DNA of 64,000 nucleotides from Bacteroidota bacterium (GTDB lineage Bacteria; Bacteroidota; Bacteroidia; UKL13-3): positions 62,001 through 126,000 of the forward strand of contig CANHVU010000006.1 of NCBI GenBank assembly GCA_947464275.1. Direction: 5' to 3'. This document shows positions 1 through 64,000 of the stretch, piece by piece. The notes under the pieces were generated by a model. The model was not told the origin of the DNA. It saw only the letters and a list, made by a program, of their open reading frames with translations, and searched no databases. The stretch's first letter is position 1. Each line of letters opens with the position of its first letter. The translations under genes were made by a program, and so were the position numbers.

Positions 1-412
1 CAATTATTAAACCCAATACAATTGTTAATAAATGTCCAGCAGCAACGGTTGATAAGTCAACTTCGGCTAAATGTTTGAACTCAATAATTGAAATAAGCAT
101 GGCACAAGCACCGCCCATTCCATTGAATAAACTCACCATTTCGGGCATGGCAGTCATTTGAACTTTTTTGGCCACTATCCAACCAACAATGGTTCCAACA
201 GCCAAAGCTGCAAAAATAAACCCAAGGTTATGCAAATGCGCCCCTGTTTCGGTGGTATATAAAAATATAGTTCCAAAAATGGCTATCACCATACCAAAGG
301 CAGCCATTAAATTTCCCTTGCGCGCAGTAGCAGGATTTCCCAAAAATTTTAAACCTGCAATAAAAGTTACTGAGGCAATAAGGTAGATTATTTGTAAAAT
401 TTGATTTTCCAT
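1..412 (-). CDS. pntB: NAD(P) transhydrogenase subunit beta, 5' part only (cut by window edge)
   Basis: The first 137 codons of the beta subunit of the proton-translocating transhydrogenase, which moves hydride from NADH to NADP+ at the cost of proton-motive force. Reading from the ATG at 412 the protein begins MENQILQIIYLIASVTFIAG, then shows the family's early LKFLGNPATARKGN loop and further membrane helices. The C-terminal NADP-binding domain lies outside the window. It is the last gene of a same-strand run after pntAa, a four-helix-bundle gene and pntAb, separated from pntAb by about 118 bp of repeat-like AT-rich spacer. Identification rests on the conserved N-terminus and on gene order. 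Confidence 0.9.
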   Translation of the reverse strand, partial: MENQILQIIYLIASVTFIAGLKFLGNPATARKGNLMAAFGMVIAIFGTIFLYTTETGAHLHNLGFIFAALAVGTIVGWIVAKKVQMTAMPEMVSLFNGMGGACAMLISIIEFKHLAEVDLSTVAAGHLLTIVLGLII

Positions 413-490
413 TGTTAATTATTGTTGCATTGTTAAATTGTTTTATTGCTGGGAATGCTAGTTTTGTTAAAATTATTAAGTTGCCGAAGA

Positions 491-525
491 ACAATTCAAC
501 AATCTAACAATTTGGCAATTCAACC
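491..525. repeat. AT-rich intergenic repeat in the pnt operon
   Basis: The spacer between pntAb and pntB holds iterated short words built on ACAATTCAAC and CAATTTGGCAATTCA. An 18-nt stretch (505-522, TAACAATTTGGCAATTCA) recurs exactly at 1335-1352, and a diverged copy lies near 906-927. The three spacers of this operon therefore share one repeat family. No coding function is seen. Confidence 0.6.
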
Positions 526-530
526 GACAT

Positions 531-824
531 CTATTTCTTTTTCTTAAACATTTCCAGCATCCTATCAGTTACTACAAAGCCGCCTACTACGTTAAGTGTT
601 CCTAATACCACAGCTAAAAAACCAAGTATTAACGAAGCAACGTGTTCTGCTTGTCCCATTACTATAATAGAACCTATAATTACTACGCCATGTATGGCAT
701 TAGCACCACTCATTAATGGTGTATGTAAAACTGATGGCACATGGCCAATTAATTCAATACCTACAAATATCATTAAGATAATGAGGTAAAACATTTCGAT
801 GTGTTGGGTGATAAATGTTAACAT
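531..824 (-). CDS. pntAb: NAD(P) transhydrogenase subunit alpha, membrane part
   Basis: A 97-residue membrane protein matching the C-terminal transmembrane part of PntA, which in many bacteria is a separate subunit. It has three hydrophobic segments (about residues 10-27, 42-58 and 64-86) and the family hallmark region HTPLMSGANAIHGVVIIG around residues 34-51. The charged tail ends in four lysines. Together with the soluble alpha1 subunit (1373-2473) and the beta subunit (1-412) it forms the inner-membrane proton channel. In this operon it is separated from alpha1 by a four-helix-bundle gene, which is unusual. Confidence 0.9.
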   Translation of the reverse strand: MLTFITQHIEMFYLIILMIFVGIELIGHVPSVLHTPLMSGANAIHGVVIIGSIIVMGQAEHVASLILGFLAVVLGTLNVVGGFVVTDRMLEMFKKKK

Positions 825-934
825 ATTGTTGGATGGTTGTATTGTTATATTGTTTTATTTTTAAATTGTTGGATGGTTATATTGTTGAATGGTTAATTGT
901 GTTTAGAAGCAATTTAGCAATTCAACCATTTCTC

Positions 935-1324
935 TTATTCTTTTAAATTATCGTTTGTGTATTTAATTAAATAGTTAATTGATTTGGGCAAATTTTGTAC
1001 TGTTTCAATGTATGATTGTAATTGACTTTCATTTAATAATTTCCTATGTTTACATTTTAGCAGCCAATCATAACACTCCAAAGCAGAACCCTTTGCATAT
1101 TGATAAAACTTAATTTTATCCTTTTTATGATACCTACCAAAGCCTTCTGCAATATTTGCTGAAATTGAATCGGCTGCTCTTACCAATTGTATACCAACTG
1201 AGTTTTTTTCAAAATAATCAAATTTAATAACTTCATCCCAAATCAAATTGCTAAATGTCAAAGCCTTGTTATAAGCCTCAATTTTATCAATTGATAAGTA
1301 TGATTTAAAGTTATTTTCTTCCAT
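935..1324 (-). CDS. Four helix bundle protein (S23/IVS-encoded family)
   Basis: A 129-residue all-helical protein of the four-helix-bundle family first known from intervening sequences in 23S rRNA and now common as free-standing genes in Bacteroidota. Visible hallmarks are the early YNKALTFSNLIWDEV helix, the central IQLVRAADSISANIAEGFGR motif (about residues 45-64) and a following YQYAKGSALECYDWLL helix. Its molecular role is not established. Here it sits between the two alpha-subunit genes of the transhydrogenase operon, on the same strand, flanked by related repeat-rich spacers, which suggests a later insertion. Family call is firm; function is unknown. Confidence 0.85.
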   Translation of the reverse strand: MEENNFKSYLSIDKIEAYNKALTFSNLIWDEVIKFDYFEKNSVGIQLVRAADSISANIAEGFGRYHKKDKIKFYQYAKGSALECYDWLLKCKHRKLLNESQLQSYIETVQNLPKSINYLIKYTNDNLKE

Positions 1325-1334
1325 TTTATTTAGT

Positions 1335-1352
1335 TAACAATTTGGCAATTCA
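1335..1352. repeat. Second copy of the 18-nt pnt-operon repeat
   Basis: Exact direct repeat of 505-522. The two copies lie 830 bp apart and bracket pntAb plus the four-helix-bundle gene. The neighbouring bases (to about 1374) continue with further CAATTCAAC-type words. Confidence 0.6.
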
Positions 1353-1372
1353 GCAATCAAACAATTCAACAA

Positions 1373-2473
1373 TTACTTCAAAATCTTCCCTTCGTGCGTT
1401 ATAAATGTTCCTTTGGTTATTTCCTCTTCCATTTCATATTTAAAGCCATCTTTAGTAGCTAAATGGGTTAATAAATTTTGAATATTTTTGGCATACAGTT
1501 CACTTGCATTTTGTGGTAAAGTACTAGGCAAATTACCTTGACCAACAATGGTTACGCCATGTTTGGTAACAGTTTTATTAAGCTCGCTTAACTCGCAATT
1601 ACCGCCTTGTTCCACCGCCATATCAACTATTACTGCGCCTAATTTCATTTGTTTTACTTGCTCTTCGGTAATTAAAACGGGTGCTTTTTTACCCATTACC
1701 AAAGCAGTTGTTATAACTAAATCAGCTTGAAATAAACTTTTATTTACAGCTTCTTTTTGTTTTTGTAAGTAATCAGCACTCACTTCTTTAGCATATCCAC
1801 CTTCTACTTTTGCAGCTTCTGCATCTTTTACCTCAATAAATTTGCCTCCTAAACTTTCAATTTGTTCTTTGGTTTCAGGTCTTACATCGGTACATTCAAC
1901 AACAGCACCTAAACGCTTAGCAGTAGCAATGGCTTGCAATCCTGCTACACCAGCACCGTAAATCAAAACCCTAGAAGGTGTTATGGTTCCAGCTGAAGTC
2001 ATTAGCAATGGAAAAATTTTACCTAATTGCGAAGCACCTAAAATTACTGCTTTATATCCACCTAAATTAGCTTGAGAACTAAGGGCATCCATGTTTTGAG
2101 CACGACTAATACGCGGAATAGCATCCATACTTATGGCAGTAATGTTTTTAGCTGCTAATTTTTGAATTAATTCCGGATTATTGGCTGCATATAAAAACGA
2201 AATGCAAGCCGTGCCAGCTTGCATCATACTTATTTCTTCATCGTTTGGCGCATTTACCTTAGCCAGAATATTAGCTTGTGCTAAAGCATCTTGCTTGGCC
2301 ATTACTTTACAACCTACGTTTGAATAGGATTCATCGTTAAAGTTTGAATTGTACCCAGCATTGTTTTCTACCAAACATTCATATCCTTGTTTTATTAATT
2401 GACCACAAACATTTGGCGTAAGTGCCACTCTGTTTTCGCCTTCTCTGGTTTCTTTTAAAACTGCTATTTTCAC
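1373..2473 (-). CDS. pntAa: NAD(P) transhydrogenase subunit alpha, soluble NAD-binding part
   Basis: A 366-residue soluble subunit (alpha1) that binds NAD(H) and passes hydride to the NADP domain of the beta subunit. The N-terminus MKIAVLKETREGENRVALTP is the signature of the alanine dehydrogenase/PNT family, and a Rossmann glycine motif GAGVAGLQAIATAKRLGA lies near residue 175. It lacks the membrane helices found in fused PntA, which here are encoded at 531-824. It is the first gene of the minus-strand operon; the 106-bp gap to the divergent gene at 2580 should hold its promoter. Confidence 0.95.
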   Translation of the reverse strand: MKIAVLKETREGENRVALTPNVCGQLIKQGYECLVENNAGYNSNFNDESYSNVGCKVMAKQDALAQANILAKVNAPNDEEISMMQAGTACISFLYAANNPELIQKLAAKNITAISMDAIPRISRAQNMDALSSQANLGGYKAVILGASQLGKIFPLLMTSAGTITPSRVLIYGAGVAGLQAIATAKRLGAVVECTDVRPETKEQIESLGGKFIEVKDAEAAKVEGGYAKEVSADYLQKQKEAVNKSLFQADLVITTALVMGKKAPVLITEEQVKQMKLGAVIVDMAVEQGGNCELSELNKTVTKHGVTIVGQGNLPSTLPQNASELYAKNIQNLLTHLATKDGFKYEMEEEITKGTFITHEGKILK

Positions 2474-2579
2474 TTGTTAGTTAAATTTATTTATGGCAAA
2501 ATATATTATTTTTTCAAAACTAGAACGCTTTTTATTTATTTAGTATTGTAAAATCATTTTAAAACCCTCAAAAAATCAC

Positions 2580-3482
2580 ATGCTCAAAATAGCATACAAA
2601 GAAATATATCAACATTCGTTGCCTGAAGGGCATAGATTTCCCATGCTTAAGTACGAACTTATTCCAAAACAATTATTGTACGAAGGCATTATAACAAACG
2701 AAAATTTATTTGAACCAACCTTGTGTGATGAGGAAAATATTTTACTAACTCACGAAACCGAATATTGGCAAAGAATGAAAAACTTGGAACTAACTGAAGG
2801 AGAAATGCGCAAAGTTGGCTTCCCACTTTCAGCCCAGTTAGTGGAAAGAGAAATTACCATTATGCAAGGTACAATTGATTGTACTTTGTTTGCTTTGCAA
2901 TACGGTTGTGCCATGAATGTAGCCGGAGGAACACACCACGCTTTTACTAATAAAGGCGAAGGTTTTTGTTTGTTAAACGATATGGCTATTGCAGCCAATT
3001 ATTTACTAAAAAATAAACTTGCTGAACGTATTTTAATTGTTGATTTAGATGTGCATCAAGGAAATGGAACTGCCCAAATTTTTCAAAATAATAAAAATGT
3101 ATTTACGTTAAGTATGCATGGAAAAAACAATTATCCGTTCCATAAAGAAATTTCGGACCTAGATATTGAACTACTGGATGGCATTAATGATGACGATTAT
3201 TTGGCTTTATTGTATAAAAATTTACCTGATGTTATAAAAAAACATCAACCCGACTTTATATTTTACTTATGTGGAGTAGATATTTTGTCTACCGATAAAT
3301 TTGGTAAGCTGAACGTAACAACTGAAGGCTGCAAACAGCGTGATATTTTTGTTTTTGAACAGTGTAAAGCAAATAATATACCGGTGGCTTGTGCCATGGG
3401 AGGTGGCTATTCGCCTAAAATAGCTGATATTGTGAACGCCCATAGTAACACTTTTAAAGCAGCAATTAATTTGTTTGATTAA
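2580..3482 (+). CDS. Histone deacetylase-like amidohydrolase
   Basis: A 300-residue zinc-dependent deacetylase of the HDAC/acetoin-utilisation/acetylpolyamine superfamily. The paired catalytic histidines are in GGTHHAF (H119, H120), metal ligands in DLDVHQGNGT (D157, H159), and a late CGVDIL carries the third acidic ligand; MGGGYSP near the end is the conserved glycine-rich loop. The length fits a single catalytic domain without signal peptide, so it should act in the cytoplasm. The natural substrate of bacterial homologues is generally unknown (acetylated protein, polyamine or small metabolite). It is monocistronic and diverges from pntAa. Confidence 0.9.
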   Translation: MLKIAYKEIYQHSLPEGHRFPMLKYELIPKQLLYEGIITNENLFEPTLCDEENILLTHETEYWQRMKNLELTEGEMRKVGFPLSAQLVEREITIMQGTIDCTLFALQYGCAMNVAGGTHHAFTNKGEGFCLLNDMAIAANYLLKNKLAERILIVDLDVHQGNGTAQIFQNNKNVFTLSMHGKNNYPFHKEISDLDIELLDGINDDDYLALLYKNLPDVIKKHQPDFIFYLCGVDILSTDKFGKLNVTTEGCKQRDIFVFEQCKANNIPVACAMGGGYSPKIADIVNAHSNTFKAAINLFD

Positions 3483-3690
3483 GGTCAGTTTTTAAGCTAA
3501 AATATTGAAAAAACGCTCATTTTTAAGGCTACTGCTATATTTACAATAAATGCAATAAAAAAAATTTCAAAAAAATTAATTTTTATGTTTGAATTTAAGC
3601 AAACACATAATTTATTTGCCAAACGAAAAAGCCACAACAACGGCTATCTTTTCAAAGAATAAAAAAACAAATTATATATAAATTTTACTC

Positions 3691-3942
3691 ATGAAACTAA
3701 ATTCAGTAACTGCCAAATCGATTGCAAAACCTTCGGCAAGAAGAGCCGACAGTTTTAGTACTGCACCTCGCGCTGCAAAAAAATCAGTAGATGATGACGA
3801 TGACGACATCGATGAAGATGATGACTTAGACATTGACGAAGACTTAAGCTTTGACGATGACGATGATTTAGAAGTTGACTTAAAAGAGCCTGCTACTTTT
3901 GAAGACTTTGATGATGACGATGATGATGATGATGATTTTTAA
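3691..3942 (+). CDS. Small Asp-rich acidic protein
   Basis: An 83-residue protein of two parts: a basic, Ser/Ala-rich N-terminal third (about residues 1-32) and an extremely acidic C-terminal part with Asp runs up to seven residues that ends in Phe. No signal peptide, membrane segment or enzyme motif is present. The composition suggests a disordered polyanion, for instance a nucleic-acid mimic, a metal-binding tail or a chaperone-like partner of basic proteins; none of these can be chosen from the sequence. A good terminator (3961-3984) follows directly, supporting a real, separately transcribed gene. Similar Asp-tailed small proteins occur elsewhere in Bacteroidota. Confidence 0.7.
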   Translation: MKLNSVTAKSIAKPSARRADSFSTAPRAAKKSVDDDDDDIDEDDDLDIDEDLSFDDDDDLEVDLKEPATFEDFDDDDDDDDDF

Positions 3943-3956
3943 TCAATAATTATTAA

Positions 3957-4538
3957 TTAACGCCTCCAAATTATTGGGGGCGTTTCTATTTTATTACTTT
4001 GGTTTAAACTTCTATCGTAAATATAAATTGAATAAATAACAGTATCAGTATCAAACAGTGATTGGCGCTGACTCGGAGAAATTGGAATATCTAACTCCAA
4101 CTCTCCTCTAATTGCCTTATGGCGACCTTCAGGGGTTAAATTTTGAACCCTAAAGTTATATGCAAAGGTATCGGTACTTCCGATTGGAATATATGGTACA
4201 AAAACACCACCTACTTTTTCTTTATAACCAACATAGCAATTGAAATAGTACTTATTTAGTGAAGCTTCCGTTAAGGAATCAAAAACTGGATTAAATGGTG
4301 CAAATGTATCGGCACTTCCTAAGCCAATATCGCCATCGCCATCCTTAAAACTAAAAATTAGTTTCATAAGCGAATCTTTACCATCACTTTGTAAGAAATA
4401 AACCGATTTATAATCTAATAGAGGAATGTTAGAATATATTTCTTTTTCTTTGCAACTATTAAGCAGCAATAAAAAAACAATGGCTGCATAAGCAAGTTTA
4501 TTTTTAATGTTTAACACTACCAGTTTTATAGAGTCCAT
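3957..4538 (-). CDS. Putative lipoprotein of unknown function
   Basis: A 193-residue protein with a hydrophobic N-terminal segment ending in LLLLNSC, a plausible lipobox with the lipidated Cys near residue 29, followed by a polar mature part. The mature region contains SFKDGDGDIGLG, an Asp/Gly-rich loop resembling calcium-binding or Ig-like folds of secreted Bacteroidota proteins. The 5' end overlaps the divergent gene at 4507 by 32 bp if the ATG at 4538 is used; a GTG a few codons in would shorten the overlap. Its stop codon abuts the terminator hairpin of the opposite-strand gene. Function not recognised. Confidence 0.75.
   Translation of the reverse strand: MDSIKLVVLNIKNKLAYAAIVFLLLLNSCKEKEIYSNIPLLDYKSVYFLQSDGKDSLMKLIFSFKDGDGDIGLGSADTFAPFNPVFDSLTEASLNKYYFNCYVGYKEKVGGVFVPYIPIGSTDTFAYNFRVQNLTPEGRHKAIRGELELDIPISPSQRQSLFDTDTVIYSIYIYDRSLNQSNKIETPPIIWRR
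3961..3984 (+). terminator. Intrinsic terminator after the Asp-rich gene
   Basis: Stem CGCCTCC / GGGGGCG (one T-G wobble) with an 8-nt AT loop, followed by a T-rich run on the plus strand. It begins 19 bp after the stop at 3942 and overlaps the end of the convergent lipoprotein gene. Confidence 0.8.
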
Positions 4539-5499
4539 TTTTGAATCAAATTTAAATAATTTTGATGAATTAGCTTTACAAGCTTTTGCGCATCAATTCG
4601 GAAATAATATTGTTTACCAACAATATTGCAAACTTAATAAAATACTCGACAAACAAAGCGTTACAGAAGTTGCACAAATACCTTTTTTACCCATACAATT
4701 TTTTAAAAACAAACAAATTGTAAGTAATAATATACCAGCCGAAATAGTTTTTACAAGCAGCAGCACCTCGGGAACAGGCGAAAGCAGCCATTATGTAACT
4801 AATTTACAAGTTTATAACCAAGCTTTTACTAAAGGCTTTGAACAATTTTATGGCAACATAAAAGATTACTGTTTTTTAGCATTACTTCCCTCCTATTTGG
4901 AACGCAAAGGTTCATCGCTTATATTGATGTGCGATGAGTTAATAAAAGCAAGTAATCATCCGCTAAGTAATTTTTATTTACATAACCACCAACAACTTTT
5001 TGACGTTTTAACCGAGCTAAAAAGCCAAAATCAGAAAACCATACTATTAGGGGCAACTTTTGGATTACTTGATTTTGCCGAAAATTTTAAAATAGATTTT
5101 CCAGAATTAATAGTAATGGAAACAGGAGGCATGAAAGGCCGTAAAAAGGAAATAACTCGTTATGAAATACATAGCATTTTACAAAATGGTTTTGGGGTAA
5201 ATAAAATTCACTCGGAATACGGCATGACTGAACTTTTAAGCCAAGCATATAGTTATGGAAATGGGCTTTTTGAATGCCCCAATTGGATGCAAGTAAAAAT
5301 TTCGGATAATACCGACCCTTTTTGTTTTGTGAATGAAAACAAAAGTGGTGTTTTAAATGTAATTGATTTATCAAATATTAACTCGTGCTGCTTTATTCAA
5401 ACACAAGATATTGGAAGAATGAATAGTAAAAATCAGTTTGAAGTACTTGGCAGACTTGATTTTAGCGATGTAAGAGGATGTAGTTTGTTAACAGTTTAA
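4507..5499 (+). CDS. LuxE/PaaK-family acyl-protein synthetase-like protein
   Basis: A 330-residue protein related to the LuxE acyl-protein synthetases and phenylacetate-CoA ligases (adenylate-forming enzymes). The P-loop-like segment FTSSSTSGTGESSHYV lies near residues 80-95, and later motifs MKGRKKEITRYEI and HSEYGMTELLSQAYS match the ATP/acyl-adenylate binding core. It lacks the full C-terminal lid domain of classical ligases, as LuxE does. Likely role: activating a fatty or aromatic acid and transferring it to a protein or carrier; the substrate is unknown. It overlaps the divergent lipoprotein gene by 32 bp at its start. Confidence 0.75.
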   Translation: MFNTTSFIESIFESNLNNFDELALQAFAHQFGNNIVYQQYCKLNKILDKQSVTEVAQIPFLPIQFFKNKQIVSNNIPAEIVFTSSSTSGTGESSHYVTNLQVYNQAFTKGFEQFYGNIKDYCFLALLPSYLERKGSSLILMCDELIKASNHPLSNFYLHNHQQLFDVLTELKSQNQKTILLGATFGLLDFAENFKIDFPELIVMETGGMKGRKKEITRYEIHSILQNGFGVNKIHSEYGMTELLSQAYSYGNGLFECPNWMQVKISDNTDPFCFVNENKSGVLNVIDLSNINSCCFIQTQDIGRMNSKNQFEVLGRLDFSDVRGCSLLTV

Positions 5500-5573
5500 A
5501 TTTTATAAAAATTGTTGAACTTATATCGCAGCAAATGTTATTTTCGCAACAAATAAAAAAAACATATAAATAA

Positions 5574-6821
5574 ATGGCAGAAGTTATACGCATGCCCAAG
5601 ATGAGCGATACAATGACAGAAGGAGTTATTGTTTCTTGGCTTAAAAATGTGGGCGATGACATAAAACCGGGAGATATTTTGGCTGAGGTAGAAACCGATA
5701 AAGCCACCATGGAATTAGAAAATTTTGTTAAAGGTAATTTACTTCATATTGGTATTCCTGCCGGTGGCAGTGTTCCTGTTGATGCATTAATTGCTATTGT
5801 TGGTCAAAAAGGTGAAGATATTTCGGCTTTATTGAGCGGTGCTAGTACTGCTGCTCCAGCAAAAGCTGAAGAAGCTAAACCTGAAACAACTACTCAAAAC
5901 ATTACTGCAAATGCTGAAACAAGTGCAGTTCATAGTTCAAATAATGAAGATGGCCGTGTAAAAGCATCGCCATTGGCTAAAAAAATAGCAGAAGAAAAAG
6001 GTATTTCGTTAAACCAAATTGCTGGCAGTGGCGATGGTGGACGCATTGTTAAACGCGATGTAGAAACATTTACTCCTGCTAAAACTGCTGCAACTGCTAG
6101 TAGCGCTCCTACTATTAATATTCCTGCTGTTGTAGGAACCGAAAGCTACGATGAAGTTCCAGTTTCGCAAATGCGTAAAGTAATTGCTCGTAGATTGAGT
6201 GATAGTTTGTTTACTGCTCCACATTTTTTCCTAACTATGGAAATAAACATGGATAAAGTAAATGAAGCACGCAAAACCATTAACGCTGACGGAAATGTAA
6301 AAATATCGGTTAACGATTTTATAGTAAAAGCAGTAGCTGGTGCTTTACGCAAAAACCCTCAAGTTAACTCTAGTTGGTTAGGCGATAAAGTTAGATATAA
6401 CCACCATATTCACGTTGGAATTGCTGTAGCTATTGAAGATGGTTTGATAGTTCCAGTTGTAAAATTTGCTGATAACAAATCGCTTTCACACATTAGTGCC
6501 GAAGTAAAACAGTTAGCAGATAAAGCTAAAAACAAAAAATTACAACCTAATGAATTTGAAGGAAATACCTTTACTATTTCAAATTTAGGAATGTTTGGAA
6601 TTGACCAATTTACAGCTATTATTAATCCACCTGATGCTTGTATTTTAGCAGTTGGCGGTAGTAAAGAAACTGTAATTGTTGAAAATGGACAAATGAAAGT
6701 AGCTACTGTTATGAAAGTAACTTTAAGCTGCGACCACAGAGTGGTAGATGGAGCAGTTGGTGCTTCGTTCTTAAAAACTTTAAAAGAATTACTTGAAAAT
6801 CCAATTAAATTATTGGTATAA
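5574..6821 (+). CDS. Dihydrolipoamide acyltransferase (E2), pyruvate dehydrogenase type
   Basis: A 415-residue E2 core subunit that transfers the acetyl group from lipoamide to CoA. Domain order: one lipoyl domain (residues 1-78, lipoyl lysine K43 in ETDKATMELEN), an Ala/Thr-rich linker, a peripheral-subunit-binding domain (about 130-165, VKASPLAKKIAEEKGISL), a second linker, and the catalytic domain (about 190-415) with the active-site SCDHRVVDGA (H388). The short lipoyl sequence RMPKMSDTMTEG is typical of pyruvate rather than 2-oxoglutarate complexes. No E1 or E3 gene is adjacent. Bases around 5537-5550 give a weak promoter-like element. A strong terminator follows. Confidence 0.92.
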   Translation: MAEVIRMPKMSDTMTEGVIVSWLKNVGDDIKPGDILAEVETDKATMELENFVKGNLLHIGIPAGGSVPVDALIAIVGQKGEDISALLSGASTAAPAKAEEAKPETTTQNITANAETSAVHSSNNEDGRVKASPLAKKIAEEKGISLNQIAGSGDGGRIVKRDVETFTPAKTAATASSAPTINIPAVVGTESYDEVPVSQMRKVIARRLSDSLFTAPHFFLTMEINMDKVNEARKTINADGNVKISVNDFIVKAVAGALRKNPQVNSSWLGDKVRYNHHIHVGIAVAIEDGLIVPVVKFADNKSLSHISAEVKQLADKAKNKKLQPNEFEGNTFTISNLGMFGIDQFTAIINPPDACILAVGGSKETVIVENGQMKVATVMKVTLSCDHRVVDGAVGASFLKTLKELLENPIKLLV

Positions 6822-6827
6822 AAACTA

Positions 6828-6857
6828 AAAAAGCCTCAAAGAAATTTGGGGCTTTTT
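6828..6857 (+). terminator. Intrinsic terminator after the E2 gene
   Basis: A 12-13-bp stem AAAAGCCTCAAA / TTTGGGGCTTTT with a GAAA loop, ending in a T-run, seven bases past the stop codon. Confidence 0.9.
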
Positions 6858-6891
6858 GGTTAAACAGTAGTAAAATATTAAGATCAAAGAG

Positions 6892-7464
6892 TTGAGATAT
6901 CTAAATAACAAATCCAGATTCAGTGAAGTTGTTCTTATTACAAAAATTGTTTCTGTTAGTGTTTTGATAATAGGTTCAATTGTATGGTCAATTGCTTATT
7001 TTACTAAAACCTCAACTGAAACTTTATTGACTCAAAATGATTGGTGTGTAACTAAAATATACTACAATAAAACCGAAATTACTCCAAATACCACTGGCTT
7101 AAAAATGACAATGAGGGGTTCTGATTGCGAAGAAACCATCAAATTTAGTAAAAGTGGGGTGGTTTCGTTTCCCGGATTCAATACTCCTAGTTATGAAGCG
7201 ATTTGGAGGATAAAAGATGATAGTATATTTATTACAGAAACAGATAATTCAGACAACATTTCTTTTGATAAAAATCTAAATATAATTCCAAGTGCTCAAA
7301 AAATTAAAGAGTGTTTTTATGTTGGTAAATATTTGCTTGCCATTAAGAACAACACAATAAAATTGGAATCGGACAGTTTACTAATTATTGGTAAAGTAAT
7401 TTTTAATTACTCAATCAATAATTATCGAAAAGTTGCAAACTTTTCTTATTTTACTCACAAGTGA
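6892..7464 (+). CDS. Hypothetical membrane-anchored protein
   Basis: A 190-residue product from a TTG start at 6892 (no better ATG in frame near the N-terminus; AAAGAG just upstream could aid ribosome binding). One transmembrane helix at about residues 16-37 is followed by an extracytoplasmic part with several short beta-prone segments, reminiscent of small lipocalin-like lipid or ligand-binding proteins, but no family was recognised. The stop codon lies inside a 10-bp-arm hairpin shared with the convergent aminopeptidase gene. The start is uncertain. Confidence 0.55.
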   Translation: MRYLNNKSRFSEVVLITKIVSVSVLIIGSIVWSIAYFTKTSTETLLTQNDWCVTKIYYNKTEITPNTTGLKMTMRGSDCEETIKFSKSGVVSFPGFNTPSYEAIWRIKDDSIFITETDNSDNISFDKNLNIIPSAQKIKECFYVGKYLLAIKNNTIKLESDSLLIIGKVIFNYSINNYRKVANFSYFTHK

Positions 7465-7486
7465 CGCTTTGCTTAACACTTGTGAG
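7454..7486. terminator. Hairpin between convergent genes
   Basis: Perfect 10-bp arms CTCACAAGTG (7454-7463) and CACTTGTGAG (7477-7486) with a 13-nt loop, spanning the stop of the plus-strand gene and about 20 bp beyond the stop of the minus-strand aminopeptidase. There is no U-tract, so it may act as a 3' stabiliser rather than an intrinsic terminator. Confidence 0.45.
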
Positions 7487-7506
7487 AGCAGTGCTAGAGC
7501 CGTCAA

Positions 7507-9474
7507 CTAATTCAATACCAATTTTTGGTTATAAGCCAGTCCTTCGTTTGTTTTGATTACCAATAAATAAATTCCTTTTTGCAAAACATTTGTTTCCAAA
7601 ATGCCACTTTTAAATGATTCTTTTGTCAAACATAATTTCCCTTGCATGTTGTAAACAAATATTGATACTGGCTCTGTTCTATTGGTATTCACCATCACAT
7701 TTCCATTTGTTGGATTAGGATAAACCGATATATTTTCATTTGAAAACAAGTTTTCTTCATTGCCTATAGTTGCATCTTTAGTAACTACTGACGATTTTAA
7801 AATCCAATTTTCAGGATCTAAAGCAATAGAAACAATAGGATTAGAAAGGCTGATTTGATAATTGGTTTTTGCTTCTCCTTGTTGCACATAAATGGTAGTA
7901 TCGCCATTAGCAGTTTTAATAACAATTGGCAATGAAAATTGGAACAAATTATTGGCAGATTGTAAGTTACTTTGATCTATTCTTATGTATAACTTATTGC
8001 CAATTTGATTCCACTTTAAAGCATAATTGGGATAACCCAATCCATAAATCCATTGGTTAAAAAAGTAATCATAATTTTTCCCTGACAAACTATTCACCAA
8101 AAGCCTTAAGTCGTTGGTTGAGGCATTGCCATTGGCAAACTGAACTTGATAAGATTTACATACCTTAAAAAACAAACTATCGCCTAACAAATAATGTAAA
8201 ACCCTAACTGCCGAGCCACCTTTATTATAGGTTATTTCACTCGAAAAAATTCTTGTTACATCGGTAGTATCGGTAAAGAAAACAGAACCATCAATCTTTT
8301 TAGCATTGTTATGCATTGCTGTTAGAACCGAAGTGGTATTACTTGCAGTTGTTAAGTATTTTGCAGCTATATATTCCGAATAAGTGGCAAAACCTTCGTT
8401 TAGCCAAATATCCTTCCAAGTAGCACAAGTTACATTATCTCCAAACCATTGATGCGCTAATTCGTGTGCTACAATTCCAAAATTAAATATACCCAAACTT
8501 GTCATGGTTTGGTGTTCCATTCCGCCAGAAAAAGGCGCCATTACATGACCATATTTTTCTTTGTAAAATGGATACAAGCCATACAAATCTGAAAACAATT
8601 CAACCATAGGTTTGGTGGCATTTATGCTTGTAATATTATTTGAATAAGCCAATGGATTGTTATAAATATAATGTTGAATTAAGATACTATCAGCTAATTG
8701 TTTTGGTTTAGCATATTGAATATATTCAGTGTATTTACCAACTGTAACAGCCACTAAATAATAATTCATTTTATAGCGGGTTTCCCAATTGAATTTGTGT
8801 TTGCCATTACCCATAGGAATAACGCTTTTTAGCAATCCATTTGAACCTACTTTATTAGAAGTATCGGTAGTAACAGAAATAAAAACTGAATCTATTTTAT
8901 CTTGCAATGATTGTTTGCAGGGCCACCATTCGTAAGCACTGTAAGGCTGACTCAAACTCCAAGTAATTTGATTAGAATATGTTGGAGAAGCTCTATTGCT
9001 AAATCCGTTTCCAATGGCTGCACTTGCACCACTTGGAGGAATACCATGGTAAAATATTTGTACTTGAACAAACTGATTAAAAGTATAAACAGAATCTAAT
9101 TTCACTAAAGCAATATCACCTTGCCTTATAACCGTTAACTTTTGATTTTTAGAACCAAATACAGAATCAACAATTAGGTTTGTATGCAATTGAAACATAA
9201 AAGTATCTAAAGCTAAATTATTTGATTTAGCAATCGTTTTTACACTACCAGAAATGTAGGTAGAAGTCCGTTCAACATTTAAATCTAGCTCATGAAAAAC
9301 CACATCATATTTTTCCATAAAATCCATTTGCGCCTTGGTAGCATCGGATTTATTTAAGTTAGTTATACTTGATTTTATTTTTGAGTTAGCGCAAAAATGC
9401 TGAGCAATTATTTTATTGTTTTGAAAGGTAAAAAGTAAAATAATTACGAATAATATTGGGTTTTTATTGATCAT
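7507..9474 (-). CDS. Secreted M1-family aminopeptidase with T9SS sorting domain
   Basis: A 655-residue zinc metallopeptidase of the M1 (gluzincin) family. A signal peptide occupies about residues 1-25. The substrate-recognition GGMEH motif is at 317-321, the zinc site HELAH at 337-341 and the third ligand E360 in WLNEGFATYSE. After the catalytic region the last 75 residues form a T9SS type A sorting domain (VYPNPTNG near 588, GIYLLVIKT near the end), so the enzyme should be exported through the Sec and SprA systems and anchored or released at the surface. Likely role: extracellular peptide degradation. It fits the presence of sprA downstream in the window. Confidence 0.92.
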   Translation of the reverse strand: MINKNPILFVIILLFTFQNNKIIAQHFCANSKIKSSITNLNKSDATKAQMDFMEKYDVVFHELDLNVERTSTYISGSVKTIAKSNNLALDTFMFQLHTNLIVDSVFGSKNQKLTVIRQGDIALVKLDSVYTFNQFVQVQIFYHGIPPSGASAAIGNGFSNRASPTYSNQITWSLSQPYSAYEWWPCKQSLQDKIDSVFISVTTDTSNKVGSNGLLKSVIPMGNGKHKFNWETRYKMNYYLVAVTVGKYTEYIQYAKPKQLADSILIQHYIYNNPLAYSNNITSINATKPMVELFSDLYGLYPFYKEKYGHVMAPFSGGMEHQTMTSLGIFNFGIVAHELAHQWFGDNVTCATWKDIWLNEGFATYSEYIAAKYLTTASNTTSVLTAMHNNAKKIDGSVFFTDTTDVTRIFSSEITYNKGGSAVRVLHYLLGDSLFFKVCKSYQVQFANGNASTNDLRLLVNSLSGKNYDYFFNQWIYGLGYPNYALKWNQIGNKLYIRIDQSNLQSANNLFQFSLPIVIKTANGDTTIYVQQGEAKTNYQISLSNPIVSIALDPENWILKSSVVTKDATIGNEENLFSNENISVYPNPTNGNVMVNTNRTEPVSIFVYNMQGKLCLTKESFKSGILETNVLQKGIYLLVIKTNEGLAYNQKLVLN

Positions 9475-9686
9475 TTAAGAATTGAATTGAAAATTGTGTA
9501 AATATATCTCATCAAATAAACATTAATTTATTTACAATTTTAAAATGCTGTGATTTATTACTAAATCATTACTCAGTGTTGTTAACATAATTATTTTCAT
9601 ACTTTTTGATATTAGTTTAGTCCGATAACTACTGGACAAAATGCTTGTTCTTAAACAAACTATATTGAATCATTATCAATTAAAAC

Positions 9687-9722
9687 AAAAAAGCTCGATT
9701 CATTTCTGAAACGAGCTTTTTT
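9687..9722 (-). terminator. Intrinsic terminator after the yceI-like gene
   Basis: Arms AAAAAAGCTCG (9687-9697) and CGAGCTTTTTT (9712-9722). On the minus strand the U-rich 3' side follows the stop at 9740. Confidence 0.85.
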
Positions 9723-9739
9723 ACAAAATTAGCAACTAA

Positions 9740-10351
9740 TTATTTAGTAGCTACAACTCTAATTTTTACATTGAATTTATCATCGATAGCTTTATCGCCA
9801 ATTCCTTCAAAGAAGTTTTTAGAACCGTATTTAATGTCGTAAGCAGTTCTGTCGATATCGAAGTTAGCATTAGCTACAACTTCGCCAGTTTTTTTAACTA
9901 CTACAAAAGCAGGGAATTTTACTTCTTTAGTAATTCCTTTAATAGTTAAATCAGCTACTACATTGTAGTTATCAGCACCAGCTTTAGCACCTTTAATTGC
10001 TGAAGCAGATTTGATTTTTAAATTAGCCGTTTTAAAGTTATCAACTGCAAAAAAATCAGCTGACTTTAAGTGACCCATTAATTTGTCGTTCCATTCGCCT
10101 GCAGGAAGGTCTGTACAAGCCATAGATGTCATATCTACATCAAAGCTACCACCTACTAATTTAGCGCCATTCAATTCAACTGTTCCAGTTGAAAATTTTA
10201 CAGTACCCATGTGCTCGCCAGTTACTTTTTTAGCGTGCCAGTTAAAAGTAGATTGTTCTGAATTTACTTTGTAAGATGTGTTTGCTGCTGGCTTGAATGC
10301 AACCGCAGCTAATGATAATGCTGCTACTGCAGCGATAATTAACTTTTTCAT
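9740..10351 (-). CDS. YceI family periplasmic protein
   Basis: A 203-residue secreted protein with an N-terminal signal peptide (MKKLIIAAVAALSLAAVAF) and a single YceI lipocalin-like beta-barrel, which in characterised homologues binds polyisoprenoid or fatty-acid-like lipids. Typical segments are YKVNSEQSTFNWHAKKVTG near the N-terminus, the SFDVDMTSM strand and the DLTIKGITKEVKFP strand around residue 135. It lies 22 bp downstream of a marR-type gene on the same strand, and the pair shares one palindromic operator, so expression is probably derepressed by the MarR ligand. Terminated by a clear hairpin. Confidence 0.9.
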   Translation of the reverse strand: MKKLIIAAVAALSLAAVAFKPAANTSYKVNSEQSTFNWHAKKVTGEHMGTVKFSTGTVELNGAKLVGGSFDVDMTSMACTDLPAGEWNDKLMGHLKSADFFAVDNFKTANLKIKSASAIKGAKAGADNYNVVADLTIKGITKEVKFPAFVVVKKTGEVVANANFDIDRTAYDIKYGSKNFFEGIGDKAIDDKFNVKIRVVATK

Positions 10352-10373
10352 TTTTATTTATTTTGTTAGGTTT

Positions 10374-10835
10374 TTATTTACTTTTTTGGTTTTCTCTTAA
10401 TTTGTTTAACAAATCATTTAGCATATCTGCTTCATCATCTGTTAACTGAATATTCGATTCGTTTGAAGCTATTACCGTATCAAGTTCTAACAATACTTTT
10501 AGGCCTTCATGAGTAATGGTTATTTCCATTTGTCGTTTGTCGTTAGGACAAACTTTACGAATGACTAACTTTTTATCTTCCAACTTATCAATTAAACGCG
10601 ATGCATTTGATTGAATATCGAGCATTCTTTCTTGAATTAATCCTATTGAAACAGGTGTACCATTTTGTCCTCTTAAAATACGCAATACATTATATTGTTG
10701 TAAACTAAGCCCAAATGGTTTGAATAAACGTGTTTGCTCTAAGTTTAAAACACTAGCAGTATAAACAACATTTAAATAAGCACGTTGGCCCTTGGTTTTA
10801 AATTCTTTTTGTTTTAACTGTTCTTCGAGTGTCAT
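10374..10835 (-). CDS. MarR family transcriptional regulator
   Basis: A 153-residue winged-helix regulator. The recognition region runs through LSLQQYNVLRILRGQNGT (about 44-61), QERMLDIQSNASRLIDKLE (about 68-86) and the wing with CPNDKRQMEITITHEG, the standard MarR signature. It is the first gene of a two-gene operon with the yceI-like gene. A perfect 32-bp palindrome (10848-10879) begins 12 bp upstream of its start codon, the expected place for an autorepressor operator. Ligand unknown; MarR-YceI pairs are frequent in Bacteroidota and suggest sensing of a lipophilic or stress-related compound. Confidence 0.92.
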   Translation of the reverse strand: MTLEEQLKQKEFKTKGQRAYLNVVYTASVLNLEQTRLFKPFGLSLQQYNVLRILRGQNGTPVSIGLIQERMLDIQSNASRLIDKLEDKKLVIRKVCPNDKRQMEITITHEGLKVLLELDTVIASNESNIQLTDDEADMLNDLLNKLRENQKSK

Positions 10836-10847
10836 TATTAATTCGAG

Positions 10848-10879
10848 TGCAAATTATATGTATATACATATAATTTGCA
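10848..10879. promoter_or_regulatory. Perfect 32-bp palindrome, probable MarR operator
   Basis: Half-site TGCAAATTATATGTAT (10848-10863) followed without spacer by its exact reverse complement (10864-10879). It sits immediately upstream of the marR-type gene, where the operon promoter should lie. MarR dimers typically bind palindromes of this kind and repress their own operon. This is inference from position and symmetry. Confidence 0.75.
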
Positions 10880-10927
10880 ACTTAATTATTTCTAAAGATT
10901 TCAAAATACTAGTAATCAGTTGGTTAA

Positions 10928-13900
10928 TTATTGAATTGTATACCTTAAACTAAAGCCTCCACTCGAAATTACGGTAGGATATTGATTAGAGGTAAGCGGA
11001 TTGGTTTGTCGTCTATCGTAGAAAATTCTTAATTGAAGTTTTTCGTTAATTTGGTATTCAATAGTAGGTCGTAAACTATAAATTGTTTGACCAGAAACAG
11101 GCTCGTTCGACTCTCTATCCAAATTACGAATTTTAGTTACATTCTCCCTCATTGAAAAATCTAACCTAAAGTTTAAATCATTTTCCAAAACTAATTGACG
11201 ACTTCTTCCAAAAGGAATTTTTAGTTTTTTAGCCCTGTAACCAACACCAAACGAAAGCTCTTCACCTAGTTGTTCATTTAGTTGTCGTGAACCAAGTGCC
11301 AAGTTTAAAGTTCTATCTTTAATATACCTGAATGACGTGGTTAAATTATTTGTTAAAGTAACTTCTATTCCTATCAATGGTGCAAAACGTTCAGCAATTG
11401 AAACATTTTTTATCACATATTGCGATTGAATATCAGTTTGACCAGCAGCTGTATCAAGTGGAATAGTAGAAGGAGTTAAAAAATTACTTACAGTGTATGT
11501 TGATGTATAACGGTGACTTAATGCAATATTAGACGCCCAATTTTTAACAAAGCTTAATTTAGTTAAACCATTGTAATTAATTGACCAATTTGGAATAGGT
11601 ATTTTGGGGAACGCTGAAAGCTCCACATTTGATGCACTAGAACCACTATATGCAGATAAAAATGCAGGTATTAACACATCTTGACTATACCTACTGTATC
11701 CTACAATATAATCAAAACTGTCGCGTAATAAACCTTGTGTGCTTCCAAATTTTTCAATAGCTAATCGTTCGGATATTTCTTTTCTATTGTTTTCAAATTG
11801 TTTAAAAACTTGCGAAATGCCCTGTGCATTATCAACACTAAAAGCAGTATTTATAGTGCTAAATGTAGTGCTAAACGAACCTGATTCTTGAAAACCAAAA
11901 TCTTTAAAGCTGTTATCGGCATCATTGAATCTAAATATGGAAGTTGTATTTTTTTGAGTTGACCTATCAACGTTTAAAACAATTCTTAAATCTTCAATTG
12001 GATCAAGCGTTAAAGTACCTGAAATTTTTTCCTGTAAATTTTGAGCAAACTGATTGTTCATTCTTGAATCGTTAGCTAACCAACCATTTTTAGCTGCATC
12101 AAATCTATAATTAGGATCTTGATCACCTAAAATAAAGCCATAACCAGGTGCTGATAAATCACTATTTTGACCTAGAAAATCAGGGCGTGGCCTGAAACCT
12201 GGAAGCATAGTACCATCAGAAATAGTATAGGAACCATTCAAATTCTTCACACCCATTAATAATTTAAAGACTGTTTTTACAACAGGATTTAATTCTTTAG
12301 CTGGTTTTTCCTCTTTATCTACTTCCTCTTTGTCACCCTTTTTATTTTTATCATTACTATTTGCTGTAGCTTTGGGTTTAGGCTTACTGATAGGAGGAGG
12401 TGTGTTAATATCACGTAAAAACTTAAGCTTATTGTACAATACAGTAAAATTAGCCCCAACATTAACTTGCTGTTGACGAGAATTTTGAATGGTATTTCCT
12501 AAACTATCGGCTGCCGGAGGTGCTTGTCGCCATTGGTAATTAACTGAATAGCTATAGTTTGATTGGCTAATAAAGTCTAATAAAGGTAGTTTGTTTATTG
12601 GCACATTATAACTAGCTCTCACATTTTGATCAAATTGAGTTAGGCGGCCACCTTTCCATAAATTATTAAAAATAGTATCTCGCTTAGCTTGTTGTGTTTC
12701 ATCTATTCTTCCATTTGGTTCGTCAATACGAGCATCAGCAATGGCATTATAATCAAATCTTATACTTTTTGTAAACTGCCATCCTAAATCGTAAGTTCTG
12801 CGCATGGTAAATAGTTTATCGTAGAAGGCAGGTATAAAAACACTTCCACCTGTATTATCATTAGTTCTATTTATTGTTTCGCCATAACGTCTATCAACTT
12901 GAATGCGGGCACCCCAATTAGAAGGTAAAAAATTAAAATTAATGTCCTTTATTAACGCTAAATTTTTTGACTTTATCAACTTGCTGAAAGGTTCAAAAGG
13001 TTTATTGGTAAAAGTATAATTATAACCTACTATAGTTTGATAGGTTTGTAATAAATAACTTTCATATTGCTGATTGCGTCTAAAGTTTTCACTAAATGAA
13101 AAGGTAGCAGTTAAATTTTCTAAATCCCAAGGATAGGCCTTTTTGCTTCCAATTCTATTCTTTCTTACATTGGTAAAATTAAATGCACGCTGTGAAGAAT
13201 AATCATCTGTAGCTCGGGAAATATATGTTTTTCTATCCTGATTAGTGGTTTGATCAAGTTCTTTTTGAAGCTTGGTATCCATGTTTAAAGGATTGTACAA
13301 AGGGCGAATGATGGTATTACCATAAGAAAAGAAAAACGGAATAGATAAGCCCGATTTGGCAGGAAAGAATTTTCCTAATTCAAAATTTGATGAAATATCA
13401 TATTTGTAAGTATCATCCATTGCACGTTGTTGCAATTTCTTATCAACTCCACCCCATCCATTGGTAATGATACTTCCTGTAAGTTGCACATTACCAAAGT
13501 CGGCTAATTTAGCTTGTAATCTTCCGTTTGCAGCCCAACCTCCTCTAACATTAAATTCGGTCATGCGCAATTCATTAAACCACACCTCGCCACATACTGG
13601 TAAACCATTATCGGTTAAACTTCCATTTTCTTTTTTAGGATTACGAATACCAAGCATAAAAACACGTGCCTGGCTAAAATCGGGCATACCCACTACGGTA
13701 ATTTTTGCATTTCCTTTTTGAACAGAATAAGGTAAAGTGAAAGCCCAACTTGCATTATTTCTGGCAATTTTTGCATCTACCAAATCTTCTAAAGTAATTA
13801 CCATTTCATTACCCCAAACATTGGCTTTATCAGCTGTTCCAGGAGTAGATAAATTTAAAGGGATTTCATATTCGTAATAATTGTTTACCATATCGGTACC

Positions 13901-16900
13901 AAAACGAATAAAGGCACGTAAATCACCATTTTTTGACTGTGCGCTTTCAGCATGCACAAACATACGTAATTTAGCATATTGACGCATATCAACTGTTGCG
14001 TTTTTAAAGGCCGCTCTTGCATCTCCATCTTTTAAATTACATACTAACAAAGAAAGTGATTGTTCATTTAAAGGAACAGATTGAGGCGAACTAAAATCAA
14101 CTTGCCTGTCAATTCCTGGAGGTGTGGTATAAGCAATAGGACTTCTATTCTGATTTTTTTCTACGTTAACAGTAGATACTACGAATTGTGTATTATCAGT
14201 AGGATCAACAGGTTTATGTTCGCCCCCTGTTTCCAAATTACCCGCGTATTTTCTCCAATCAGCTCTAACTAGTTGAAGGTATGCAAAACGCAATACTGTA
14301 CTATCTTGAAAGCCACGCATAAACATTCGCATAAACCTTACAGATTTAAAATCTGTAATATCACCTACTTGTTTTTGAAATTCACGAACTGGTATTTTTA
14401 ATTGATACCAAGTTTCCTCTCTTTCATCAAGATTGGCAAATTTAACAACGCTTCTTACACTATCGGTTACATAATTTTTTCCTATAACAAATTTATCTTT
14501 AGCTATATCAATTTTATATTGGAAATAAGCTTCTATGTCATTTGTTGTAAAGTCCTTATTTATATCCTCCACATCGGGTTGATTAGTGGAAGCGGTAGGA
14601 TATGCGGTTTCTCTACCTTGTCCAATTACTGGTGAGTTACCTTGAGTTTGATTAAATTCTTTATACCTAGCCAATACACCCAATTGAGCACCATCGTAAT
14701 CTCCACCTAAATAATAATGATAGTTATCGGCCGATGGATCTTCAACAGCTTTATTATACGCAGTAGTGGTAGGTCCAAATTTTTTGGCAACTTCTTTTAT
14801 ATAAACTGAATCAAAAAAAGTTCTTTCTGTTTCATCATCCAATCCATCTAATCCCACATCCTGTCTTAACCTTCTATTTGCATCAGCATCAAAAGCGTAA
14901 TTAATTACAGGGTTTTTTGGAACTCTACCCCAAACGGTATTATCGGTAGCGGCAGCAATAGCTTCTGCTCCAGCCTCTTTAGCTAGGCCGTTTTCAGCTG
15001 CTCTTCTATTATCTCTTAAAATATCTTCGCTTACATTTCCTAAGTTAATATATAACTCCCCTTTATTGTTGCTTAATGGATTGTCTTCGTAAGGATTTTG
15101 CATCCAAATTTCTATGTAATCAATATTTGATTGCTCAAAATCATTTTGGTCAATTTTGCGCATAATACCTCCCCAATTACTTTGAGGGTTATCAATTTGT
15201 CCGTTCGATAATAAATCTTTTACATTGTAATTGTAAGGCCCTCTTTCACTAGGATAAAATGATAAATCGAAGGTGGGTAAAGTATTTGGTAAACCTGCTT
15301 GAATTTTTTTTCCTTTAAAAATATCAGTAACCAAAACCTGTCTAACATTATGATTAGAAATCGTTGCAGGATTATCCTTTATGTGCGTTGGCATAAATGG
15401 ATCATTGGAATTATGAAAACTTGTAGCAATCATATACCATGCTAACTTGGCTCTTTTACTTCCATTTTGCAGGGTGTTAAACAAATTTCCTTCGGGAAAC
15501 ATATCCGGTTGTCCTTGAGGAGTACTTGCTAAAAACCAATTATTTTGAGTCTTTAAATCAAAAGGAATTTCTGCATTTTCAAAGTTATCAATGTAGCCAG
15601 TACCGCCATCACTTAAGGCACTATTGATACCGGGAATTAATTGTGCATACTCTCCATTAAAAGCAATGGAAGAAGGTGCTTTAGTAGTAATAAAAGGAAG
15701 CCTATCAACCATCTTGGTTAAAAATCTTGAATCTCTTTTATATGAACCATCTATTCCTATTACCATATTAGAAATAGGTTCCTCGCCTGCATTAACAATT
15801 CTTGTCAATGGCTTTTCATTCATGTAAATAAAGGTTGAGCCCAATAAAAAGTCTTTATGAACTTTATAATCTAACCTTGTCCCAACCAAGGTACGTTGTT
15901 GAACATTAAACAAGCTATTTCCTTCACTAGATACTTTAATAGCAGCTCCAGAATTAAGCAATGCAGTATTTACAATTTTAACTCTACCTAAACTATAATC
16001 AACGGTGTAATCTACATTTTCTGTTAATGGAGCACCATTTGCAGTAACCTTAACAGAACCGGGCTGCAGATTAGTTGAACCTACCGAAATTTCATTATTT
16101 GATTGACCTTGATAAGAGCCTCGTAAAAAGAATTTATCGAACTGAGGCAATTGAATGGCAGCAAACTTAGTACTATCGTACAGTGCAGAGAAACAGTAGT
16201 AATCGGCAAGTGCAGGATTGTTTACAAATTTATTTCTCAAAAATTTGCCAAAAGGTTCTACGGAAGGTAAGATAATTCGGCCTGATTGAGAAAGTACGGT
16301 TACCCCTTCTACATAATCAAAAACTCCATCCTGAACCCGCTCTTGTTGCAAGTTCATTTTATCTAAATTAAATACATTTAATAATGCCTGATCGTTAATT
16401 AATGGTTCATTTTTTACTGGTAAATAATTCAAGTCGGCTCCAGAAGGATCATCAGCATAAACAATATTTAGCCTGAAATTAGTCGGTTGAATTCCAAAAG
16501 AACCTAATGAATAAATATTTTTCATCATTAACTTCCATAATGGTAAATCTGGTCGTTGAGATGGACCTTTAATCATTTTCAAAAACAACACATTTGGAGT
16601 AACTGGATTAGGCGCTTTGTCAGAACTAAACTCACCCACTTGAAACTCAACACCACCAATATTTCCAGAAAAGGCGACCATCAATACATCATCATTATTT
16701 AATGCTTGATTTAACGATATAAATCCTAATCTTGAATTGAAAGTATACTCGTTTTGATTTAATAAACGAGCTTGACCAACTAACATATATTGACTTAAAG
16801 GCTTAAGTCCATTAACGGCTTCATCGGCATATATTTGGTTCAACACATTCTTTGACTCATTTAACCTTGCGGCTACAGTAGGGTTGGTAATGGAACCAGT

Positions 16901-18196
16901 AGTTGTAGCTAAATTCCCTCTACCACGCAAGTAACCCCAAATTCCGTTCACTTGATTACCTAAAGAAGTATCGGCACTATTGTTATTTATTGTCCAATAT
17001 TTATTAACGCGTTGGCTTGCTTCACCCAAATCGGACAAACCTAAAACATCTCGGGTATTATCAAATGCATTTGTTCTATTTGTTACCCATACTTCAACCC
17101 TAGTGATATTAACTCTGCTATTAATTATTGGTAAATTGCTTACTGCATTATCAAAATTTTGATAAAAATATTGTGATAAGAAAAAGTGACGATTCATATC
17201 GTAAGCACTTGACTGAACATCAAATTTTGTATTGGTAGCTCCACCTTGAAGTTCGGTTTCAGTACTTCGGCCTCGCTGCTGAGATACGACAGCAGTAGCA
17301 GTTAGCCTACCAAATTGCATGGTAGTTTTTACACCAAATAAACTTTGGCTACCTTGAATCAAAGAAGAGTTTAGAGGTAAACTTACATTTCCTAATTCAA
17401 TTTTTTTAATAATATCGTCTTCTTTACCTGCATAATCTAACTTCATTTGATTTTCGAATTCAAATGTGGCTTCGGTATCGTAGTTCATATTCACTTTAAC
17501 TTTATCACCAACCGAACCAGCTACATTTAACTGAATTTTTTGTTGAAAATCAAATTGTGAGGTACTTTGCTGACGCAATGAAAATGCAGGATTACGAACT
17601 TCGTTTCCCTTGTATGAAAAAATTAATTCTGCATTTCCTCTTGGTCTAATATCAATAACAGAGCTTCCAAATATTTTATCAAATATTTTATTTGGAATCA
17701 TGATTGGAGGTATTAAGCTACTTCCTTTTGCAAAATTATTGGCTTGACTCCTTTGATTAAAATATTGTTTATTGGCTCGTTTATTTTCGTTTTTTAAACG
17801 CTCCTTAAAACTTTCACTTGCGGGCATTTTAGTATTAAAACCACCTACTTTAGACGAGAAGTTAAATTTATTTTTTTCTTTGTCTAATTCATAAACCGAC
17901 TTAATATTAGGAGGATCATTTAAATCGAATGGATTTTTACTCCCGCTTATTTCCCAAGGCTTTTTATCCTTAATAGGAAAAGGCATTTTAATTTTTTTAT
18001 TGGTGGTATCCTTTTTATTGGTGCTATCAGGAGGAAGGATAATAAAATCCTTATTTTGGCGCATAGAACGAACACTCCCGGCAGAAACCAGACCAAAAGC
18101 CATACTACTTAAAATAGCAAAAAGGCTTATATGAGATAGATGTATTTTAGGTATTTTACTTAACAATGTAGAGTTTATCCATCGGCTAATATTCAA
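10928..18196 (-). CDS. sprA: T9SS outer-membrane translocon SprA
   Basis: A 2422-residue protein, the very large beta-barrel through which T9SS cargo crosses the outer membrane (also required for gliding in gliding species). The length matches the family (about 2300-2500). An N-terminal membrane/signal segment around residues 20-40 is followed by a Lys/Pro-rich stretch, then long arrays of amphipathic beta strands such as LIFSYKGNEVRNPAFSLRQQ near 190-210 and VTANGAPLTENVDYTVDYSL near 710. The C-terminus is again barrel-like (YPTVISSGGFSLRYTIQ). It follows ruvA by 21 bp on the same strand, a conserved arrangement in this phylum. Cargo with T9SS tails is encoded at 7507, 30557 and 51902. Confidence 0.95.
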   Translation of the reverse strand: MNISRWINSTLLSKIPKIHLSHISLFAILSSMAFGLVSAGSVRSMRQNKDFIILPPDSTNKKDTTNKKIKMPFPIKDKKPWEISGSKNPFDLNDPPNIKSVYELDKEKNKFNFSSKVGGFNTKMPASESFKERLKNENKRANKQYFNQRSQANNFAKGSSLIPPIMIPNKIFDKIFGSSVIDIRPRGNAELIFSYKGNEVRNPAFSLRQQSTSQFDFQQKIQLNVAGSVGDKVKVNMNYDTEATFEFENQMKLDYAGKEDDIIKKIELGNVSLPLNSSLIQGSQSLFGVKTTMQFGRLTATAVVSQQRGRSTETELQGGATNTKFDVQSSAYDMNRHFFLSQYFYQNFDNAVSNLPIINSRVNITRVEVWVTNRTNAFDNTRDVLGLSDLGEASQRVNKYWTINNNSADTSLGNQVNGIWGYLRGRGNLATTTGSITNPTVAARLNESKNVLNQIYADEAVNGLKPLSQYMLVGQARLLNQNEYTFNSRLGFISLNQALNNDDVLMVAFSGNIGGVEFQVGEFSSDKAPNPVTPNVLFLKMIKGPSQRPDLPLWKLMMKNIYSLGSFGIQPTNFRLNIVYADDPSGADLNYLPVKNEPLINDQALLNVFNLDKMNLQQERVQDGVFDYVEGVTVLSQSGRIILPSVEPFGKFLRNKFVNNPALADYYCFSALYDSTKFAAIQLPQFDKFFLRGSYQGQSNNEISVGSTNLQPGSVKVTANGAPLTENVDYTVDYSLGRVKIVNTALLNSGAAIKVSSEGNSLFNVQQRTLVGTRLDYKVHKDFLLGSTFIYMNEKPLTRIVNAGEEPISNMVIGIDGSYKRDSRFLTKMVDRLPFITTKAPSSIAFNGEYAQLIPGINSALSDGGTGYIDNFENAEIPFDLKTQNNWFLASTPQGQPDMFPEGNLFNTLQNGSKRAKLAWYMIATSFHNSNDPFMPTHIKDNPATISNHNVRQVLVTDIFKGKKIQAGLPNTLPTFDLSFYPSERGPYNYNVKDLLSNGQIDNPQSNWGGIMRKIDQNDFEQSNIDYIEIWMQNPYEDNPLSNNKGELYINLGNVSEDILRDNRRAAENGLAKEAGAEAIAAATDNTVWGRVPKNPVINYAFDADANRRLRQDVGLDGLDDETERTFFDSVYIKEVAKKFGPTTTAYNKAVEDPSADNYHYYLGGDYDGAQLGVLARYKEFNQTQGNSPVIGQGRETAYPTASTNQPDVEDINKDFTTNDIEAYFQYKIDIAKDKFVIGKNYVTDSVRSVVKFANLDEREETWYQLKIPVREFQKQVGDITDFKSVRFMRMFMRGFQDSTVLRFAYLQLVRADWRKYAGNLETGGEHKPVDPTDNTQFVVSTVNVEKNQNRSPIAYTTPPGIDRQVDFSSPQSVPLNEQSLSLLVCNLKDGDARAAFKNATVDMRQYAKLRMFVHAESAQSKNGDLRAFIRFGTDMVNNYYEYEIPLNLSTPGTADKANVWGNEMVITLEDLVDAKIARNNASWAFTLPYSVQKGNAKITVVGMPDFSQARVFMLGIRNPKKENGSLTDNGLPVCGEVWFNELRMTEFNVRGGWAANGRLQAKLADFGNVQLTGSIITNGWGGVDKKLQQRAMDDTYKYDISSNFELGKFFPAKSGLSIPFFFSYGNTIIRPLYNPLNMDTKLQKELDQTTNQDRKTYISRATDDYSSQRAFNFTNVRKNRIGSKKAYPWDLENLTATFSFSENFRRNQQYESYLLQTYQTIVGYNYTFTNKPFEPFSKLIKSKNLALIKDINFNFLPSNWGARIQVDRRYGETINRTNDNTGGSVFIPAFYDKLFTMRRTYDLGWQFTKSIRFDYNAIADARIDEPNGRIDETQQAKRDTIFNNLWKGGRLTQFDQNVRASYNVPINKLPLLDFISQSNYSYSVNYQWRQAPPAADSLGNTIQNSRQQQVNVGANFTVLYNKLKFLRDINTPPPISKPKPKATANSNDKNKKGDKEEVDKEEKPAKELNPVVKTVFKLLMGVKNLNGSYTISDGTMLPGFRPRPDFLGQNSDLSAPGYGFILGDQDPNYRFDAAKNGWLANDSRMNNQFAQNLQEKISGTLTLDPIEDLRIVLNVDRSTQKNTTSIFRFNDADNSFKDFGFQESGSFSTTFSTINTAFSVDNAQGISQVFKQFENNRKEISERLAIEKFGSTQGLLRDSFDYIVGYSRYSQDVLIPAFLSAYSGSSASNVELSAFPKIPIPNWSINYNGLTKLSFVKNWASNIALSHRYTSTYTVSNFLTPSTIPLDTAAGQTDIQSQYVIKNVSIAERFAPLIGIEVTLTNNLTTSFRYIKDRTLNLALGSRQLNEQLGEELSFGVGYRAKKLKIPFGRSRQLVLENDLNFRLDFSMRENVTKIRNLDRESNEPVSGQTIYSLRPTIEYQINEKLQLRIFYDRRQTNPLTSNQYPTVISSGGFSLRYTIQ

Positions 18197-18217
18197 ACTT
18201 TTATTTAAAATAAAAAA

Positions 18218-18805
18218 CTATAATTGTTTAAGTGATTGTTTTACTAACTGTTCAACTGTAAATTCAGGATTTGATTGGCGAATTTTAACCAATACTTTTT
18301 CAGCATCATTTTTAACAAAACCTAATGATATTAAGGCTGATAGCGCTTGTTCAACCATTGTGTTTCTTACCCCACTTGTGGTATTTTGAGGTTCATTTAA
18401 ATTAATCATTTTTACTTTATCTTGTAAATCAATAACCAATCGTTGTGCTGTTTTTGGTCCAATGCCTTTGATTGATTTCAATAAAGTCCAATTACCTGTT
18501 CCAATAGCATGTTTTATTTCAGAAGGTTTTAATGATGACAAAATCATTCGAGCAGTATTGGTTCCAACACCATTAACTGAAATCAATTGCAAAAACAACT
18601 GCTTTTCGTCCTCATCGGCAAAGCCGTATAAAATATGAGAATCTTCCTTAATACTTAAATGTGTAAGAAGTTTTACTTCATTTAAAGCACTAATTTGCTC
18701 AAAAGTATTTAATGAAATTTGAATCCCATATCCTACTCCATTACAATCTATTACAATATATGCTGGCGTCTTTTCGCTAATTTTACCTTGAATATGTGCT
18801 ATCAC
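18218..18805 (-). CDS. ruvA: Holliday junction branch migration protein RuvA
   Basis: A 195-residue RuvA, which binds four-way junctions and loads RuvB. The N-terminal OB-fold starts MIAHIQGKISEKTPAYIVID. Two helix-hairpin-helix motifs follow, at LQLISVNGVGTNTARMIL and LLKSIKGIGPKTAQRLVID (about residues 70-125). The C-terminal domain III (about 150-195) contacts RuvB. Normal length. It is directly upstream of sprA on the same strand and diverges from the gene at 18878. Confidence 0.97.
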   Translation of the reverse strand: MIAHIQGKISEKTPAYIVIDCNGVGYGIQISLNTFEQISALNEVKLLTHLSIKEDSHILYGFADEDEKQLFLQLISVNGVGTNTARMILSSLKPSEIKHAIGTGNWTLLKSIKGIGPKTAQRLVIDLQDKVKMINLNEPQNTTSGVRNTMVEQALSALISLGFVKNDAEKVLVKIRQSNPEFTVEQLVKQSLKQL

Positions 18806-18849
18806 TATAATTCTTTTTCAAATAAGGGTGCTAAAATATAAAATGTTTT

Positions 18850-18857
18850 TAATTTTG
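18850..18857 (+). promoter_or_regulatory. Candidate -7 element TAATTTTG
   Basis: Matches the Bacteroidota -7 consensus TAnnTTTG and lies 20 bp before the ATG at 18878. No clear TTTG -33 element is seen at the right distance, so this is tentative. Confidence 0.35.
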
Positions 18858-18877
18858 CTTAGTAAATAAAATAATAT

Positions 18878-19192
18878 ATGTATCTAACAATCAAACATTT
18901 TATTCTTTTTGTTTTTTTTATAGTTTGTTTTAAAATATCAAATGGTCAAAACCAAACGAAAAAAGTAAAAGAATATTATGAAAATGGAATATTAAAAACT
19001 AAAGGCAAGTTAAAAAATGACTTAAAAACTGGTATTTGGTTTTATTATACTGATAATGGAGCATTGATTCAGAAAGAGTATTGGAAAAAAGGAAAATTAA
19101 ATTTCACCATCAAAATTAACGAAAAACATAAAGCATATGAAATATTATACCCAAATGGTAACGTTAAAAAATTAAGGACCTGTGGTTGTTAA
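18878..19192 (+). CDS. Small secreted MORN-repeat (YwqK-like) protein
   Basis: A 104-residue protein with a signal peptide (about residues 1-23, cut after FKISNGQ) and two MORN_2-type repeats: KVKEYYENGILKTKGKLKND and a second around WFYYTDNGALIQKEYWKKGK, with a partial third at YEILYPNGNVKKL. Such proteins are often labelled YwqK family antitoxin, but no toxin partner is nearby and the signal peptide argues for an envelope role instead. It ends CGC. It converges on the LpxH-like gene with only 3 bp between the stops. Function unknown. Confidence 0.7.
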   Translation: MYLTIKHFILFVFFIVCFKISNGQNQTKKVKEYYENGILKTKGKLKNDLKTGIWFYYTDNGALIQKEYWKKGKLNFTIKINEKHKAYEILYPNGNVKKLRTCGC

Positions 19193-19195
19193 TTT

Positions 19196-20041
19196 TTATT
19201 TACTTATAATTTGATAAAAAAGTTCGTCAGGGTTAAGCATTGAACTGTGTTCTTTTTCTTCTAATTCTTGCTCTTGTTTTTCTTGTTCTGTTTCTGGCTC
19301 TTTTACATAATGATGAAGTCGCCACATACCTTCATTGTATTCTAAGGCTGTTAAATTTTCCACCCAATCACCACTATTTAGATAAGTTACTGTTCCTATA
19401 TCGGTGGTTACCGTTTTTATACTTGGCTGATGTATATGACCACAAATTACATAATCATATTTTTTTTGAATAGCTAATTGAATAGTTGTTTCTTCAAAAT
19501 CATCAATAAATTTAATGGCGCTTTTTACACCTTGCTTTACTTTTTTTGAAAAAGAAAGTCTTCCTTTTCCTAATATTTTTTCAGAAATAAAATTAACTAT
19601 GCTATTCAAAATAATCAACAAATCATAACCTTTCCCACCTAATTTAGCCAACCATTTGCTATGTTTCATGCTAATATCAAACACATCACCATGAAAAAAC
19701 CATGCACGTTTTCCATCCAAATCTAACACTAGTTTATTCAGCAATTGCATATTCCCTAAGTTAAAATCAGTAAATCTTCGCAGCATTTCATCATGATTGC
19801 CCGTTAAATAATAAACTTTAGTTCCGTTGGCAAGCATTTTAAAAATTCGTTGTACCACTTTGGTATGACTTTGGGGCCAATAGTGTTTACTAAATTGCCA
19901 TATATCAATTATATCGCCATTAAGTACTAGTATTTCAGGGTCTATTGATTTGAGGTATTTATTAACTGCCTTAGCTTGACAACCGTATGTTCCAAGGTGA
20001 ATATCGGAAACAACAGCCAATTTTAATTTACGTTTACTCAT
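19196..20041 (-). CDS. UDP-2,3-diacylglucosamine diphosphatase-like metallophosphoesterase
   Basis: A 281-residue calcineurin-fold phosphoesterase resembling LpxH, the lipid A pathway enzyme that cleaves UDP-2,3-diacylglucosamine to lipid X and UMP. Metal-binding motifs appear in order: VVSDIHLG (about 9-16), LNGDIIDIW (about 40-48), LTGNHDE (about 79-85), FFHGDVFD (about 115-122) and CGHIHQP (about 200-206), then LNSGDWVE. The C-terminal 35 residues are Glu-rich and atypical. Pathway assignment is from similarity; some Bacteroidota homologues have other nucleotide-lipid substrates. It diverges from the VanZ-type gene across a 30-bp palindrome. Confidence 0.82.
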   Translation of the reverse strand: MSKRKLKLAVVSDIHLGTYGCQAKAVNKYLKSIDPEILVLNGDIIDIWQFSKHYWPQSHTKVVQRIFKMLANGTKVYYLTGNHDEMLRRFTDFNLGNMQLLNKLVLDLDGKRAWFFHGDVFDISMKHSKWLAKLGGKGYDLLIILNSIVNFISEKILGKGRLSFSKKVKQGVKSAIKFIDDFEETTIQLAIQKKYDYVICGHIHQPSIKTVTTDIGTVTYLNSGDWVENLTALEYNEGMWRLHHYVKEPETEQEKQEQELEEKEHSSMLNPDELFYQIISK

Positions 20042-20091
20042 GTAAAAAAGTTTTACAAACTTCTGCTATTTTGCTCATACCTACATCATGT

Positions 20092-20121
20092 TAATGTTAA
20101 GTAATTAATTATTTAACATTA
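20092..20121. promoter_or_regulatory. 30-bp near-perfect palindrome between divergent genes
   Basis: Outer arms TAATGTTAA (20092-20100) and TTAACATTA (20113-20121); the inner bases continue the symmetry with a single G/T mismatch. It lies midway between the start of the LpxH-like gene (20041) and the start of the VanZ-like gene (20168), a natural place for a shared operator. AT-richness weakens the case. Confidence 0.5.
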
Positions 20122-20167
20122 TGGTTAAAACAATACCACAAATACCATTTAATAAATATATTTGGAC

Positions 20168-20551
20168 ATGATTTTTAAACATTTAAAAACATATAAACTG
20201 GCTTATATTTGGGCTATAATTGTTACTTGTCTTTGCGGTACTAATGGTAATAATCTACCGCATTTTGAGTTTTCGAGTTTATTACGAATTGATAAAATAG
20301 CTCACTTATTTTTATTTGGTACCGAAACATATTTAATTGCCGTTGCAACTAAAAAAAACAATGTTTCGAAGAGTAACTTTCATATCATTTTTCCAGCATT
20401 TGTAATTGGTGCAGTATTTGGAGTAATTATAGAAATACTACAAGCAACTGTTTTCCCAAATCGTTCGTTTGATTATATGGACATGATAGCCAATACTATT
20501 GGTTGTTTATTAGCTTGGTTTATTTTGAACATGAAGTTTAAATTGAATTAA
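20168..20551 (+). CDS. VanZ family membrane protein
   Basis: A 127-residue membrane protein with about four helices: residues 10-26, 45-60, 72-93 and 107-123. The motif LRIDKIAHLFLFGTETYLIA and the later PNRSFDYMDMIANTIGCLLA are typical of the VanZ/teicoplanin-resistance-like family, whose molecular function in Gram-negatives is unknown. The ATG at 20168 is preferred over an in-frame TTG two codons upstream because it matches the family's start. It diverges from the LpxH-like gene. Confidence 0.85.
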   Translation: MIFKHLKTYKLAYIWAIIVTCLCGTNGNNLPHFEFSSLLRIDKIAHLFLFGTETYLIAVATKKNNVSKSNFHIIFPAFVIGAVFGVIIEILQATVFPNRSFDYMDMIANTIGCLLAWFILNMKFKLN

Positions 20552-20721
20552 TTTTCACACTAAAACAATTCGGGTTTCCTTGATTACTAGCTATTAAAAA
20601 GTAGCAATTTTTATTCCTTAAAAAGGTATTATTTTTAATGTAATTAAGGTATCTCTTTTTATTAAATAAGATATCCCATTTTGTTGTGATAGCATTCACA
20701 AAACTTTTTAGAAATAGCGGC

Positions 20722-21420
20722 TTAATGCCTAGCTCCACACATATTACTACTTACCTCGGTTTCGTTAATTTGAGGGCTTACAAATGGAATACCTAAATTC
20801 AATCCTCTAAGGATAAATAAACACGCAAAAACTATAGCGAAAACAGGCATTAATAAATTGGCTTTTTGCCTAAATTTTAAATTGATAATTTGCCCTAACA
20901 TAGCAATAGTAAACATTACCGGCAATGTTCCTAAGCCAAATGTAGCCATGAATAATGCGCCTGAAAGTGCCGATTGAGTAGCCAATGAAGCAATTAAAGC
21001 AACATACACAAACCCGCAAGGCAAAAGGCCATTTAAGTTACCTATTAAAAAAAATGAATACGAGCTTTTGCTGGTAAATAATTTGCCATACCATTTATTA
21101 CCCCAGAAATTGATGTCGAATTGATTGGTTATTTTAGGTAAAAATAGCTTGATTAAAGTAATAACTAAAATGCTAATTCCTGCAAAAATACTTATGGATT
21201 GTTGTAAGCCCGCTAGCTTTAATTGAAAGCCAACTGCGCCAATTATTAACCCTAAAATGGCATAAGTAAAAATACGTCCTGCATTATACATGAACCTAGA
21301 AAGCCATAAATGACCTTGGGTATTGCTATGCCTTGGCAATGCAAACGCAATGGGTCCACACATGCCCGCACAATGCAAGCTGCTTACCATTCCAGTTATT
21401 AATGCAGTTAAAAAAAGCAT
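20722..21420 (-). CDS. Sulfite exporter TauE/SafE family protein (cbb3 cluster)
   Basis: A 232-residue polytopic membrane protein of the COG2836 branch of the TauE/SafE group. The start MLFLTALITGMVSSLHCAGM with the next bases CGPIAFALPRH is the hallmark (Cys-Xaa3-Cys-Gly-Pro, a possible metal site in the first helix). Six helices are visible. In Bacteroidota this gene regularly closes the cbb3 oxidase assembly cluster after ccoG and fixH, suggesting a role in copper or heme supply to the oxidase. Three bases separate it from fixH. Confidence 0.85.
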   Translation of the reverse strand: MLFLTALITGMVSSLHCAGMCGPIAFALPRHSNTQGHLWLSRFMYNAGRIFTYAILGLIIGAVGFQLKLAGLQQSISIFAGISILVITLIKLFLPKITNQFDINFWGNKWYGKLFTSKSSYSFFLIGNLNGLLPCGFVYVALIASLATQSALSGALFMATFGLGTLPVMFTIAMLGQIINLKFRQKANLLMPVFAIVFACLFILRGLNLGIPFVSPQINETEVSSNMCGARH

Positions 21421-21423
21421 ACG

Positions 21424-21864
21424 TTATTTTAAATCGAAATTTTTCTCTAAATAATGTTTACCTGAACTGTCGGTCCAATTAAGGTTACCAACCCAATTGC
21501 CTTTTTCAAAATTAGAAATATCAATATTGGTTGGAATTGAATCACCAATTTGTACCTCAAAGGTTTTATCTTTTGTTTTATTAGCCAAGTATTTTAGGCT
21601 TAACTGTGCATTGCTAATGGTTCTATGGGCTCTATTTTCTATACGTAAAACAGTTTGGCTGTTTACATTAATAATTTCAAACAATATTAAACTATCAGCA
21701 CCTTTGTTTTCATCAATGGTAGCTTGGTAATTTTCGCCTTTTTCGTAATAATCGGTTTCAATTAAAGCCACATCTTGTTTCACCATTTTTACAATCATAA
21801 ATACTATAAAACACATAAATAATACAGTAAGTGCTACTAATTTGGTTCCCCAGGTTATTTTCAT
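21424..21864 (-). CDS. FixH (CcoH) family protein
   Basis: A 146-residue inner-membrane protein with one N-terminal helix (about residues 7-27) followed by the conserved DVALIETDYYEKGENYQATID region and a periplasmic beta-rich domain. FixH/CcoH helps late assembly or stabilisation of the cbb3 oxidase. It sits between ccoG and the TauE/SafE-like gene on the same strand with tight spacing, which supports the call. Confidence 0.88.
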   Translation of the reverse strand: MKITWGTKLVALTVLFMCFIVFMIVKMVKQDVALIETDYYEKGENYQATIDENKGADSLILFEIINVNSQTVLRIENRAHRTISNAQLSLKYLANKTKDKTFEVQIGDSIPTNIDISNFEKGNWVGNLNWTDSSGKHYLEKNFDLK

Positions 21865-21893
21865 TTTTTAGTTGATTTATTTTGTGGCCAAAG

Positions 21894-23315
21894 TTAATTA
21901 ACTGGTGCCACAAAATTTGATTTTACTTGTTCAATTAATACACCATTGCTTTTTACATTAATCAATACTTTGTTTTGATTACTAGTAATGGTTTTAGGGT
22001 CAATTTCAATAAAGAAACTAGTTTTGCCTAATTCGTCTTTTGGTATTTTTATAATTTGTTTGTCAATCAATTTGATGCTTCCTTTTGGTTCAACTAATTC
22101 TAGTTCAATTGGAATAGAATCAAAGGTTTTATTTACGAACTCAATATTGTATAAGTTACTAATATTGCCACTGGCTTGTGTTTGGTAAAGCATTCCCGCA
22201 GTTCTGTTTAAAGTGGTTTCAATTTCTTTACGGCTAGCTACCAAATAAACCAATAAAGTTAATAACCCAACTAATACCACAGAATAACCTACATTACGTA
22301 AAGTAAACTTAAAGGTTTCGTTATTATCAATTCCATTTTTAGAGTTAAAGCCAATTAAACGAGTTGGTTTATTTATTTTTACCATTACTTCATCGCAGGC
22401 ATCTACACAAGCTGTACAGTTAATGCATTCTAGCTGAGTACCGTTCCTAATATCAATACCTGTTGGACAAACTTGAACACATAATTTGCAATCAATACAA
22501 TCGCCTTTTGGAGCAGGAGTAGCAGTATCTTTTTTACTTGCTTTTCCACGAGGTTCGCCACGCAAATAATTATATGCTACTACTATAGAATGTGGGTCTA
22601 ACATCAAACCTTGTAACCTGCCATAAGGACAAATAATTACACAAACCAATTCGCGTAAAAAAGCAAAAACAAAATAAAATACAGTAGAGAAAATGAGTAA
22701 TGAAGCAAACTTACCGATATGTGCCAACGGCCCATCGGTAATAAGCAGTTTCATTTGGTCAATGCCAATAATGTAAGATAAAAATGTATTGGCAATCAAA
22801 AATGATATTAAATAAAATGCTACATGTTTACCTCCTTTACGCAATATTTTTTCTGTATTCCATTCTTGAGCAGCTAATTTTTTCTGTTGGTTAAAATCGC
22901 CTTCAATTAAATATTCAATTTTACGGAAAAGCATTTCCATAAAAATGGTTTGAGGGCAAGCCCAACCGCACCAAATGCGGCCAAACAAAACAGTAAATAC
23001 AATAATAAATAGTATAAAAGTTAGCATCAATAAGGCAAACAAGTTTAAATCTTGTGGCCAAAAAGGCATACCAAAAATGATGAATTTTCGCTCTAAAACA
23101 TTAAATAACAATAATGGATGTCCATGAAATTTAATAAAAGGTGTAGCAAAGAATATAATGTATAAAAACCAAGCAAAAAGTGTTCGGTATTGGTATAAAC
23201 TTCCTTTTGGTTTTTTGGCAAAAATCCAAAGACGGTTTCCATCTTTATTTACATTTGATAAACTATCGCGATAATGCTCGCCATCTAGCGCCTTTGCCTC
23301 TTCTACTTCATGCAT
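21894..23315 (-). CDS. ccoG: cbb3 oxidase accessory protein CcoG
   Basis: A 473-residue membrane ferredoxin implicated in reducing copper for assembly of cytochrome cbb3. Five or so helices surround the motif FGRIWCGWACPQTIFMEMLF (about residue 110-129). Two 4Fe-4S clusters are indicated by CIDCKLCVQVCP and CINCTACVDAC (about residues 275-310), and the C-terminal periplasmic part has an Ig-like fold. Separated from ccoP by a terminator, so it begins its own unit with fixH and the TauE/SafE-like gene. Confidence 0.95.
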   Translation of the reverse strand: MHEVEEAKALDGEHYRDSLSNVNKDGNRLWIFAKKPKGSLYQYRTLFAWFLYIIFFATPFIKFHGHPLLLFNVLERKFIIFGMPFWPQDLNLFALLMLTFILFIIVFTVLFGRIWCGWACPQTIFMEMLFRKIEYLIEGDFNQQKKLAAQEWNTEKILRKGGKHVAFYLISFLIANTFLSYIIGIDQMKLLITDGPLAHIGKFASLLIFSTVFYFVFAFLRELVCVIICPYGRLQGLMLDPHSIVVAYNYLRGEPRGKASKKDTATPAPKGDCIDCKLCVQVCPTGIDIRNGTQLECINCTACVDACDEVMVKINKPTRLIGFNSKNGIDNNETFKFTLRNVGYSVVLVGLLTLLVYLVASRKEIETTLNRTAGMLYQTQASGNISNLYNIEFVNKTFDSIPIELELVEPKGSIKLIDKQIIKIPKDELGKTSFFIEIDPKTITSNQNKVLINVKSNGVLIEQVKSNFVAPVN

Positions 23316-23388
23316 AATTTTGTTATAAATGCTATTGGTAAACTAATTTTAGTGATAACTAAATTTTAATATTTATCCTAAAAAAATA

Positions 23389-23427
23389 AACCACATAGCA
23401 ACATAAATCTTATGATGCTATGTGGTT
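23389..23427 (-). terminator. Intrinsic terminator after ccoP
   Basis: 12-bp arms AACCACATAGCA (23389-23400) and TGCTATGTGGTT (23416-23427); the loop continues pairing after one A-A mismatch. On the minus strand a T-rich run follows. It divides the oxidase structural genes from the ccoG unit. Confidence 0.85.
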
Positions 23428-23439
23428 ATGAATTTATTA

Positions 23440-24363
23440 TTATTTTAAAGCAGTTGCCAAACTATCAGTAGCTACTGCTGTGCTATCAGTTTTAGCTGTT
23501 TCGCTTTTTTCCTCCATTTCAGTTCCTTGCGGAGCTTTTGGAGATGGTGGATTGGTACCACCAATTGATTTAATATAACTGGCTAATTGAGCCATTTGTA
23601 AACCATTTAACGATTTTTCCCAAGCAATCATACCCTTACCGGTAACTCCATATTTAATGGTTTTAAATACATCACTCACTTGGCCTCCGTGTAACCAATA
23701 CTCATCGGTTAAATTAGGACCTACATTTCCTCCACCATCTTCTCTATGGCAAACTGCACACTTAGCAGTAAATAGTTCTTTACCAGCAGTTAAATCTTTG
23801 GCATCTGCCATTAATTTAACATTGCTTTCGTCTATTGAATTACCTACTTTTTTCAAATAAGCAGTTTTAGCTACTTCAGCATCGGTTAATTGTTGTTCGT
23901 ACTCTGCCAATTGTAATTTACCTAAATTGTCGGAATAGTGATACCAAAATCCATAAACAATAGCAAACACAATGGAAGTGTAAAACATAAAGTTAAACCA
24001 TGGTGGAGTTGGGTTATCTAACTCCACAATTCCATCAAAACTTTCATCTAATAAAAGCTTTTTCTCATCTTTTAATGAGTGTAAAGAAAACAACTTTTCA
24101 ACGGTTGTTCTTTCTTCATCGGCTTTTACCAATTCAGGGTTATTAATTCTGCTTAATGCATTTAGTGTTAAGTACAATAATCCTACTATGATAAGGATTA
24201 AAATACTGATGATAACTCCCATTACTTTTAAATACAGCGTATCAAAATCGCCATAATCAAATGTTGCGGCTTCGGCTGCCATGCTTCTATTGCTTAGCAA
24301 TAAAACTATACTGGCTAAAAATACTTTTGTTTTCATTTTGTTATTCAATTTTTTATTAAACAT
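23440..24363 (-). CDS. ccoP: cbb3 cytochrome oxidase subunit III (CcoP)
   Basis: A 307-residue membrane-bound c-type cytochrome that feeds electrons to CcoN. Two N-terminal helices (about residues 12-28 and 44-68), a third around 125-142, then one cytochrome c domain with CAVCH (heme site, about residue 203) and a distal Met in the GMIAWE loop. Proteobacterial CcoP has two hemes; only one CXXCH is present here, a common reduced form in Bacteroidota. The start ATG overlaps the ccoQ stop (TAATG). An internal Met at residue 10 could also serve as start of the signal-anchor. Confidence 0.93.
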   Translation of the reverse strand: MFNKKLNNKMKTKVFLASIVLLLSNRSMAAEAATFDYGDFDTLYLKVMGVIISILILIIVGLLYLTLNALSRINNPELVKADEERTTVEKLFSLHSLKDEKKLLLDESFDGIVELDNPTPPWFNFMFYTSIVFAIVYGFWYHYSDNLGKLQLAEYEQQLTDAEVAKTAYLKKVGNSIDESNVKLMADAKDLTAGKELFTAKCAVCHREDGGGNVGPNLTDEYWLHGGQVSDVFKTIKYGVTGKGMIAWEKSLNGLQMAQLASYIKSIGGTNPPSPKAPQGTEMEEKSETAKTDSTAVATDSLATALK

Positions 24364-24518
24364 TATTCAAGCGGTTTATTGCTCATTTCATCAATGTATT
24401 CTTTTTTGGTTTTAAATAGCCATAAAGCTATTAGTACAAAAAAGCCTGTAAATACTAGTAGTGAGAACATTTGATAAATGCCAATACCGGTTACCTCGTG
24501 CAATAAGTTACGAAACAT
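24363..24518 (-). CDS. ccoQ: cbb3 oxidase small subunit CcoQ-like, 51 aa
   Basis: A 51-codon gene running from ATG 24518 to TAA 24363. The product begins MFRNLLHEVTGIGIYQMFSL, has a single membrane helix (about residues 14-34) and ends with a KTKKEYIDEMSNKPLE tail. Size, single helix, the charged K-E-rich tail and position between ccoNO and ccoP identify it as CcoQ, which stabilises the oxidase. The stop and the ccoP start overlap by one base, indicating translational coupling; 19 bp separate it from ccoNO. Confidence 0.88.
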   Translation of the reverse strand: MFRNLLHEVTGIGIYQMFSLLVFTGFFVLIALWLFKTKKEYIDEMSNKPLE

Positions 24519-24537
24519 ATTTTTATTTAATTAATAG

Positions 24538-26664
24538 TTAGTTAGCTGCCGAATTAGTTAATTTTATGTCTGTACCTAAACGTTGTAGGTAAGCTATAAT
24601 TGCTATTAATTCTTTATCGCTTTCAATTTTTATTTTTTCGCTTGCCAGGTTATCGCTAATGGTTTTAGCTTGTGCTTGCAAATCTTGTAAAGCTCTTTCT
24701 TCGTAACCTTTTTCATAAGGTACACCTAACGTACGCATAGCATTAATTTTATCTTTAATATTGGTAACATTCATGCTTTGTTCTGCCAAGAAAGGATATG
24801 CTGGCATAATGGAACCTGGCGACATGGTTCTTGGGTCAATCATGTGGTTATAATGCCATGAGTTTGGATATTTACCACCTTCGCGCATCAAATCAGGACC
24901 AGTACGTTTTGAACCCCATAAAAATGGATGGTCATAAACATATTCGCCTGCTTTTGAATATTCGCCATAGCGCTCGGTTTCGCTTCTAAACGGACGAATC
25001 ATTTGTGAATGACAACCCACACAACCTTCGCGTATGTATAAATCACGACCATGTAATTCCAATGGAGTATATGGTTTTACACTGGTAATGGTTTGTATAT
25101 TTGATTTAATTAAGAATGTTGGCAACATTTCAACCGCCCCACCAATTAAAACAACTACAATTGATAATACCATAAATGTCATTGGTTTGCGCTCTAAAGC
25201 TTTATGCCAGTATGAAGCATGACCAGTAGGAGCATAATTACTTTCTAATGCTGGTGCTTCTGCATCTTCGTTAGCTACTAATTTACCAGCAGTCATGGTT
25301 TTAACAATATTGTATACCATAACAATGGTTCCTGTTAAATAAAGCGTACCACCAATTGAACGGAACACATGTAATGAAAGAATTTGTTTAGTAGTATCTA
25401 AAAATTCGTATTTTAATTGACCAGCTTCTGTAAACTCTTTCCACATTAAACCTTGAGTAAATCCGCTCCAATACATAGGAACTGCATAGAATAAAATACC
25501 TAAAGTACCAATCCAAAAATGGAAATTAGCTAATTTAGTAGAGTGTAATTTGGTTTGATAAATGCGAGGGATTAACCAATATAAAATACCAAAGGTCATA
25601 AATCCGTTCCAGCCTAAAGCACCAACGTGTACGTGGGCCACTATCCAATCGGTAAAGTGAGCTATGGCGTTTACATTTTTTAACGAAAGCATTGGACCTT
25701 CGAAAGTAGCCATTCCATAAGCAGTAATACCTACCGCAAAGAATTTCAATACTGGTTGATCGCGAACTTTATCCCAAGCACCACGTAAAGTTAACAATCC
25801 GTTTATCATACCACCCCACGATGGAGCAATTAACATAATAGAGAAAGCTACACCTAACGATTGAGCCCAATCAGGTAACGAAGTATATAACAAATGGTGA
25901 GGACCAGCCCATATGTATAAGAAAATTAATGTCCAAAAGTGTAAGATAGATAATTTATATGAATACACTGGTCTATCCACTGCTTTAGGCAAGTAGTAAT
26001 ACATCATACCTAAGTAAGGTGTAGTTAAGAAAAATGCTACTGCATTATGACCATACCACCACTGTACCAAGGCATCTTGCACACCTGCGTAAAACGAATA
26101 ACTTTTGAATAATGAAATTGGTAATTCGAAAGAGTTAACAATATGCAAAACAGCTACCGTTACAAAAGTGGCTATATAAAACCAAATAGCTACATACATG
26201 TGGCGCTCTCTGCGTTTTATAATAGTTCCAAACATGTTCCAGCCAAATACTACCCAAATTAAGGTAATAGCAATATCTATTGGCCATTCAAGCTCGGCAT
26301 ATTCTTTAGAGGTAGTTAAGCCTAAAGGCAATGTAATAGCCGCAGCTACTATAATTAATTGCCAACCCCAAAAGTGAATATTACTCAATACATCGCTATA
26401 CATTCTACTTTTACATAAGCGCTGCAACGAGTAATACACACCCATAAAAATAGCATTACCAACAAAAGCAAAGATAATTGCATTGGTATGCAGTGGGCGA
26501 ATCCTTCCGAACGAAGTGTACTGATTTCCTAAATTGGCAGCGGGCTCATAAAGTTGAATGGCCACAAGCAAGCCAACTAACATTCCAACAATACCAAAAA
26601 CCATGGTGGCTATGGCAAAGTTTCTTACGATTCGATTGTCGTATTGAAATTTTTCTGTTTGCAT
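24538..26664 (-). CDS. ccoN: cbb3 cytochrome oxidase subunits I and II fused (CcoNO)
   Basis: A 708-residue fusion of the catalytic heme-copper subunit CcoN (about residues 1-480, about 12-13 helices) and the membrane-anchored monoheme cytochrome CcoO (about 490-708). CcoN carries the heme/copper histidines, for example WYGHNAVAFFLT and HVHVGALGWNGF. CcoO is marked by GRDLYIREGCVGCHSQMIRP (heme site near residue 548) and ERYGEYSKAGEYVYDHPFLW. The enzyme reduces oxygen at low tension. The fusion is standard for Bacteroidota. No ccoS or ccoI (FixI ATPase) is seen upstream within the window, where instead there is a repeat-filled spacer. Confidence 0.95.
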   Translation of the reverse strand: MQTEKFQYDNRIVRNFAIATMVFGIVGMLVGLLVAIQLYEPAANLGNQYTSFGRIRPLHTNAIIFAFVGNAIFMGVYYSLQRLCKSRMYSDVLSNIHFWGWQLIIVAAAITLPLGLTTSKEYAELEWPIDIAITLIWVVFGWNMFGTIIKRRERHMYVAIWFYIATFVTVAVLHIVNSFELPISLFKSYSFYAGVQDALVQWWYGHNAVAFFLTTPYLGMMYYYLPKAVDRPVYSYKLSILHFWTLIFLYIWAGPHHLLYTSLPDWAQSLGVAFSIMLIAPSWGGMINGLLTLRGAWDKVRDQPVLKFFAVGITAYGMATFEGPMLSLKNVNAIAHFTDWIVAHVHVGALGWNGFMTFGILYWLIPRIYQTKLHSTKLANFHFWIGTLGILFYAVPMYWSGFTQGLMWKEFTEAGQLKYEFLDTTKQILSLHVFRSIGGTLYLTGTIVMVYNIVKTMTAGKLVANEDAEAPALESNYAPTGHASYWHKALERKPMTFMVLSIVVVLIGGAVEMLPTFLIKSNIQTITSVKPYTPLELHGRDLYIREGCVGCHSQMIRPFRSETERYGEYSKAGEYVYDHPFLWGSKRTGPDLMREGGKYPNSWHYNHMIDPRTMSPGSIMPAYPFLAEQSMNVTNIKDKINAMRTLGVPYEKGYEERALQDLQAQAKTISDNLASEKIKIESDKELIAIIAYLQRLGTDIKLTNSAAN

Positions 26665-26997
26665 ATAGTGAGTATAATTTTATTTTACCCAACAAACGTA
26701 CTTTCAATACCTGCGCATTAATATGACTATAGGCAAATGCTATTTTGAGAGATTTTAGCCCAAATAGTGACTAGGGTCAGTAATTGTCATGAATAAATTG
26801 ACATTTGAAATAATTATTTGCCCTCGGTTGGTTTTTTAACCAACCGAATAAGATGCTTAGAGGAACTTTCCTTGGGAAAATAGTCTCAAAAAGAGCCCAA
26901 CTGAAAAATTCAATTAGGCTTTTTGGGTTTTCAATGGTTTCGGTTCAATTGGATCTTTGCTTAGTTTTTGAAACTATTTGTTTTTATAAAGAAGATT

Positions 26998-27599
26998 TTG
27001 GCTAAAGCCAATTTGAGTTTATCATCCATCTCCACGCCCTAAAGGGCGTGGCAATTAATCCTTCCATATAGCCAAGTCAATTGGATAGGATAATTTTTTG
27101 TAGATATTACAAAAAGCAAATAAGAACAAAGCTAAATTGTTTTGAAAATGACTATTTAAAAGAATCTATTGCCGTGGCAATTAATCCTTCCATACAGCCA
27201 AGTTAATTGGATAGGATAATTTTTTATAGATATTACAAAAAACTTATAAGTACAAAGCTAAAAAATATTGAAAATAACTATTTAAAAGAATCTATTGCCG
27301 TGGCAATTAATCCTTCCATTCAGCCAAGTCAATTGGATAGGATAATTTTTTATAGCTATTACAAAAAACTTATAAGTACAAAGCAAAATAGTATTGAAAA
27401 TAACTGTTTAAAGAACCTATTGCCGCGGCAATTAATCTTTCCATACAGCCAAGTCAATTGGTTAGGATAATTTTTTATAGCTGTTACAAAAAGCAGATAA
27501 GAACAAAGCTAAATTGTTTTGAAAATGACTATTTAAAAGAATCTATTGCCGTGCCCTTTAGGGCATGGAATAAAAAAAACACCTATTGGCTTTAGCCAA
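26998..27599. repeat. Hairpin-bounded element with four tandem 126-bp repeats
   Basis: Ends are mirror images: TTGGCTAAAGCCAA (26998-27011) at the left and its reverse complement TTGGCTTTAGCCAA (27586-27599) at the right. Inside these are hairpins CCACGCCC-TAAA-GGGCGTGG (27032-27051) and CCGTGCCC-TTTA-GGGCATGG (27549-27568). Between them lie four direct repeats starting with GGCAATTAATC at 27050, 27176, 27302 and 27427 (periods 126, 126, 125). Each internal junction is a small palindrome ATTGCC-GT-GGCAAT (ATTGCCGCGGCAAT at the third). Units 1 and 4 share one variant of the 3' half and units 2 and 3 another. No transposase is present, suggesting a non-autonomous REP/BIME-like or MITE-like element. 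Confidence 0.75.
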
Positions 27600-27648
27600 A
27601 CTTTATACAGCTATTAGTTTTAAAAAACAGAACCCTGCAAAATCAGTC

Positions 27649-27735
27649 GTCATGCTGAAAGCATCTTCTTGGCTATAAATGATTACTTGCCATTAGCCAA
27701 CTTGGTTGCCAAGTAAAGGAGATGCACTGCATGAC
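27649..27735. repeat. REP-type inverted repeat
   Basis: Left side CGTCATGC...GCATCT (27648-27666) mirrors right side AGATGC...GCATGAC (27720-27735). Nested inside are TTGGCTA / TAGCCAA (27669-27675 / 27694-27700) and ACTTGGTTGCCAAGT (27700-27714). GTCATGC...GCATC words in inverted pairs are a frequent extragenic repeat type in Bacteroidota genomes. Confidence 0.6.
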
Positions 27736-27925
27736 TTGATTTTTTGAATTATGCCCTTTAATATGGTTTGCTAAAAGAGAGCATAGTCAAATAATATCAA
27801 TAGCATTAAGCAAGCTAATGTATAAAAAATATAGTTTTTGATATTAGCACCTACAAAACAATTTTTTATTGATTTCCTTAACTTTTATATGCATGTTTAC
27901 ATCCTGATAAAAATGAGTATCACCC

Positions 27926-27996
27926 ATGACTGACAAGCATTTTTTAAAAACTATTTTTAACGAGAAAACTTTAATAAAGAAGACCTTGAAAATATT
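27926..27996 (+). pseudogene. Out-of-frame N-terminal segment of the Crp/Fnr gene
   Basis: From ATG 27926 the frame reads MTDKHFLKTIFNEKTL and stops at a TGA at 27998-28000. The N-terminus of the following regulator would be expected to read FLKTIFNE, then N-F-N-K-E-D-L-E-N-I-L-N-Q-Y. The second part is encoded here but one base out of frame, starting at about 27967. A single missing A in the run at 27964-27967 (GAGAAAACTTT) would join the two. So the gene has either a real frameshift or a sequencing error. Confidence 0.7.
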
Positions 27997-28506
27997 TTGA
28001 ATCAATACCAACGAATTGAATTTGCCAAAAACGATTTTTTAATTCAGGAAGATTCAACTGCTAATTATTACTACTTTATCGAAAGTGGTTATGTTCGCTC
28101 GTATGTAATAGATTTAGAAGGAAATGATATTAGTACTAAGTTTTTTAGTTCATCAGACATAGTAATTGATTGGCATTCGTATTTTTTAAAAACCAAATGT
28201 CGTGAAAATGTGCAAGCCATTACTGCTTGTGTGGCTTGGAAAATTACTTTCGAAAACTTTATGAAGTTGTTTAAAATAGAAGCTTTTAGAGAGGTTGGGC
28301 GTACCCGTTTGGTTAATAATTATTTTGAACTAAAAAATCATTCTATATCAATTATAGCTGACCCTGCAAAGGACAGGTATTTAAATTTACTCAAATCGAA
28401 ACCCGATATTGTTCAAAATGTACCATTGAAGCAAATTGCAACTTATTTAGGCATTACCGATACTTCATTAAGTAGGATTAGAAAAGAAATTTTAGGAGAA
28501 AAATAA
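27997..28506 (+). CDS. Crp/Fnr family transcriptional regulator (N-terminus apparently frameshifted)
   Basis: 169 residues from a TTG at 27997. The cyclic-nucleotide-binding-like beta-roll occupies about residues 1-105 (FIESGYVRSYVIDLEGNDIS is the typical central strand pair) and a C-terminal helix-turn-helix about 140-165 (VPLKQIATYLGITDTSLSRI). This is the compact Bacteroidota Crp-like class, with no Fe-S cysteines of the FNR type and no obvious cAMP contacts. The natural N-terminus seems to begin at 27926 in another frame. It overlaps the next gene by one base (TAATG). A palindrome before 29307 looks like its target. Confidence 0.85.
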   Translation: MNQYQRIEFAKNDFLIQEDSTANYYYFIESGYVRSYVIDLEGNDISTKFFSSSDIVIDWHSYFLKTKCRENVQAITACVAWKITFENFMKLFKIEAFREVGRTRLVNNYFELKNHSISIIADPAKDRYLNLLKSKPDIVQNVPLKQIATYLGITDTSLSRIRKEILGEK

Positions 28507-29222
28507 TGAGTACTTTAACACCTTATTTTGTTCCTCAATGGATTTCAATATTGTTTTTGATGGTGATACCAATCCCTTTTATTTTATTGGTAGTATTTGT
28601 AAAAAAACATGTCAATAAAACGGAGTATCCACTAGCACTTCCTTTAACTGTTGTGTTTTTTAGCTTGTACTTATTATACATAGCCCTGGCAAGTAATTTA
28701 GGGGTGTTTAACCAGGTTTTATTTCCACCAAAAGTACTTTTGTTTACTACTTTTCCGTTTGCGTTTTTCCTTTTTGTAGTTATTTATAACGCTAAATTTT
28801 ACACCAACTTATTGCATCATACAGCCCTTGAAAACTTAATTAAGCTGCATATTTTCAGGTTAATTGGTGTGTTTTTTGTATTGCTTGCCTTGCATGATGC
28901 TTTACCCAAACCGTTTGCGTTTATTGCAGGTATTGGCGATATGCTAACTGCCATTACAAGTATTTTTGTAGCTAAAGCTGTAATAAATAAAAAAAGTTAT
29001 GCTTTAAAACTTACTTACTTTTGGAATATGTTTGGCACCGTTGATATTTTATTTACTGCCATTGCAGCCAATGTTTTAACCAAACTTTCAATTGATACAG
29101 GTTCCATGGGTGTTGACACCTTAGCATTTTTTCCATTTTGTATTATACCTGCATTTGCTCCACCCATTATTTTATTCTTACATTTTTCTACTTTTAAAAA
29201 ATTAAAACAATTATCCCGCTAA
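28506..29222 (+). CDS. Multi-pass membrane protein of unknown function
   Basis: 238 residues with about seven hydrophobic helices (residues 14-31, 40-60, 66-86, 110-130, 135-155, 170-190, 203-225) and no signal peptide. No family motif was recognised. It is translationally coupled to the Crp-type regulator (stop and start overlap at 28504-28508), so it is part of that operon and perhaps linked to what the regulator senses. The 85-bp gap that follows contains the palindrome and promoter of the next unit. Confidence 0.75.
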   Translation: MSTLTPYFVPQWISILFLMVIPIPFILLVVFVKKHVNKTEYPLALPLTVVFFSLYLLYIALASNLGVFNQVLFPPKVLLFTTFPFAFFLFVVIYNAKFYTNLLHHTALENLIKLHIFRLIGVFFVLLALHDALPKPFAFIAGIGDMLTAITSIFVAKAVINKKSYALKLTYFWNMFGTVDILFTAIAANVLTKLSIDTGSMGVDTLAFFPFCIIPAFAPPIILFLHFSTFKKLKQLSR

Positions 29223-29229
29223 ATTCACT

Positions 29230-29247
29230 TCTTGCCATATGGCAAGA
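29230..29247. promoter_or_regulatory. 18-bp palindrome, candidate Crp-type activator site
   Basis: TCTTGCCATATGGCAAGA is a perfect palindrome. Its core TTGCC-ATAT-GGCAA has the TTG-N8-CAA layout of Crp/Fnr sites. The centre lies about 43.5 bp before the start site predicted from the -7 element at 29268-29275, close to the -41.5 of class II activators. Confidence 0.6.
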
Positions 29248-29267
29248 TTAGATTGAAACCACCAACA

Positions 29268-29275
29268 TACTTTTG
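29268..29275 (+). promoter_or_regulatory. Promoter -7 element TACTTTTG
   Basis: Exact match to the Bacteroidota TAnnTTTG consensus, 31 bp before the ATG at 29307. No TTTG is present around -33, as expected for an activator-dependent promoter. Confidence 0.6.
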
Positions 29276-29306
29276 TACCACAATTAACAATTAAACAAAA
29301 AACAAA

Positions 29307-29654
29307 ATGGTACAAACTAATGAATTTATGATGGTTTTCAGATTCGAGCCAAACAACAATTATCAACCAACTGAAGTTGAATTAAACGAAATGCACCAAG
29401 CGTGGGGCGCCTTTATTGGCAATATTGCCATACAAGAAAAATTGGTAAGCACTCACCATTTAAGTTTTGAAGGGAAGCAAATTTTTGCTGACAAATCGGT
29501 GGTAGAAGGTATTCATGTGGCAAATAACCTAACAATTGCTGGGAATATGATAGTTAAAGCCAATTCAATAGATGAGGCCGCAGATATGGCTAAAAATTGT
29601 CCCATTTTAGTAATGGGTGGTACAGTAGAAGTTAGGGCCATTCAACCAATGTAA
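29307..29654 (+). CDS. YciI family protein
   Basis: 115 residues forming a single YCII-related ferredoxin-like domain. Typical features are the opening strand EFMMVFRFEP, the HQAWGAFIGNIAIQEKLVS helix with strand, and the terminal GGTVEVRAIQPM strand, which carries the conserved region often found in extracytoplasmic-sigma-associated YciI proteins. The catalytic role of this family is largely unknown. It starts a two-gene unit with a SRPBCC protein 32 bp downstream, and lies after a Crp-like palindrome. Confidence 0.85.
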   Translation: MVQTNEFMMVFRFEPNNNYQPTEVELNEMHQAWGAFIGNIAIQEKLVSTHHLSFEGKQIFADKSVVEGIHVANNLTIAGNMIVKANSIDEAADMAKNCPILVMGGTVEVRAIQPM

Positions 29655-29686
29655 TCTTTCTCTAAACAATTAATTTAAACAGAAAA

Positions 29687-30220
29687 ATGAAAATGATAAT
29701 TTCGATAATAATAGCAGTTTTAGTAGCATTTATAAGCTTTGGTTTATACAAAGCAAGCTCTTTAAAAAATATTCAAATAGTAAAATCTGTAACCATTAAT
29801 GGCACAAAAGAAGAAGTATTTAATATGGTACGTTACTTAAAAAACTTTCCAAAATGGTCGCCATTTTTAGCAGAAGACCCTTCTCAAAAATATGAAGTAA
29901 AAGGTGAAGATGGAATAGTTGGGGCGCAATACCATTGGGATGGAAATAGTGGCAAGGATTTAGGTTTTCAAGAAATTGTAAAAATAGACACCTTTAGCTT
30001 TGTAGGTATGCAATGCGATATTCAAAAACCATTTGTAGCCAAACCTACATTTGACTATTACTTTACTGAAACAGCCAACGGAATAGAGGTAAAACAAGAC
30101 TTTAAAGTAGAATCGGAACTAATACCCGCATTTTTTATGTGGTTGTTTGGTGCAAAAGCCGAAATGGAAAAAACCAATCAAAAAGGATTAGAATTATTGA
30201 AAAAAGCAATTGAAAAATAA
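29687..30220 (+). CDS. Membrane-anchored SRPBCC (START-like) family protein
   Basis: 177 residues: one N-terminal helix (about residues 3-20), then a single SRPBCC/polyketide-cyclase-like ligand-binding domain. Family features are SVTINGTKEEVFNMVRYLKN, FPKWSPFLAEDPSQKYEVKG and the closing long helix AEMEKTNQKGLELLKKAIE. It should bind a hydrophobic ligand in the periplasm or at the membrane. Co-transcribed with the YciI gene and followed by a strong terminator. Confidence 0.85.
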   Translation: MKMIISIIIAVLVAFISFGLYKASSLKNIQIVKSVTINGTKEEVFNMVRYLKNFPKWSPFLAEDPSQKYEVKGEDGIVGAQYHWDGNSGKDLGFQEIVKIDTFSFVGMQCDIQKPFVAKPTFDYYFTETANGIEVKQDFKVESELIPAFFMWLFGAKAEMEKTNQKGLELLKKAIEK

Positions 30221-30248
30221 TAATAACTGAAGCTAACCTAAAACTTTT

Positions 30249-30295
30249 TACTGCTGTTGAGCCTTAACAAAAAAGGCCAACAGCAGTATTTTTTT
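30249..30295 (+). terminator. Intrinsic terminator after the SRPBCC gene
   Basis: 11-bp outer arms TACTGCTGTTG (30249-30259) and CAACAGCAGTA (30278-30288), plus an inner GCC/GGC after one bulged A, followed by seven T. Confidence 0.92.
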
Positions 30296-30300
30296 GTTTA

Positions 30301-30468
30301 AACTAAACAATACTGCGTGAAGCAACTCCATAATCTCTATAGCGAAACCCTAATGAATTTAGAAACAGGCGTTTCGGCTACTTCACCCAAAACGGAAAAT
30401 TAGCACAGCTACTTGCTAGTGCGTATCGTAAATGGAAACAAAAAACGATAGGCTCTTTTTTGAAATAG
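30301..30468 (+). pseudogene. Possible decayed coding fragment
   Basis: Between two terminators the plus strand has a frame with coding-like composition ending at a stop near 30468: FGYFTQNGKLAQLLASAY then RKWKQKTIGSFLK, preceded in the same frame by stops and in another frame by QLHNLYSETLMNLETGVSA. This looks like the remnant of a protein C-terminus with frameshifts. The family was not recognised, and chance cannot be excluded. Confidence 0.3.
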
Positions 30469-30503
30469 TGTATTCAAGTAAGTGTAACTAATTTATAAAA
30501 CAA

Positions 30504-30534
30504 AATGGGCAAGCAGTAAAACTGCTTGCCCATT
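30504..30534 (-). terminator. Intrinsic terminator after the T9SS carbohydrate-binding gene
   Basis: Perfect 14-bp arms AATGGGCAAGCAGT and ACTGCTTGCCCATT with a 3-nt loop. On the minus strand it is followed by a T-rich run (TTTTGTTTTAT), 22 bp beyond the stop at 30557. Confidence 0.9.
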
Positions 30535-30556
30535 GTATGATTTTAAAATCTTAAAT

Positions 30557-32392
30557 TTATTCTTTTATAATTTTCTTGAAGGTATCAACACCATTTATGC
30601 TAGCCTTAACAGTATAAAAACCGTTTGGTAAACTAGTAATATCAACATTTACAGTATTAGCATTTGGTGAAGTTGTTAATACAACCTGACCCAATGAATT
30701 GTAGATAGCAATATCTTGGATATTATTTTTAGTGATGATATTTAAATTATTGCTTGCAGGATTTGGAAAAACACCAATTGTTTCTGCATTTAGAGATGCA
30801 ATACTAGTTGTGGCTTTTTTGCTAAATAAAACATTATCAATGTAAACAATTGAAGTCCCTACAGGTGTGCTTGCAAAAATAAGTTGTGCAATATTCTTTT
30901 TAGTTGTAAGGCCTGTCATGCTCGATATTGACACTGCTACGTGATTCCAACCGTTTAAAGTCGGTGTGATGGTTGTTTCGTGTTCTTTATCATTACCACC
31001 ACCAATAACACCATCAGCACCTGCATCAACTAATTTGAACCTAAAAGCTGTAGAATTTGGCGTCCACATATCAAATTCAAATGAATCCATACCAGTTAAA
31101 TCAATTTGTTTTGTAATCGTTTCAATCCCAACAAAATCTAATCCAGTGTATTTTTTAACATCATCTGATCCAATTTTTGTTTCTGTATGTGTGCCATTAG
31201 ACCAAGAAGTTCTCCAAGTATCAACGGTTACATTGGTGTAAGCATTGCTAAACAATGAAATAACGTCTTTAGCTAGTTTTGTAGGAGTTTTTGCAGCAAC
31301 AGTTGGCTCAGCCAATACAGGTGCTTTACTAAACATAATATTATCCAAATAAACTATAGATGTACCTACAGGTGCACTTGCAAAAATAAGTTGTGCAATA
31401 TTTGACTTAGTAGTTAAGCCAGTAAAATTAGATATTGGCACCGATATATGATTCCATCCTTCTAATGTAGGAGAAACAGTAAGTTCATGCTCTTTATCAT
31501 CCCCACCTCCAATAGTTCCATTGGCTCCAGCATCAACTAATTTGAATCTAAAATTAGTAGAATTTGGCGTCCAAATGTCAAATTCAAATAAATCCATAGC
31601 GCTGATGTTAATTGGTTTTGCAATCATTTCAATACCAACAAAATCCAATCCAGAGTATTTTTTAACATCATCAGTGCCAATTTTCATTTCTGTAAGTGTA
31701 CCATTAGACCATCCTGTTCTCCAAGTATCAACAGTTACATTGGTGTAGGCGTTGCTAAACAACGAAATAACATCAGCAGCTGGTTTGGTTGGAGCCATGG
31801 CAGGCGTAGTTGGTTCAGCTAAAATAGTGCCACCAGAAAATGTAATATTGTCGAAATAAGAAATAGTAGTATCAGCTCTAGGATCACCACCAGGAATGAA
31901 ATCAGGGAATATTACAATTTGAGTAATATTATTTGATTCAGGGACACCTATTTTTGCAGAAAAGTCAAAAGTTAATTCTTCCCACTCATTGATTTTAGTA
32001 TTAGCTACTTTGATTTCGCCTGTAGACCCATTGGTGCTGTTAACGAATTTGATTCCAACATCGCTAATTCTAGTTTTGTACACCAAAATTTTCACTTTGG
32101 CATTTGATGCAGATAAAGAAAACGTACCAATATCTGAGCCTTTTGCAGACTCACATCCAGCCCACGGATTACCTCCTTTTAGTGCAGTAAATTTTGCTAC
32201 TTTACTGGAAGTGTTTGGAGCAACTGAACTTGGATTGTTTACAATTTCTAATGTTGGATTCGTGCCATTCTCAAAAGTTGTCCATGTCCAACTCGCACCT
32301 TGACCACCCGTTTCAAAATTAATTGGGGCGTTTTGAGAAAATCCTATGCTTGAAACAAGTAAGGATAAACTTAAAGTAATGATTTTTTTCAT
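30557..32392 (-). CDS. Secreted carbohydrate-binding-like protein with T9SS sorting domain
   Basis: 611 residues. Signal peptide about 1-20 (MKKIITLSLSLLVSSIGFSQ); an N-terminal jelly-roll-like domain (about 21-190, opening PINFETGGQGASWTWTTF) of the kind attached to GH16 glucanases; two nearly identical ~165-residue repeats (about 192-358 and 361-527, each containing DVISLFSNAYTNVTVDTWRT); and a T9SS type A tail (about 535-611, VFPNPASNNLNI). The same repeat type occurs in the lipoprotein at 44802-46223. No catalytic residues are seen, so it is probably a surface glucan-binding protein. It is divergent from the Nudix regulator, with a 21-bp inverted repeat between. Confidence 0.8.
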   Translation of the reverse strand: MKKIITLSLSLLVSSIGFSQNAPINFETGGQGASWTWTTFENGTNPTLEIVNNPSSVAPNTSSKVAKFTALKGGNPWAGCESAKGSDIGTFSLSASNAKVKILVYKTRISDVGIKFVNSTNGSTGEIKVANTKINEWEELTFDFSAKIGVPESNNITQIVIFPDFIPGGDPRADTTISYFDNITFSGGTILAEPTTPAMAPTKPAADVISLFSNAYTNVTVDTWRTGWSNGTLTEMKIGTDDVKKYSGLDFVGIEMIAKPINISAMDLFEFDIWTPNSTNFRFKLVDAGANGTIGGGDDKEHELTVSPTLEGWNHISVPISNFTGLTTKSNIAQLIFASAPVGTSIVYLDNIMFSKAPVLAEPTVAAKTPTKLAKDVISLFSNAYTNVTVDTWRTSWSNGTHTETKIGSDDVKKYTGLDFVGIETITKQIDLTGMDSFEFDMWTPNSTAFRFKLVDAGADGVIGGGNDKEHETTITPTLNGWNHVAVSISSMTGLTTKKNIAQLIFASTPVGTSIVYIDNVLFSKKATTSIASLNAETIGVFPNPASNNLNIITKNNIQDIAIYNSLGQVVLTTSPNANTVNVDITSLPNGFYTVKASINGVDTFKKIIKE

Positions 32393-32457
32393 ATGTAATT
32401 ATATTAATATATTTGTAAACGCAAGTAAAGCAAAAAAAGTTAAAGTAAAAAATACTA

Positions 32458-32478
32458 TAAGTAAATTTATTTTACTTA
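32458..32478. promoter_or_regulatory. 21-bp inverted repeat, candidate operator of the Nudix regulator
   Basis: TAAGTAAA (32458-32465), spacer TTTAT, TTTACTTA (32471-32478). It lies in the 109-bp gap between the divergent T9SS glucan-binding gene (start 32392) and the regulator (start 32502), the usual place for the operator of a local sugar regulator. AT-rich, so symmetry alone is not proof. Confidence 0.6.
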
Positions 32479-32501
32479 CAATTCTTCCGTTATTTTGCAA
32501 C

Positions 32502-33227
32502 ATGAAATCAACAAATGCTTACTATATATCCGACTATAATTTTCCAATCAGAGAGTACTTTGTTTTTGGTTTATCAGTTGACTGTGTAGTGTTTGGATAC
32601 CATGAAGGTGAGATAAAAGTATTGTTGGTGCAAAGAAGTTTGGAGCCTTTTAAAGATCATTGGGCCTTAATTGGAGACCTTGTAGAGCCTGACCAAAACT
32701 TAAGTGATGCCGCTAATAATGTGTTGGAAAAGCTCACTGGATTAAAAAATATTTACATGAAACAGTTTTTCGCTTTTGGAAGTTTAGAAAGACACCCGTT
32801 GGACCGAGTGGTTACAGTGGGTTATTTTTCATTAGTAAATAGTTTAAGCTATAATCCCATTGCATCGTCTTGGGCAAAATCCGCAGAATGGTTTAGTATA
32901 AATGAGTTGCCTGAATTGGCCTTTGACCACCAAAGTATTTTAGAAAAAGGCATAGAAACATTAAAAAATGAGGTTCGACATAAGCCTACAGGGTTTGAAT
33001 TGCTGCCAACTAAATTTACACTACTGGAACTACAATTGTTATACGAAGCCTTGCTAGGATATAAGTTTGATAAATCTAATTTCAGGAAAAAAATTCTCGA
33101 AATGAATATTTTACAACCGTTGAATGAGCTTAAAGAAAATGTTGCTCATCGTCCTGCCAAACTATTTAAATTTGATGAAAAAAGATACAAGGTACTAGAA
33201 GAAAAGGGCTTTTCTTTTGAACTTTAA
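32502..33227 (+). CDS. NrtR-type Nudix-domain transcriptional regulator
   Basis: 241 residues from ATG 32502 (an upstream ATG at 32346 overlaps the divergent gene and is unlikely). N-terminal Nudix domain (about 15-150, FGLSVDCVVFGYHEGEIKVL then LLVQRSLEPFKDHWALIG). The Nudix box is degenerate (G-D-L-V-E-P-D...N-N-V-L-E-K), with the catalytic Glu pair not conserved, as expected for a ligand sensor. A winged helix follows (about 160-235, PTKFTLLELQLLYEALLGY). NrtR-family members regulate NAD or, in Bacteroidota, sugar catabolism. Its position beside the beta-glucan locus suggests that it responds to a glucan-derived sugar. Confidence 0.85.
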   Translation: MKSTNAYYISDYNFPIREYFVFGLSVDCVVFGYHEGEIKVLLVQRSLEPFKDHWALIGDLVEPDQNLSDAANNVLEKLTGLKNIYMKQFFAFGSLERHPLDRVVTVGYFSLVNSLSYNPIASSWAKSAEWFSINELPELAFDHQSILEKGIETLKNEVRHKPTGFELLPTKFTLLELQLLYEALLGYKFDKSNFRKKILEMNILQPLNELKENVAHRPAKLFKFDEKRYKVLEEKGFSFEL

Positions 33228-33306
33228 GGAATAAGAAGTTATTAGTTTTACCAATAAATATTTTTCTATTTTAATTGTCATGACTTGCCCCAAAATCGAT
33301 GGAGGC

Positions 33307-34254
33307 CTATGTTGATTTTAACACTTTTGTGTATTCTTCAAAAACTAATTTAGGCGTCCTGTCTGCTTTAAACACTCCCCAATGCTTTTCAGGTTCCAAT
33401 GGATCTGGTGAACCTTTCCATTGTTCGTCAAATGCTTCGAAAAAGAAGGTTAATACATTATTTTTAAAAGACCATTCCATTAAGTCTTCGTAATAAATCT
33501 TCTGGTTCTCTTCATTCACATGTTCAACATGAATTCCCCTTCCATGCGAATTAGTAGCCCAGCCTGCTTCAGTAATTACTACAGGAATTTGAGGATATTG
33601 ATTGGCTACCATTTGATAGTTAGCAATGGTATAATCAACAGATTCGTTTATGTGTTTGTATTCCCAAACTGGATAGGTGTGTATTGAAATGAAATCTATC
33701 ACCTCTACAAGTGGTGCGAGGTAATTTAACCAGGGAACATAATTCTCGCAAAAGGTAACTGGTTGTTTAATACTTTTCTTCACTCTTTTTGCAAACTCTA
33801 TAACACGGTCAACAGGTACAAAATGATCCGTCCAGTCAACACAAGCTTCATTGCCAAGTGATACACAACAAATAATTTCAGTATATTGATTAGACCAATC
33901 GATTAGGATTTGAATTTTTTGGTCGTTCATTTTCCTATTTTCTTCCAGTTGCGTTTCCTCATAAATACCACCACCCCATGGGCAGCCATGGTTATTCAAT
34001 TCAGCTACGATGTATGCACCAAGCATTAATTTGAAGTCTAATTTTTCTTCGAGAATAACCTTGATTACAGTTAACGCGTGCTCATCACAATCATACAATC
34101 GCAGGTATTTACAATGAGGTGCTAAAAGCAGTAAATCTTCTTTTATTTCTTCGTAAGATGGCACAATTCCACCTGGTTGTTGTCCATTTCGAAAGCCAGA
34201 ATAACACATGGCTTTGGCAAATGGTAAATTAAATTGATTAAAAAAATCTGCCAT
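33307..34254 (-). CDS. GH17 beta-1,3-glucanase-like enzyme, signal-less (copy C)
   Basis: A 315-residue (beta/alpha)8 glycosidase of family GH17. Predicted acid/base E136 in SLGNEACVDW and nucleophile E229 in VVITEAGWATN. It starts MADFFNQFNLPFAKAMCYSG with no signal peptide, so it should be cytoplasmic. It resembles the GH17 lipoprotein (39091-40368) in its FFFEAFDEQWKG and HTYPVWEY motifs more than the adjacent copy B. Its start overlaps the stop of copy B by one base, indicating translational coupling; it is the last gene of the operon. Substrate probably short beta-1,3-gluco-oligosaccharides; transglycosylation is also possible in this family. Confidence 0.85.
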   Translation of the reverse strand: MADFFNQFNLPFAKAMCYSGFRNGQQPGGIVPSYEEIKEDLLLLAPHCKYLRLYDCDEHALTVIKVILEEKLDFKLMLGAYIVAELNNHGCPWGGGIYEETQLEENRKMNDQKIQILIDWSNQYTEIICCVSLGNEACVDWTDHFVPVDRVIEFAKRVKKSIKQPVTFCENYVPWLNYLAPLVEVIDFISIHTYPVWEYKHINESVDYTIANYQMVANQYPQIPVVITEAGWATNSHGRGIHVEHVNEENQKIYYEDLMEWSFKNNVLTFFFEAFDEQWKGSPDPLEPEKHWGVFKADRTPKLVFEEYTKVLKST

Positions 34255-35201
34255 TAAAATTTCAATTGTTCATGTTTATCCCAAAGTCCCCAATACGCTC
34301 CAACATCACCTTCCGGACCTGTTTTCCACGACTCATCAAAGGACGCAAAATAGAAGTTCTCAATACCATTTGACTTACACCAATTTTGGCAATCAATAAA
34401 ATAACGCATGGCATTTTCAGCATTTGCTACAGATCCTTTAAACGCACCTCCTTCGCTTGGCCAACCTGTTTCTGTAATAATTACTCTCTTACCTTGACCA
34501 GCATTTTTTGCAGATTCAAACATACTTCTCATGTGTTCAAAAGAATATTCAATAGGACATCCTTCCCAATAAGGGTAACAGTTTGTTAAAATCACATCAC
34601 ATATTTCTGTAATCATTGGTCTGTGAGAAAACTCGTAATATGCATCAACATAGCCCACAGGGATATGGGGAATAGCATCTTTTACTCGTTGGATATAGGC
34701 TAATAATTGCTCTTCAGTTAAATCTTTTCTATACATCACTTCATTACCTACAGCAGCAACATCAACCAATCCGTCTTTTGCCATAGCAATTAAACCTTCT
34801 ATTTCCTTTTCGTTCAATTCCAAGTCATCTCCTAACCATGCCCCTACAAGGGTTTTCATTCCATACTTTTTTGCTACTCTTGGCACATGTTCGTTTCCTT
34901 CAATACACGAGAAGGAGCGCACCCATTTGGCATAAGGTTGTAATATTTTAATACGCCTTTCTACTTGGGCTTCTGTAATGATTGAACCTGGCTTTTGTCC
35001 ATCTTCGTATATGCTAAAACAAATGCCATGTATCACATTTTGAAGTGTTTTGTGCCACAAACTTTTTAAATCATCCTTTGGCAGTTCAGAATAATTAATA
35101 TGAATATGTTGGTGTTGAAAATCAGAATCGTTTTCTTGTTGAATACGAGAATACTTCTCTTGATTCTGCGATGTAAATAAATGACCTTCTCTATATGACA
35201 T
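34254..35201 (-). CDS. GH17 beta-1,3-glucanase-like enzyme, signal-less (copy B)
   Basis: 315 residues: a polar ~45-residue N-terminal extension, then a GH17 barrel with acid/base E154 (VAAVGNEVMYRK) and nucleophile E244 (VIITETGWPSEG). No signal peptide. It is clearly paralogous to the GH17 domain fused to the transporter immediately upstream (shared GQKPGSI/GQKAGDI, KWVRSFSC/KWIRTFSC, GLVDVAAVGNEV/GLVDIAAVGNEV), which implies a local duplication. Eleven bases separate the two genes. Expected to act in the cytoplasm on imported beta-1,3-glucan oligosaccharides. Confidence 0.85.
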   Translation of the reverse strand: MSYREGHLFTSQNQEKYSRIQQENDSDFQHQHIHINYSELPKDDLKSLWHKTLQNVIHGICFSIYEDGQKPGSIITEAQVERRIKILQPYAKWVRSFSCIEGNEHVPRVAKKYGMKTLVGAWLGDDLELNEKEIEGLIAMAKDGLVDVAAVGNEVMYRKDLTEEQLLAYIQRVKDAIPHIPVGYVDAYYEFSHRPMITEICDVILTNCYPYWEGCPIEYSFEHMRSMFESAKNAGQGKRVIITETGWPSEGGAFKGSVANAENAMRYFIDCQNWCKSNGIENFYFASFDESWKTGPEGDVGAYWGLWDKHEQLKF

Positions 35202-35212
35202 GATATGTAGAT

Positions 35213-37567
35213 TTATTTTTTAAACTTGAATTTTTCGTTTTTATCCCATAATCCCCAAGATGTTCCCAATTTACCTTCTTGAATAACTTTCCAAGATTCA
35301 TCAAAAGAAGAGAAATGAAATAGTTCTATGTTATTACTTTTTGCCCATTCTTGCGAACTGATAAAAAATTTCATTGCATTAATTCTTGATGGCATAGCAT
35401 TTTCTACTGTTTCTCCAAAACTAGGCCATCCTGTTTCTGTAATAACTATTCTTTTATCCTTACTCACTTCTTTGGTAACCTCAAGCATATTTGAAAGATA
35501 AGATGATGAATAATCAATGACAGCACCTTCCCAGAAAGGATAGAAATTACATAAAATTAGGTCACAAGCATCCACAAGTTTTGGTCTTTCAATAAATTGA
35601 TAATATGCATCTACATAGCCCACTTCAATATTACTTGGAATGGCGTTTTTTACTCTTTTTATGTATTCAATTAATTCTGCCTCAGAAATCTCGCCCCTGT
35701 GTAATACTTCATTACCCACAGCTGCAATATCCACCAAGCCAGCATTTGCAAGTTTTATTAATGCGTTTATTTCTTTTTCATTTCGCTCTTTATCATTGCT
35801 TATCCATGCTCCAACAACTGTTTTAATGTTTTTTTGGTGCGCAATTTCTGGTATCAATTCATTTCCTTCTGTGCATGAAAAAGTTCTAATCCATTTGGTG
35901 TGAGGTGCAATAATTTCTAATCTTCTTCTTATCTGTTCGGCTGATAAAATATCGCCCGCTTTTTGACCTTCAATATAAGGACTAAAACATAATCCATTTA
36001 AACCAGTATTAAATTGCTTAGAAAATAGGGTTTCTATTTCTTCTTCGCTTTTTGAACTTAAATCTGTTCCAACCAGCTTATTAATTAAAGATTCACTATT
36101 AGATAAAGAAAGTAATTTGCCAGTGAGATAATTGGATGATTGCTTATTTACTGAAGGTTTTTTCCTTTTTTCTAAAAGATCTCTTACTTCTAGTGCTTTT
36201 GCTTCATCAATATCATAATCTTTCATTGCCCAAATAGCAGCCAATGTTCCTAATATTGGAATTCCAACAAAGAAGATTCTTAACCAAAACATAGTTTCAT
36301 CTGTTTGGGTAGGTGCATTAGATTTAAAACTAACAAAAGTGAGAATTAAACCACTTAATAATCCCGCTACGGCAGTTCCAAATTTTACCATCCACCAATA
36401 GATAGCCCCCAAACTTCCTTCTCTTCTTTTTCCAGTATTTAATTCATCAATATCAATTACATCAGAAGTCATAGACATCATGAGAGTAAACAAACTTCCA
36501 ATACCAAATGCAAAAAAAGGTAATGCAAAAAGAAAAAGATAAGGTTTCCCCGGAACAAAAAGTATCCACAATAAAATATAACCAAATACTGAAATGCTTT
36601 GAGAAACTAAAAATGCCTTCTTTTTTCCCATTATTTTAGACATTCTAGCAACAATTGGTATTACAATAACTGTAGTAATCATAGCTCCCACACATCCAAA
36701 TAATGTTGGCCATAATCCAAAACCGTCTTCATTTCCTTTGAACAAATAATATTTGATGATAAAATAAGAAAAACCTGCTGTGGTTTGAAAAGCATTAAAA
36801 ATTAAGAAGGTTGCAATACAAATTTTTCTGAATGGTTTAATTTCTGCCGAAGCTTTTAATCCTTCTTTGATTTCTCCAAAACTGCCCAAGATTCCTTTAA
36901 AATCAATTGGGCTATAATTTTCGTTCAATGTAGATTTACTTGGAATAAAGAAAGCTGGTATGGCTGCTAAAATGGTACATCCAATTGCAACGTACACCGA
37001 TAAAGTTCTAACTGCTACATCGGTTGATGGAAACAAAGATTCATCAGCCATTATTACCCAAAACCAAGGAGCAACAACCCAAGCTAACTGACCAATAAGT
37101 TGGGAAGTAGCCATGATATTTGTTCGTTCATGAAAATCATCACTCATTTCGTAACCCATTGCTACATAAGGAATACTAAATATGGTAAGTCCTGAATAAA
37201 AAATCAATGAAACAACTAAAAAGTACCAAAAATTGTAAGTAACACCATTTTCAGCATACAATTGCCACATTAATGAAAATGAAATACCTAAAATAATGGC
37301 ACCTGCCAATACATATTGTCTTCTTCTACCCCATTTTGATTTGGTATTATCACTTACATAACCCATTATAAGGTCAAATAAGGCATCATAAAACTTCGGA
37401 ATAAAATAGGTTAACCCAAGTAACAACCCACTAAAGCCAAGTTTTTCTACCAATACTACGGTAAAAATACCAATCATTGCAGGGAACATTTGGTTTGCAA
37501 GCATACCCAATCCGAAGGCGATTTTTTGCCCCATGGGCACTTTTTGTGATGAAATTTGATTGGACAT
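35213..37567 (-). CDS. MFS/GPH-type sugar transporter fused to a GH17 glucanase domain
   Basis: 784 residues in two modules. Residues 1-455 are a 12-helix glycoside-pentoside-hexuronide-type symporter (KFYDALFDLIMGYVSD near 58-73 and KWGRRRQYV near 78-86 are the loop 2-3 signature). A linker (455-520) leads to a complete GH17 domain (521-784) with acid/base E620 (AAVGNEVLHRG) and nucleophile E711 (ITETGWPSFGE). Transporters of this class have cytosolic C-termini, so the glucanase should sit at the inner face of the membrane, cleaving oligosaccharides as they enter. No frameshift or stop is seen at the junction. The last module duplicates copy B downstream. Confidence 0.9.
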   Translation of the reverse strand: MSNQISSQKVPMGQKIAFGLGMLANQMFPAMIGIFTVVLVEKLGFSGLLLGLTYFIPKFYDALFDLIMGYVSDNTKSKWGRRRQYVLAGAIILGISFSLMWQLYAENGVTYNFWYFLVVSLIFYSGLTIFSIPYVAMGYEMSDDFHERTNIMATSQLIGQLAWVVAPWFWVIMADESLFPSTDVAVRTLSVYVAIGCTILAAIPAFFIPSKSTLNENYSPIDFKGILGSFGEIKEGLKASAEIKPFRKICIATFLIFNAFQTTAGFSYFIIKYYLFKGNEDGFGLWPTLFGCVGAMITTVIVIPIVARMSKIMGKKKAFLVSQSISVFGYILLWILFVPGKPYLFLFALPFFAFGIGSLFTLMMSMTSDVIDIDELNTGKRREGSLGAIYWWMVKFGTAVAGLLSGLILTFVSFKSNAPTQTDETMFWLRIFFVGIPILGTLAAIWAMKDYDIDEAKALEVRDLLEKRKKPSVNKQSSNYLTGKLLSLSNSESLINKLVGTDLSSKSEEEIETLFSKQFNTGLNGLCFSPYIEGQKAGDILSAEQIRRRLEIIAPHTKWIRTFSCTEGNELIPEIAHQKNIKTVVGAWISNDKERNEKEINALIKLANAGLVDIAAVGNEVLHRGEISEAELIEYIKRVKNAIPSNIEVGYVDAYYQFIERPKLVDACDLILCNFYPFWEGAVIDYSSSYLSNMLEVTKEVSKDKRIVITETGWPSFGETVENAMPSRINAMKFFISSQEWAKSNNIELFHFSSFDESWKVIQEGKLGTSWGLWDKNEKFKFKK

Positions 37568-37578
37568 AATCTATGTTA

Positions 37579-39084
37579 TTAATTTTTAATTACTATTGTT
37601 TGTAATGCTTTTGAATCTATGGTAATCGTTTTTACTTCCTTGTTGATGTTGATTGCAATATTGTATTTTTTATCTGTTGGGTTAAATAAAGCAACAACAA
37701 TGCTTCCATCAGGATTTTGAACAGCGGTAGTCATTACTTCTTTGTGATTTATTTCGCAGCCAATTTTAACAGCTCCTGGTCGCATGAATTTACTAAAATG
37801 TGCCATTATAAAGTACAATGGTGTAAAATACACTTCATCTTTTTCTTCATCAACAATTACAGGAGCAACACACCAATTTTTAAACCAATTAGGCCCTCCT
37901 TGTTTGTTTAAAACCATGTTCCAATCTACCCAACCATCTACATAATTATTCAAACAGCCTATTATGTCTGTTGCATATCTATTTACTGGTGCATATTTTG
38001 GGTGTAAATGACGGTCTTTTTCGCTTGCCCAATCCCAACCCCAATCGGTGGCTTCTTTTTGCCAATACCATTTGTCGTCTTTCCACTTTGGGACCTCAGA
38101 ATCTACACAACCTTCGGTCTCTATTAAGTATTTATTAGGTGCTTTTTTGTGTGCATATTGAAGCGCATCTGGAAAATAATCGTAGGTGCTTTCATACCAG
38201 TGAACGGCTACACCCGCATAATATTTTGATGATTTTTCATCTCTGTACATTTCATCAACCCATTCTTTTAGGCCAGCTCTGTTTTGGTCGTAACCAAAAA
38301 TGTTTACTTTACCCCAATTGTCTTTCTCCAACTTTGGCCCTAAATGATTTTGAACAAAATCAGTCATCTCTTTTGGTGAAAACAAGGTGCTTTCCCAGTT
38401 ATTTCCGTTTCCATGTGGTTCATTAATTACGGTTACGCCCCAAATATCAATTCCTTCTTTTTTATAAGCCGATAAATATTTAGAAAAGTACAAAGCAAAA
38501 GCATCATTAAATTGAGGTAATAACTTTCCGCCTACATAACTTTTATTGTCCTTCATCCAAGGTGGTGCTGTCCATGGAGAGGCTATGATTTTAAATCCTT
38601 CTTTTGATGTTTTATTGGCATCTAAAATCATCGGAATTAAATCAATTTTATCATCTTCAATGGAAAAATGTTTCATTTCCAAATCGTTTTCAACTTTGGC
38701 ATAAGTATAGTTACTTAACGAAAAATCGCACGATGCAATATGTGTTCTGGTAAGCGAATAGTTTGCGCCTTCTTCACTAAAATAAGCGTCTAATATTTTT
38801 TTTCTGTTTGTTAGGCTCAATTTATTTAACAAATGAGCCGATGCCTCAGTAAATGAACCACCAAATCCTGTAATTTTTTGAAATTGCTCGGCTGGATTTA
38901 CCTTTATTGTTAAAGATTCGTCAGCGGGTTTAAAATCTTTAATAAGGGTAAATGCATTTCCGTTTTCTGAGGTTTCATATACATCAATATTCATTTTTTT
39001 TGCATTATTACATTGAATAAGCGCAGCGCAAATCATCCCAATAAAGATGGTTTTTAAGGAGTATAATTGCTGTTTGGTATTCAT
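37579..39084 (-). CDS. GH30 family glucosidase/glucanase lipoprotein
   Basis: 501 residues. A signal peptide ends in ALIQC (lipid-modified C25). The GH30 catalytic barrel opens with QKITGFGGSFTEASAHLL (about 69-86), has acid/base E222 in WGVTVINEPHG and nucleophile E324 in LIETEGC, and ends with the typical C-terminal beta domain. GH30 members of this type cleave beta-1,6- or beta-1,3-glucosyl bonds; in a laminarin locus the likely task is removal of beta-1,6 branches. Probably periplasmic or outer-membrane anchored. Six bases separate it from the GH17 lipoprotein gene upstream, 11 from the transporter fusion downstream. Confidence 0.92.
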   Translation of the reverse strand: MNTKQQLYSLKTIFIGMICAALIQCNNAKKMNIDVYETSENGNAFTLIKDFKPADESLTIKVNPAEQFQKITGFGGSFTEASAHLLNKLSLTNRKKILDAYFSEEGANYSLTRTHIASCDFSLSNYTYAKVENDLEMKHFSIEDDKIDLIPMILDANKTSKEGFKIIASPWTAPPWMKDNKSYVGGKLLPQFNDAFALYFSKYLSAYKKEGIDIWGVTVINEPHGNGNNWESTLFSPKEMTDFVQNHLGPKLEKDNWGKVNIFGYDQNRAGLKEWVDEMYRDEKSSKYYAGVAVHWYESTYDYFPDALQYAHKKAPNKYLIETEGCVDSEVPKWKDDKWYWQKEATDWGWDWASEKDRHLHPKYAPVNRYATDIIGCLNNYVDGWVDWNMVLNKQGGPNWFKNWCVAPVIVDEEKDEVYFTPLYFIMAHFSKFMRPGAVKIGCEINHKEVMTTAVQNPDGSIVVALFNPTDKKYNIAININKEVKTITIDSKALQTIVIKN

Positions 39085-39090
39085 TATTTA

Positions 39091-40368
39091 TTAATTTTTT
39101 AATTCAGGTATTATAACAGTTTTTAATAAGTCTACTTCACTACCATTATGCGTTTTAACAATGGTTTTCCCATCTCGTTTCAAATCTTTAAAAATGCCTT
39201 GATCTATCTTTTCCCATAAGGCATATTTGGCCTTTCCATCAATAGTAAATAATCCAAAATGATTCTCGGAACCTTTTGGGTTATTGGCATCTTTCCATTG
39301 CTCATCAAATGCCTCAAAATAAAAACAAGTAATTTTTTCTTGATTCGTCCATTCACGCATTAATTGATAATACTTTGCAGATTTATATTCATCACAAGCT
39401 TTTGAGCCATTGTTTCCATACAAACCATCGGAGCTAGAAGCCCAACCCGTTTCACCAATATGAATTGGTTTATTTATTCCAATAGATTTCATATAATTTG
39501 ATACACCAAGAAATTGCTTTTTTGCATAATTTAATGAACGCATCATCAAAGAATCTACTTTTTCCCTATGTGCCAAAGCTTCTTCCTGCTCGCTTAAACC
39601 CCAAAAAACCGGATTATAATGGGTGTCGTGCATTGGATAGGTATGAATGGAAACATAATCTACTGCTTCATATAATTTAATTAAATCATTTACATGATAG
39701 GTAGAATCTCCACCGCCCCAAGAAGCAAAATTATCGGAAGAAGTAATCCATACATCTTTGGGTAAACTATTTTCCTTTTTTAACTTTTGTAAATAGGTAA
39801 CCCATTTCAAAATGATATTAGGTTCAACATAATAACTAGCTGCCCACTTTACCATGGCTTCATTGCCCACAGCAATTATTTTTATAATTTCAGGATATTT
39901 GTTTGCAAGTTCAACAGCTCTTTGAATCTCCTCGGTATTAGCTTTCGTGTTTTCTTTGTTATGATTAGGTGTCTTCTCTGTCCAAGCATTTTCGCAATCA
40001 ATCCAAGCACCAAGCATAACATACATTTCAAAATCGGGATTTTCGACACGCAACTCGGTTATTGCCTGCATCAAATTTCTTACTTCATAATACTTTGTAT
40101 TATAAGTGCGGAGCAATTTAATACCCATCGCACTCAGTATTTTCATGTCTTCTTTAATTTGAGAAACAGAGGGCTGCGAATCACGCGTATTTGAGCGATA
40201 ACCTCCATAACATGTTGCTTGGTAGTTTGAATCACCTAAAATTTGAGCGGCCGTTTTTGTTTTCTCCAATTGAGTTGAATTTTCTTTGGTAGCGTTTTGA
40301 GAGCCACACGAAGTTAGCATAACAGTTAAAAGCACTAAAAAATAATATGTTAGACCAACTTTTCGCAT
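39091..40368 (-). CDS. GH17 beta-1,3-glucanase lipoprotein
   Basis: 425 residues. Lipobox VMLTSC (lipid Cys21). The GH17 domain begins near ATCYGGYRSNTRDSQPSVSQ (about 51-70), with acid/base E170 (IIAVGNEAMVKW), nucleophile E306 (HIGETGWASS) and the late FYFEAFDEQWKD. It should work in the periplasm or at the outer membrane, shortening beta-1,3-glucan chains before import. Only two bases separate it from the phosphorylase-like gene upstream. A short C-terminal extension (about 385-425) follows the barrel. Confidence 0.92.
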   Translation of the reverse strand: MRKVGLTYYFLVLLTVMLTSCGSQNATKENSTQLEKTKTAAQILGDSNYQATCYGGYRSNTRDSQPSVSQIKEDMKILSAMGIKLLRTYNTKYYEVRNLMQAITELRVENPDFEMYVMLGAWIDCENAWTEKTPNHNKENTKANTEEIQRAVELANKYPEIIKIIAVGNEAMVKWAASYYVEPNIILKWVTYLQKLKKENSLPKDVWITSSDNFASWGGGDSTYHVNDLIKLYEAVDYVSIHTYPMHDTHYNPVFWGLSEQEEALAHREKVDSLMMRSLNYAKKQFLGVSNYMKSIGINKPIHIGETGWASSSDGLYGNNGSKACDEYKSAKYYQLMREWTNQEKITCFYFEAFDEQWKDANNPKGSENHFGLFTIDGKAKYALWEKIDQGIFKDLKRDGKTIVKTHNGSEVDLLKTVIIPELKN

Positions 40369-40370
40369 GA

Positions 40371-43300
40371 TTACTTCAATATTGATTCTTTGATATATAC
40401 AGTAATTTTAGCTACTTCACCTGTTCTATTAAAGATTTGTGTACTTGTTTCTGCATCAAGGTACAGGGTATCATGTTTACTTAAACTACCATCTTTCTTT
40501 TCAATTTCAAGACGATTTTCATTTGATAAACAATAAATGACTGGAACTTGGCAAACAGTAAAACAAAGTGAGCCAAGCGCAGGTGCAAATGTTTTATGTT
40601 CCTTATTTATGGTAACGTAATGAAACAAACGGTCTTCTGTTGTAAACTCGTTTTTTCTTAATAAACATGGATTAAAATACAAACGACCATTGGAAACAAA
40701 AACACCCAATTCGCCAAATCTACTAAGAATGTCTTCTTTTACCTGGCCTGTCATGCCTGGTTGTTGCGCTCCTCTGTTAGCCGGAGTGTGAGAGTATGGA
40801 TCGGTAGGAAATGCACCGTAAAGTGATGGCGATTTGTGCACACCAACGCCTGCATTTATTTCGTAATAATGCTCCAATAATTTTCCAATTACCTCGGCAC
40901 TTTCTTCTTTTTCTATTGCTTGCAAACATACTTCTTGCACAGCCAATTGCAGTTTAGAAACCATGTGCCAGTAAATAGAGCCTAGACCTTCGTAGCCATA
41001 AAATGTACCAGAACGGCCAGTAAATGATTTGTGGTCAAAAACTAATTCAAAAGTATCTAAAAGAGCTTTCTTTTCACTTTGAATGAACAGACTATACTTT
41101 GTATTCTCTAATTTTACAATGGCATCACTCAAATCGCCAGCATTTTTAAAGTTACCGTTAAAATGGTAATCTCCTTTTATGTCTTGCTCTACGAGCGATT
41201 TATCACCATCAGCTAACATTGCATTGATAAGTTTCGATTCTTTTAAGGCTTCTTTTGGGATATTGTTCTTCTCTAAAAACTTAGGAAGTTGTTTATTTGG
41301 ATAAAGCAAATAGCTATATTGATCCGGACGGAAAAGCGCGCTATTCTTCATACTATCCAATAGTTTTAAGGCATCCTTTGGAGATAGGTAACCCGAACTT
41401 AATACAGCAACTTGGCCTTCGAGCATTTCATTGAGGTAAGAAATAGAAATTTCTTTTTTGTTTCGTATGCTCATCAAATTATAAGAATGATACATCTCAT
41501 CATCACGCTTATTGGCTTTGATGGTATGTTCTATAAACTGTAAACTTACTTTGGCAAATGCTTTAAGCCTACGGTATGAAATTGTTCTTTTCTCTCCCCA
41601 AAATGATTGTTTGTAAATATGTTCTCTGTAATCACTTCCTGCTTGACCTAAACTATCAAGAATTGCTTTGCGTTGAGCATCATTGATGTCATTTTTTAAC
41701 AATGCTGCATGTTCATCAAAAGTTGAATGTAATTTTTTAAAGAAGATAATTAATTCATTTGATACCTCAACGCGATCTTCATCCGCTGTTTGTTCAAGAA
41801 GCTTATCAAAAAACACAAGGAACCTTCGCAGGTAGCATAGGGTTACAACGGAAACACCATTCCCTACAAGTGCATTGTTTGCATCATTCCATTCCGGCCT
41901 TTGGGTATTCATCCAAATTCCGCCACCGGGAATAAAATTGGAGAGCTTAGACAAAACAGTTGCTAATATTTTCTCTATAAAATTTACAGAATAAATTTTT
42001 CCTTTTTGGTCTTCCAAAAGTGTAGCGTCAGAACCTATTAAATCACGCTTTTTTCTGATTTTTGCATCTAACGCTTCCTCAAACTCTATGGTATCTTTTG
42101 CATTGTTTACAATTTCGTTATAACTCTTTATTTTGTAAGGAACATTGGCATATACAAAAAGGTCTTGATTAAAATGGCTACTTAATTGGCCAGGAAAATA
42201 CTTCTCATTAATTTCCAATAATTTTAACAAGTATATAATCTGATGATCTCCCCAATAACCAATATAAGACCATGGATTGTCTGGCTCTACTGTTTCCCAA
42301 TCAAAACCACTTTTAGTTAACCTATATGGATTATAGCCTTCAAAAGTAGTTGCATTTAAAAACTTGTGAACCATACTCTTGGTAAAGGCAGGGTAAGAGA
42401 TTGCCAATGCCTCCCAGTTTTGAAAAATATCTCTCCAGTTGCCTTCGTAATCCAGTACCTTTGAGTGGTCCACTGCGCTGCGGGTATTAATAGAAAATTT
42501 ATTCCAAGGTCTGCTTGGATCACCATGCCTTCTGCTAAATTTTAAAGGCATGTATTCTATACAAATTCTATTAAAATTTTTATCATCGGTTTGAGATGAA
42601 ATTTTTTCTAATTCAAAAAACGAAAAGGTTTCATTCAAGCTATCCAGTAATGTCTTGTGTTTTTCGTAAACTTCTTTGTTTGTTCCAACAAAATAGTTAA
42701 TCAAATCCCATTTTTCAATCTGGTAATTAAAATCAAAAATGCCGCCTCGCATGATATTGAAAAGGGTATTGGAAAAATGTCGTGTATCCCTATATACATC
42801 ATCCGACAATTGGATGCCATCAGATGAAGCATTGAGCTCAATTAATCGTTGAGAACCAAGTTCTATGTCGTCTTCTACCAGTTTTCTAATTTCTTTATTG
42901 GTTTTAATCTCATTGATTAATCTAACAACATCGGCCTGGCTTTGGTTTACATCAGCTATAATCAGCCAATTTTTTTTATTCCCAGGGGATAAGGTAATTT
43001 CCTTGTTAATAAAATAAGATCCTTTTTCAGCTTTAACATCTTCTTCTTGACCAATACCTAATCCCTTTCTAAAATCATCAAGTTGCAAAGAAGATACTAA
43101 ATATTTTGGATTATCAAGTCCAAGAGACCAAGCAATGTTGGCTTTAAGAGCTTCACTAGGTTCAGCTTTATCTACTATAATCGCACTAAGGGCAAATATT
43201 CCCATCCCTGAACCCGGATCTAATTCATTTCTCTTGTAGGCATCAACAAGATTACTAGCAGCGTTTTGTAAATCACTACTCACACCATCTGGCATTATAT

Positions 43301-43826
43301 TTTGTATGCCATCTAGAAAATTAATTTTGAGTTCTTTATCTCCTATATTTTCTATAGTAGATTTACGAACAAAGCCATAAATATTGCTGGAGTTCCATTC
43401 ATATCTAAATGTAAGTCCAAGATTATGATTTATTTCTTCAAAAATGATTTTATTACCAATAGCATTTTTATACAAGTTTCTAGAGACATGAAATTCGCTT
43501 TCATTTCGTTCAGAAAATGGTTCCCATATATGGATTTCGCCATTTTGAATTACTTGAAATATTGACTTAGAACCAGTAATGTCGTATGATTCAGTAATTT
43601 TATCGACAGTGTAATAAGGAAATAATGCAAACTCAGCACTCTTACGTCCAGCAGTAATTCCCCCATTACTGGATATAAACATCCAATGGTGAGAATCGCT
43701 TACTATACTCATAAAAAATGGACGCATTTCATTATTGTTTGAAATGCAAAAGAAGTTTTCTCCTTCTATTTTTAATCTCTTTATTTCTACTAAAGATTCT
43801 TGTTCGACTTGTTTTTGTCCAGACAT
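40371..43826 (-). CDS. Putative beta-1,3-glucan phosphorylase (GH94/GH149-like)
   Basis: 1151 residues, no signal peptide, so cytoplasmic. The N-terminal beta-sandwich opens with FFCISNNNEMRPFFMSIVSD and HHWMFISSNGGITAGR, as in GH94-type phosphorylases. The helical barrel carries GIWMNTQRPEWNDANNALVG near residue 645, where the W-N-D is the expected general-acid motif. The C-terminal region has a putative phosphate-binding SHTPANRGAQQPGMTGQ (about 1012-1028). Length and neighbours (GH16, GH17, GH30) point to GH149-like beta-1,3-oligoglucan phosphorylases, releasing glucose 1-phosphate. Family assignment is inferred from memory of motifs; GH94 or GH161 are alternatives. It heads a six-gene, tightly packed operon. 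Confidence 0.6.
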   Translation of the reverse strand: MSGQKQVEQESLVEIKRLKIEGENFFCISNNNEMRPFFMSIVSDSHHWMFISSNGGITAGRKSAEFALFPYYTVDKITESYDITGSKSIFQVIQNGEIHIWEPFSERNESEFHVSRNLYKNAIGNKIIFEEINHNLGLTFRYEWNSSNIYGFVRKSTIENIGDKELKINFLDGIQNIMPDGVSSDLQNAASNLVDAYKRNELDPGSGMGIFALSAIIVDKAEPSEALKANIAWSLGLDNPKYLVSSLQLDDFRKGLGIGQEEDVKAEKGSYFINKEITLSPGNKKNWLIIADVNQSQADVVRLINEIKTNKEIRKLVEDDIELGSQRLIELNASSDGIQLSDDVYRDTRHFSNTLFNIMRGGIFDFNYQIEKWDLINYFVGTNKEVYEKHKTLLDSLNETFSFFELEKISSQTDDKNFNRICIEYMPLKFSRRHGDPSRPWNKFSINTRSAVDHSKVLDYEGNWRDIFQNWEALAISYPAFTKSMVHKFLNATTFEGYNPYRLTKSGFDWETVEPDNPWSYIGYWGDHQIIYLLKLLEINEKYFPGQLSSHFNQDLFVYANVPYKIKSYNEIVNNAKDTIEFEEALDAKIRKKRDLIGSDATLLEDQKGKIYSVNFIEKILATVLSKLSNFIPGGGIWMNTQRPEWNDANNALVGNGVSVVTLCYLRRFLVFFDKLLEQTADEDRVEVSNELIIFFKKLHSTFDEHAALLKNDINDAQRKAILDSLGQAGSDYREHIYKQSFWGEKRTISYRRLKAFAKVSLQFIEHTIKANKRDDEMYHSYNLMSIRNKKEISISYLNEMLEGQVAVLSSGYLSPKDALKLLDSMKNSALFRPDQYSYLLYPNKQLPKFLEKNNIPKEALKESKLINAMLADGDKSLVEQDIKGDYHFNGNFKNAGDLSDAIVKLENTKYSLFIQSEKKALLDTFELVFDHKSFTGRSGTFYGYEGLGSIYWHMVSKLQLAVQEVCLQAIEKEESAEVIGKLLEHYYEINAGVGVHKSPSLYGAFPTDPYSHTPANRGAQQPGMTGQVKEDILSRFGELGVFVSNGRLYFNPCLLRKNEFTTEDRLFHYVTINKEHKTFAPALGSLCFTVCQVPVIYCLSNENRLEIEKKDGSLSKHDTLYLDAETSTQIFNRTGEVAKITVYIKESILK

Positions 43827-43862
43827 TATTTGGTATCTATATCGTAGTTATTTATATTTATA

Positions 43863-43894
43863 ATAGTAGTTTTTTTACAAAAATCAACTACTAT
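43863..43894. promoter_or_regulatory. Inverted repeat around a putative promoter of the phosphorylase operon
   Basis: Arms ATAGTAGTT (43863-43871) and AACTACTAT (43886-43894). On the minus strand the loop holds GATTTTTG, one base from the -7 consensus, with a TTG 21 bases further upstream. The arrangement looks like an operator overlapping a promoter, 37 bp before the start at 43826. Tentative. Confidence 0.4.
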
Positions 43895-43947
43895 GAAATT
43901 CATATTCAATTGATAATTAGTAAAGGTTTGTTGGTGCTAAATTTATA

Positions 43948-44763
43948 TTATTTTTCTTTGTAAGCTCTAACATAATCAATGGTCATTGCACAAGGAAATG
44001 GGGTAAATTCGTTAGTTGGCCCTACAAAACCTCCTCCAACTGCTACATTCATAATGATGAAAAATGGTTGATTGTAAACCCATTGCCCAGGAACATCGGC
44101 AGGGGTAATTCTTTTGTAAAGATAACCATCTACAAAAAAATCAATTTTGCTTGCATTCCATTCAACAGCATATATATGAAAATCGTTATCGAATCTATCA
44201 TTCTTAAGTTCGTATGCTGTAGTTATAGATTGGCTACCTGAATAACCTGGTCCGTGAATAGAACCATAAGTAAAATTTGAAAATTTACCCTTTTGTTCCA
44301 TAATATCAATTTCTCCGCATTGAGGCCAGTCTGCAGTTGCTAAATTCTCACCTAACATCCAGAATGCAGGCCATATTCCAGAGCCTGTTGGTGTTTTTAT
44401 GCGAGCTTCTACTTTACCAAATTGATGAGAAAATATGCCTTGGGTTTTTACACGTGCCGAGGTATAACTTCCCGAATTGCTTTTTATGGCTGTAATCACA
44501 AGATTTCCTTTTCCGTCCAAAGATACATTTTGAGGGTTTTTGGTGTAAGATTGAAGTTCACCATTACCCCATCCACCATTACCGGTTCCTAAATCATAAG
44601 TCCATTTTGCTGCATCAGCAGCGGTGCCAGAATCGCCTATAAACTCATCACTCCAAACCAATTCAAAGTTTCTATTTGGCAGGGATTGTTTTGGTTCTAT
44701 TTCACAGCCCGCAATAATGGCAACTATTGTTGCCATCAGTATTGTTTTATTTGAAATTTTCAT
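43948..44763 (-). CDS. GH16 beta-glucanase (laminarinase-type) lipoprotein
   Basis: 271 residues. Lipobox AIIAGC (lipid Cys20). The jelly-roll GH16 domain starts NFELVWSDEFIGDSG and carries the catalytic signature GEIDIMEQKG with nucleophile E151, D153 and acid/base E156; the extra Met in the motif marks the beta-1,3(4)-glucanase/laminarinase branch. It also shows WPAFWMLGEN and ends MTIDYVRAYKEK. An endo-acting enzyme, probably displayed on the outer membrane, that opens long glucans. Third gene of the upstream transcription unit, 38 bp after the carbohydrate-binding lipoprotein gene. Confidence 0.95.
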   Translation of the reverse strand: MKISNKTILMATIVAIIAGCEIEPKQSLPNRNFELVWSDEFIGDSGTAADAAKWTYDLGTGNGGWGNGELQSYTKNPQNVSLDGKGNLVITAIKSNSGSYTSARVKTQGIFSHQFGKVEARIKTPTGSGIWPAFWMLGENLATADWPQCGEIDIMEQKGKFSNFTYGSIHGPGYSGSQSITTAYELKNDRFDNDFHIYAVEWNASKIDFFVDGYLYKRITPADVPGQWVYNQPFFIIMNVAVGGGFVGPTNEFTPFPCAMTIDYVRAYKEK

Positions 44764-44801
44764 TATTCAATTATTTAATAAATTTTACCTGTTATAATTT
44801 T

Positions 44802-46223
44802 TTATTTATAGAAATAAATATTATCGAGGATGAAATTAGGACCACCAATAATAATAATTGCTCCTATATTACTTTTTTGGTTTAGAATATTCCCATTAAG
44901 TGGAATATCAAACGACTTCCAACCACCTGCTGTAAATCCATTTAAAGTGGTTCTTAAATCCTTGTCATCGCCCATTGGTTGGCCATTAGCTGTGTTGGTC
45001 TCAATAGTTTTATTAGCACCTATATCTCTAATTTCAAATCCAATAGAAGAAGTAGTTGCATCCTCAACATATACATCTACATGTAAAAATCCATATGCAG
45101 TAAGGTCAATAGGATTTGTATCAAACATTATTCCTGTATAATTATTAGTTTTATATTGTATTACTTTACCAGTACTTGTTGTTAAAATATCCGCCACTGT
45201 TGTAGAACCTCCGAACCTTGGATCAACATTGCTTTCGGTTGCATTGGTGTATGCATCACTAAAAATAGACTTTACATCGGCCTGCGGTCTAGTTGGCGTG
45301 GGTGCTCCTGGAAAACCTCCTTTTGACTCAATAATTAGTTTTCCTTTTGCAGGCAAACCATTTACTGTTGCAGTAATTTCTGCATTTCCAGCTGTAAGAA
45401 TTCTAACAATTCCCGAATCATTAACAGTAGCAACAGCCGGATTTGAACTGGTAAAATTATAATAAGCAGTAGTTGACATTACTTTTACATCCTGTCCGTT
45501 AGTAAGGTTAAAAACATGGTTTAAACCAGTTAGATTTATAGTAGAACCAATAAAGGTTTTTTCTGTTTTGGTTTGACCATCAAATATGTTTGAGGCCGCT
45601 TTGCCTACTGTTCCAAGTTTTTCAAATTTTATTTCATCAAACCAAAGAGCATAACCTGCACCATTTGTTCCTTGAGTTCCAGCAGCAAACCAAAAAACAC
45701 CTCTTTCATTTTTAAGTTTAGAAGCACTAGGAATAGGAATAATTACTTTAGACCAATTGGTACTTACATTTATATTTGAGACAGAAACTTTATATTTATC
45801 ATCAATGTAGTTTACACCAAATCCTGCCTCACCCAATTTTATACCTGTAGATGCTTTTACGTAAAAAGTTAGCGCATCATAACCTGTTAGATTTCTACCT
45901 GCACCATCAACTCTAAAAATGGCTCCAGCGTATGTACCTTTTGGATCTGTATTATTGGGTACATCTATTCTTACAGAAGCATTGCTTTGGTAACCTTCTT
46001 TCATATCTACCGAAAATACATCTGGTTTTGCATCTGCAAATGGAAGATAAAAATCAGAGCCTAAACCTATAAAGTTATCTGTAAAAATACCTGCAGTTGA
46101 AGAAAAAGAAGGCAATACTGCATCATCAGATAATTCTCTTTTACATCCAAATTGAACAATAAATAATGCAAATAAGAGACTTATAGATATAATTTTTTTG
46201 TTTAAAATATTCATTTTTTTCAT
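44802..46223 (-). CDS. Glucan-binding-type lipoprotein with Ig-like (Big_2) domain
   Basis: 473 residues. Lipobox VQFGC (lipid Cys27). Domains: a beta-sandwich of carbohydrate-binding character (about 45-200), a bacterial Ig-like group 2 domain (about 215-295, with VATVNDSGIVRILTAGNAEI), and a C-terminal beta-sandwich (about 305-473) containing PQADVKSIFSDAYTNATESN, homologous to the duplicated units of the T9SS protein at 30557-32392. No catalytic motif is seen. It probably captures beta-glucan at the surface, taking the place that SusD-like and surface glycan-binding proteins have in ordinary PULs. Confidence 0.75.
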   Translation of the reverse strand: MKKMNILNKKIISISLLFALFIVQFGCKRELSDDAVLPSFSSTAGIFTDNFIGLGSDFYLPFADAKPDVFSVDMKEGYQSNASVRIDVPNNTDPKGTYAGAIFRVDGAGRNLTGYDALTFYVKASTGIKLGEAGFGVNYIDDKYKVSVSNINVSTNWSKVIIPIPSASKLKNERGVFWFAAGTQGTNGAGYALWFDEIKFEKLGTVGKAASNIFDGQTKTEKTFIGSTINLTGLNHVFNLTNGQDVKVMSTTAYYNFTSSNPAVATVNDSGIVRILTAGNAEITATVNGLPAKGKLIIESKGGFPGAPTPTRPQADVKSIFSDAYTNATESNVDPRFGGSTTVADILTTSTGKVIQYKTNNYTGIMFDTNPIDLTAYGFLHVDVYVEDATTSSIGFEIRDIGANKTIETNTANGQPMGDDKDLRTTLNGFTAGGWKSFDIPLNGNILNQKSNIGAIIIIGGPNFILDNIYFYK

Positions 46224-46244
46224 TTTTAATAAGTGCTAGATTTA

Positions 46245-49200
46245 TTAGTTAATATTGATTTGAATGTAGGTTCTGAATTCCCACTCATTTCCGTCAGGGA
46301 ATCCAATTGCATTGGGGTCTGGAACAACTTCACCTAAACGATCTATTTTTGTGGTAGGAGCATATCTGTTAGAATATTTATTTAGTGTTCGGTAAGTTGT
46401 TCTTACACCTAGTTTTGTTCCAGGTAGCATAAACCAATCAGGTTTACCTATTTCTACAGACCAATCGGCAATTACTTGAAGCGGGAATGTTTGGTTAAAA
46501 TCTCTGTGGTAATCAAAAGGTCCCCAATCATCAATTTTTACCATCGTTATAAGTTTCATCTTTTTATAAATGGTTCTAACATCAATTCCATATCGATTGA
46601 TAGTTCTTGTGTCACTTCCATTGGCTTGGCCATTTCCAAAATAAACGTTTCCAATAATACCAAATTCAGGATTTATTTTTGAAACCATTCTAGAGTTTAC
46701 TTCCCACAAATCTTGTGCAGGCGCAGAACCAGGAAAGCCAAAAGTAGTACGGCCATTTCCAAGTATACCAATAGCTGCATCTTGAACTGTAGGGAGGTGA
46801 CGATAAACGAAACCAGTACTCATGGCAAATTTTGCATCTTCCATTCTATCATTGTCCCATTCATACATCCATGTTGCAGGTGTTGGATCAAAAGTAAGTA
46901 AAAGTTCTCCTCCCAAAGTTTCTCTGTTTCCTCTTACTGAAAAAGGATCATCTAATATATTTCTTGGGCGAGCTGGCGCAGCAAAGTTAGGTCCAATTGG
47001 CCCTACTAATGGTTTTTGATACAAGAAATTTGGTGCAATTTGAAATTTACCAATATTGTAAGTCAATCCAGTAAGTACATTGTACATATTACCACTACCA
47101 ATATCTTTAAGAACCCATCCGGTAAAAGTTTTGGTTTGATCTACTCCTCCGTTTGCAACTAGCCCCATATAAGAAGCAAGTCCATACCATTGTATCGATC
47201 CTGTGGAATATGTTAATTTCACCTTACCTCCAAAATTATCTGTACTTTTTATTTTGTCTTCATACACAATATCGTCTTGGATCATTTGAAAGGTTCTTCC
47301 ATTAAGAGGCTGACCTGCCCAAATTCCGCCTACATCAAATGTAAGTTTTTCCATTTTTTTACTTATGGCTAACGTTAATCGCCTTGTTTTTGGAACTGGA
47401 ACAGCAAATGAGCTTTGTAGACCACTCCTTTGTACGAGATCTTCATGGAATATACCAGTTACATCTAAACCTACTAATTTTCTACTATATTTTGCTAGAA
47501 AAGCAGGGTTTGCACCCCACCATAATTCAGGGCCAAATGCAATTTTCAACCCTTTTAAAATTTTCTTTGCTTCCACTTCAAAACCAAAAGGGGCATTACC
47601 ATTATAAATGTCAATATTTGGCCCGTAATTGGCCTCACGATAAAGCCCAAAGAAATCTCCTTCATATGCCCAATGGTAATGGCCTGTTCTATAAAAGCCT
47701 AATAACTTAAATTCTTGAGCATCCCAAGTATAACTAGCTCTGTATAATTGTATCCTATTATTTGAATTAATTTGTTGAAGTCCATTTGTTGTTTGTACCG
47801 TTAAAGGACGTCCTCTATTTTCATAAAATATTTCATCAATTGGTTTTGTTGCAACATTACCCAACAAATTAAATTGAACATTTGCTCTCATGTTAGGCGC
47901 AGGTCTTGCTGTTACTCCAATATTAAAGGATTCCATATGGTCAAAACCTTGTTCATTAGGAAATGTTGTGCTTGCAGGATTAGCAGCAGCGGGAGTTGAT
48001 ATTAAACTTCCGCCTGTTTGGTAAGTATTGAAATTGGCCTGTAAATTACTTAAGTACAATTTGCCTTTATCTTTAGATTCCAAAACAGCTTTATCTCCCC
48101 TTGCCCTTAATGTAGCATCTGCAACAGAAACATTTTTAAACAATATATTTATAGATTCAGCATTTGCGGTGTAAGGATTAAACTGATGAATATTTTGTAA
48201 TGCATAGTATGCCGCTCTTGGATAAAGTTCATAGGTGCCAAGCTCATTTGTTTGTCCTTTAGCGCATATACCAAACCACTCCTCATTCATATTATTCTCC
48301 CCTTTCACAAAATCATTTCTGTAACCGCCATTTGACCAAGAAGCAGTGGCATCGTGTTCATCTAAATTTATAGTTTGTCCTGTTTTCCACCATCCATCGC
48401 TAAACTGAAAAGTAAAACCACCTAAGCTATTTTCATTTTTACCCATTCCACTAGCATTATTATATATTTCCTTCCAATTGCTTAGTAAAACTTTGGCTTG
48501 GTATTCTTGATCTTCTTTGTTTGCCAGAGTATTATAAGCATCAGCACCAAATTCGGTAAGAACTACAGGCATATTTAGCTCTTTTTTTACTCTTTCGTAC
48601 AAATCTGTAAACGTTGATCCACGATAACAATTAATTCCCAAGATGTCGATATCCTTGCACTCTTTAGCAATAATATCTGCAAATAGTAAGTCTCCATTGC
48701 AAATAGATATAGGATGATTGTTATCTATTTGTTTTAATGCTTTTGCAGCATCGTTAAAAAGCTTGTACAAATGATAAGCGCCTTTTGTTGAATTTCTATC
48801 TGCTAATGGGATATTCTCTGTTTCTGCACCTCTCCAAAAAAGTCCATAATTGTTTTCGTTCCCTAACAAAAAAAGCAAAACACCTGGTGTTTCTTTGTAT
48901 TGTGATACCATTTCTTTTGTTTCGTTAAGAAGTATTTCACGAACATTCGGATCCGAATAATCTGTATTTGGTTCCCACTTGCCTTTAACAGTTAAACCAT
49001 AACGGCCAAAAGCGTGATTAAGCATAGTATAAATACCATAATTTTCGTAAATATATTTTACCCATTTAGCTGGAACACCAGTATACTGCCTAATAACGTT
49101 AACGCCCATATTTTTAAGTAAAGGCATTTCAATTTCTAAAGCAGCAATGATTACTTCATCAGATTGCTTCCATAAACTATAATTGTAGTTGGTACCTATC

Positions 49201-49358
49201 GGAAAATAATCCCAATTCATTCCATTAATGAACGTCTCTTTCCCATTTACAGAAAGTTTAAATCCATTATCAGATTTAATAACTAGCACTTTATCATTTT
49301 GCGCAAATGCTAAAGTAGATGTAAGAAATAAAAGGCACTGAAGTAGTAGTTTTTTCAT
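46245..49358 (-). CDS. Clan GH-A glycosidase fused to a predicted outer-membrane beta-barrel
   Basis: 1037 residues from ATG 49358, chosen over an ATG at 49382 because it opens a signal peptide (MKKLLLQCLLFLTSTLAFAQ). Residues about 22-410 are a (beta/alpha)8 glycosidase with acid/base Glu in FLLGNENNYG (about residue 168) and nucleophile Glu in VVLTEFGADAY (about 269), distantly like GH2 or beta-glucanosyltransferases. From about 440 on, the protein is a series of amphipathic beta strands (for example FGGKVKLTYSTGSIQWYGLA, then YNVLTGLTYNIGKFQIAPNF) ending EWEFRTYIQININ, as expected for a porin-like barrel. No family name was recognised. It heads the locus. Confidence 0.7.
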   Translation of the reverse strand: MKKLLLQCLLFLTSTLAFAQNDKVLVIKSDNGFKLSVNGKETFINGMNWDYFPIGTNYNYSLWKQSDEVIIAALEIEMPLLKNMGVNVIRQYTGVPAKWVKYIYENYGIYTMLNHAFGRYGLTVKGKWEPNTDYSDPNVREILLNETKEMVSQYKETPGVLLFLLGNENNYGLFWRGAETENIPLADRNSTKGAYHLYKLFNDAAKALKQIDNNHPISICNGDLLFADIIAKECKDIDILGINCYRGSTFTDLYERVKKELNMPVVLTEFGADAYNTLANKEDQEYQAKVLLSNWKEIYNNASGMGKNENSLGGFTFQFSDGWWKTGQTINLDEHDATASWSNGGYRNDFVKGENNMNEEWFGICAKGQTNELGTYELYPRAAYYALQNIHQFNPYTANAESINILFKNVSVADATLRARGDKAVLESKDKGKLYLSNLQANFNTYQTGGSLISTPAAANPASTTFPNEQGFDHMESFNIGVTARPAPNMRANVQFNLLGNVATKPIDEIFYENRGRPLTVQTTNGLQQINSNNRIQLYRASYTWDAQEFKLLGFYRTGHYHWAYEGDFFGLYREANYGPNIDIYNGNAPFGFEVEAKKILKGLKIAFGPELWWGANPAFLAKYSRKLVGLDVTGIFHEDLVQRSGLQSSFAVPVPKTRRLTLAISKKMEKLTFDVGGIWAGQPLNGRTFQMIQDDIVYEDKIKSTDNFGGKVKLTYSTGSIQWYGLASYMGLVANGGVDQTKTFTGWVLKDIGSGNMYNVLTGLTYNIGKFQIAPNFLYQKPLVGPIGPNFAAPARPRNILDDPFSVRGNRETLGGELLLTFDPTPATWMYEWDNDRMEDAKFAMSTGFVYRHLPTVQDAAIGILGNGRTTFGFPGSAPAQDLWEVNSRMVSKINPEFGIIGNVYFGNGQANGSDTRTINRYGIDVRTIYKKMKLITMVKIDDWGPFDYHRDFNQTFPLQVIADWSVEIGKPDWFMLPGTKLGVRTTYRTLNKYSNRYAPTTKIDRLGEVVPDPNAIGFPDGNEWEFRTYIQININ

Positions 49359-49382
49359 TTTGTAACGATTTTGTTTACACAT

Positions 49383-49835
49383 AAGCTTTGATTTTTTTTA
49401 TTTTATGTACTTAATAGTTTTTTATGCATTTTTTTAATCGAAATTGTTCATCAAAATATTGATTTTAAATTTAATTATGGTAAAATTTACCACAACCAAT
49501 ATAGCAAAAAAAATTATCTACAAAATTTTTTTTGTTTTTTTTGATGATGTAAATTTTCTACTTGTACCCTATCTTAATTCTTTTTTACCCCCTTCAATAC
49601 ATTCGCTCAATATTTTTTATTTATAAAAACACTACAACATTACTAATATGAATTAGTGTTATTTTTTGATTTTTAAATAGTTATATGATTGTTGTTTTCC
49701 CTATTTCTTATGCTCTTATTTGGAATGGAAAGTTATGTTTTCAATTTGTTCTTCGTTTTAATCAGACAGTTTACAAAACAAACGTTCTAATCTGTAACAT
49801 TTTGCCCTGCTTCATTTCTATAGATTTAAACAAAA
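49383..49835. other. Intergenic region upstream of the glucan locus
   Basis: No gene supported. It should contain the promoter of the minus-strand operon starting at 49358. A perfect 15-bp palindrome TGGTAAAATTTACCA lies at 49478-49492 and shares GTAAA/TTTAC half-sites with the inverted repeat at 32458-32478. Short frames in this AT-rich stretch (49444-49626, 49685-49873) have no coding features. Confidence 0.5.
49478..49492. promoter_or_regulatory. 15-bp palindrome upstream of the barrel-fusion gene
   Basis: TGGTAAA-A-TTTACCA, perfectly symmetrical around the central A, 120 bp before the start at 49358. Possible second operator of the locus; weak on its own. Confidence 0.35.
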
Positions 49836-50630
49836 ATAAATATTATAAAATTACTTTTATTGCTTCGTTATAATTTTTAACAAGCCTTGCTTCAGTTGGG
49901 TATACCCTTTTAATTAGAACATTTGGCAATGCCAAAGATAAACCACTAATATTTTTGCATAGTGGTCCTGGTTATAATTGTGCTAATTTTGAAGGTAAAA
50001 CAGCAAAAAAGCTAGCTGAAAACGGTTTTTACGTAATTGTGTATATGACAGACGTGGCTAGGGAAGATCATTAGATAAAAATGCCCAATTTACTTACAAA
50101 GAAACTTTTAACGATTTAAACACCATTAATTCAAACTACCATTTAAGTAAGGCTACATATTAGGGTACAGCTTTGAAGGGGGTAATAGCTAGATTATTTG
50201 CTAAAAAATACCCTGAAAAAGTCAACAGCACGCAGTTATTAGATGCACCTGTTTCATTACCCTAAACATTTAAAACCATCATCAAATCGTGCAGAAATAT
50301 ATATGAAAGTAAAAAAAATAGTATGAACTTAAAGTATATTAGTCTATTGGAGCACATGGACGAAAGTTGATTGGAATACAATTCCTATTGTTTTGGACAT
50401 GCCATTCAAAACGGCTTTTACACTACTAAAAAAATGAAAGTCAAAGCCAAGTTGATATTTTTGACCTTAAGAACGGAAACTTTACTGGGTAAATAAGCTG
50501 CTAAAATGTCTTATGAAGGGCCTCAAGGGTTTTGGAAAAATGAACAATACTCCACCATATATTTAAGTTCAAACATCAATAGTTTAGTGCAGAAAAATAT
50601 AGTACTGCAGATTATTTATCAAGACTTTAA
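49836..50630 (+). pseudogene. Decayed alpha/beta-hydrolase (proline-iminopeptidase-like)
   Basis: Reading three plus-strand frames in turn recovers a typical alpha/beta hydrolase: a hydrophobic signal-like start; GYTLLIRTFGNAKDKPLIFL followed by HSGPG (oxyanion loop, 49951-49975); Y-D-R-R-G-stop-G-R-S (50043-50072); LGYSF-(E)-GG nucleophile elbow near 50162-50185; ARLFAKKYPEKVNSTQLLDA; C-F-G-H-A-I-Q-N-G-F-Y near 50390; and a C-terminus EKYSTADYLSRL ending at 50630. At least three frameshifts and several stops separate these blocks, so the gene is dead. It lies between the glucan locus and the DUF3037 gene. Confidence 0.8.
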
Positions 50631-50640
50631 ATGTTGTTTG

Positions 50641-51024
50641 CTAAAGAACTATTTCCTCAAACAATCGTTGAGCAGTTTTTTCTAAATCAGAACACAATCC
50701 TGGGTGTGGGCGTGAAAGCTGAATGGCTGAACTTCTTACCGCTGTAAGCCATCTAAACCTTGAAGGCACATCTAATTCAGCAATTGGACTGCTATTTTTT
50801 ATGCCGTGTGCAATATTAAACAACGACTGTAAATTTAACTTAATATGTTCAATATCAATTTTTTTTGTAAAAACTAATAGTTTAGCTTCATTTACAGTAT
50901 AATGCACTTTTATAAAATTGGCTTTTTTACAAAATAAAATAATGCCTACGTTTACAAATTCTTCGCGCTCAATAACCGGCAAAACACGAATTACCGCATA
51001 TTCATATATGTGATTATCTTGCAT
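50641..51024 (-). CDS. DUF3037 domain protein
   Basis: 127 residues covering one DUF3037 domain (IYEYAVIRVLPVIEREEFVN, then VGIILFC near 26-32, and FRWLTAVRSSAIQLSRPHPG near 89-108). Function unknown. Its start lies inside the 3' end of the HipA-like gene (11-bp overlap), an arrangement seen repeatedly for this pair, so the products probably work together. No signal peptide. Converges on the decayed hydrolase gene. Confidence 0.85.
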   Translation of the reverse strand: MQDNHIYEYAVIRVLPVIEREEFVNVGIILFCKKANFIKVHYTVNEAKLLVFTKKIDIEHIKLNLQSLFNIAHGIKNSSPIAELDVPSRFRWLTAVRSSAIQLSRPHPGLCSDLEKTAQRLFEEIVL

Positions 51025-51793
51025 TTTGAGCTTCGTTTATAAAAATGTGAGAATGATTTAAGCGAGTAACTAAAAACTGTAAATACATGTTTTTCAACTC
51101 ATCAGGTGTTTTATCAGTGTCGTTCCAAACCAACCATTCAGTAGGAATTAAATTTACAAATTCAGTAAGTTTATCAACTGTTAAAACCTTTTTTATTTCG
51201 TCATCTACTTGGGTTAGTTCAATGGCCTGCGGCAATAAAACATGGCTTTTAATTATGGCAAAAGGTGTTTTAGCAGCATTTTCCCAATCGGTTCCTGAAT
51301 GGTGAAAATAAAAACTTGCCCCATGATCAATTAACCATAATTCCCTATTAAACAATAACATATTAGTATTTCTGAATGTTCTATCCATATTGGTTATAAA
51401 CGAATCGAGCCAAACTATTTTGGAAGCCAATAGAGGTTCAATGGTTTTAACTGCTGGATCAAAATTAATGGAACCTGACAAGAAATGTAATGCTAAATTA
51501 AGCCCTTTGCTAGCCTTCAATAAATCTTGAATTTCTTCGTCAGCCTCAGTTTGACCAAAAGCTTCATGTAAATTAGCAAACACCAATTCGGGCACTTGTA
51601 AACCCAAGGCGCGGGCAATTTCGCCACCTAATAACTCTGCTACTAACACTTTTGTACCATGGCCAGAACCATTAAATTTGAGTACATATTTAAAATTATC
51701 ATCTGCTTCGGCCAGAGCTGGCAAAGAGCCGCCTTCGCGCAATGGAGTTATATAACGTGTAATAGTTACGGTTCTAGGAATAGGTATAGTCAT
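51014..51793 (-). CDS. HipA-like kinase-fold protein
   Basis: 259 residues of a HipA-related Ser/Thr kinase fold lacking the N-terminal HipA domain. Nucleotide-binding segment YVLKFNGSGHGTKVLVAELL (about 36-55) with the candidate lysine K39; catalytic loop DSFITNMDRTFRNTN (D137, N142) and metal-binding LIDHGASF (D156), equivalent to the DFG motif. No HipB-like antitoxin is adjacent; the partner is the overlapping DUF3037 gene. Biological role unknown. Starts at ATG 51793. Confidence 0.8.
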   Translation of the reverse strand: MTIPIPRTVTITRYITPLREGGSLPALAEADDNFKYVLKFNGSGHGTKVLVAELLGGEIARALGLQVPELVFANLHEAFGQTEADEEIQDLLKASKGLNLALHFLSGSINFDPAVKTIEPLLASKIVWLDSFITNMDRTFRNTNMLLFNRELWLIDHGASFYFHHSGTDWENAAKTPFAIIKSHVLLPQAIELTQVDDEIKKVLTVDKLTEFVNLIPTEWLVWNDTDKTPDELKNMYLQFLVTRLNHSHIFINEAQNAR

Positions 51794-51840
51794 TAAAGAT
51801 TGGTGTATATAAATACGATGCCAAAAGTAGTATATATTTT

Positions 51841-51870
51841 AAAAAGAAAAAGGCCGGATTGCTCCAGCCT
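51841..51870 (-). terminator. Intrinsic terminator after the T9SS-tail remnant
   Basis: Arms AGGCCGG (51851-51857) and CCAGCCT (51864-51870), one wobble pair; on the minus strand followed by TTTTCTTTTT. It lies 31 bp beyond the stop at 51902. Confidence 0.8.
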
Positions 51871-51901
51871 AATTCTTACTATTATATATAAAACTTGAAA
51901 A

Positions 51902-52282
51902 CTAGTCTCTTTGGAATTTGATAGTTTTAACAGCATTACCTGCTTCAACTTTCAATAAATAAATGCCTTGTTTTAAAGAACGAGTATCTAAGTTAATAGT
52001 TGCTGTTCCGTTGTTTTGAATATTATTTTTGGCAATCATTACCTCGCCTAACATATTGTAAACGTTAACTTTAGCATCTTTTTCTGAAACTGTTCCTAAA
52101 TCAATAAATAGTGATTCAAAAGCAGGATTTGGATAAACTTTCATGCTGTTTAAAACATTTTCGTTAACACCAATTACATTACAAATAGTACAAGTATTCC
52201 AGCAATAAGCACCAACCATTTTAGCCAATGAGTCAGAGATTACAACATTTCTATTAGTAAAATTACCAACTGTTTTGTACAT
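51902..52282 (-). pseudogene. T9SS type A sorting-domain remnant
   Basis: 126 codons without a signal peptide. The C-terminal ~80 residues are a T9SS sorting domain (KVYPNPAFESLFIDLG, then GIYLLKVEAGNAVKTIKF). The N-terminal part (ISDSLAKMVGAYCWNTCTIC) looks like the end of a larger secreted domain. Just upstream on the minus strand, another frame reads DEPKW-stop-FQEQFSASDPCTKQL, which resembles the missing continuation after a stop and a frameshift. A sorting domain without an export signal cannot be delivered, so this is most likely the 3' relic of a decayed secreted-protein gene. Its terminator is intact. Confidence 0.6.
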
Positions 52283-52509
52283 GGGTCAGAAGCACTAAAT
52301 TGCTCTTGAAACTACCATTTAGGTTCATCAGAAACAAAACATTCCATTTTTTATAAAAATTGAACAAAAACTAATCTAACAAAAATCTTATCAATTTATG
52401 TTACTTAACAAATAAGGCAAAAACATAAAAAATTAAGCCAATTTAAGAAATAATAAAAAAAATAGCTTTATTTGCTAAATAACACTTTAAAGCAAAGCCA
52501 TTCCAAATT
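52283..52509. other. AT-rich intergenic gap
   Basis: Besides the probable relic of the secreted-protein gene at 52283-52345, nothing is recognised here. Confidence 0.4.
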
Positions 52510-53271
52510 TTGACCATAGAAATACTAAATACTTTATTAGAAAAAAAGCAAAAAAAGCAAAAGCAATTGGCTGTTTTGATAGACCCAGATAGTGTTAATG
52601 AAAATCAGCTAATAAATCTTTGCAACTTGTGCAATCAATCCAAAGTTGACTTTATTTTAGTTGGTGGCAGCTTAATCACTAATGGATTTTGGAATAAATG
52701 TGTTTCTTTAATAAAATCGTTAACACAAATCCCCGTATTGCTTTTTCCTGGAAATATTATGCAGGTGCACGATGAAGCTGACGCTATACTTTTTTTAAGT
52801 ATGATTAGCGGACGAAATGCCGATTTATTAATAGGAAAACATGTACTAGCAGCACCTATACTTAAAAAATCGGGAATTGAAGTGATTCCAACTGCTTATA
52901 TGATAGTAGATGGTGGAAATATTACAAGTGTTATGTATATGAGTAATACTATGCCAATTCCACATGACAAAAACAACATAGCTGTATGTACTGCCATGGC
53001 AGGCGAAATGTTGGGATTAAAAGTCATGTACATGGACGCTGGAAGTGGTGCAAAGCAACCCATTTCATTCTCAATGATAGAAGAAGTGGCAAATAATGTG
53101 TCAGCTCCTTTGTTTGTTGGTGGTGGAATAAAAACAGCAGAACAAGCAGTTATAAGCGCTCAAGCGGGTGCCGACATTGTAGTTATTGGTAATGCATTTG
53201 AAAAAAATCCAAACTTAATATTAGAAATTTCCAACGCCATCCACAGTTTAAACATCACAAAAAATAGCTAA
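52510..53271 (+). CDS. Geranylgeranylglyceryl phosphate synthase family protein
   Basis: 253 residues, a TIM-barrel prenyltransferase of the GGGPS/PcrB family that joins glycerol 1-phosphate to a polyprenyl diphosphate. Family features: LAVLIDPDSVNEN (about 19-31), FILVGGSLIT (about 49-58), LLFPGNIMQVHDEADAILFL (about 77-96), YMDAGSGAKQPI and VGGGIKTAEQAVISAQAGAD (about 200-219), the phosphate-binding loop. Bacteroidota carry the larger group II enzyme; its lipid product in bacteria is poorly known. The start is a TTG, as no ATG is in frame before the conserved region. Confidence 0.92.
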   Translation: MTIEILNTLLEKKQKKQKQLAVLIDPDSVNENQLINLCNLCNQSKVDFILVGGSLITNGFWNKCVSLIKSLTQIPVLLFPGNIMQVHDEADAILFLSMISGRNADLLIGKHVLAAPILKKSGIEVIPTAYMIVDGGNITSVMYMSNTMPIPHDKNNIAVCTAMAGEMLGLKVMYMDAGSGAKQPISFSMIEEVANNVSAPLFVGGGIKTAEQAVISAQAGADIVVIGNAFEKNPNLILEISNAIHSLNITKNS

Positions 53272-53351
53272 TAAACTTTCAATAATTATAAAATAACATA
53301 AAAAATGTATTAAATACTTACAAACTTTACTTTTTTTGTGGGTAATAATCA

Positions 53352-53382
53352 TTTGATGTTTTCATTGGTAATTATATTTTTG
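53352..53382 (+). promoter_or_regulatory. Promoter of ugd (TTTG-N19-TATTTTTG)
   Basis: TTTG at 53352-53355 and TATTTTTG at 53375-53382, 19 bp apart: a full match to the Bacteroidota -33/-7 consensus. Predicted transcription start about 53389, 24 bp before the ATG. Confidence 0.75.
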
Positions 53383-53412
53383 AACTAAATAATTTTAAAA
53401 CCCATTTAATAT

Positions 53413-54735
53413 ATGAAAATAGCAGTTATAGGTACAGGTTATGTTGGCCTAGTTACAGGAACATGTTTTTCTGAAGTTGGTATAGACGTAGTTTGTATTG
53501 ATGTTGATCAAAAGAAAATTGATAACTTAAAAAAAGGTATCATGCCAATTTACGAGCCTGGCTTAGAGGAAATGGTTTTGCGTAATGTAGAAAAAGGACG
53601 TTTACAATTTAGTACTAATTTATCTGAAAGTATTAAAGGTTGCGATGTGGCCTTTATAGCTGTTGGAACACCTCCAGGTGAAGATGGTAGTGCAGACTTA
53701 AAATATGTATTAGCAGTAGCAAGAGAAATTGGTCAAAACATTGACGAATACTGTGTAGTAGTTACCAAAAGTACTGTGCCAGTAGGAACTGCTCAAAAAG
53801 TAAAAGGCGCTGTACAAGAAGAACTAAACAAGCGTGGTGTAGACATTCCATATGCAGTAGCTTCAAACCCTGAATTTTTAAAGGAAGGTGCAGCAATTGA
53901 CGATTTCTTAAAACCAGATAGAATTGTAATTGGTGTTGAAAGCAAACAAGCTGAAGACATGATGCGCAAATTATATAAGCCATTTTTATTAAATGGTCAT
54001 CCTATTATATTTATGGATGTTCCAAGTGCTGAAATGACCAAATATGCAGCGAACAGTATGCTTGCAACAAAAATTAGTTTTATGAACGATATTGCTAATT
54101 TATGTGAAATAATGGGGGCTGATGTTAACATGGTTCGTAAAGGTATTGGTAGCGATGGACGTATTGGAAATAAATTTATTTACCCAGGTATTGGATACGG
54201 AGGAAGTTGTTTCCCTAAAGACGTTAAAGCCTTAATTAAAACAGCTAAGGACAATGGTTATACCATGCAAATTCTAGAGTCGGTTGAGTCAGTTAATGAA
54301 GCACAAAAATCGGTATTATTCAATAAAATTATTAAGCACTTTAATGGCAATTTAAAAGGAAAAACTTTTGCAATGTGGGGCCTTTCTTTCAAACCAAAAA
54401 CTGATGATATGCGCGAAGCTCCATCATTGGTTATTATTGAAAAATTATTGGCAGCAGGAGCTAACGTAAAAGCTTACGATCCGGTAGCTATGAAAGAAGC
54501 TAAACATATTTTAGGTGAACAAATTGAATACACCAAAAATGAAAACAATGCTTTAATTGATGCAGATGCATTATTAATTGTAACTGAATGGCCTGATTTC
54601 CGCTCTCCAGATTTCCAAGTGGTAAAAAAACTAATGAAAGGCAATGCCATATTTGATGGACGTAATATTTACGATATTGCAGAAATGAAAGAATTAGGTT
54701 TTGATTACTATTGCATTGGTGTAAAAACTAACTAA
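53413..54735 (+). CDS. ugd: UDP-glucose 6-dehydrogenase
   Basis: 440 residues. Oxidises UDP-glucose to UDP-glucuronate with two NAD+. N-terminal Rossmann motif IGTGYVGLVTGTCF (about 6-19), the TKSTVPVGT loop, the conserved NPEFLKEGAAIDDF (about 152-165) and the catalytic cysteine C266 in YGGSCFPKDVKAL; the C-terminal UDP-binding domain has LSFKPKTDDMREAPS. Complete and of normal length. It is followed by its own terminator and then the decarboxylase gene that uses its product. Confidence 0.96.
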   Translation: MKIAVIGTGYVGLVTGTCFSEVGIDVVCIDVDQKKIDNLKKGIMPIYEPGLEEMVLRNVEKGRLQFSTNLSESIKGCDVAFIAVGTPPGEDGSADLKYVLAVAREIGQNIDEYCVVVTKSTVPVGTAQKVKGAVQEELNKRGVDIPYAVASNPEFLKEGAAIDDFLKPDRIVIGVESKQAEDMMRKLYKPFLLNGHPIIFMDVPSAEMTKYAANSMLATKISFMNDIANLCEIMGADVNMVRKGIGSDGRIGNKFIYPGIGYGGSCFPKDVKALIKTAKDNGYTMQILESVESVNEAQKSVLFNKIIKHFNGNLKGKTFAMWGLSFKPKTDDMREAPSLVIIEKLLAAGANVKAYDPVAMKEAKHILGEQIEYTKNENNALIDADALLIVTEWPDFRSPDFQVVKKLMKGNAIFDGRNIYDIAEMKELGFDYYCIGVKTN

Positions 54736-54748
54736 TAAAACATAAATA

Positions 54749-54787
54749 AATAATCCATACAGCTAAAAACGTATGGATTATTGTTTT
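54749..54787 (+). terminator. Intrinsic terminator after ugd
   Basis: 12-bp arms AATAATCCATAC (54749-54760) and GTATGGATTATT (54771-54782), 10-nt loop, then GTTTT. It separates ugd from the downstream gene, which therefore needs its own promoter or read-through. Confidence 0.85.
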
Positions 54788-54834
54788 AAAAACAATATTG
54801 GAACTGGCTATGTTAGCCAACAAAAATTAACAAC

Positions 54835-55812
54835 ATGAGTAAAAAAAGAGTATTAATTACAGGCGCTGCGGGCTTTTTAGGCTCACATCTTTGCGATAGA
54901 TTTATAAAAGAAGGATACCATGTAATTGGAATGGATAATTTAATTACTGGTGATTTAAAAAATATTGAACATTTATTTAAACTTGAAGCATTTGAGTTTT
55001 ATAATCACGATGTAAGTAAATTTATACATGTTCCAGGTCAATTAGATTATATCCTTCATTTTGCAAGCCCTGCAAGCCCAATTGATTACTTGAAAATTCC
55101 AATTCAAACACTAAAAGTAGGTTCATTAGGCATTCACAACTGCTTGGGTTTAGCTAAAGAAAAAGGCGCAAGAGTGCTAATTGCATCTACGTCTGAAGTT
55201 TATGGCGACCCATTGGTTCATCCACAAACAGAAGAATATTGGGGAAATGTTAACCCAGTTGGCCCTCGTGGCGTTTACGATGAAGCTAAACGTTTTCAGG
55301 AAGCCATTACCATGGCATATCATACTTACCATGGATTAGAAACACGTATTGTTCGTATTTTTAATACTTACGGACCTCGCATGCGCCTAAATGACGGTAG
55401 AGTTTTACCAGCTTTTATTGGACAAGCTTTACGTGGTGAAGATTTAACCATGTTTGGCGATGGATCACAAACTCGTGCATTTTGCTATGTGGATGACTTA
55501 GTAGAAGGCATTTACCGTCTATTATTAAGCGATTATCCTCATCCAGTAAACATTGGCAATCCAAACGAAATTACCATTAAAGAATTTGGAGAAGAGATTA
55601 TAAAACTAACAGGTACCAACCAAAAATTAGTTTCAAAACCGCTTCCAAAAGACGACCCAAAACAACGAAAACCAGATATTACAAAAGCTAAAGAAATATT
55701 GGGTTGGGAACCTAAAGTAAGTAGAGCAGATGGTTTGAAAATTACGTATGAATATTTCAAATCACTATCGGCTGACGAATTAAAAAAATCAGCTTATCAT
55801 AAATTTGATTAA
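54835..55812 (+). CDS. UDP-glucuronate decarboxylase (UDP-xylose synthase), SDR family
   Basis: 325 residues of the extended short-chain dehydrogenase class. NAD motif [11 protein letters not shown] (about 9-19), conserved [11 protein letters not shown] (about 75-85), STSEVYGDP (118-126) and active-site Y148/K152 in GVYDEAKR; the [15 protein letters not shown] stretch distinguishes UXS from epimerases. Converts UDP-glucuronate to UDP-xylose. The substrate is made by the adjacent ugd product, so the pair provides UDP-xylose for envelope polysaccharide or glycoprotein synthesis. Complete, terminated by a hairpin. Confidence 0.93.
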
Positions 55813-55819
55813 AGAAAAG

Positions 55820-55844
55820 AACACGCTTTCGGGCGTGTTTTTTT
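55820..55844 (+). terminator. Intrinsic terminator after the UDP-xylose synthase gene
   Basis: Arms AACACGC (55820-55826) and GCGTGTT (55833-55839) with a TTTCGG loop and a T-run to 55844. Confidence 0.9.
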
Positions 55845-55860
55845 ATGCTACATTTGTCTT

Positions 55861-56646
55861 ATGTATTTTGTTTCTGAACTATTAGTATATCCAATAAAAT
55901 CAATGAGCGGAATTGCTTTAAAACAAAGCAAGATAGAAGAACGTGGTTTACAATACGACAGAAGATGGATGTTATGTAATGAACAAAATGAATTTATTAC
56001 TCAACGAGAAAATAAAAATTTGGCTTTGTTTAAGCTTCAATTTACCAAAGATGGCTTTGCAATAAAATTTAAAAATGAAAACAATTTTGAAATTCCATTT
56101 TCAATAAATGGAGATACAGAAACCGTTAAAGTTTGGGATGATGAGTGTGAAGCAATTGAATATGCTTTAGGTTCAGCATGGTTTAGCAAAATGTTAAATT
56201 TTACTTGTAAGTTATTTTACATGCCTAACCAATCAAAAAGAAAAGTGAGCGAAAAATATGCTCATAATAACGAAATTACCAGCTTTAGCGATGGTTTTCC
56301 TATTTTAATAATTGGTCAAGAATCTCTTAATTTCTTAAATAACAAATTGCCAAAACCAATTGGCATGGATAGGTTCAGGCCAAACATAGTTTTTACCGGA
56401 GGAAAGCCTTTTGATGAAGACCATTTTAAGGATTTTAGTATAGGTAAAAATTTACTAAAAGGAGTAAAACCTTGTAGCCGATGTGTAATTACTACCATTG
56501 ACCAAAATACAACAAAAACAAGTTCAGAACCTTTAAAAACATTGGCTACTTTTAGAAGCAAAGACAATAATGTATTGTTTGGTCAAAGCATCATTAGCAC
56601 AAAAATTGAACATGAAATTAAAATTGGTGATGAAATTATTTTATAA
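55861..56646 (+). CDS. MOSC domain protein (YcbX/mARC-like)
   Basis: 261 residues. N-terminal MOSC beta-barrel (about 1-100, opening VSELLVYPIKSMSGIAL with the RGLQYDRRWML motif), then the MOSC domain with RFRPNIVFTGGKPFDED and the cysteine pair C205/C208 in KPCSRCVITTID, one of which should hold molybdenum cofactor. Homologues such as YcbX and mARC reduce N-hydroxylated compounds. No ferredoxin domain is fused, so a separate electron donor is required. It starts 17 bp after the previous terminator's T-run. Confidence 0.88.
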   Translation: MYFVSELLVYPIKSMSGIALKQSKIEERGLQYDRRWMLCNEQNEFITQRENKNLALFKLQFTKDGFAIKFKNENNFEIPFSINGDTETVKVWDDECEAIEYALGSAWFSKMLNFTCKLFYMPNQSKRKVSEKYAHNNEITSFSDGFPILIIGQESLNFLNNKLPKPIGMDRFRPNIVFTGGKPFDEDHFKDFSIGKNLLKGVKPCSRCVITTIDQNTTKTSSEPLKTLATFRSKDNNVLFGQSIISTKIEHEIKIGDEIIL

Positions 56647-56666
56647 TTGTTTTTCAATCTAGCAAT

Positions 56667-56852
56667 ATGAAAATTTTTAACCCACAGATATTATTAAGTA
56701 TACTTTCAGCAATTTTTGCTTTGCTATTTTATTTTTTCAAAAACAATGTCCAAACTATCGGAGGGTATTGGATTGCAGCTCTAGTTGGTTTGATTATTAG
56801 CTATGTTATTTACGACTCCATCATCTTTATAAAAAATAAATTCAAAAAGTAA
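56667..56852 (+). CDS. Small two-helix membrane protein
   Basis: 61 residues with two transmembrane helices (about 8-24 and 33-52) and a basic C-terminal tail FIKNKFKK, a topology with both ends in the cytosol. It begins 20 bp after the MOSC gene and could be co-transcribed with it. No family recognised; its existence rests on the clear membrane pattern and spacing. Confidence 0.55.
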   Translation: MKIFNPQILLSILSAIFALLFYFFKNNVQTIGGYWIAALVGLIISYVIYDSIIFIKNKFKK

Positions 56853-56964
56853 AATTCTTATCTTTATGATTGGCATTTAACACAACAAAGTGTTTGCTAA
56901 GTGTAAAAATTATGAATAATTTGTTGTGAAAATAAAAAGGTTATAAAAGTTATTGAATTTAAAA

Positions 56965-56994
56965 TTGACAAATCCATTTTATATCGTTCCTTTG
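56965..56994 (+). promoter_or_regulatory. Candidate promoter of the dab region
   Basis: TTG at 56965-56967 and TTCCTTTG (56987-56994, one mismatch to TAnnTTTG), 19 bp apart. Predicted transcription start near 57001, which favours the ATG at 57026 for the small gene over an in-frame GTG at 56999. Confidence 0.45.
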
Positions 56995-57025
56995 CTGCGT
57001 GAAAAATAGAACTGCACGTTTATTT

Positions 57026-57346
57026 ATGTTATTAGCATCGGTTTTGATGTTAAAAATATGTTTTGGACAAAGCATGTTTTCGGCAAATACTAAAGTTGAA
57101 AACAAATCAACCATTCACGCCTCAAATAACAACCAAAACATTTCGTTAAACCTTGCCAATAGTGAGTTTGACGAAGATGAAACCGAGGAAAATAACACCA
57201 AAGATTTATTTATTGAATTACATTATTTAAGTGTTTTTTTCAATGACGTTAACTTAACTACTAACTATTTACTCAATCACCAAATAGGTTATACTTACCC
57301 GTTAAGTTTATCAATTTTTAAAGCTATTAACTGCTTTAGAATATAG
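57026..57346 (+). CDS. Small secreted hypothetical protein upstream of dabA
   Basis: 106 residues from ATG 57026 (an in-frame GTG at 56999 would add nine residues but coincides with the predicted transcription start). A signal peptide MLLASVLMLKICFGQ is followed by an Asn/Ser-rich stretch, an acidic FDEDETEENNTKD segment and a hydrophobic C-terminal half. No family recognised. Its position before dabAB on the same strand suggests an accessory part of that cluster or a leader; 194 bp separate it from dabA, with no clear gene in between. Confidence 0.5.
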   Translation: MLLASVLMLKICFGQSMFSANTKVENKSTIHASNNNQNISLNLANSEFDEDETEENNTKDLFIELHYLSVFFNDVNLTTNYLLNHQIGYTYPLSLSIFKAINCFRI

Positions 57347-57540
57347 CATTCCTTAGCCTTTCAGGCAATTTTTGGCTGTTATCGTAGCCAATATTTAAAA
57401 AATCAACAATTTTATTAAACATTTTTAAAGCAATTAGTCTTGTTACAATTTTTTATTGCATTTAAGACTGCTTGTTTTTTATTGTAAAACATTAAAACAA
57501 ACATGACTAAACATATTGATTAGCATGTATTTATGTAAAA

Positions 57541-60039
57541 ATGAAAAATAATCAATCAAACTTCAACGAGCATGAGGTTTTGCATGAGTTAAAGCATTTT
57601 TTGCCTGCTCAAGCACCATTAAAAGATTTTATTCATCACAATACACTTCATTCGTTTCAAAACTTAAAATTTTACGATGCCTTGCACCAAGCAGCTAAAA
57701 TATTTGGTTTTAAAACTACCCTTTCGCTTAATGATTATAGGAACTTATATCAAAGTGGTAAAATTGATGCAAAAGTTCTTGAAAATATAATTACAGAGCG
57801 AAAAGGAAAAGATGAATTGGCATTATGGAAAGATAAATTATTCAACAAACAATTTGACTATCAAATTGATTCCAGAATAGGAAAACTAAAAGCCAACTGG
57901 AAAACCAATTATAAAATTGACATGGATGCATTGGTTCATCCCTTGTTATTCAGAATTGTTTGCAGTTATTTAGATCAAGGAATTGCTATTTGGAATTTTC
58001 CAATTGAGCACAAAGGTTTTCTTTCTTCAATCAGAGAGTTTGAACGTATGAGTTATGGCAGTATTTTTAACTCCAAAAGAGTAAGAGATTTATTGCTCAG
58101 CAACAATTGTTCAATGGAACACTTGCTTGAAATATTGGTAGGCGATGAAACTTTATATGCTCAATATTTATACGACCAACAGTTTGCACATCAAGGTTGG
58201 TCGGGTATGGTATCGTTTATTGAAGACAATCCAAATGCACTGTTAGATACTACAAAAATCACCTTACATGATTTTATAGTTTTTGAACTTTTATTAGAAA
58301 TAAACGCTTTGGATAGCCAATATGGAGACAATTGGAAACCCATAAAAGATACTTTAAAAGAAAAACCAATACCATTGTTTGCTCCGGTAAAAGTTACTGA
58401 GCTTAACGAGGTAATTATGCTTTGGCAAGATGCTTATGAATGGACGTATTATGACCAAGTATTAGCTGGAGTGCAATTAGGTTACGATAACAATGCACCT
58501 AAAACTGCCAAAAGTTTCCAAGCATTATTTTGTATTGACGATAGAGAATGCTCTATACGTAGGTATGTAGAATTAAATGATGAAAAATGTGAAACATTTG
58601 GTACTCCAGGATTTTTCGGAGTAGAGTTTTTTTATCAGCCTAAAAACGGAAAATTCCATACCAAATTATGCCCAGCACCTGTTACTCCCAAATATTTAAT
58701 TAAAGAAATAAATACCAAAGGTAATAAAGATAAAGATGCACATTATAGCAAAAAAAGTCATTCGCTTTTTCAAGGTTGGATTATATCGCAAACGCTGGGT
58801 TTTTCGTCTGCATTTAAACTGGCAGTGAATATTTTTAAACCAACTATGGGTCCTGCTACGACTTCATCGTTTAAGCACATGGATAAATTTTCGCAATTAA
58901 CCATTGAAAACAAAAACATAAACCAACGAGAAGGTGATTTACAAATTGGTTTTACTGTAGATGAAATGGTTACTCGTGTTCAAAATTTATTAAACAGCAT
59001 TGGCTTAATTGAAAACTTTGCTCCCTTGGTTTATTTGGTTGGGCACGGTGCCAGTAGCATTAACAATACGCACTATGCAGGTTATGATTGCGGAGCATGT
59101 TCAGGCAGACCTGGTTCGGTTAATGCGCGTGTTATGAGTTTTATGGCTAATCATAAAAAGGTAAGAGAAATACTTGCAAACAAAGGATTGGTAATACCCG
59201 ACACCACTCAATTTATGGGTGTTTTACACGATACTACTCGCGATGAAATGGAATTTTATGATGAAGATTTATTGAATGAAACACATAAAATGCTTCATGA
59301 ACAAAATAAAAAAACGTTTCAAAAATCGTTAGATGAAAATGCCAAAGAACGTTCACGCAGATTTATACTAACCAATACCAAAGACACTGCTAAAAAGGTG
59401 CATGAAGCTGTAAAGTTGCGTTCTGTTTCGTTATTTGAACCAAGGCCTGAATTGAACCATGCTACCAATGCTTTGTGCATAGTTGGGCAACGCGAGTTAA
59501 CCAAACATTTGTTCTTAGATAGACGTTCGTTTTTAAACTCGTACGACTACAAAATAGATTTAGATGGAACTTTTTTAACCAATATTTTAAAACCTATTGG
59601 GCCTGTTTGTGGAGGTATCAATTTAGAATATTATTTCTCAAGAGTTGATAATCAAAAACTTGGTGCAGGAACTAAATTGCCTCATAATGTAATGGGTTTA
59701 ATTGGTGTAGCCAATGGAATTGATGGCGATTTAAGACCAGGATTACCAAGTCAAATGATAGAAGTTCATGATCCCATTAGGATGCTAGTAATTGTGGAGC
59801 ATTATCCGGAAATTGTTTTAAAAGCAATTAGTCAAGCACCCGAAACTTACGAATGGTATAATAATGAATGGATGCATTTGGTATCAGTTAATCCAGTTAC
59901 CAGAAAACTGCAGGTTTTTAAAGATGGTCAATTTGTGCCATACAAGCCTTTAAAAACTAAATTAGAGTTAGCTCCAAACTTGAACCATTTGGTAGAATCG
60001 ACCGAAGAAAATTTCCCAGTTTATTTATTTAATAATTAA
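57541..60039 (+). CDS. dabA: DabA, catalytic subunit of the DAB inorganic-carbon pump (DUF2309)
   Basis: 832 residues of the DUF2309 family. DabA resembles a beta-carbonic anhydrase; the zinc/active-site residues known from Halothiobacillus have clear counterparts: C331 and D333 in FCIDDRECSIRR, H502 in VGHGASSINN and C517 in YDCGACSGRPGS, with nearly the same spacing. N-terminal HHNTLHSFQNLKFYDAL is another family signature. It hydrates CO2 vectorially when coupled to the cation flux through DabB. Nine bases separate it from dabB. Cytoplasmic, membrane-associated. Confidence 0.92.
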   Translation: MKNNQSNFNEHEVLHELKHFLPAQAPLKDFIHHNTLHSFQNLKFYDALHQAAKIFGFKTTLSLNDYRNLYQSGKIDAKVLENIITERKGKDELALWKDKLFNKQFDYQIDSRIGKLKANWKTNYKIDMDALVHPLLFRIVCSYLDQGIAIWNFPIEHKGFLSSIREFERMSYGSIFNSKRVRDLLLSNNCSMEHLLEILVGDETLYAQYLYDQQFAHQGWSGMVSFIEDNPNALLDTTKITLHDFIVFELLLEINALDSQYGDNWKPIKDTLKEKPIPLFAPVKVTELNEVIMLWQDAYEWTYYDQVLAGVQLGYDNNAPKTAKSFQALFCIDDRECSIRRYVELNDEKCETFGTPGFFGVEFFYQPKNGKFHTKLCPAPVTPKYLIKEINTKGNKDKDAHYSKKSHSLFQGWIISQTLGFSSAFKLAVNIFKPTMGPATTSSFKHMDKFSQLTIENKNINQREGDLQIGFTVDEMVTRVQNLLNSIGLIENFAPLVYLVGHGASSINNTHYAGYDCGACSGRPGSVNARVMSFMANHKKVREILANKGLVIPDTTQFMGVLHDTTRDEMEFYDEDLLNETHKMLHEQNKKTFQKSLDENAKERSRRFILTNTKDTAKKVHEAVKLRSVSLFEPRPELNHATNALCIVGQRELTKHLFLDRRSFLNSYDYKIDLDGTFLTNILKPIGPVCGGINLEYYFSRVDNQKLGAGTKLPHNVMGLIGVANGIDGDLRPGLPSQMIEVHDPIRMLVIVEHYPEIVLKAISQAPETYEWYNNEWMHLVSVNPVTRKLQVFKDGQFVPYKPLKTKLELAPNLNHLVESTEENFPVYLFNN

Positions 60040-60047
60040 TCAAAAAA

Positions 60048-61916
60048 ATGGAAAAAATAATTCAATTATTCATACTTATTCCTTTGCTTGGTTTTATTAT
60101 TAGTTTAATTATTCCAAGACAAAATGAAAGGCTCATTTCATTAACTGCATTTACATCGGTAGGCATTAATTTTATTGGCTTTGTAGTTTTTGTTCTCTAT
60201 TGGCTTTTTAATGGTTTTCCGGTACTTAACTTAAAGGAAATTCTTATTTACAAAACTACCAACTACGAATTTTTACTCGATTTTTATTTCGACAAAATTA
60301 CTGTTGTTTATCTTTTTGTAGGTTCATTTCTTACCTTTTTAGTTACCATTTATAGCCGTTATTATTTGCACCGCGAGCATGGTTATAAAAGGTTTTTCAA
60401 TACCATTTTATTCTTTTATGTTGGTTATTCCATTACAGTGCTTTCGGGTAATTTCGAAACCTTATTTTTAGGTTGGGAAATTTTGGGTATATCATCGTTT
60501 TTACTCATTAGTTTTTACCGTGAAAGGTACTTGCCTGTAAAAAATGCCATTAAGGTATTTAGTATTTATAGAATTGGCGATGTAGGCATTTTATTAGCCA
60601 TGTGGATGAGCCATCATTTATGGAACGAAAACATTACTTTTTTAAAATTAAATAATTACGAATTAGTACATGAACATTTGCAAAACCATAGTTGGATTGG
60701 TGTTTTTATTTCGTTAATGATTTTGATATCAGCAGCGGCTAAATCGGCACAGTTTCCATTTTCATCGTGGTTACCAAGAGCCATGGAAGGACCCACTCCT
60801 TCAAGTGCCATATTTTATGGTTCACTTTCAGTTCATATTGGAGTATTTTTATTACTGCGTACATTTCCGTTTTGGGAGTATCAATATTCAGTTAGGGTAA
60901 TTATTGGTGTTTTAGGTTTAATAACAGCTATTATGGGCTCATTAACTGCAAGGGTTCAATCATCGGTTAAAAGCCAAGTAGCTTACGCTTCGTTAGCACA
61001 AATAGGTTTAATTTTTATAGAAGTAGCTGCGGGTTTCGAAACCTTAGCATTGATTCATTTTGCAGGAAATGCATTTTTAAGAACTTACCAATTATTGGTT
61101 TCACCATCGGTGGTTAGTTACTTAATTCGTGAGCAATTTTACAACTTTACTCCTCGTGTTCATTCGTCTAAATTTGCACTTCCAAAACGTTTGCAATACA
61201 CCATTTATATGCTTAGCTTAAAAGAATGGAATTTAGATTGGTTTGTGTATCAATTTATTTGGATGCCAATAAAATTAGTAGGCAGAAAAATGAAGTTTTT
61301 AAATTTTAAAGCTGCCTTGGTTTTATTTATTATAATTCTAATTGGTGCCATAGCTGCTTTACAAAACGAAGCTGGCATACCTGCACAGGTCCATCGTTTT
61401 TTACCTGAGCTTATAGGATTATTTGGACTATTATTAGTAGCCAAATCGTTTGCCGAACGTCAAAGCGTAATGGTAAGTTGGACATTGGTATTAATGAATA
61501 ACATAATGATTGCTTTAGCCATTTCATTTAACGAACACTTTGAATACAGCCATATTATTTTGTATTTAAGTGGTGGTTTAATAGCTGGTGCACTTGGGTA
61601 TTTTTGTTTTATAAAACTAAAACAATTAGAAAAGGAAATAGACCTTACGCAGTTTTATGGTCATTCGTACAAATATCCTCGGCTAGCCTTTTTATTTTTA
61701 TTGGCTTGCTTAGGTTTATCGGGCTTTCCAATAACACCAACTTTTATTGGTGAAGATTTAATTTATACCCATATTCAAGAACATCAAGCACCATTAGCCA
61801 TTATTGTTTCACTAAGTTTTATAATAGATGGTTTAGCATTGATACGCATTTACTCACGTTTATTCTTAGGACCACACATTAAACGTTTCCATGATGTAGG
61901 GTTTAGGTCTTCATAA
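60048..61916 (+). CDS. dabB: DabB, proton-conducting subunit (NuoL/MrpA-like)
   Basis: 622 residues with about 15-16 membrane helices, related to the antiporter-like subunits of complex I. Typical motifs are the helix-5 region FLGWEILGISSFLLISFYRE with its key Glu, AAKSAQFPFSSWLPRAMEGP (helix 7 Lys region) and PTPSSAIFYGSLSVHIGVFL. It supplies the cation pathway that drives DabA. It directly follows dabA. The 132-bp gap to the SulP gene holds several palindromes. Confidence 0.92.
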   Translation: MEKIIQLFILIPLLGFIISLIIPRQNERLISLTAFTSVGINFIGFVVFVLYWLFNGFPVLNLKEILIYKTTNYEFLLDFYFDKITVVYLFVGSFLTFLVTIYSRYYLHREHGYKRFFNTILFFYVGYSITVLSGNFETLFLGWEILGISSFLLISFYRERYLPVKNAIKVFSIYRIGDVGILLAMWMSHHLWNENITFLKLNNYELVHEHLQNHSWIGVFISLMILISAAAKSAQFPFSSWLPRAMEGPTPSSAIFYGSLSVHIGVFLLLRTFPFWEYQYSVRVIIGVLGLITAIMGSLTARVQSSVKSQVAYASLAQIGLIFIEVAAGFETLALIHFAGNAFLRTYQLLVSPSVVSYLIREQFYNFTPRVHSSKFALPKRLQYTIYMLSLKEWNLDWFVYQFIWMPIKLVGRKMKFLNFKAALVLFIIILIGAIAALQNEAGIPAQVHRFLPELIGLFGLLLVAKSFAERQSVMVSWTLVLMNNIMIALAISFNEHFEYSHIILYLSGGLIAGALGYFCFIKLKQLEKEIDLTQFYGHSYKYPRLAFLFLLACLGLSGFPITPTFIGEDLIYTHIQEHQAPLAIIVSLSFIIDGLALIRIYSRLFLGPHIKRFHDVGFRSS

Positions 61917-61941
61917 GGGCTGCTAGCTTCTGGCCTCTAGC

Positions 61942-62020
61942 AAGAATCTATTGCCGTTCTCCCGAAAGCTTTCGGGATTAGCCAACGGAAAATAAAATAA
62001 TCAAACAATTCCGATTTATC
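61942..62020. repeat. Cluster of palindromes between dabB and the SulP gene
   Basis: AAGAATCTATTGCCGT (61942-61957) is identical to the right end of the 126-bp units at 27050-27552. It is followed by the perfect 18-bp palindrome TCCCGAAAGCTTTCGGGA (61960-61977), bracketed by CCGTT and AACGG, then by TCCGAT-TT-ATCGGA (about 62009-62022). This looks like another copy of a hairpin-ended REP-like element, solo and with a different hairpin. Confidence 0.6.
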
Positions 62021-62048
62021 GGATAACAATTCAAAAAAAATTCAAACA

Positions 62049-63704
62049 ATGAAAAATATAAATTTATCAGTACCCAAAGATTTTATAGCGGGTTTAAAAC
62101 AAAATTGGAAAGACGATTTACTTTCTGGTTTTATAGTTTCATTAATAGCATTGCCATTATGTTTAGGCATAGCTATGGCTAGTGGAGTTCCTCCAATGGC
62201 AGGTATTATAGCAGGTATAATTGGTGGTATGTTTGTATCCATGACCAGTGGTTCGCATTTAACCATTAATGGACCAGCAGCTGGCCTTGCCATTATAGTT
62301 TTAATGAGCATGGAAGGCTTTAAAAAAATGGCTCCAGCTGGTTTATCCCCTGAGCAAGTAGAAATGTTTGCTTACCAATGTACTTTAGGTGTTGGAATTG
62401 GTTGCGGAATATTACAAATGCTTTTTGGTTTAGTTAAGGCAGGTGTGTTAAGCAACTTTTTTCCATCATCTGTAGTGCATGGAATGCTTGCAGCCATTGG
62501 TATCATGATTTTTGCAAAACAATTTCATACAGCAGTAGGCGTTAAACCCGAAGGCAAAGAAATGATGGAAATTATTGCTGCTATTCCTCATAGCTTTATG
62601 AACATGAACCCCGAAGTGGCCATTATAGCAGTGGTTAGTTTAATTATTCTTATTGGCTTGCCAATGATTAAAAACAAATATGTAAAAATGCTTCCTGCAC
62701 CATTGTTAGTAGTATTAATTGCTATTCCTTTAGGTCATTATTTCGATTTAGAGCATGAGCACAAATATTTATTTTTGAGCTCGCACGAATACACCTTAGG
62801 ACCTAAATTTTTAGTAACCCTACCCGCTAATTTTTTAGATGGAATTGTAATGCCTCGCTTTGATTATTTACTTACCAGTTTTGGTATTCAAATGATAATT
62901 ACCTATTCATTAGTAGCAAGCTTAGAATCATTGTTAACAGCTGCCGCTATTGATAAATTAGATCCATTTAAACGTGTATCTAACTTTAATAAAGAGTTAT
63001 ATGCTAAAGGTTCAGGAAACATGATTTCGAGTTTCCTTGGTGGGTTACCAATTATAGCCGAAGTGGTTCGTAGTTCAGCTAATGTTACCAATGGTGCTAA
63101 AACACGTTGGGCAAACTTCTTTCATGGTACTTTCTTATTAATCTTTGTGGTTTTTTTAGGTCAAATCATCCATCAAATACCTTTAGCAGCGCTGGCAGCT
63201 ATGCTAATGGTTACAGGCTACAGATTGGCATCGCCAAAAGAATTTAGGAAAACCTATAAAGCAGGAAAAGAGCAGTTACTTATTTTTGTAGCTACCATTA
63301 TATTTACACTTGCTACCGATTTATTAATTGGTATTGCCGCAGGTATATTAGTAAAATTGATTATTCACCTTGCAAATGGTGTTCCATTAAAAAGTATTTT
63401 CAAACCATTTTTAACCATTATAACCGAAGATGACGAAAACTACTTAATTGATGTACAACATTCGGCTATTTTTAGTAATTATATTGGTTTAAAAAAACAA
63501 TTAGATGCATTGCCAAGAGGCAAAAAAATTACGGTAGATTTTACCAAAGCATCGTTAGTGGACCATACTGTAATGGAACACATTCACGAAATGGAAGAAA
63601 AGTATAACCACGAAGGTGGAACCTTTAAAATTATTGGTTTAAATAACCACAAGCCACTTTCTGAACATCCTCACGCTACAAGAAAAAAAGTTTCAACTAT
63701 TTAA
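62049..63704 (+). CDS. SulP family anion transporter (probable bicarbonate transporter)
   Basis: 551 residues. N-terminal SulP transport domain with about 12-14 helices, including DLLSGFIVSLIALPLCLGIA (the family opening), MASGVPPMAGIIAGIIGG and FFPSSVVHGMLAAIGIMIFA. C-terminal STAS domain (about 455-551, KKITVDFTKASLVDHTVMEH). SulP members carry sulfate, bicarbonate or dicarboxylates; the place after dabAB makes bicarbonate the best guess. No carbonic anhydrase domain is fused. A porin-like gene follows 12 bp later. Confidence 0.9.
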   Translation: MKNINLSVPKDFIAGLKQNWKDDLLSGFIVSLIALPLCLGIAMASGVPPMAGIIAGIIGGMFVSMTSGSHLTINGPAAGLAIIVLMSMEGFKKMAPAGLSPEQVEMFAYQCTLGVGIGCGILQMLFGLVKAGVLSNFFPSSVVHGMLAAIGIMIFAKQFHTAVGVKPEGKEMMEIIAAIPHSFMNMNPEVAIIAVVSLIILIGLPMIKNKYVKMLPAPLLVVLIAIPLGHYFDLEHEHKYLFLSSHEYTLGPKFLVTLPANFLDGIVMPRFDYLLTSFGIQMIITYSLVASLESLLTAAAIDKLDPFKRVSNFNKELYAKGSGNMISSFLGGLPIIAEVVRSSANVTNGAKTRWANFFHGTFLLIFVVFLGQIIHQIPLAALAAMLMVTGYRLASPKEFRKTYKAGKEQLLIFVATIIFTLATDLLIGIAAGILVKLIIHLANGVPLKSIFKPFLTIITEDDENYLIDVQHSAIFSNYIGLKKQLDALPRGKKITVDFTKASLVDHTVMEHIHEMEEKYNHEGGTFKIIGLNNHKPLSEHPHATRKKVSTI

Positions 63705-63716
63705 TTATTTTAGTTT

Positions 63717-64000
63717 ATGAAAAAATATAAAATACTTTACTTAATACTTGCTTTGGTAAGTATTAGTAACCTAGCTTTAGCACAAACAAAGCCAGATAAA
63801 GAACTACGCATGAATTTAAATGATGAAGGAACACATTATTTAAAAACTACTTTTACTGCGCAACTTTGGGGCAGGTATACCGATATGAACCCCGGAACAA
63901 CTATTGGTGGATTTAACAATCCTGCTAGTTTTGATATTGGAATTAGGCGCATGCGCCAGCAAATATTTGGCATGGTAACCGATAAAGTTTTCTTTTACTC
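63717..64000 (+). CDS. Porin-like outer-membrane protein, 5' part only (cut by window edge)
   Basis: 94 codons from ATG 63717. A signal peptide ending ISNLALAQ is followed by a mature start of porin type: HYLKTTFTAQLWGRYTDMNP, then FDIGIRRMRQQIFGMVTDKV, typical of phosphate/anion-selective OprP-like or related Bacteroidota porins. Probably the outer-membrane entry for the anion taken up by the SulP transporter. The rest of the gene is outside the window. Confidence 0.8.
   Translation, partial: MKKYKILYLILALVSISNLALAQTKPDKELRMNLNDEGTHYLKTTFTAQLWGRYTDMNPGTTIGGFNNPASFDIGIRRMRQQIFGMVTDKVFFY

Follow-up and report, generated by a model that had tools for sequence, protein, structure and literature searches.

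The array of about 600 bases at positions 26998–27599 of the window (the whole 64-kb stretch of DNA that was analysed) is best explained as a non-autonomous copy within a family of dispersed repeats tied to a Y1 (HUH) transposase of the subclass 1.2 type, whose present form would reflect spread in trans, tandem duplication, loss of B hairpins and the formation of a unit mosaic; we give this reading a probability of roughly four in five. The array consists of four tandem units flanked by inward-facing, inverted double-hairpin ends, at the place and in the two-layered arrangement that a sequence-only reading of the region had proposed, and sits between ccoN and a gene for a Crp-type regulator, upstream of both of these divergent genes.

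TRF delineates the repeat at 27047–27553, with a 126-bp unit, 4.0 copies and a score of 804, and the runner-up array in the 64-kb window scores only 77. On the forward strand, core unit 1 occupies 27050–27175 (126 bp), unit 2 27176–27301 (126 bp), unit 3 27302–27426 (125 bp) and unit 4 27427–27549, with unit starts spaced by 126, 126 and 125. The second half of unit 4 is near-identical to that of unit 1, from which it departs at 2 positions, whereas the other unit pairs differ at 7–12; six of the seven columns that divide the units two against two separate 1 and 4 from 2 and 3, and all six fall within the second half. The initial impression that units 1/4 and 2/3 carry different 3' halves is thus borne out. 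Because the period of 126 is divisible by three and an 87-aa open reading frame (27207–27470) spans two units, the array could be imagined to encode a repeat protein. The period had indeed been described as keeping a frame open; this is correct across two units but not throughout, since the third and last spacing is 125, stops interrupt the other units and the longest frame ends at 87 aa. Related cores elsewhere, moreover, have indels that do not come in threes. With its frames interrupted and no Pfam match to the 87-aa product, a coding repeat was rejected, and its probability is close to nil.

Both ends of the array are composite. On the left, the outer hairpin A (TTGGCTAAAGCCAA, 26998–27011, forward strand) precedes the inner hairpin B (CCACGCCCTAAAGGGCGTGG, 27032–27051, forward strand), which is followed by the conserved tail CAATTAAT; on the right, their inverted copies B' (CCGTGCCCTTTAGGGCATGG, 27549–27568, with the foot ATTG before the hairpin) and A' (TTGGCTTTAGCCAA, 27586–27599) lie on the reverse strand. 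Hairpin B was assigned from its sequence, from covariation and from the tail profile of 63 copies, and the other three from sequence and fold, A additionally from the 3' end of tnpA in L100 and L156. The two ends are mutually inverted, with 88% identity over 24 nt for the outer arms and 77% over 44 nt for the inner arms. Folded as single-stranded DNA, the left end reaches a z of -4.4, with no shuffle equally good, and the right end a z of -2.3. On the B' strand the foot reads ATTG in the window's array and, in most cases among relatives, [AG]TTG or ATAG. Between the units, collapsed B hairpins form the internal junctions (ATTGCCGYGGCAAT), which read ATTGCCGTGGCAAT at 27168–27181 and 27294–27307 and ATTGCCGCGGCAAT at 27419–27432 (no strand assigned), in keeping with the earlier description of junctions reduced to short palindromes.

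Copies of the element are dispersed in the window's own genome and in related ones. A whole-element search of 40 relatives gave matches in 15 genomes, and the window's genome contains one further element (contig C29, 2937–3159) with a single core unit, intact ends and 82% identity. A strict two-hairpin pattern occurs at 36 places in 7 of the 10 genus genomes, for which the reversed pattern, used as a control, gave 0 places; across the family, 10 of 64 genomes contain it. Species differ in copy number, the genus genomes having between 0 and 14 double hairpins each. One-unit copies with intact B hairpins are also present in the related genome G003, and in G003 and G009 the elements are clustered, inward-facing pairs enclosing a core bounded by intact B hairpins and outward-facing pairs enclosing a short spacer. 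In the related genome G001 (contig C44; locus L099, 1370–1500), repeats of half-hairpins of ~21 bp (GGCAAATCCTAAAGAGCGC...) stand between inverted ends in place of the 126-bp core.

These dispersed copies bear directly on the idea that the array is a purely local tandem duplication, a satellite unconnected with mobile DNA, an origin to which, according to the sequence-only reading, the lack of any further copy would have pointed. The four-unit array was seen in the window's genome only, among the relatives searched, and within the genus collapsed junctions beside core units occur nowhere else (no core unit adjoins the other ATTGCCRYGGCAAT sites of G003 and G004). Against this, the window's genome and other species carry single units with the same ends elsewhere, and in relatives a transposase gene lies between these ends. 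A local satellite is largely refuted by the dispersed copies, and we consider it very improbable.

The stem of hairpin B varies among species (CCACGCCC, CCACGACC, CCCGACC, CCCCGTGC), with the partner strand changing along. The three B pairs left free by the search pattern are paired in 55, 59 and 54 of 63 copies, against shuffled expectations of 43.7, 53.9 and 26.8, and show several alternative pair types; the observed counts exceed every one of 2000 shuffles, which overstate the significance because related copies are not independent. At the level of sequence, the copies demonstrate that the B stem is maintained by compensatory changes. In most copies A and B are spaced by 19 to 25 nt, and the family tail CAATTRAT is conserved in the 63 copies.

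In two relatives, G001 and G002, the same hairpins enclose a Y1 transposase gene. A scan of a one-genome-per-species collection found 15 full-length close relatives of this protein (68–100% identical to the query, query included), mostly from Bacteroidota MAGs, with two from MAGs binned elsewhere. The 15 genes, of the MPYTK type, have the inverted order B'-A'-tnpA-A-B, with exceptions at L156, which has no upstream B, and L168, where the downstream B is broken; in most, the tnpA stop codon overlaps hairpin A. The sequence-only reading had called for a Y1 transposase with matching hairpins, and these genes provide it. The two close relatives on contigs binned to Saccharibacteria and Thermodesulfovibrionales (L161, L166) may reflect horizontal transfer or mis-binning.

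The transposase is 145 aa long and homologous to the solved TnpA of ISDra2 and IS608, and D52-H53-I54-H55 and Y113 are invariant in four aligned sequences. The sole Pfam domain found in it is Y1_Tnp (4.6e-24), and it passes the cut-off of the NCBIfam IS200 model and fails that of the REP-transposase model. Its motifs, Y-xxx-Q-xx-HH, DH[IV]H and WQ, are of the subclass 1.2 type, for which Y-xxx-Q-xx-HH is the signature (PMC6006769).

The element had been described as having no transposase, and the cognate gene is likewise missing from the genome around it: no cognate tnpA was found in the window's assembly, in which four distant or sister homologues of the transposase occur, none from the cognate group. 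The assembly is 96.8% complete in 68 contigs, so a cognate gene might lie in an unassembled part. The best match, on contig C14, was considered as the cognate tnpA and rejected as a sister gene with different flanking hairpins (AATGGGTTAAAACCCATT). Since the cognate gene is missing from the assembly, the element is non-autonomous and the array is probably a relic. A decayed tnpA adjoins a double hairpin in G001 (contig C67, L176).

The left end retains a trace of its likely source. In G002, the cognate tnpA ends in the same fifteen bases, final codons and stop included, that occupy 26991–27005 here (GAAGATTTTGGCTAA), an indication that the array ends descend from a gene-bearing copy. Reading outward, B is followed by A around the core and A by B around tnpA, which argues against the array having arisen from a tnpA copy by simple internal deletion.

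Comparison of orthologous sites is consistent with mobility. A sister species, G004, lacks the one-unit element of contig C29 at the orthologous site (27 bp versus 549 bp including the element, with flanks 90–94% identical), and the element on contig C44 of G001 is likewise absent from G008; the sites without the element in G004 and G008 also differ by extra repeat sequence around it. Given these repeats, neither comparison revealed an exact insertion opposite a clean empty site. The intergenic region of the window is a point of rearrangement relative to sister genomes, and it offers no empty site, ccoN and the Crp-type gene being on separate contigs in G003 and G004. We infer that the family moves, as neither absence amounts to a clean insertion and the window's locus is uninformative. 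A second dispersed repeat family (TTTGTCCTCGGCTTGTGCCCTCACCAATCGAATAAGGTG...), present in many genus genomes, lies on both sides of the single-unit element (L068, ~1310–1380 and ~1760–1840).

Two further features of the array's surroundings were observed. The Crp-type gene (27926–28506) has one base fewer near 27965 than in G003 and G004 (GAG-AAAAC versus GAGCAAAAC). The resulting frameshift in its first codons may stem from a sequencing error or reflect a truncated gene. The block CATCTTCTTGGCTATAAATGATTACTTGCCATTAGCCAACTTGG (window 27659–27740) is itself repeated, occurring twice on contig C39 of G003 (L194, 582–787 and 1930–2130), and a diverged copy adjoins an element on contig C43 of the same genome.

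The array's origin can be pictured as follows. The family ends are inverted double hairpins, consisting of A, about 21 nt, B and then CAATTRAT; the transposase would recognise the hairpin pair on single-stranded DNA and may cut near the foot of B ([AG]TTG / CAA[TC]), thereby spreading units in trans. A one-unit insertion, such as the one that persists on contig C29, would later have been duplicated in tandem at the window's locus. The inter-unit B hairpin ATTGCCGTGCCCTTTAGGGCGTGGCAAT could have lost its middle by slippage between two CGTG copies, yielding ATTGCCGTGGCAAT, with the third junction arising from a CGCG variant of this slippage, and recombination or conversion between units may have produced the mosaic of 1/4 and 2/3. 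The proposal that the unit was amplified in place fits these observations, with a single-unit copy in the same genome and collapsed inter-core junctions only at the array.

The junctions might instead be excision scars, left where a B'-A'-spacer (or tnpA)-A-B unit between cores was cut out and the flanks were rejoined at the B feet. Blocks of this kind do exist: G003 and G009 have B'-A'-short spacer-A-B between cores, and G001 and G007 a bare B'-A'-spacer-A-B block with a 12-bp spacer. However, one intact B separating two cores, the arrangement seen on contig C7 of G009, suffices as a precursor, the CGTG repeats account for the junction without an enzyme, and the difference between CCGTGG and CCGCGG junctions matches known B variants. 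We regard excision as possible but rather unlikely, and favour slippage within tandem duplicates of a mobile unit.

The strength of the hairpins and the position of the array between ccoN and the Crp-type regulator gene also bring to mind an RNA or regulatory structure, such as a terminator, attenuator or riboswitch, serving mainly the neighbouring genes. Lying upstream of both divergent genes, however, the array terminates neither; an Rfam scan of the whole window returned zero matches, and the array is not conserved at its locus in relatives. The core was also rejected as a structured RNA, the folds being weak and in disagreement between units (z = -2.4 and -0.8). A regulatory role as the main explanation is improbable, and mobile DNA remains the preferred reading.

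Set beside known systems, the array varies a known theme, that of the REP/TIR-associated Y1 transposases, and is not a new kind of system. It shares with IS200/IS605 elements (IS608, ISDra2), which are excised as single strands and insert 3' to a short, fixed target, an HUH Y1 transposase whose catalytic residues are His-x-His and Tyr, as well as terminal hairpins. IS200/IS605 ends are same-strand hairpins, not inverted repeats; here, by contrast, the two ends mirror each other as inverted repeats, and more units are non-autonomous than carry the gene. As in a MITE, a non-autonomous unit carries ends common to gene-bearing, putatively autonomous copies. The resemblance to REP/BIME and REPtrons (E. 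coli, Pseudomonas; TnpAREP/RAYT) is closer in form: pairs of inverted hairpins that carry a short foot, often in tandem and in mosaic arrays, and non-autonomous repeats both beside and dispersed from a Y1 transposase gene. REP sequences, however, have a GT[AG]G foot and usually over 100 copies per genome (PMC8266576, PMC6006769), whereas here the foot is mostly [AG]TTG or ATAG, copies number 0–14 per genus genome against hundreds, each end has two hairpins, the array junctions have lost theirs, and the transposase is of the subclass 1.2 type instead of REP's class 2. The earlier label of a REP/BIME-like non-autonomous mobile unit is thus right for the most part: it stands for the dispersed copies and the Y1 partner and fails for the GT[AG]G foot and the high copy number, and the movement it implies is probable from sequence comparison. 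TIRtrons/TIRYT (Di Nocera 2013, PMC3733652) likewise have a Y1 gene between non-GTAG inverted repeats, including double palindromic ones, that form small dispersed families. Most described TIRYTs belong to subclass 2.1 and have C-terminal HTH domains (PMC6006769), unlike the 145-aa protein found here, with its Y-xxx-Q-xx-HH motif and only Y1_Tnp by Pfam.

The protein agrees with subclass 1.2 Y1 transposases (Quentin 2018, PMC6006769) in its DH[IV]H, WQ and Y-xxx-Q-xx-HH motifs, its length of about 145 aa and its occurrence in Bacteroidota. As published, however, this subclass is generally without typical terminal secondary structures (PMC6006769), whereas many of the genes here are flanked by hairpins on either side. 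In a set of 51 distinct subclass-1.2-type genes (partly related and a non-random sample, so that the figures are descriptive), a perfect hairpin, defined as a stem of 7 or more within 200 bp of the gene, lies upstream of 34, downstream of 29 and on both sides of 24; in shuffled flanks, hairpins on both sides occur in 0.4%. These counts conflict with the published claim. A search of the open literature turned up no report of hairpin ends in subclass 1.2. We lean towards the view that the subclass 1.2 Y1 transposases of Bacteroidota are a large set of REP-like systems, having their own covarying single- or double-hairpin ends and dispersed non-autonomous repeats able to become tandem arrays. An unassigned branch of single-strand transposases would thereby gain recognisable DNA partners, from which candidate binding and cutting substrates can be named, and the window's array would exemplify a mobile repeat that became satellite-like, its junctions retaining hairpin feet only.

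A sister transposase, of the MPFIKV type and also represented by the gene on contig C14 of the window's genome, has a tandem array of its own in G004, with a period of 126–127 bp (L033, 865–1290; L034, 1250–2250). Its hairpins differ from those of the window's array and are retained at every junction; the period that the two arrays share is possibly a coincidence.

Follow-up and report, generated by a model that had tools for sequence, protein, structure and literature searches.

The window analyzed here is a 64-kb stretch of a 3.4-Mb assembly (genome G000, contig C6, positions 62001-126000) whose close kin are labelled Bacteroidota, and ten minus-strand ORFs fill positions 30557-49382 of it (Table 1). 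Nine of these, from 49382 to 33307, follow one another in the same direction, separated by -1 to 121 bp, and look like a single operon (33307-49382, minus strand). In order of transcription they encode the following: an enzyme-barrel fusion, a Big_2 lipoprotein, GH16, GH149, GH17, GH30, an MFS-GH17 fusion and two further GH17 proteins, with four GH17 domains in all by profile search. Downstream of the operon are a NUDIX/NrtR/AraR-type regulator, which is the sole plus-strand gene in the block and sits between its last two minus-strand ORFs, and a T9SS-tailed repeat protein. An earlier sequence-only reading of the window had described ten minus-strand genes with GH16, GH30 and four GH17 domains, all of which were confirmed by profile and PDB searches. 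Its end point for the locus, position 49358, corresponds to the second Met codon of the fusion gene, and a start there is plausible.

Table 1. Features of the beta-glucan locus, listed from the candidate operator towards lower positions (positions are those of the window).
Feature	Position	Strand	Basis or remark
Perfect 15-bp palindrome TGGTAAA-N-TTTACCA, candidate operator	49478..49492		~100 bp upstream of operon
Enzyme-barrel fusion, 1045 aa	46245..49382	-	Domains by profile search, predicted structure
Big_2-containing lipoprotein, putative surface glucan-binding	44802..46223	-	Profile; acidic lipobox signal in homologues
GH16 endo-beta-1,3-glucanase lipoprotein, probably cell surface	43948..44763	-	Profile and PDB search; lipobox signal
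GH149 beta-1,3-oligoglucan phosphorylase; cytoplasmic, lacking a signal peptide	40371..43826	-	6HQ6, NF058639
GH17 endo-laminarinase lipoprotein, FbGH17A (6FCG) counterpart, probably periplasmic	39091..40368	-	Profile, PDB search
GH30 lipoprotein, likely beta-1,6-glucosidase (FbGH30 analogy), probably periplasmic	37579..39084	-	Profile
MFS_2/GPH (MelB-like) sugar symporter with C-terminal GH17, the latter probably cytoplasmic	35213..37567	-	Profile, PDB search
GH17 without signal peptide; closest relative of known structure: beta-1,3-glucanosyltransferase 4WTP	34254..35201	-	
GH17 without signal peptide; closest relative of known structure: 6FCG	33307..34254	-	
NUDIX/NrtR/AraR-type transcriptional regulator; probably starts further downstream	32346..33227	+	
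T9SS-secreted protein, repeated modules related to Big_2 lipoprotein; putative glucan binding	30557..32392	-	

Close relatives carry the palindrome at the equivalent place, in either perfect or degenerate form (tRGTAAAyTTwACCATAATTA). It is important to note that the pattern with three mismatches occurs in the window at chance-level frequency, and it is the perfect copy and its conservation that are notable. The NUDIX regulator adjoins the operon in three other loci, and in other lineages its place is taken by a Y_Y_Y/LuxR-type regulator, as in the Muricauda laminarin cluster, which likewise has a LuxR regulator (PMC13188888). The ~1.2 kb upstream of the operon (49390-50640) has no intact ORF and many stops in three-frame translation, and is possibly a decayed gene; beyond it lies a HipA_2-like kinase with a small adjoining gene (50641-51793). 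Elsewhere in the window are an SprA_N-containing protein of 2422 aa (10928-18196), a T9SS translocon component that is consistent with the T9SS-tailed proteins of the window, a CcoN-CcoO type fusion (COX1 and FixO in a single ORF, 24538-26664), and DabA next to a Proton_antipo_M protein, probably a pair for DAB-type inorganic carbon uptake, with a sulfate-permease family protein after it (57541-61916).

The phosphorylase, earlier read as GH94/GH149-like, matches the NCBIfam GH149 equivalog NF058639 over its full length (1758 bits, cut-off 1150) and the GH149 structure 6HQ6 (1639 bits), and the GH94 part of that designation was dropped. The lipoprotein GH17 matches Formosa FbGH17A from end to end (6FCG, 568 bits), the GH16 matches solved beta-1,3-glucanases in the PDB search, and the GH30 family assignment was confirmed by profile and PDB searches. 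Two proteins of glucan-binding type had also been proposed, and profile searches identify them as the Big_2 lipoprotein and the T9SS-tailed repeat protein, both putative in this role. All operon neighbours of the enzyme-barrel fusion are laminarin-type enzymes, one of them the FbGH17A counterpart, and the set as a whole is the Formosa laminarin set (PMC6246565), including the GH149, GH16, FbGH17A-type GH17, GH30 and MFS-GH17 fusion of a variant 1 laminarin PUL. We consider it very likely that the locus has a catabolic role on beta-1,3-glucan.

The sequence-only reading had also singled out two unusual fusions, both of which are real: an MFS_2-GH17 protein and a GH-A domain joined to an outer-membrane barrel, the latter widely conserved. 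In the first, the MFS_2 domain aligns with MelB along its whole length, and the GH17 domain, like the first free GH17, is nearest to a beta-1,3-glucanosyltransferase. The C-termini of MelB-type carriers are cytoplasmic, and a basic tail follows the last helix of the carrier and leads into the GH17 domain, so this domain should be cytoplasmic and therefore act after import. The earlier description of a transporter-glucanase at the inner membrane thus stands with regard to the fusion, with the side of its enzyme corrected to the probable cytoplasmic one.

In Bacteroidota, surface lipoproteins are marked by acidic residues directly following the lipidated cysteine. To assign the lipoproteins to a side of the outer membrane, we counted proteins with at least two acidic residues at positions +2 to +7, a rule applied with a rough script rather than a trained predictor. 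The signal was present in six of seven SusD proteins, which served as the positive control, in 58 of 73 Big_2 lipoproteins and in 66 of 87 GH16 proteins, as compared with 6 of 45 GH17 and 5 of 26 GH30 proteins. The GH16 and the Big_2 binding lipoprotein are thus probably outside the cell, and the GH17 and GH30 lipoproteins probably in the periplasm. The GH149 and the free GH17s have no signal peptide and are probably cytoplasmic.

The enzyme-barrel fusion consists of a signal peptide, a GH-A domain (residues ~29-400), a two-helix linker (408-438) and an outer-membrane beta-barrel (441-1044). The best structural matches of the GH-A domain are GH158 beta-1,3-glucanases (Z 26.3, 286 residues aligned, 3.1 A), with GH5 mannanases no more than 1 Z unit behind and GH2 enzymes no more than 2. 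Sequence support for GH158 was weak (phmmer E 1e-4; profile E 3e-4 to GH158(Pro)), and the TIM domain also matches GH2_C weakly in the profile search. Across 61 sequences neither of the candidate catalytic residues, E176 and E277, varies, nor does the N-E pair at 175-176, which fits the expectation for a retaining GH-A enzyme. Both domains of the fusion are under purifying selection relative to the sister genome G004 (dN/dS ~0.06 each), and a PHROGs search gave no match for the fusion or for the Big_2 lipoprotein. As to its side, the glucanase is probably periplasmic by homology with relatives that lack the barrel (described below): among the five of these with a lipobox only one has the acidic signal, and the absence of that signal from the other four, together with the position of the first barrel strand directly after the linker, argues for the periplasm.

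The C-terminal part of the fusion is predicted to be a transmembrane outer-membrane beta-barrel. Modelled alone (residues 401-1045), it gave a structure of middling confidence (pLDDT 78, pTM 0.74) in which the ~600-residue region forms ~20 or more strands, and the model matches outer-membrane barrels, including AlgE (Z 13.6), MOMP, OprD-type porins, TonB-receptor barrels and ushers. Plug and CarboxypepD_reg domains were not found in the fusion by profile search. Many polar and aromatic positions of the barrel region are invariant.

Two other roles for such a barrel have to be weighed at this point. Classical autotransporters have a passenger-then-barrel order, with a translocator of ~12 strands and ~300 residues. 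The fusion shares that order, and its barrel could in principle export the glucanase to the cell surface in the same fashion, with the enzyme acting outside; we consider this improbable, given that a barrel region of ~600 residues matching 18- to 24-strand barrels fits poorly with a translocator of that kind, and that the barrel-less orthologues mostly have periplasmic-type lipoprotein signals. The other role follows from the match to AlgE, the alginate exporter, which ranks first, level with porins, among the VIA matches of the barrel, and from the fact that the GH16 also matches SKN1/KRE6 in the profile search: the locus might make or remodel beta-1,3-glucan and export it through an AlgE-like channel. 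We regard this as very improbable, as the operon has no glycosyltransferase, its GH149, MelB-like symporter and FbGH17A/GH30-type enzymes indicate catabolism, and the Formosa counterpart is induced by laminarin (PMC6246565).

The fusion spans the Bacteroidota, nearly always within the same operon. A scan of 84,980 species genomes yielded at least 535 stretches encoding relatives, the best 80 of which have 60-92% identity, are mostly full length and are nearly all labelled Bacteroidota; the full fusion is present in ~10% of a 296-genome spread sample of the phylum. Among 107 distinct fusion loci, synteny could be judged in 95, and in 89 of these the lipoprotein and then the GH16 directly follow the fusion. 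Within the 68 loci that have 7 kb on both sides, a GH149 is present in 56, an FbGH17A-type GH17 in 41 and a GH30 in 42. Two homologues lie on contigs labelled Chlorobiota and Acidobacteriota (L076, 1-3889, and L117, 2605-5739, respectively), which may reflect transfer or mis-binning. In a further locus (L131, 4482-13827) an MFS gene, three GH17 genes and a GH149 gene adjoin a distant (27% identity), barrel-less relative of the GH domain, another arrangement of the same pathway.

That the window holds no SusC/SusD pair, as the sequence-only reading had stated, was borne out: profile searches (SusD_RagB, SusD-like_2, SusC and a four-sequence laminarin-type SusD profile), on which the genome-wide statements here also rest, gave no SusC or SusD match on the entire contig C6, hence none linked to its CAZymes. 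Genome-wide, only one complete SusCD pair was found (contig C20), which is that of a starch locus because it is adjoined by an alpha-amylase and a CBM48/CBM20 protein, along with a single SusC cut short by the end of contig C47, for which no partner was seen and of which the sister genome has no close counterpart; no laminarin-type SusD was identified. At 96.8% completeness in 68 contigs, the assembly makes a strong, if not absolute, case for absence of a laminarin SusCD. Of the ten members of the window's family that were tested, the window genome among them, nine gave no match to the laminarin-type SusD profile at E<1e-40; G011 was the exception. Two genomes, G010 and G032, have neither a SusD match nor a SusC at E<1e-40, and the cultured Flavobacterium strains of loci L068 and L118 have no laminarin-type SusD match, with other SusC genes present. 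Flavobacterium gelidilacus DSM 15343 and F. lotistagni CYK-4 are culturable environmental strains in which the fusion occurs with no such SusD match.

Linkage of fusion and SusCD does occur, in 4 of the 107 fusion loci (L093, L135, L136 and L164, the last three all from one family of the window's class) and in 3 of the 68 with 7 kb on both sides. The proposal of an alternative layout to the SusCD PUL therefore held for the locus, which lacks the pair, but not in the strict sense: given the four loci that carry both, the barrel need not replace SusCD.

A comparison within one family, f55, bears on the same question. Four of its genomes encode the full fusion, with no SusCD at the locus (L137-L140), and five the GH domain alone. 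Three of the barrel-less loci (L128, L141 and L144) have the order SusC-SusD-GH16-GH-GH149 or parts thereof, in a fourth genome SusCD is on the contig that carries the GH gene, ~15 kb from it, and the fifth locus is cut by a contig end. In a tree of the GH domain the barrel-less clade nests inside the fusions, as sister to those of f55 (SH-aLRT 97), and the barrel was thus most likely lost. The comparison first looked like a clean swap of barrel for SusCD, a reading weakened by an orphan laminarin-type SusCD that three of the four genomes with the fusion have at another place. For the same reason the pattern, which fits redundancy between barrel and SusCD, is supportive of a shared role but not decisive.

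Alternatively, the barrel might be a mere anchor for the glucanase, with oligosaccharides entering by general porins, the starch SusCD or the truncated SusC. Linked SusCD coexists with the fusion in G330, G157, G207 and L093, where SusC may do the uptake, and the window genome itself holds the starch pair and the C47 gene. Nevertheless, we think an anchor unlikely: a lipid anchor would do, as in the barrel-less orthologues, ~600 conserved residues with so many invariant polar and aromatic positions would be a costly substitute, and SusCD was not found in G010 and G032. On balance, we favour uptake through the barrel with the glucanase on the periplasmic side, a reading that we hold to be somewhat more likely than not and in which both elements are inferred.

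Under the favoured reading, the operon would serve the use of beta-1,3/1,6-glucan (laminarin type), with an enzyme-porin fusion in place of SusC/SusD at the outer membrane. The surface GH16 and the glucan-binding lipoprotein would cut and hold the polymer, and oligosaccharides would enter via the plugless barrel, at whose periplasmic mouth the attached GH158-like glucanase may cut the chains and so prevent back-diffusion. Periplasmic GH17 and GH30 would complete the shortening and debranching, and the MelB-like symporter would take small oligosaccharides into the cytoplasm, where the fused GH17, the two free GH17s and the GH149 would rearrange and phosphorolyse them to glucose-1-phosphate. The broader proposition is that of a phylum-wide, TonB-independent beta-glucan route, in which a self-processing porin, with the enzyme at its periplasmic mouth driving inward flux by cleaving the chains that enter, can substitute for SusCD; we put this forward tentatively, as a serious possibility that we would not yet call probable.

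Laminarin is among the largest carbon flows between algae and bacteria, and there is a proposal to read glycan use from the expression of SusC/SusD (PMC6298971). If the fusion carries uptake in many Bacteroidota, SusCD-based surveys overlook them, and a gene filed as GH0 or GH2 would be the outer-membrane step. The fusion would also be unusual in that a channel is covalently linked to the enzyme that uses up what it lets in.

The suggestion that the system as a whole was undescribed did not hold. The MFS-GH17 fusion (FbGH17b), the enzyme cascade and its induction by laminarin were reported for Formosa in 2018 (PMC6246565), and SusCD-less clusters appear in two further reports, as GH149 CAZyme clusters without susCD in some Bacteroidetes (2018, PMC5827456) and as a variant 1 laminarin PUL lacking the usual susCD in the NS4 MAG W_MB115 (2023, PMC10108472). 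What seems to have been overlooked is that the unassigned glycosidase of the locus is covalently joined to a predicted outer-membrane barrel and takes the place usually held by SusCD; open-licence full-text literature gave no description of such a fusion in laminarin loci.

The locus can be compared with several known systems. With SusC/SusD, the fusion would share the point of the pathway at which it serves, but its barrel has no plug, there is no SusD-like lid and it would be independent of TonB. The GH158 endo-beta-1,3-glucanases (BuGH158, GH158(Pro)) share the GH-A fold and are the best structural match to its enzyme domain, whereas they have ~20% identity to it with a weak sequence score and lack a barrel. 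The clusters of PMC5827456 likewise combine GH149 with GH17/GH16/GH30 without susCD, and the accessible part of that paper names no outer-membrane component. The Formosa-type variant 1 or variant B laminarin PUL (PMC6246565, PMC6298971, PMC10108472) has GH149, GH16, FbGH17A-type GH17, GH30 and MFS-GH17 in common with the locus described here, but usually has a linked susCD, which is missing here, and a barrel on its GH0 enzyme goes unmentioned in the available text of these papers. The GH0 gene without family assignment that is listed for variant 1 PULs in PMC10108472 is probably this enzyme-barrel fusion. The cluster of Muricauda lutaonensis (PMC13188888) comprises a GH2-annotated gene, GH16, GH149, GH17A, GH30_1, MFS, GH17B and the LuxR regulator, with MFS and GH17B as separate genes where they are fused here; its GH2 gene, at a comparable position, is probably the enzyme-barrel fusion as well, because the TIM domain of the fusion has the weak GH2_C match noted above.
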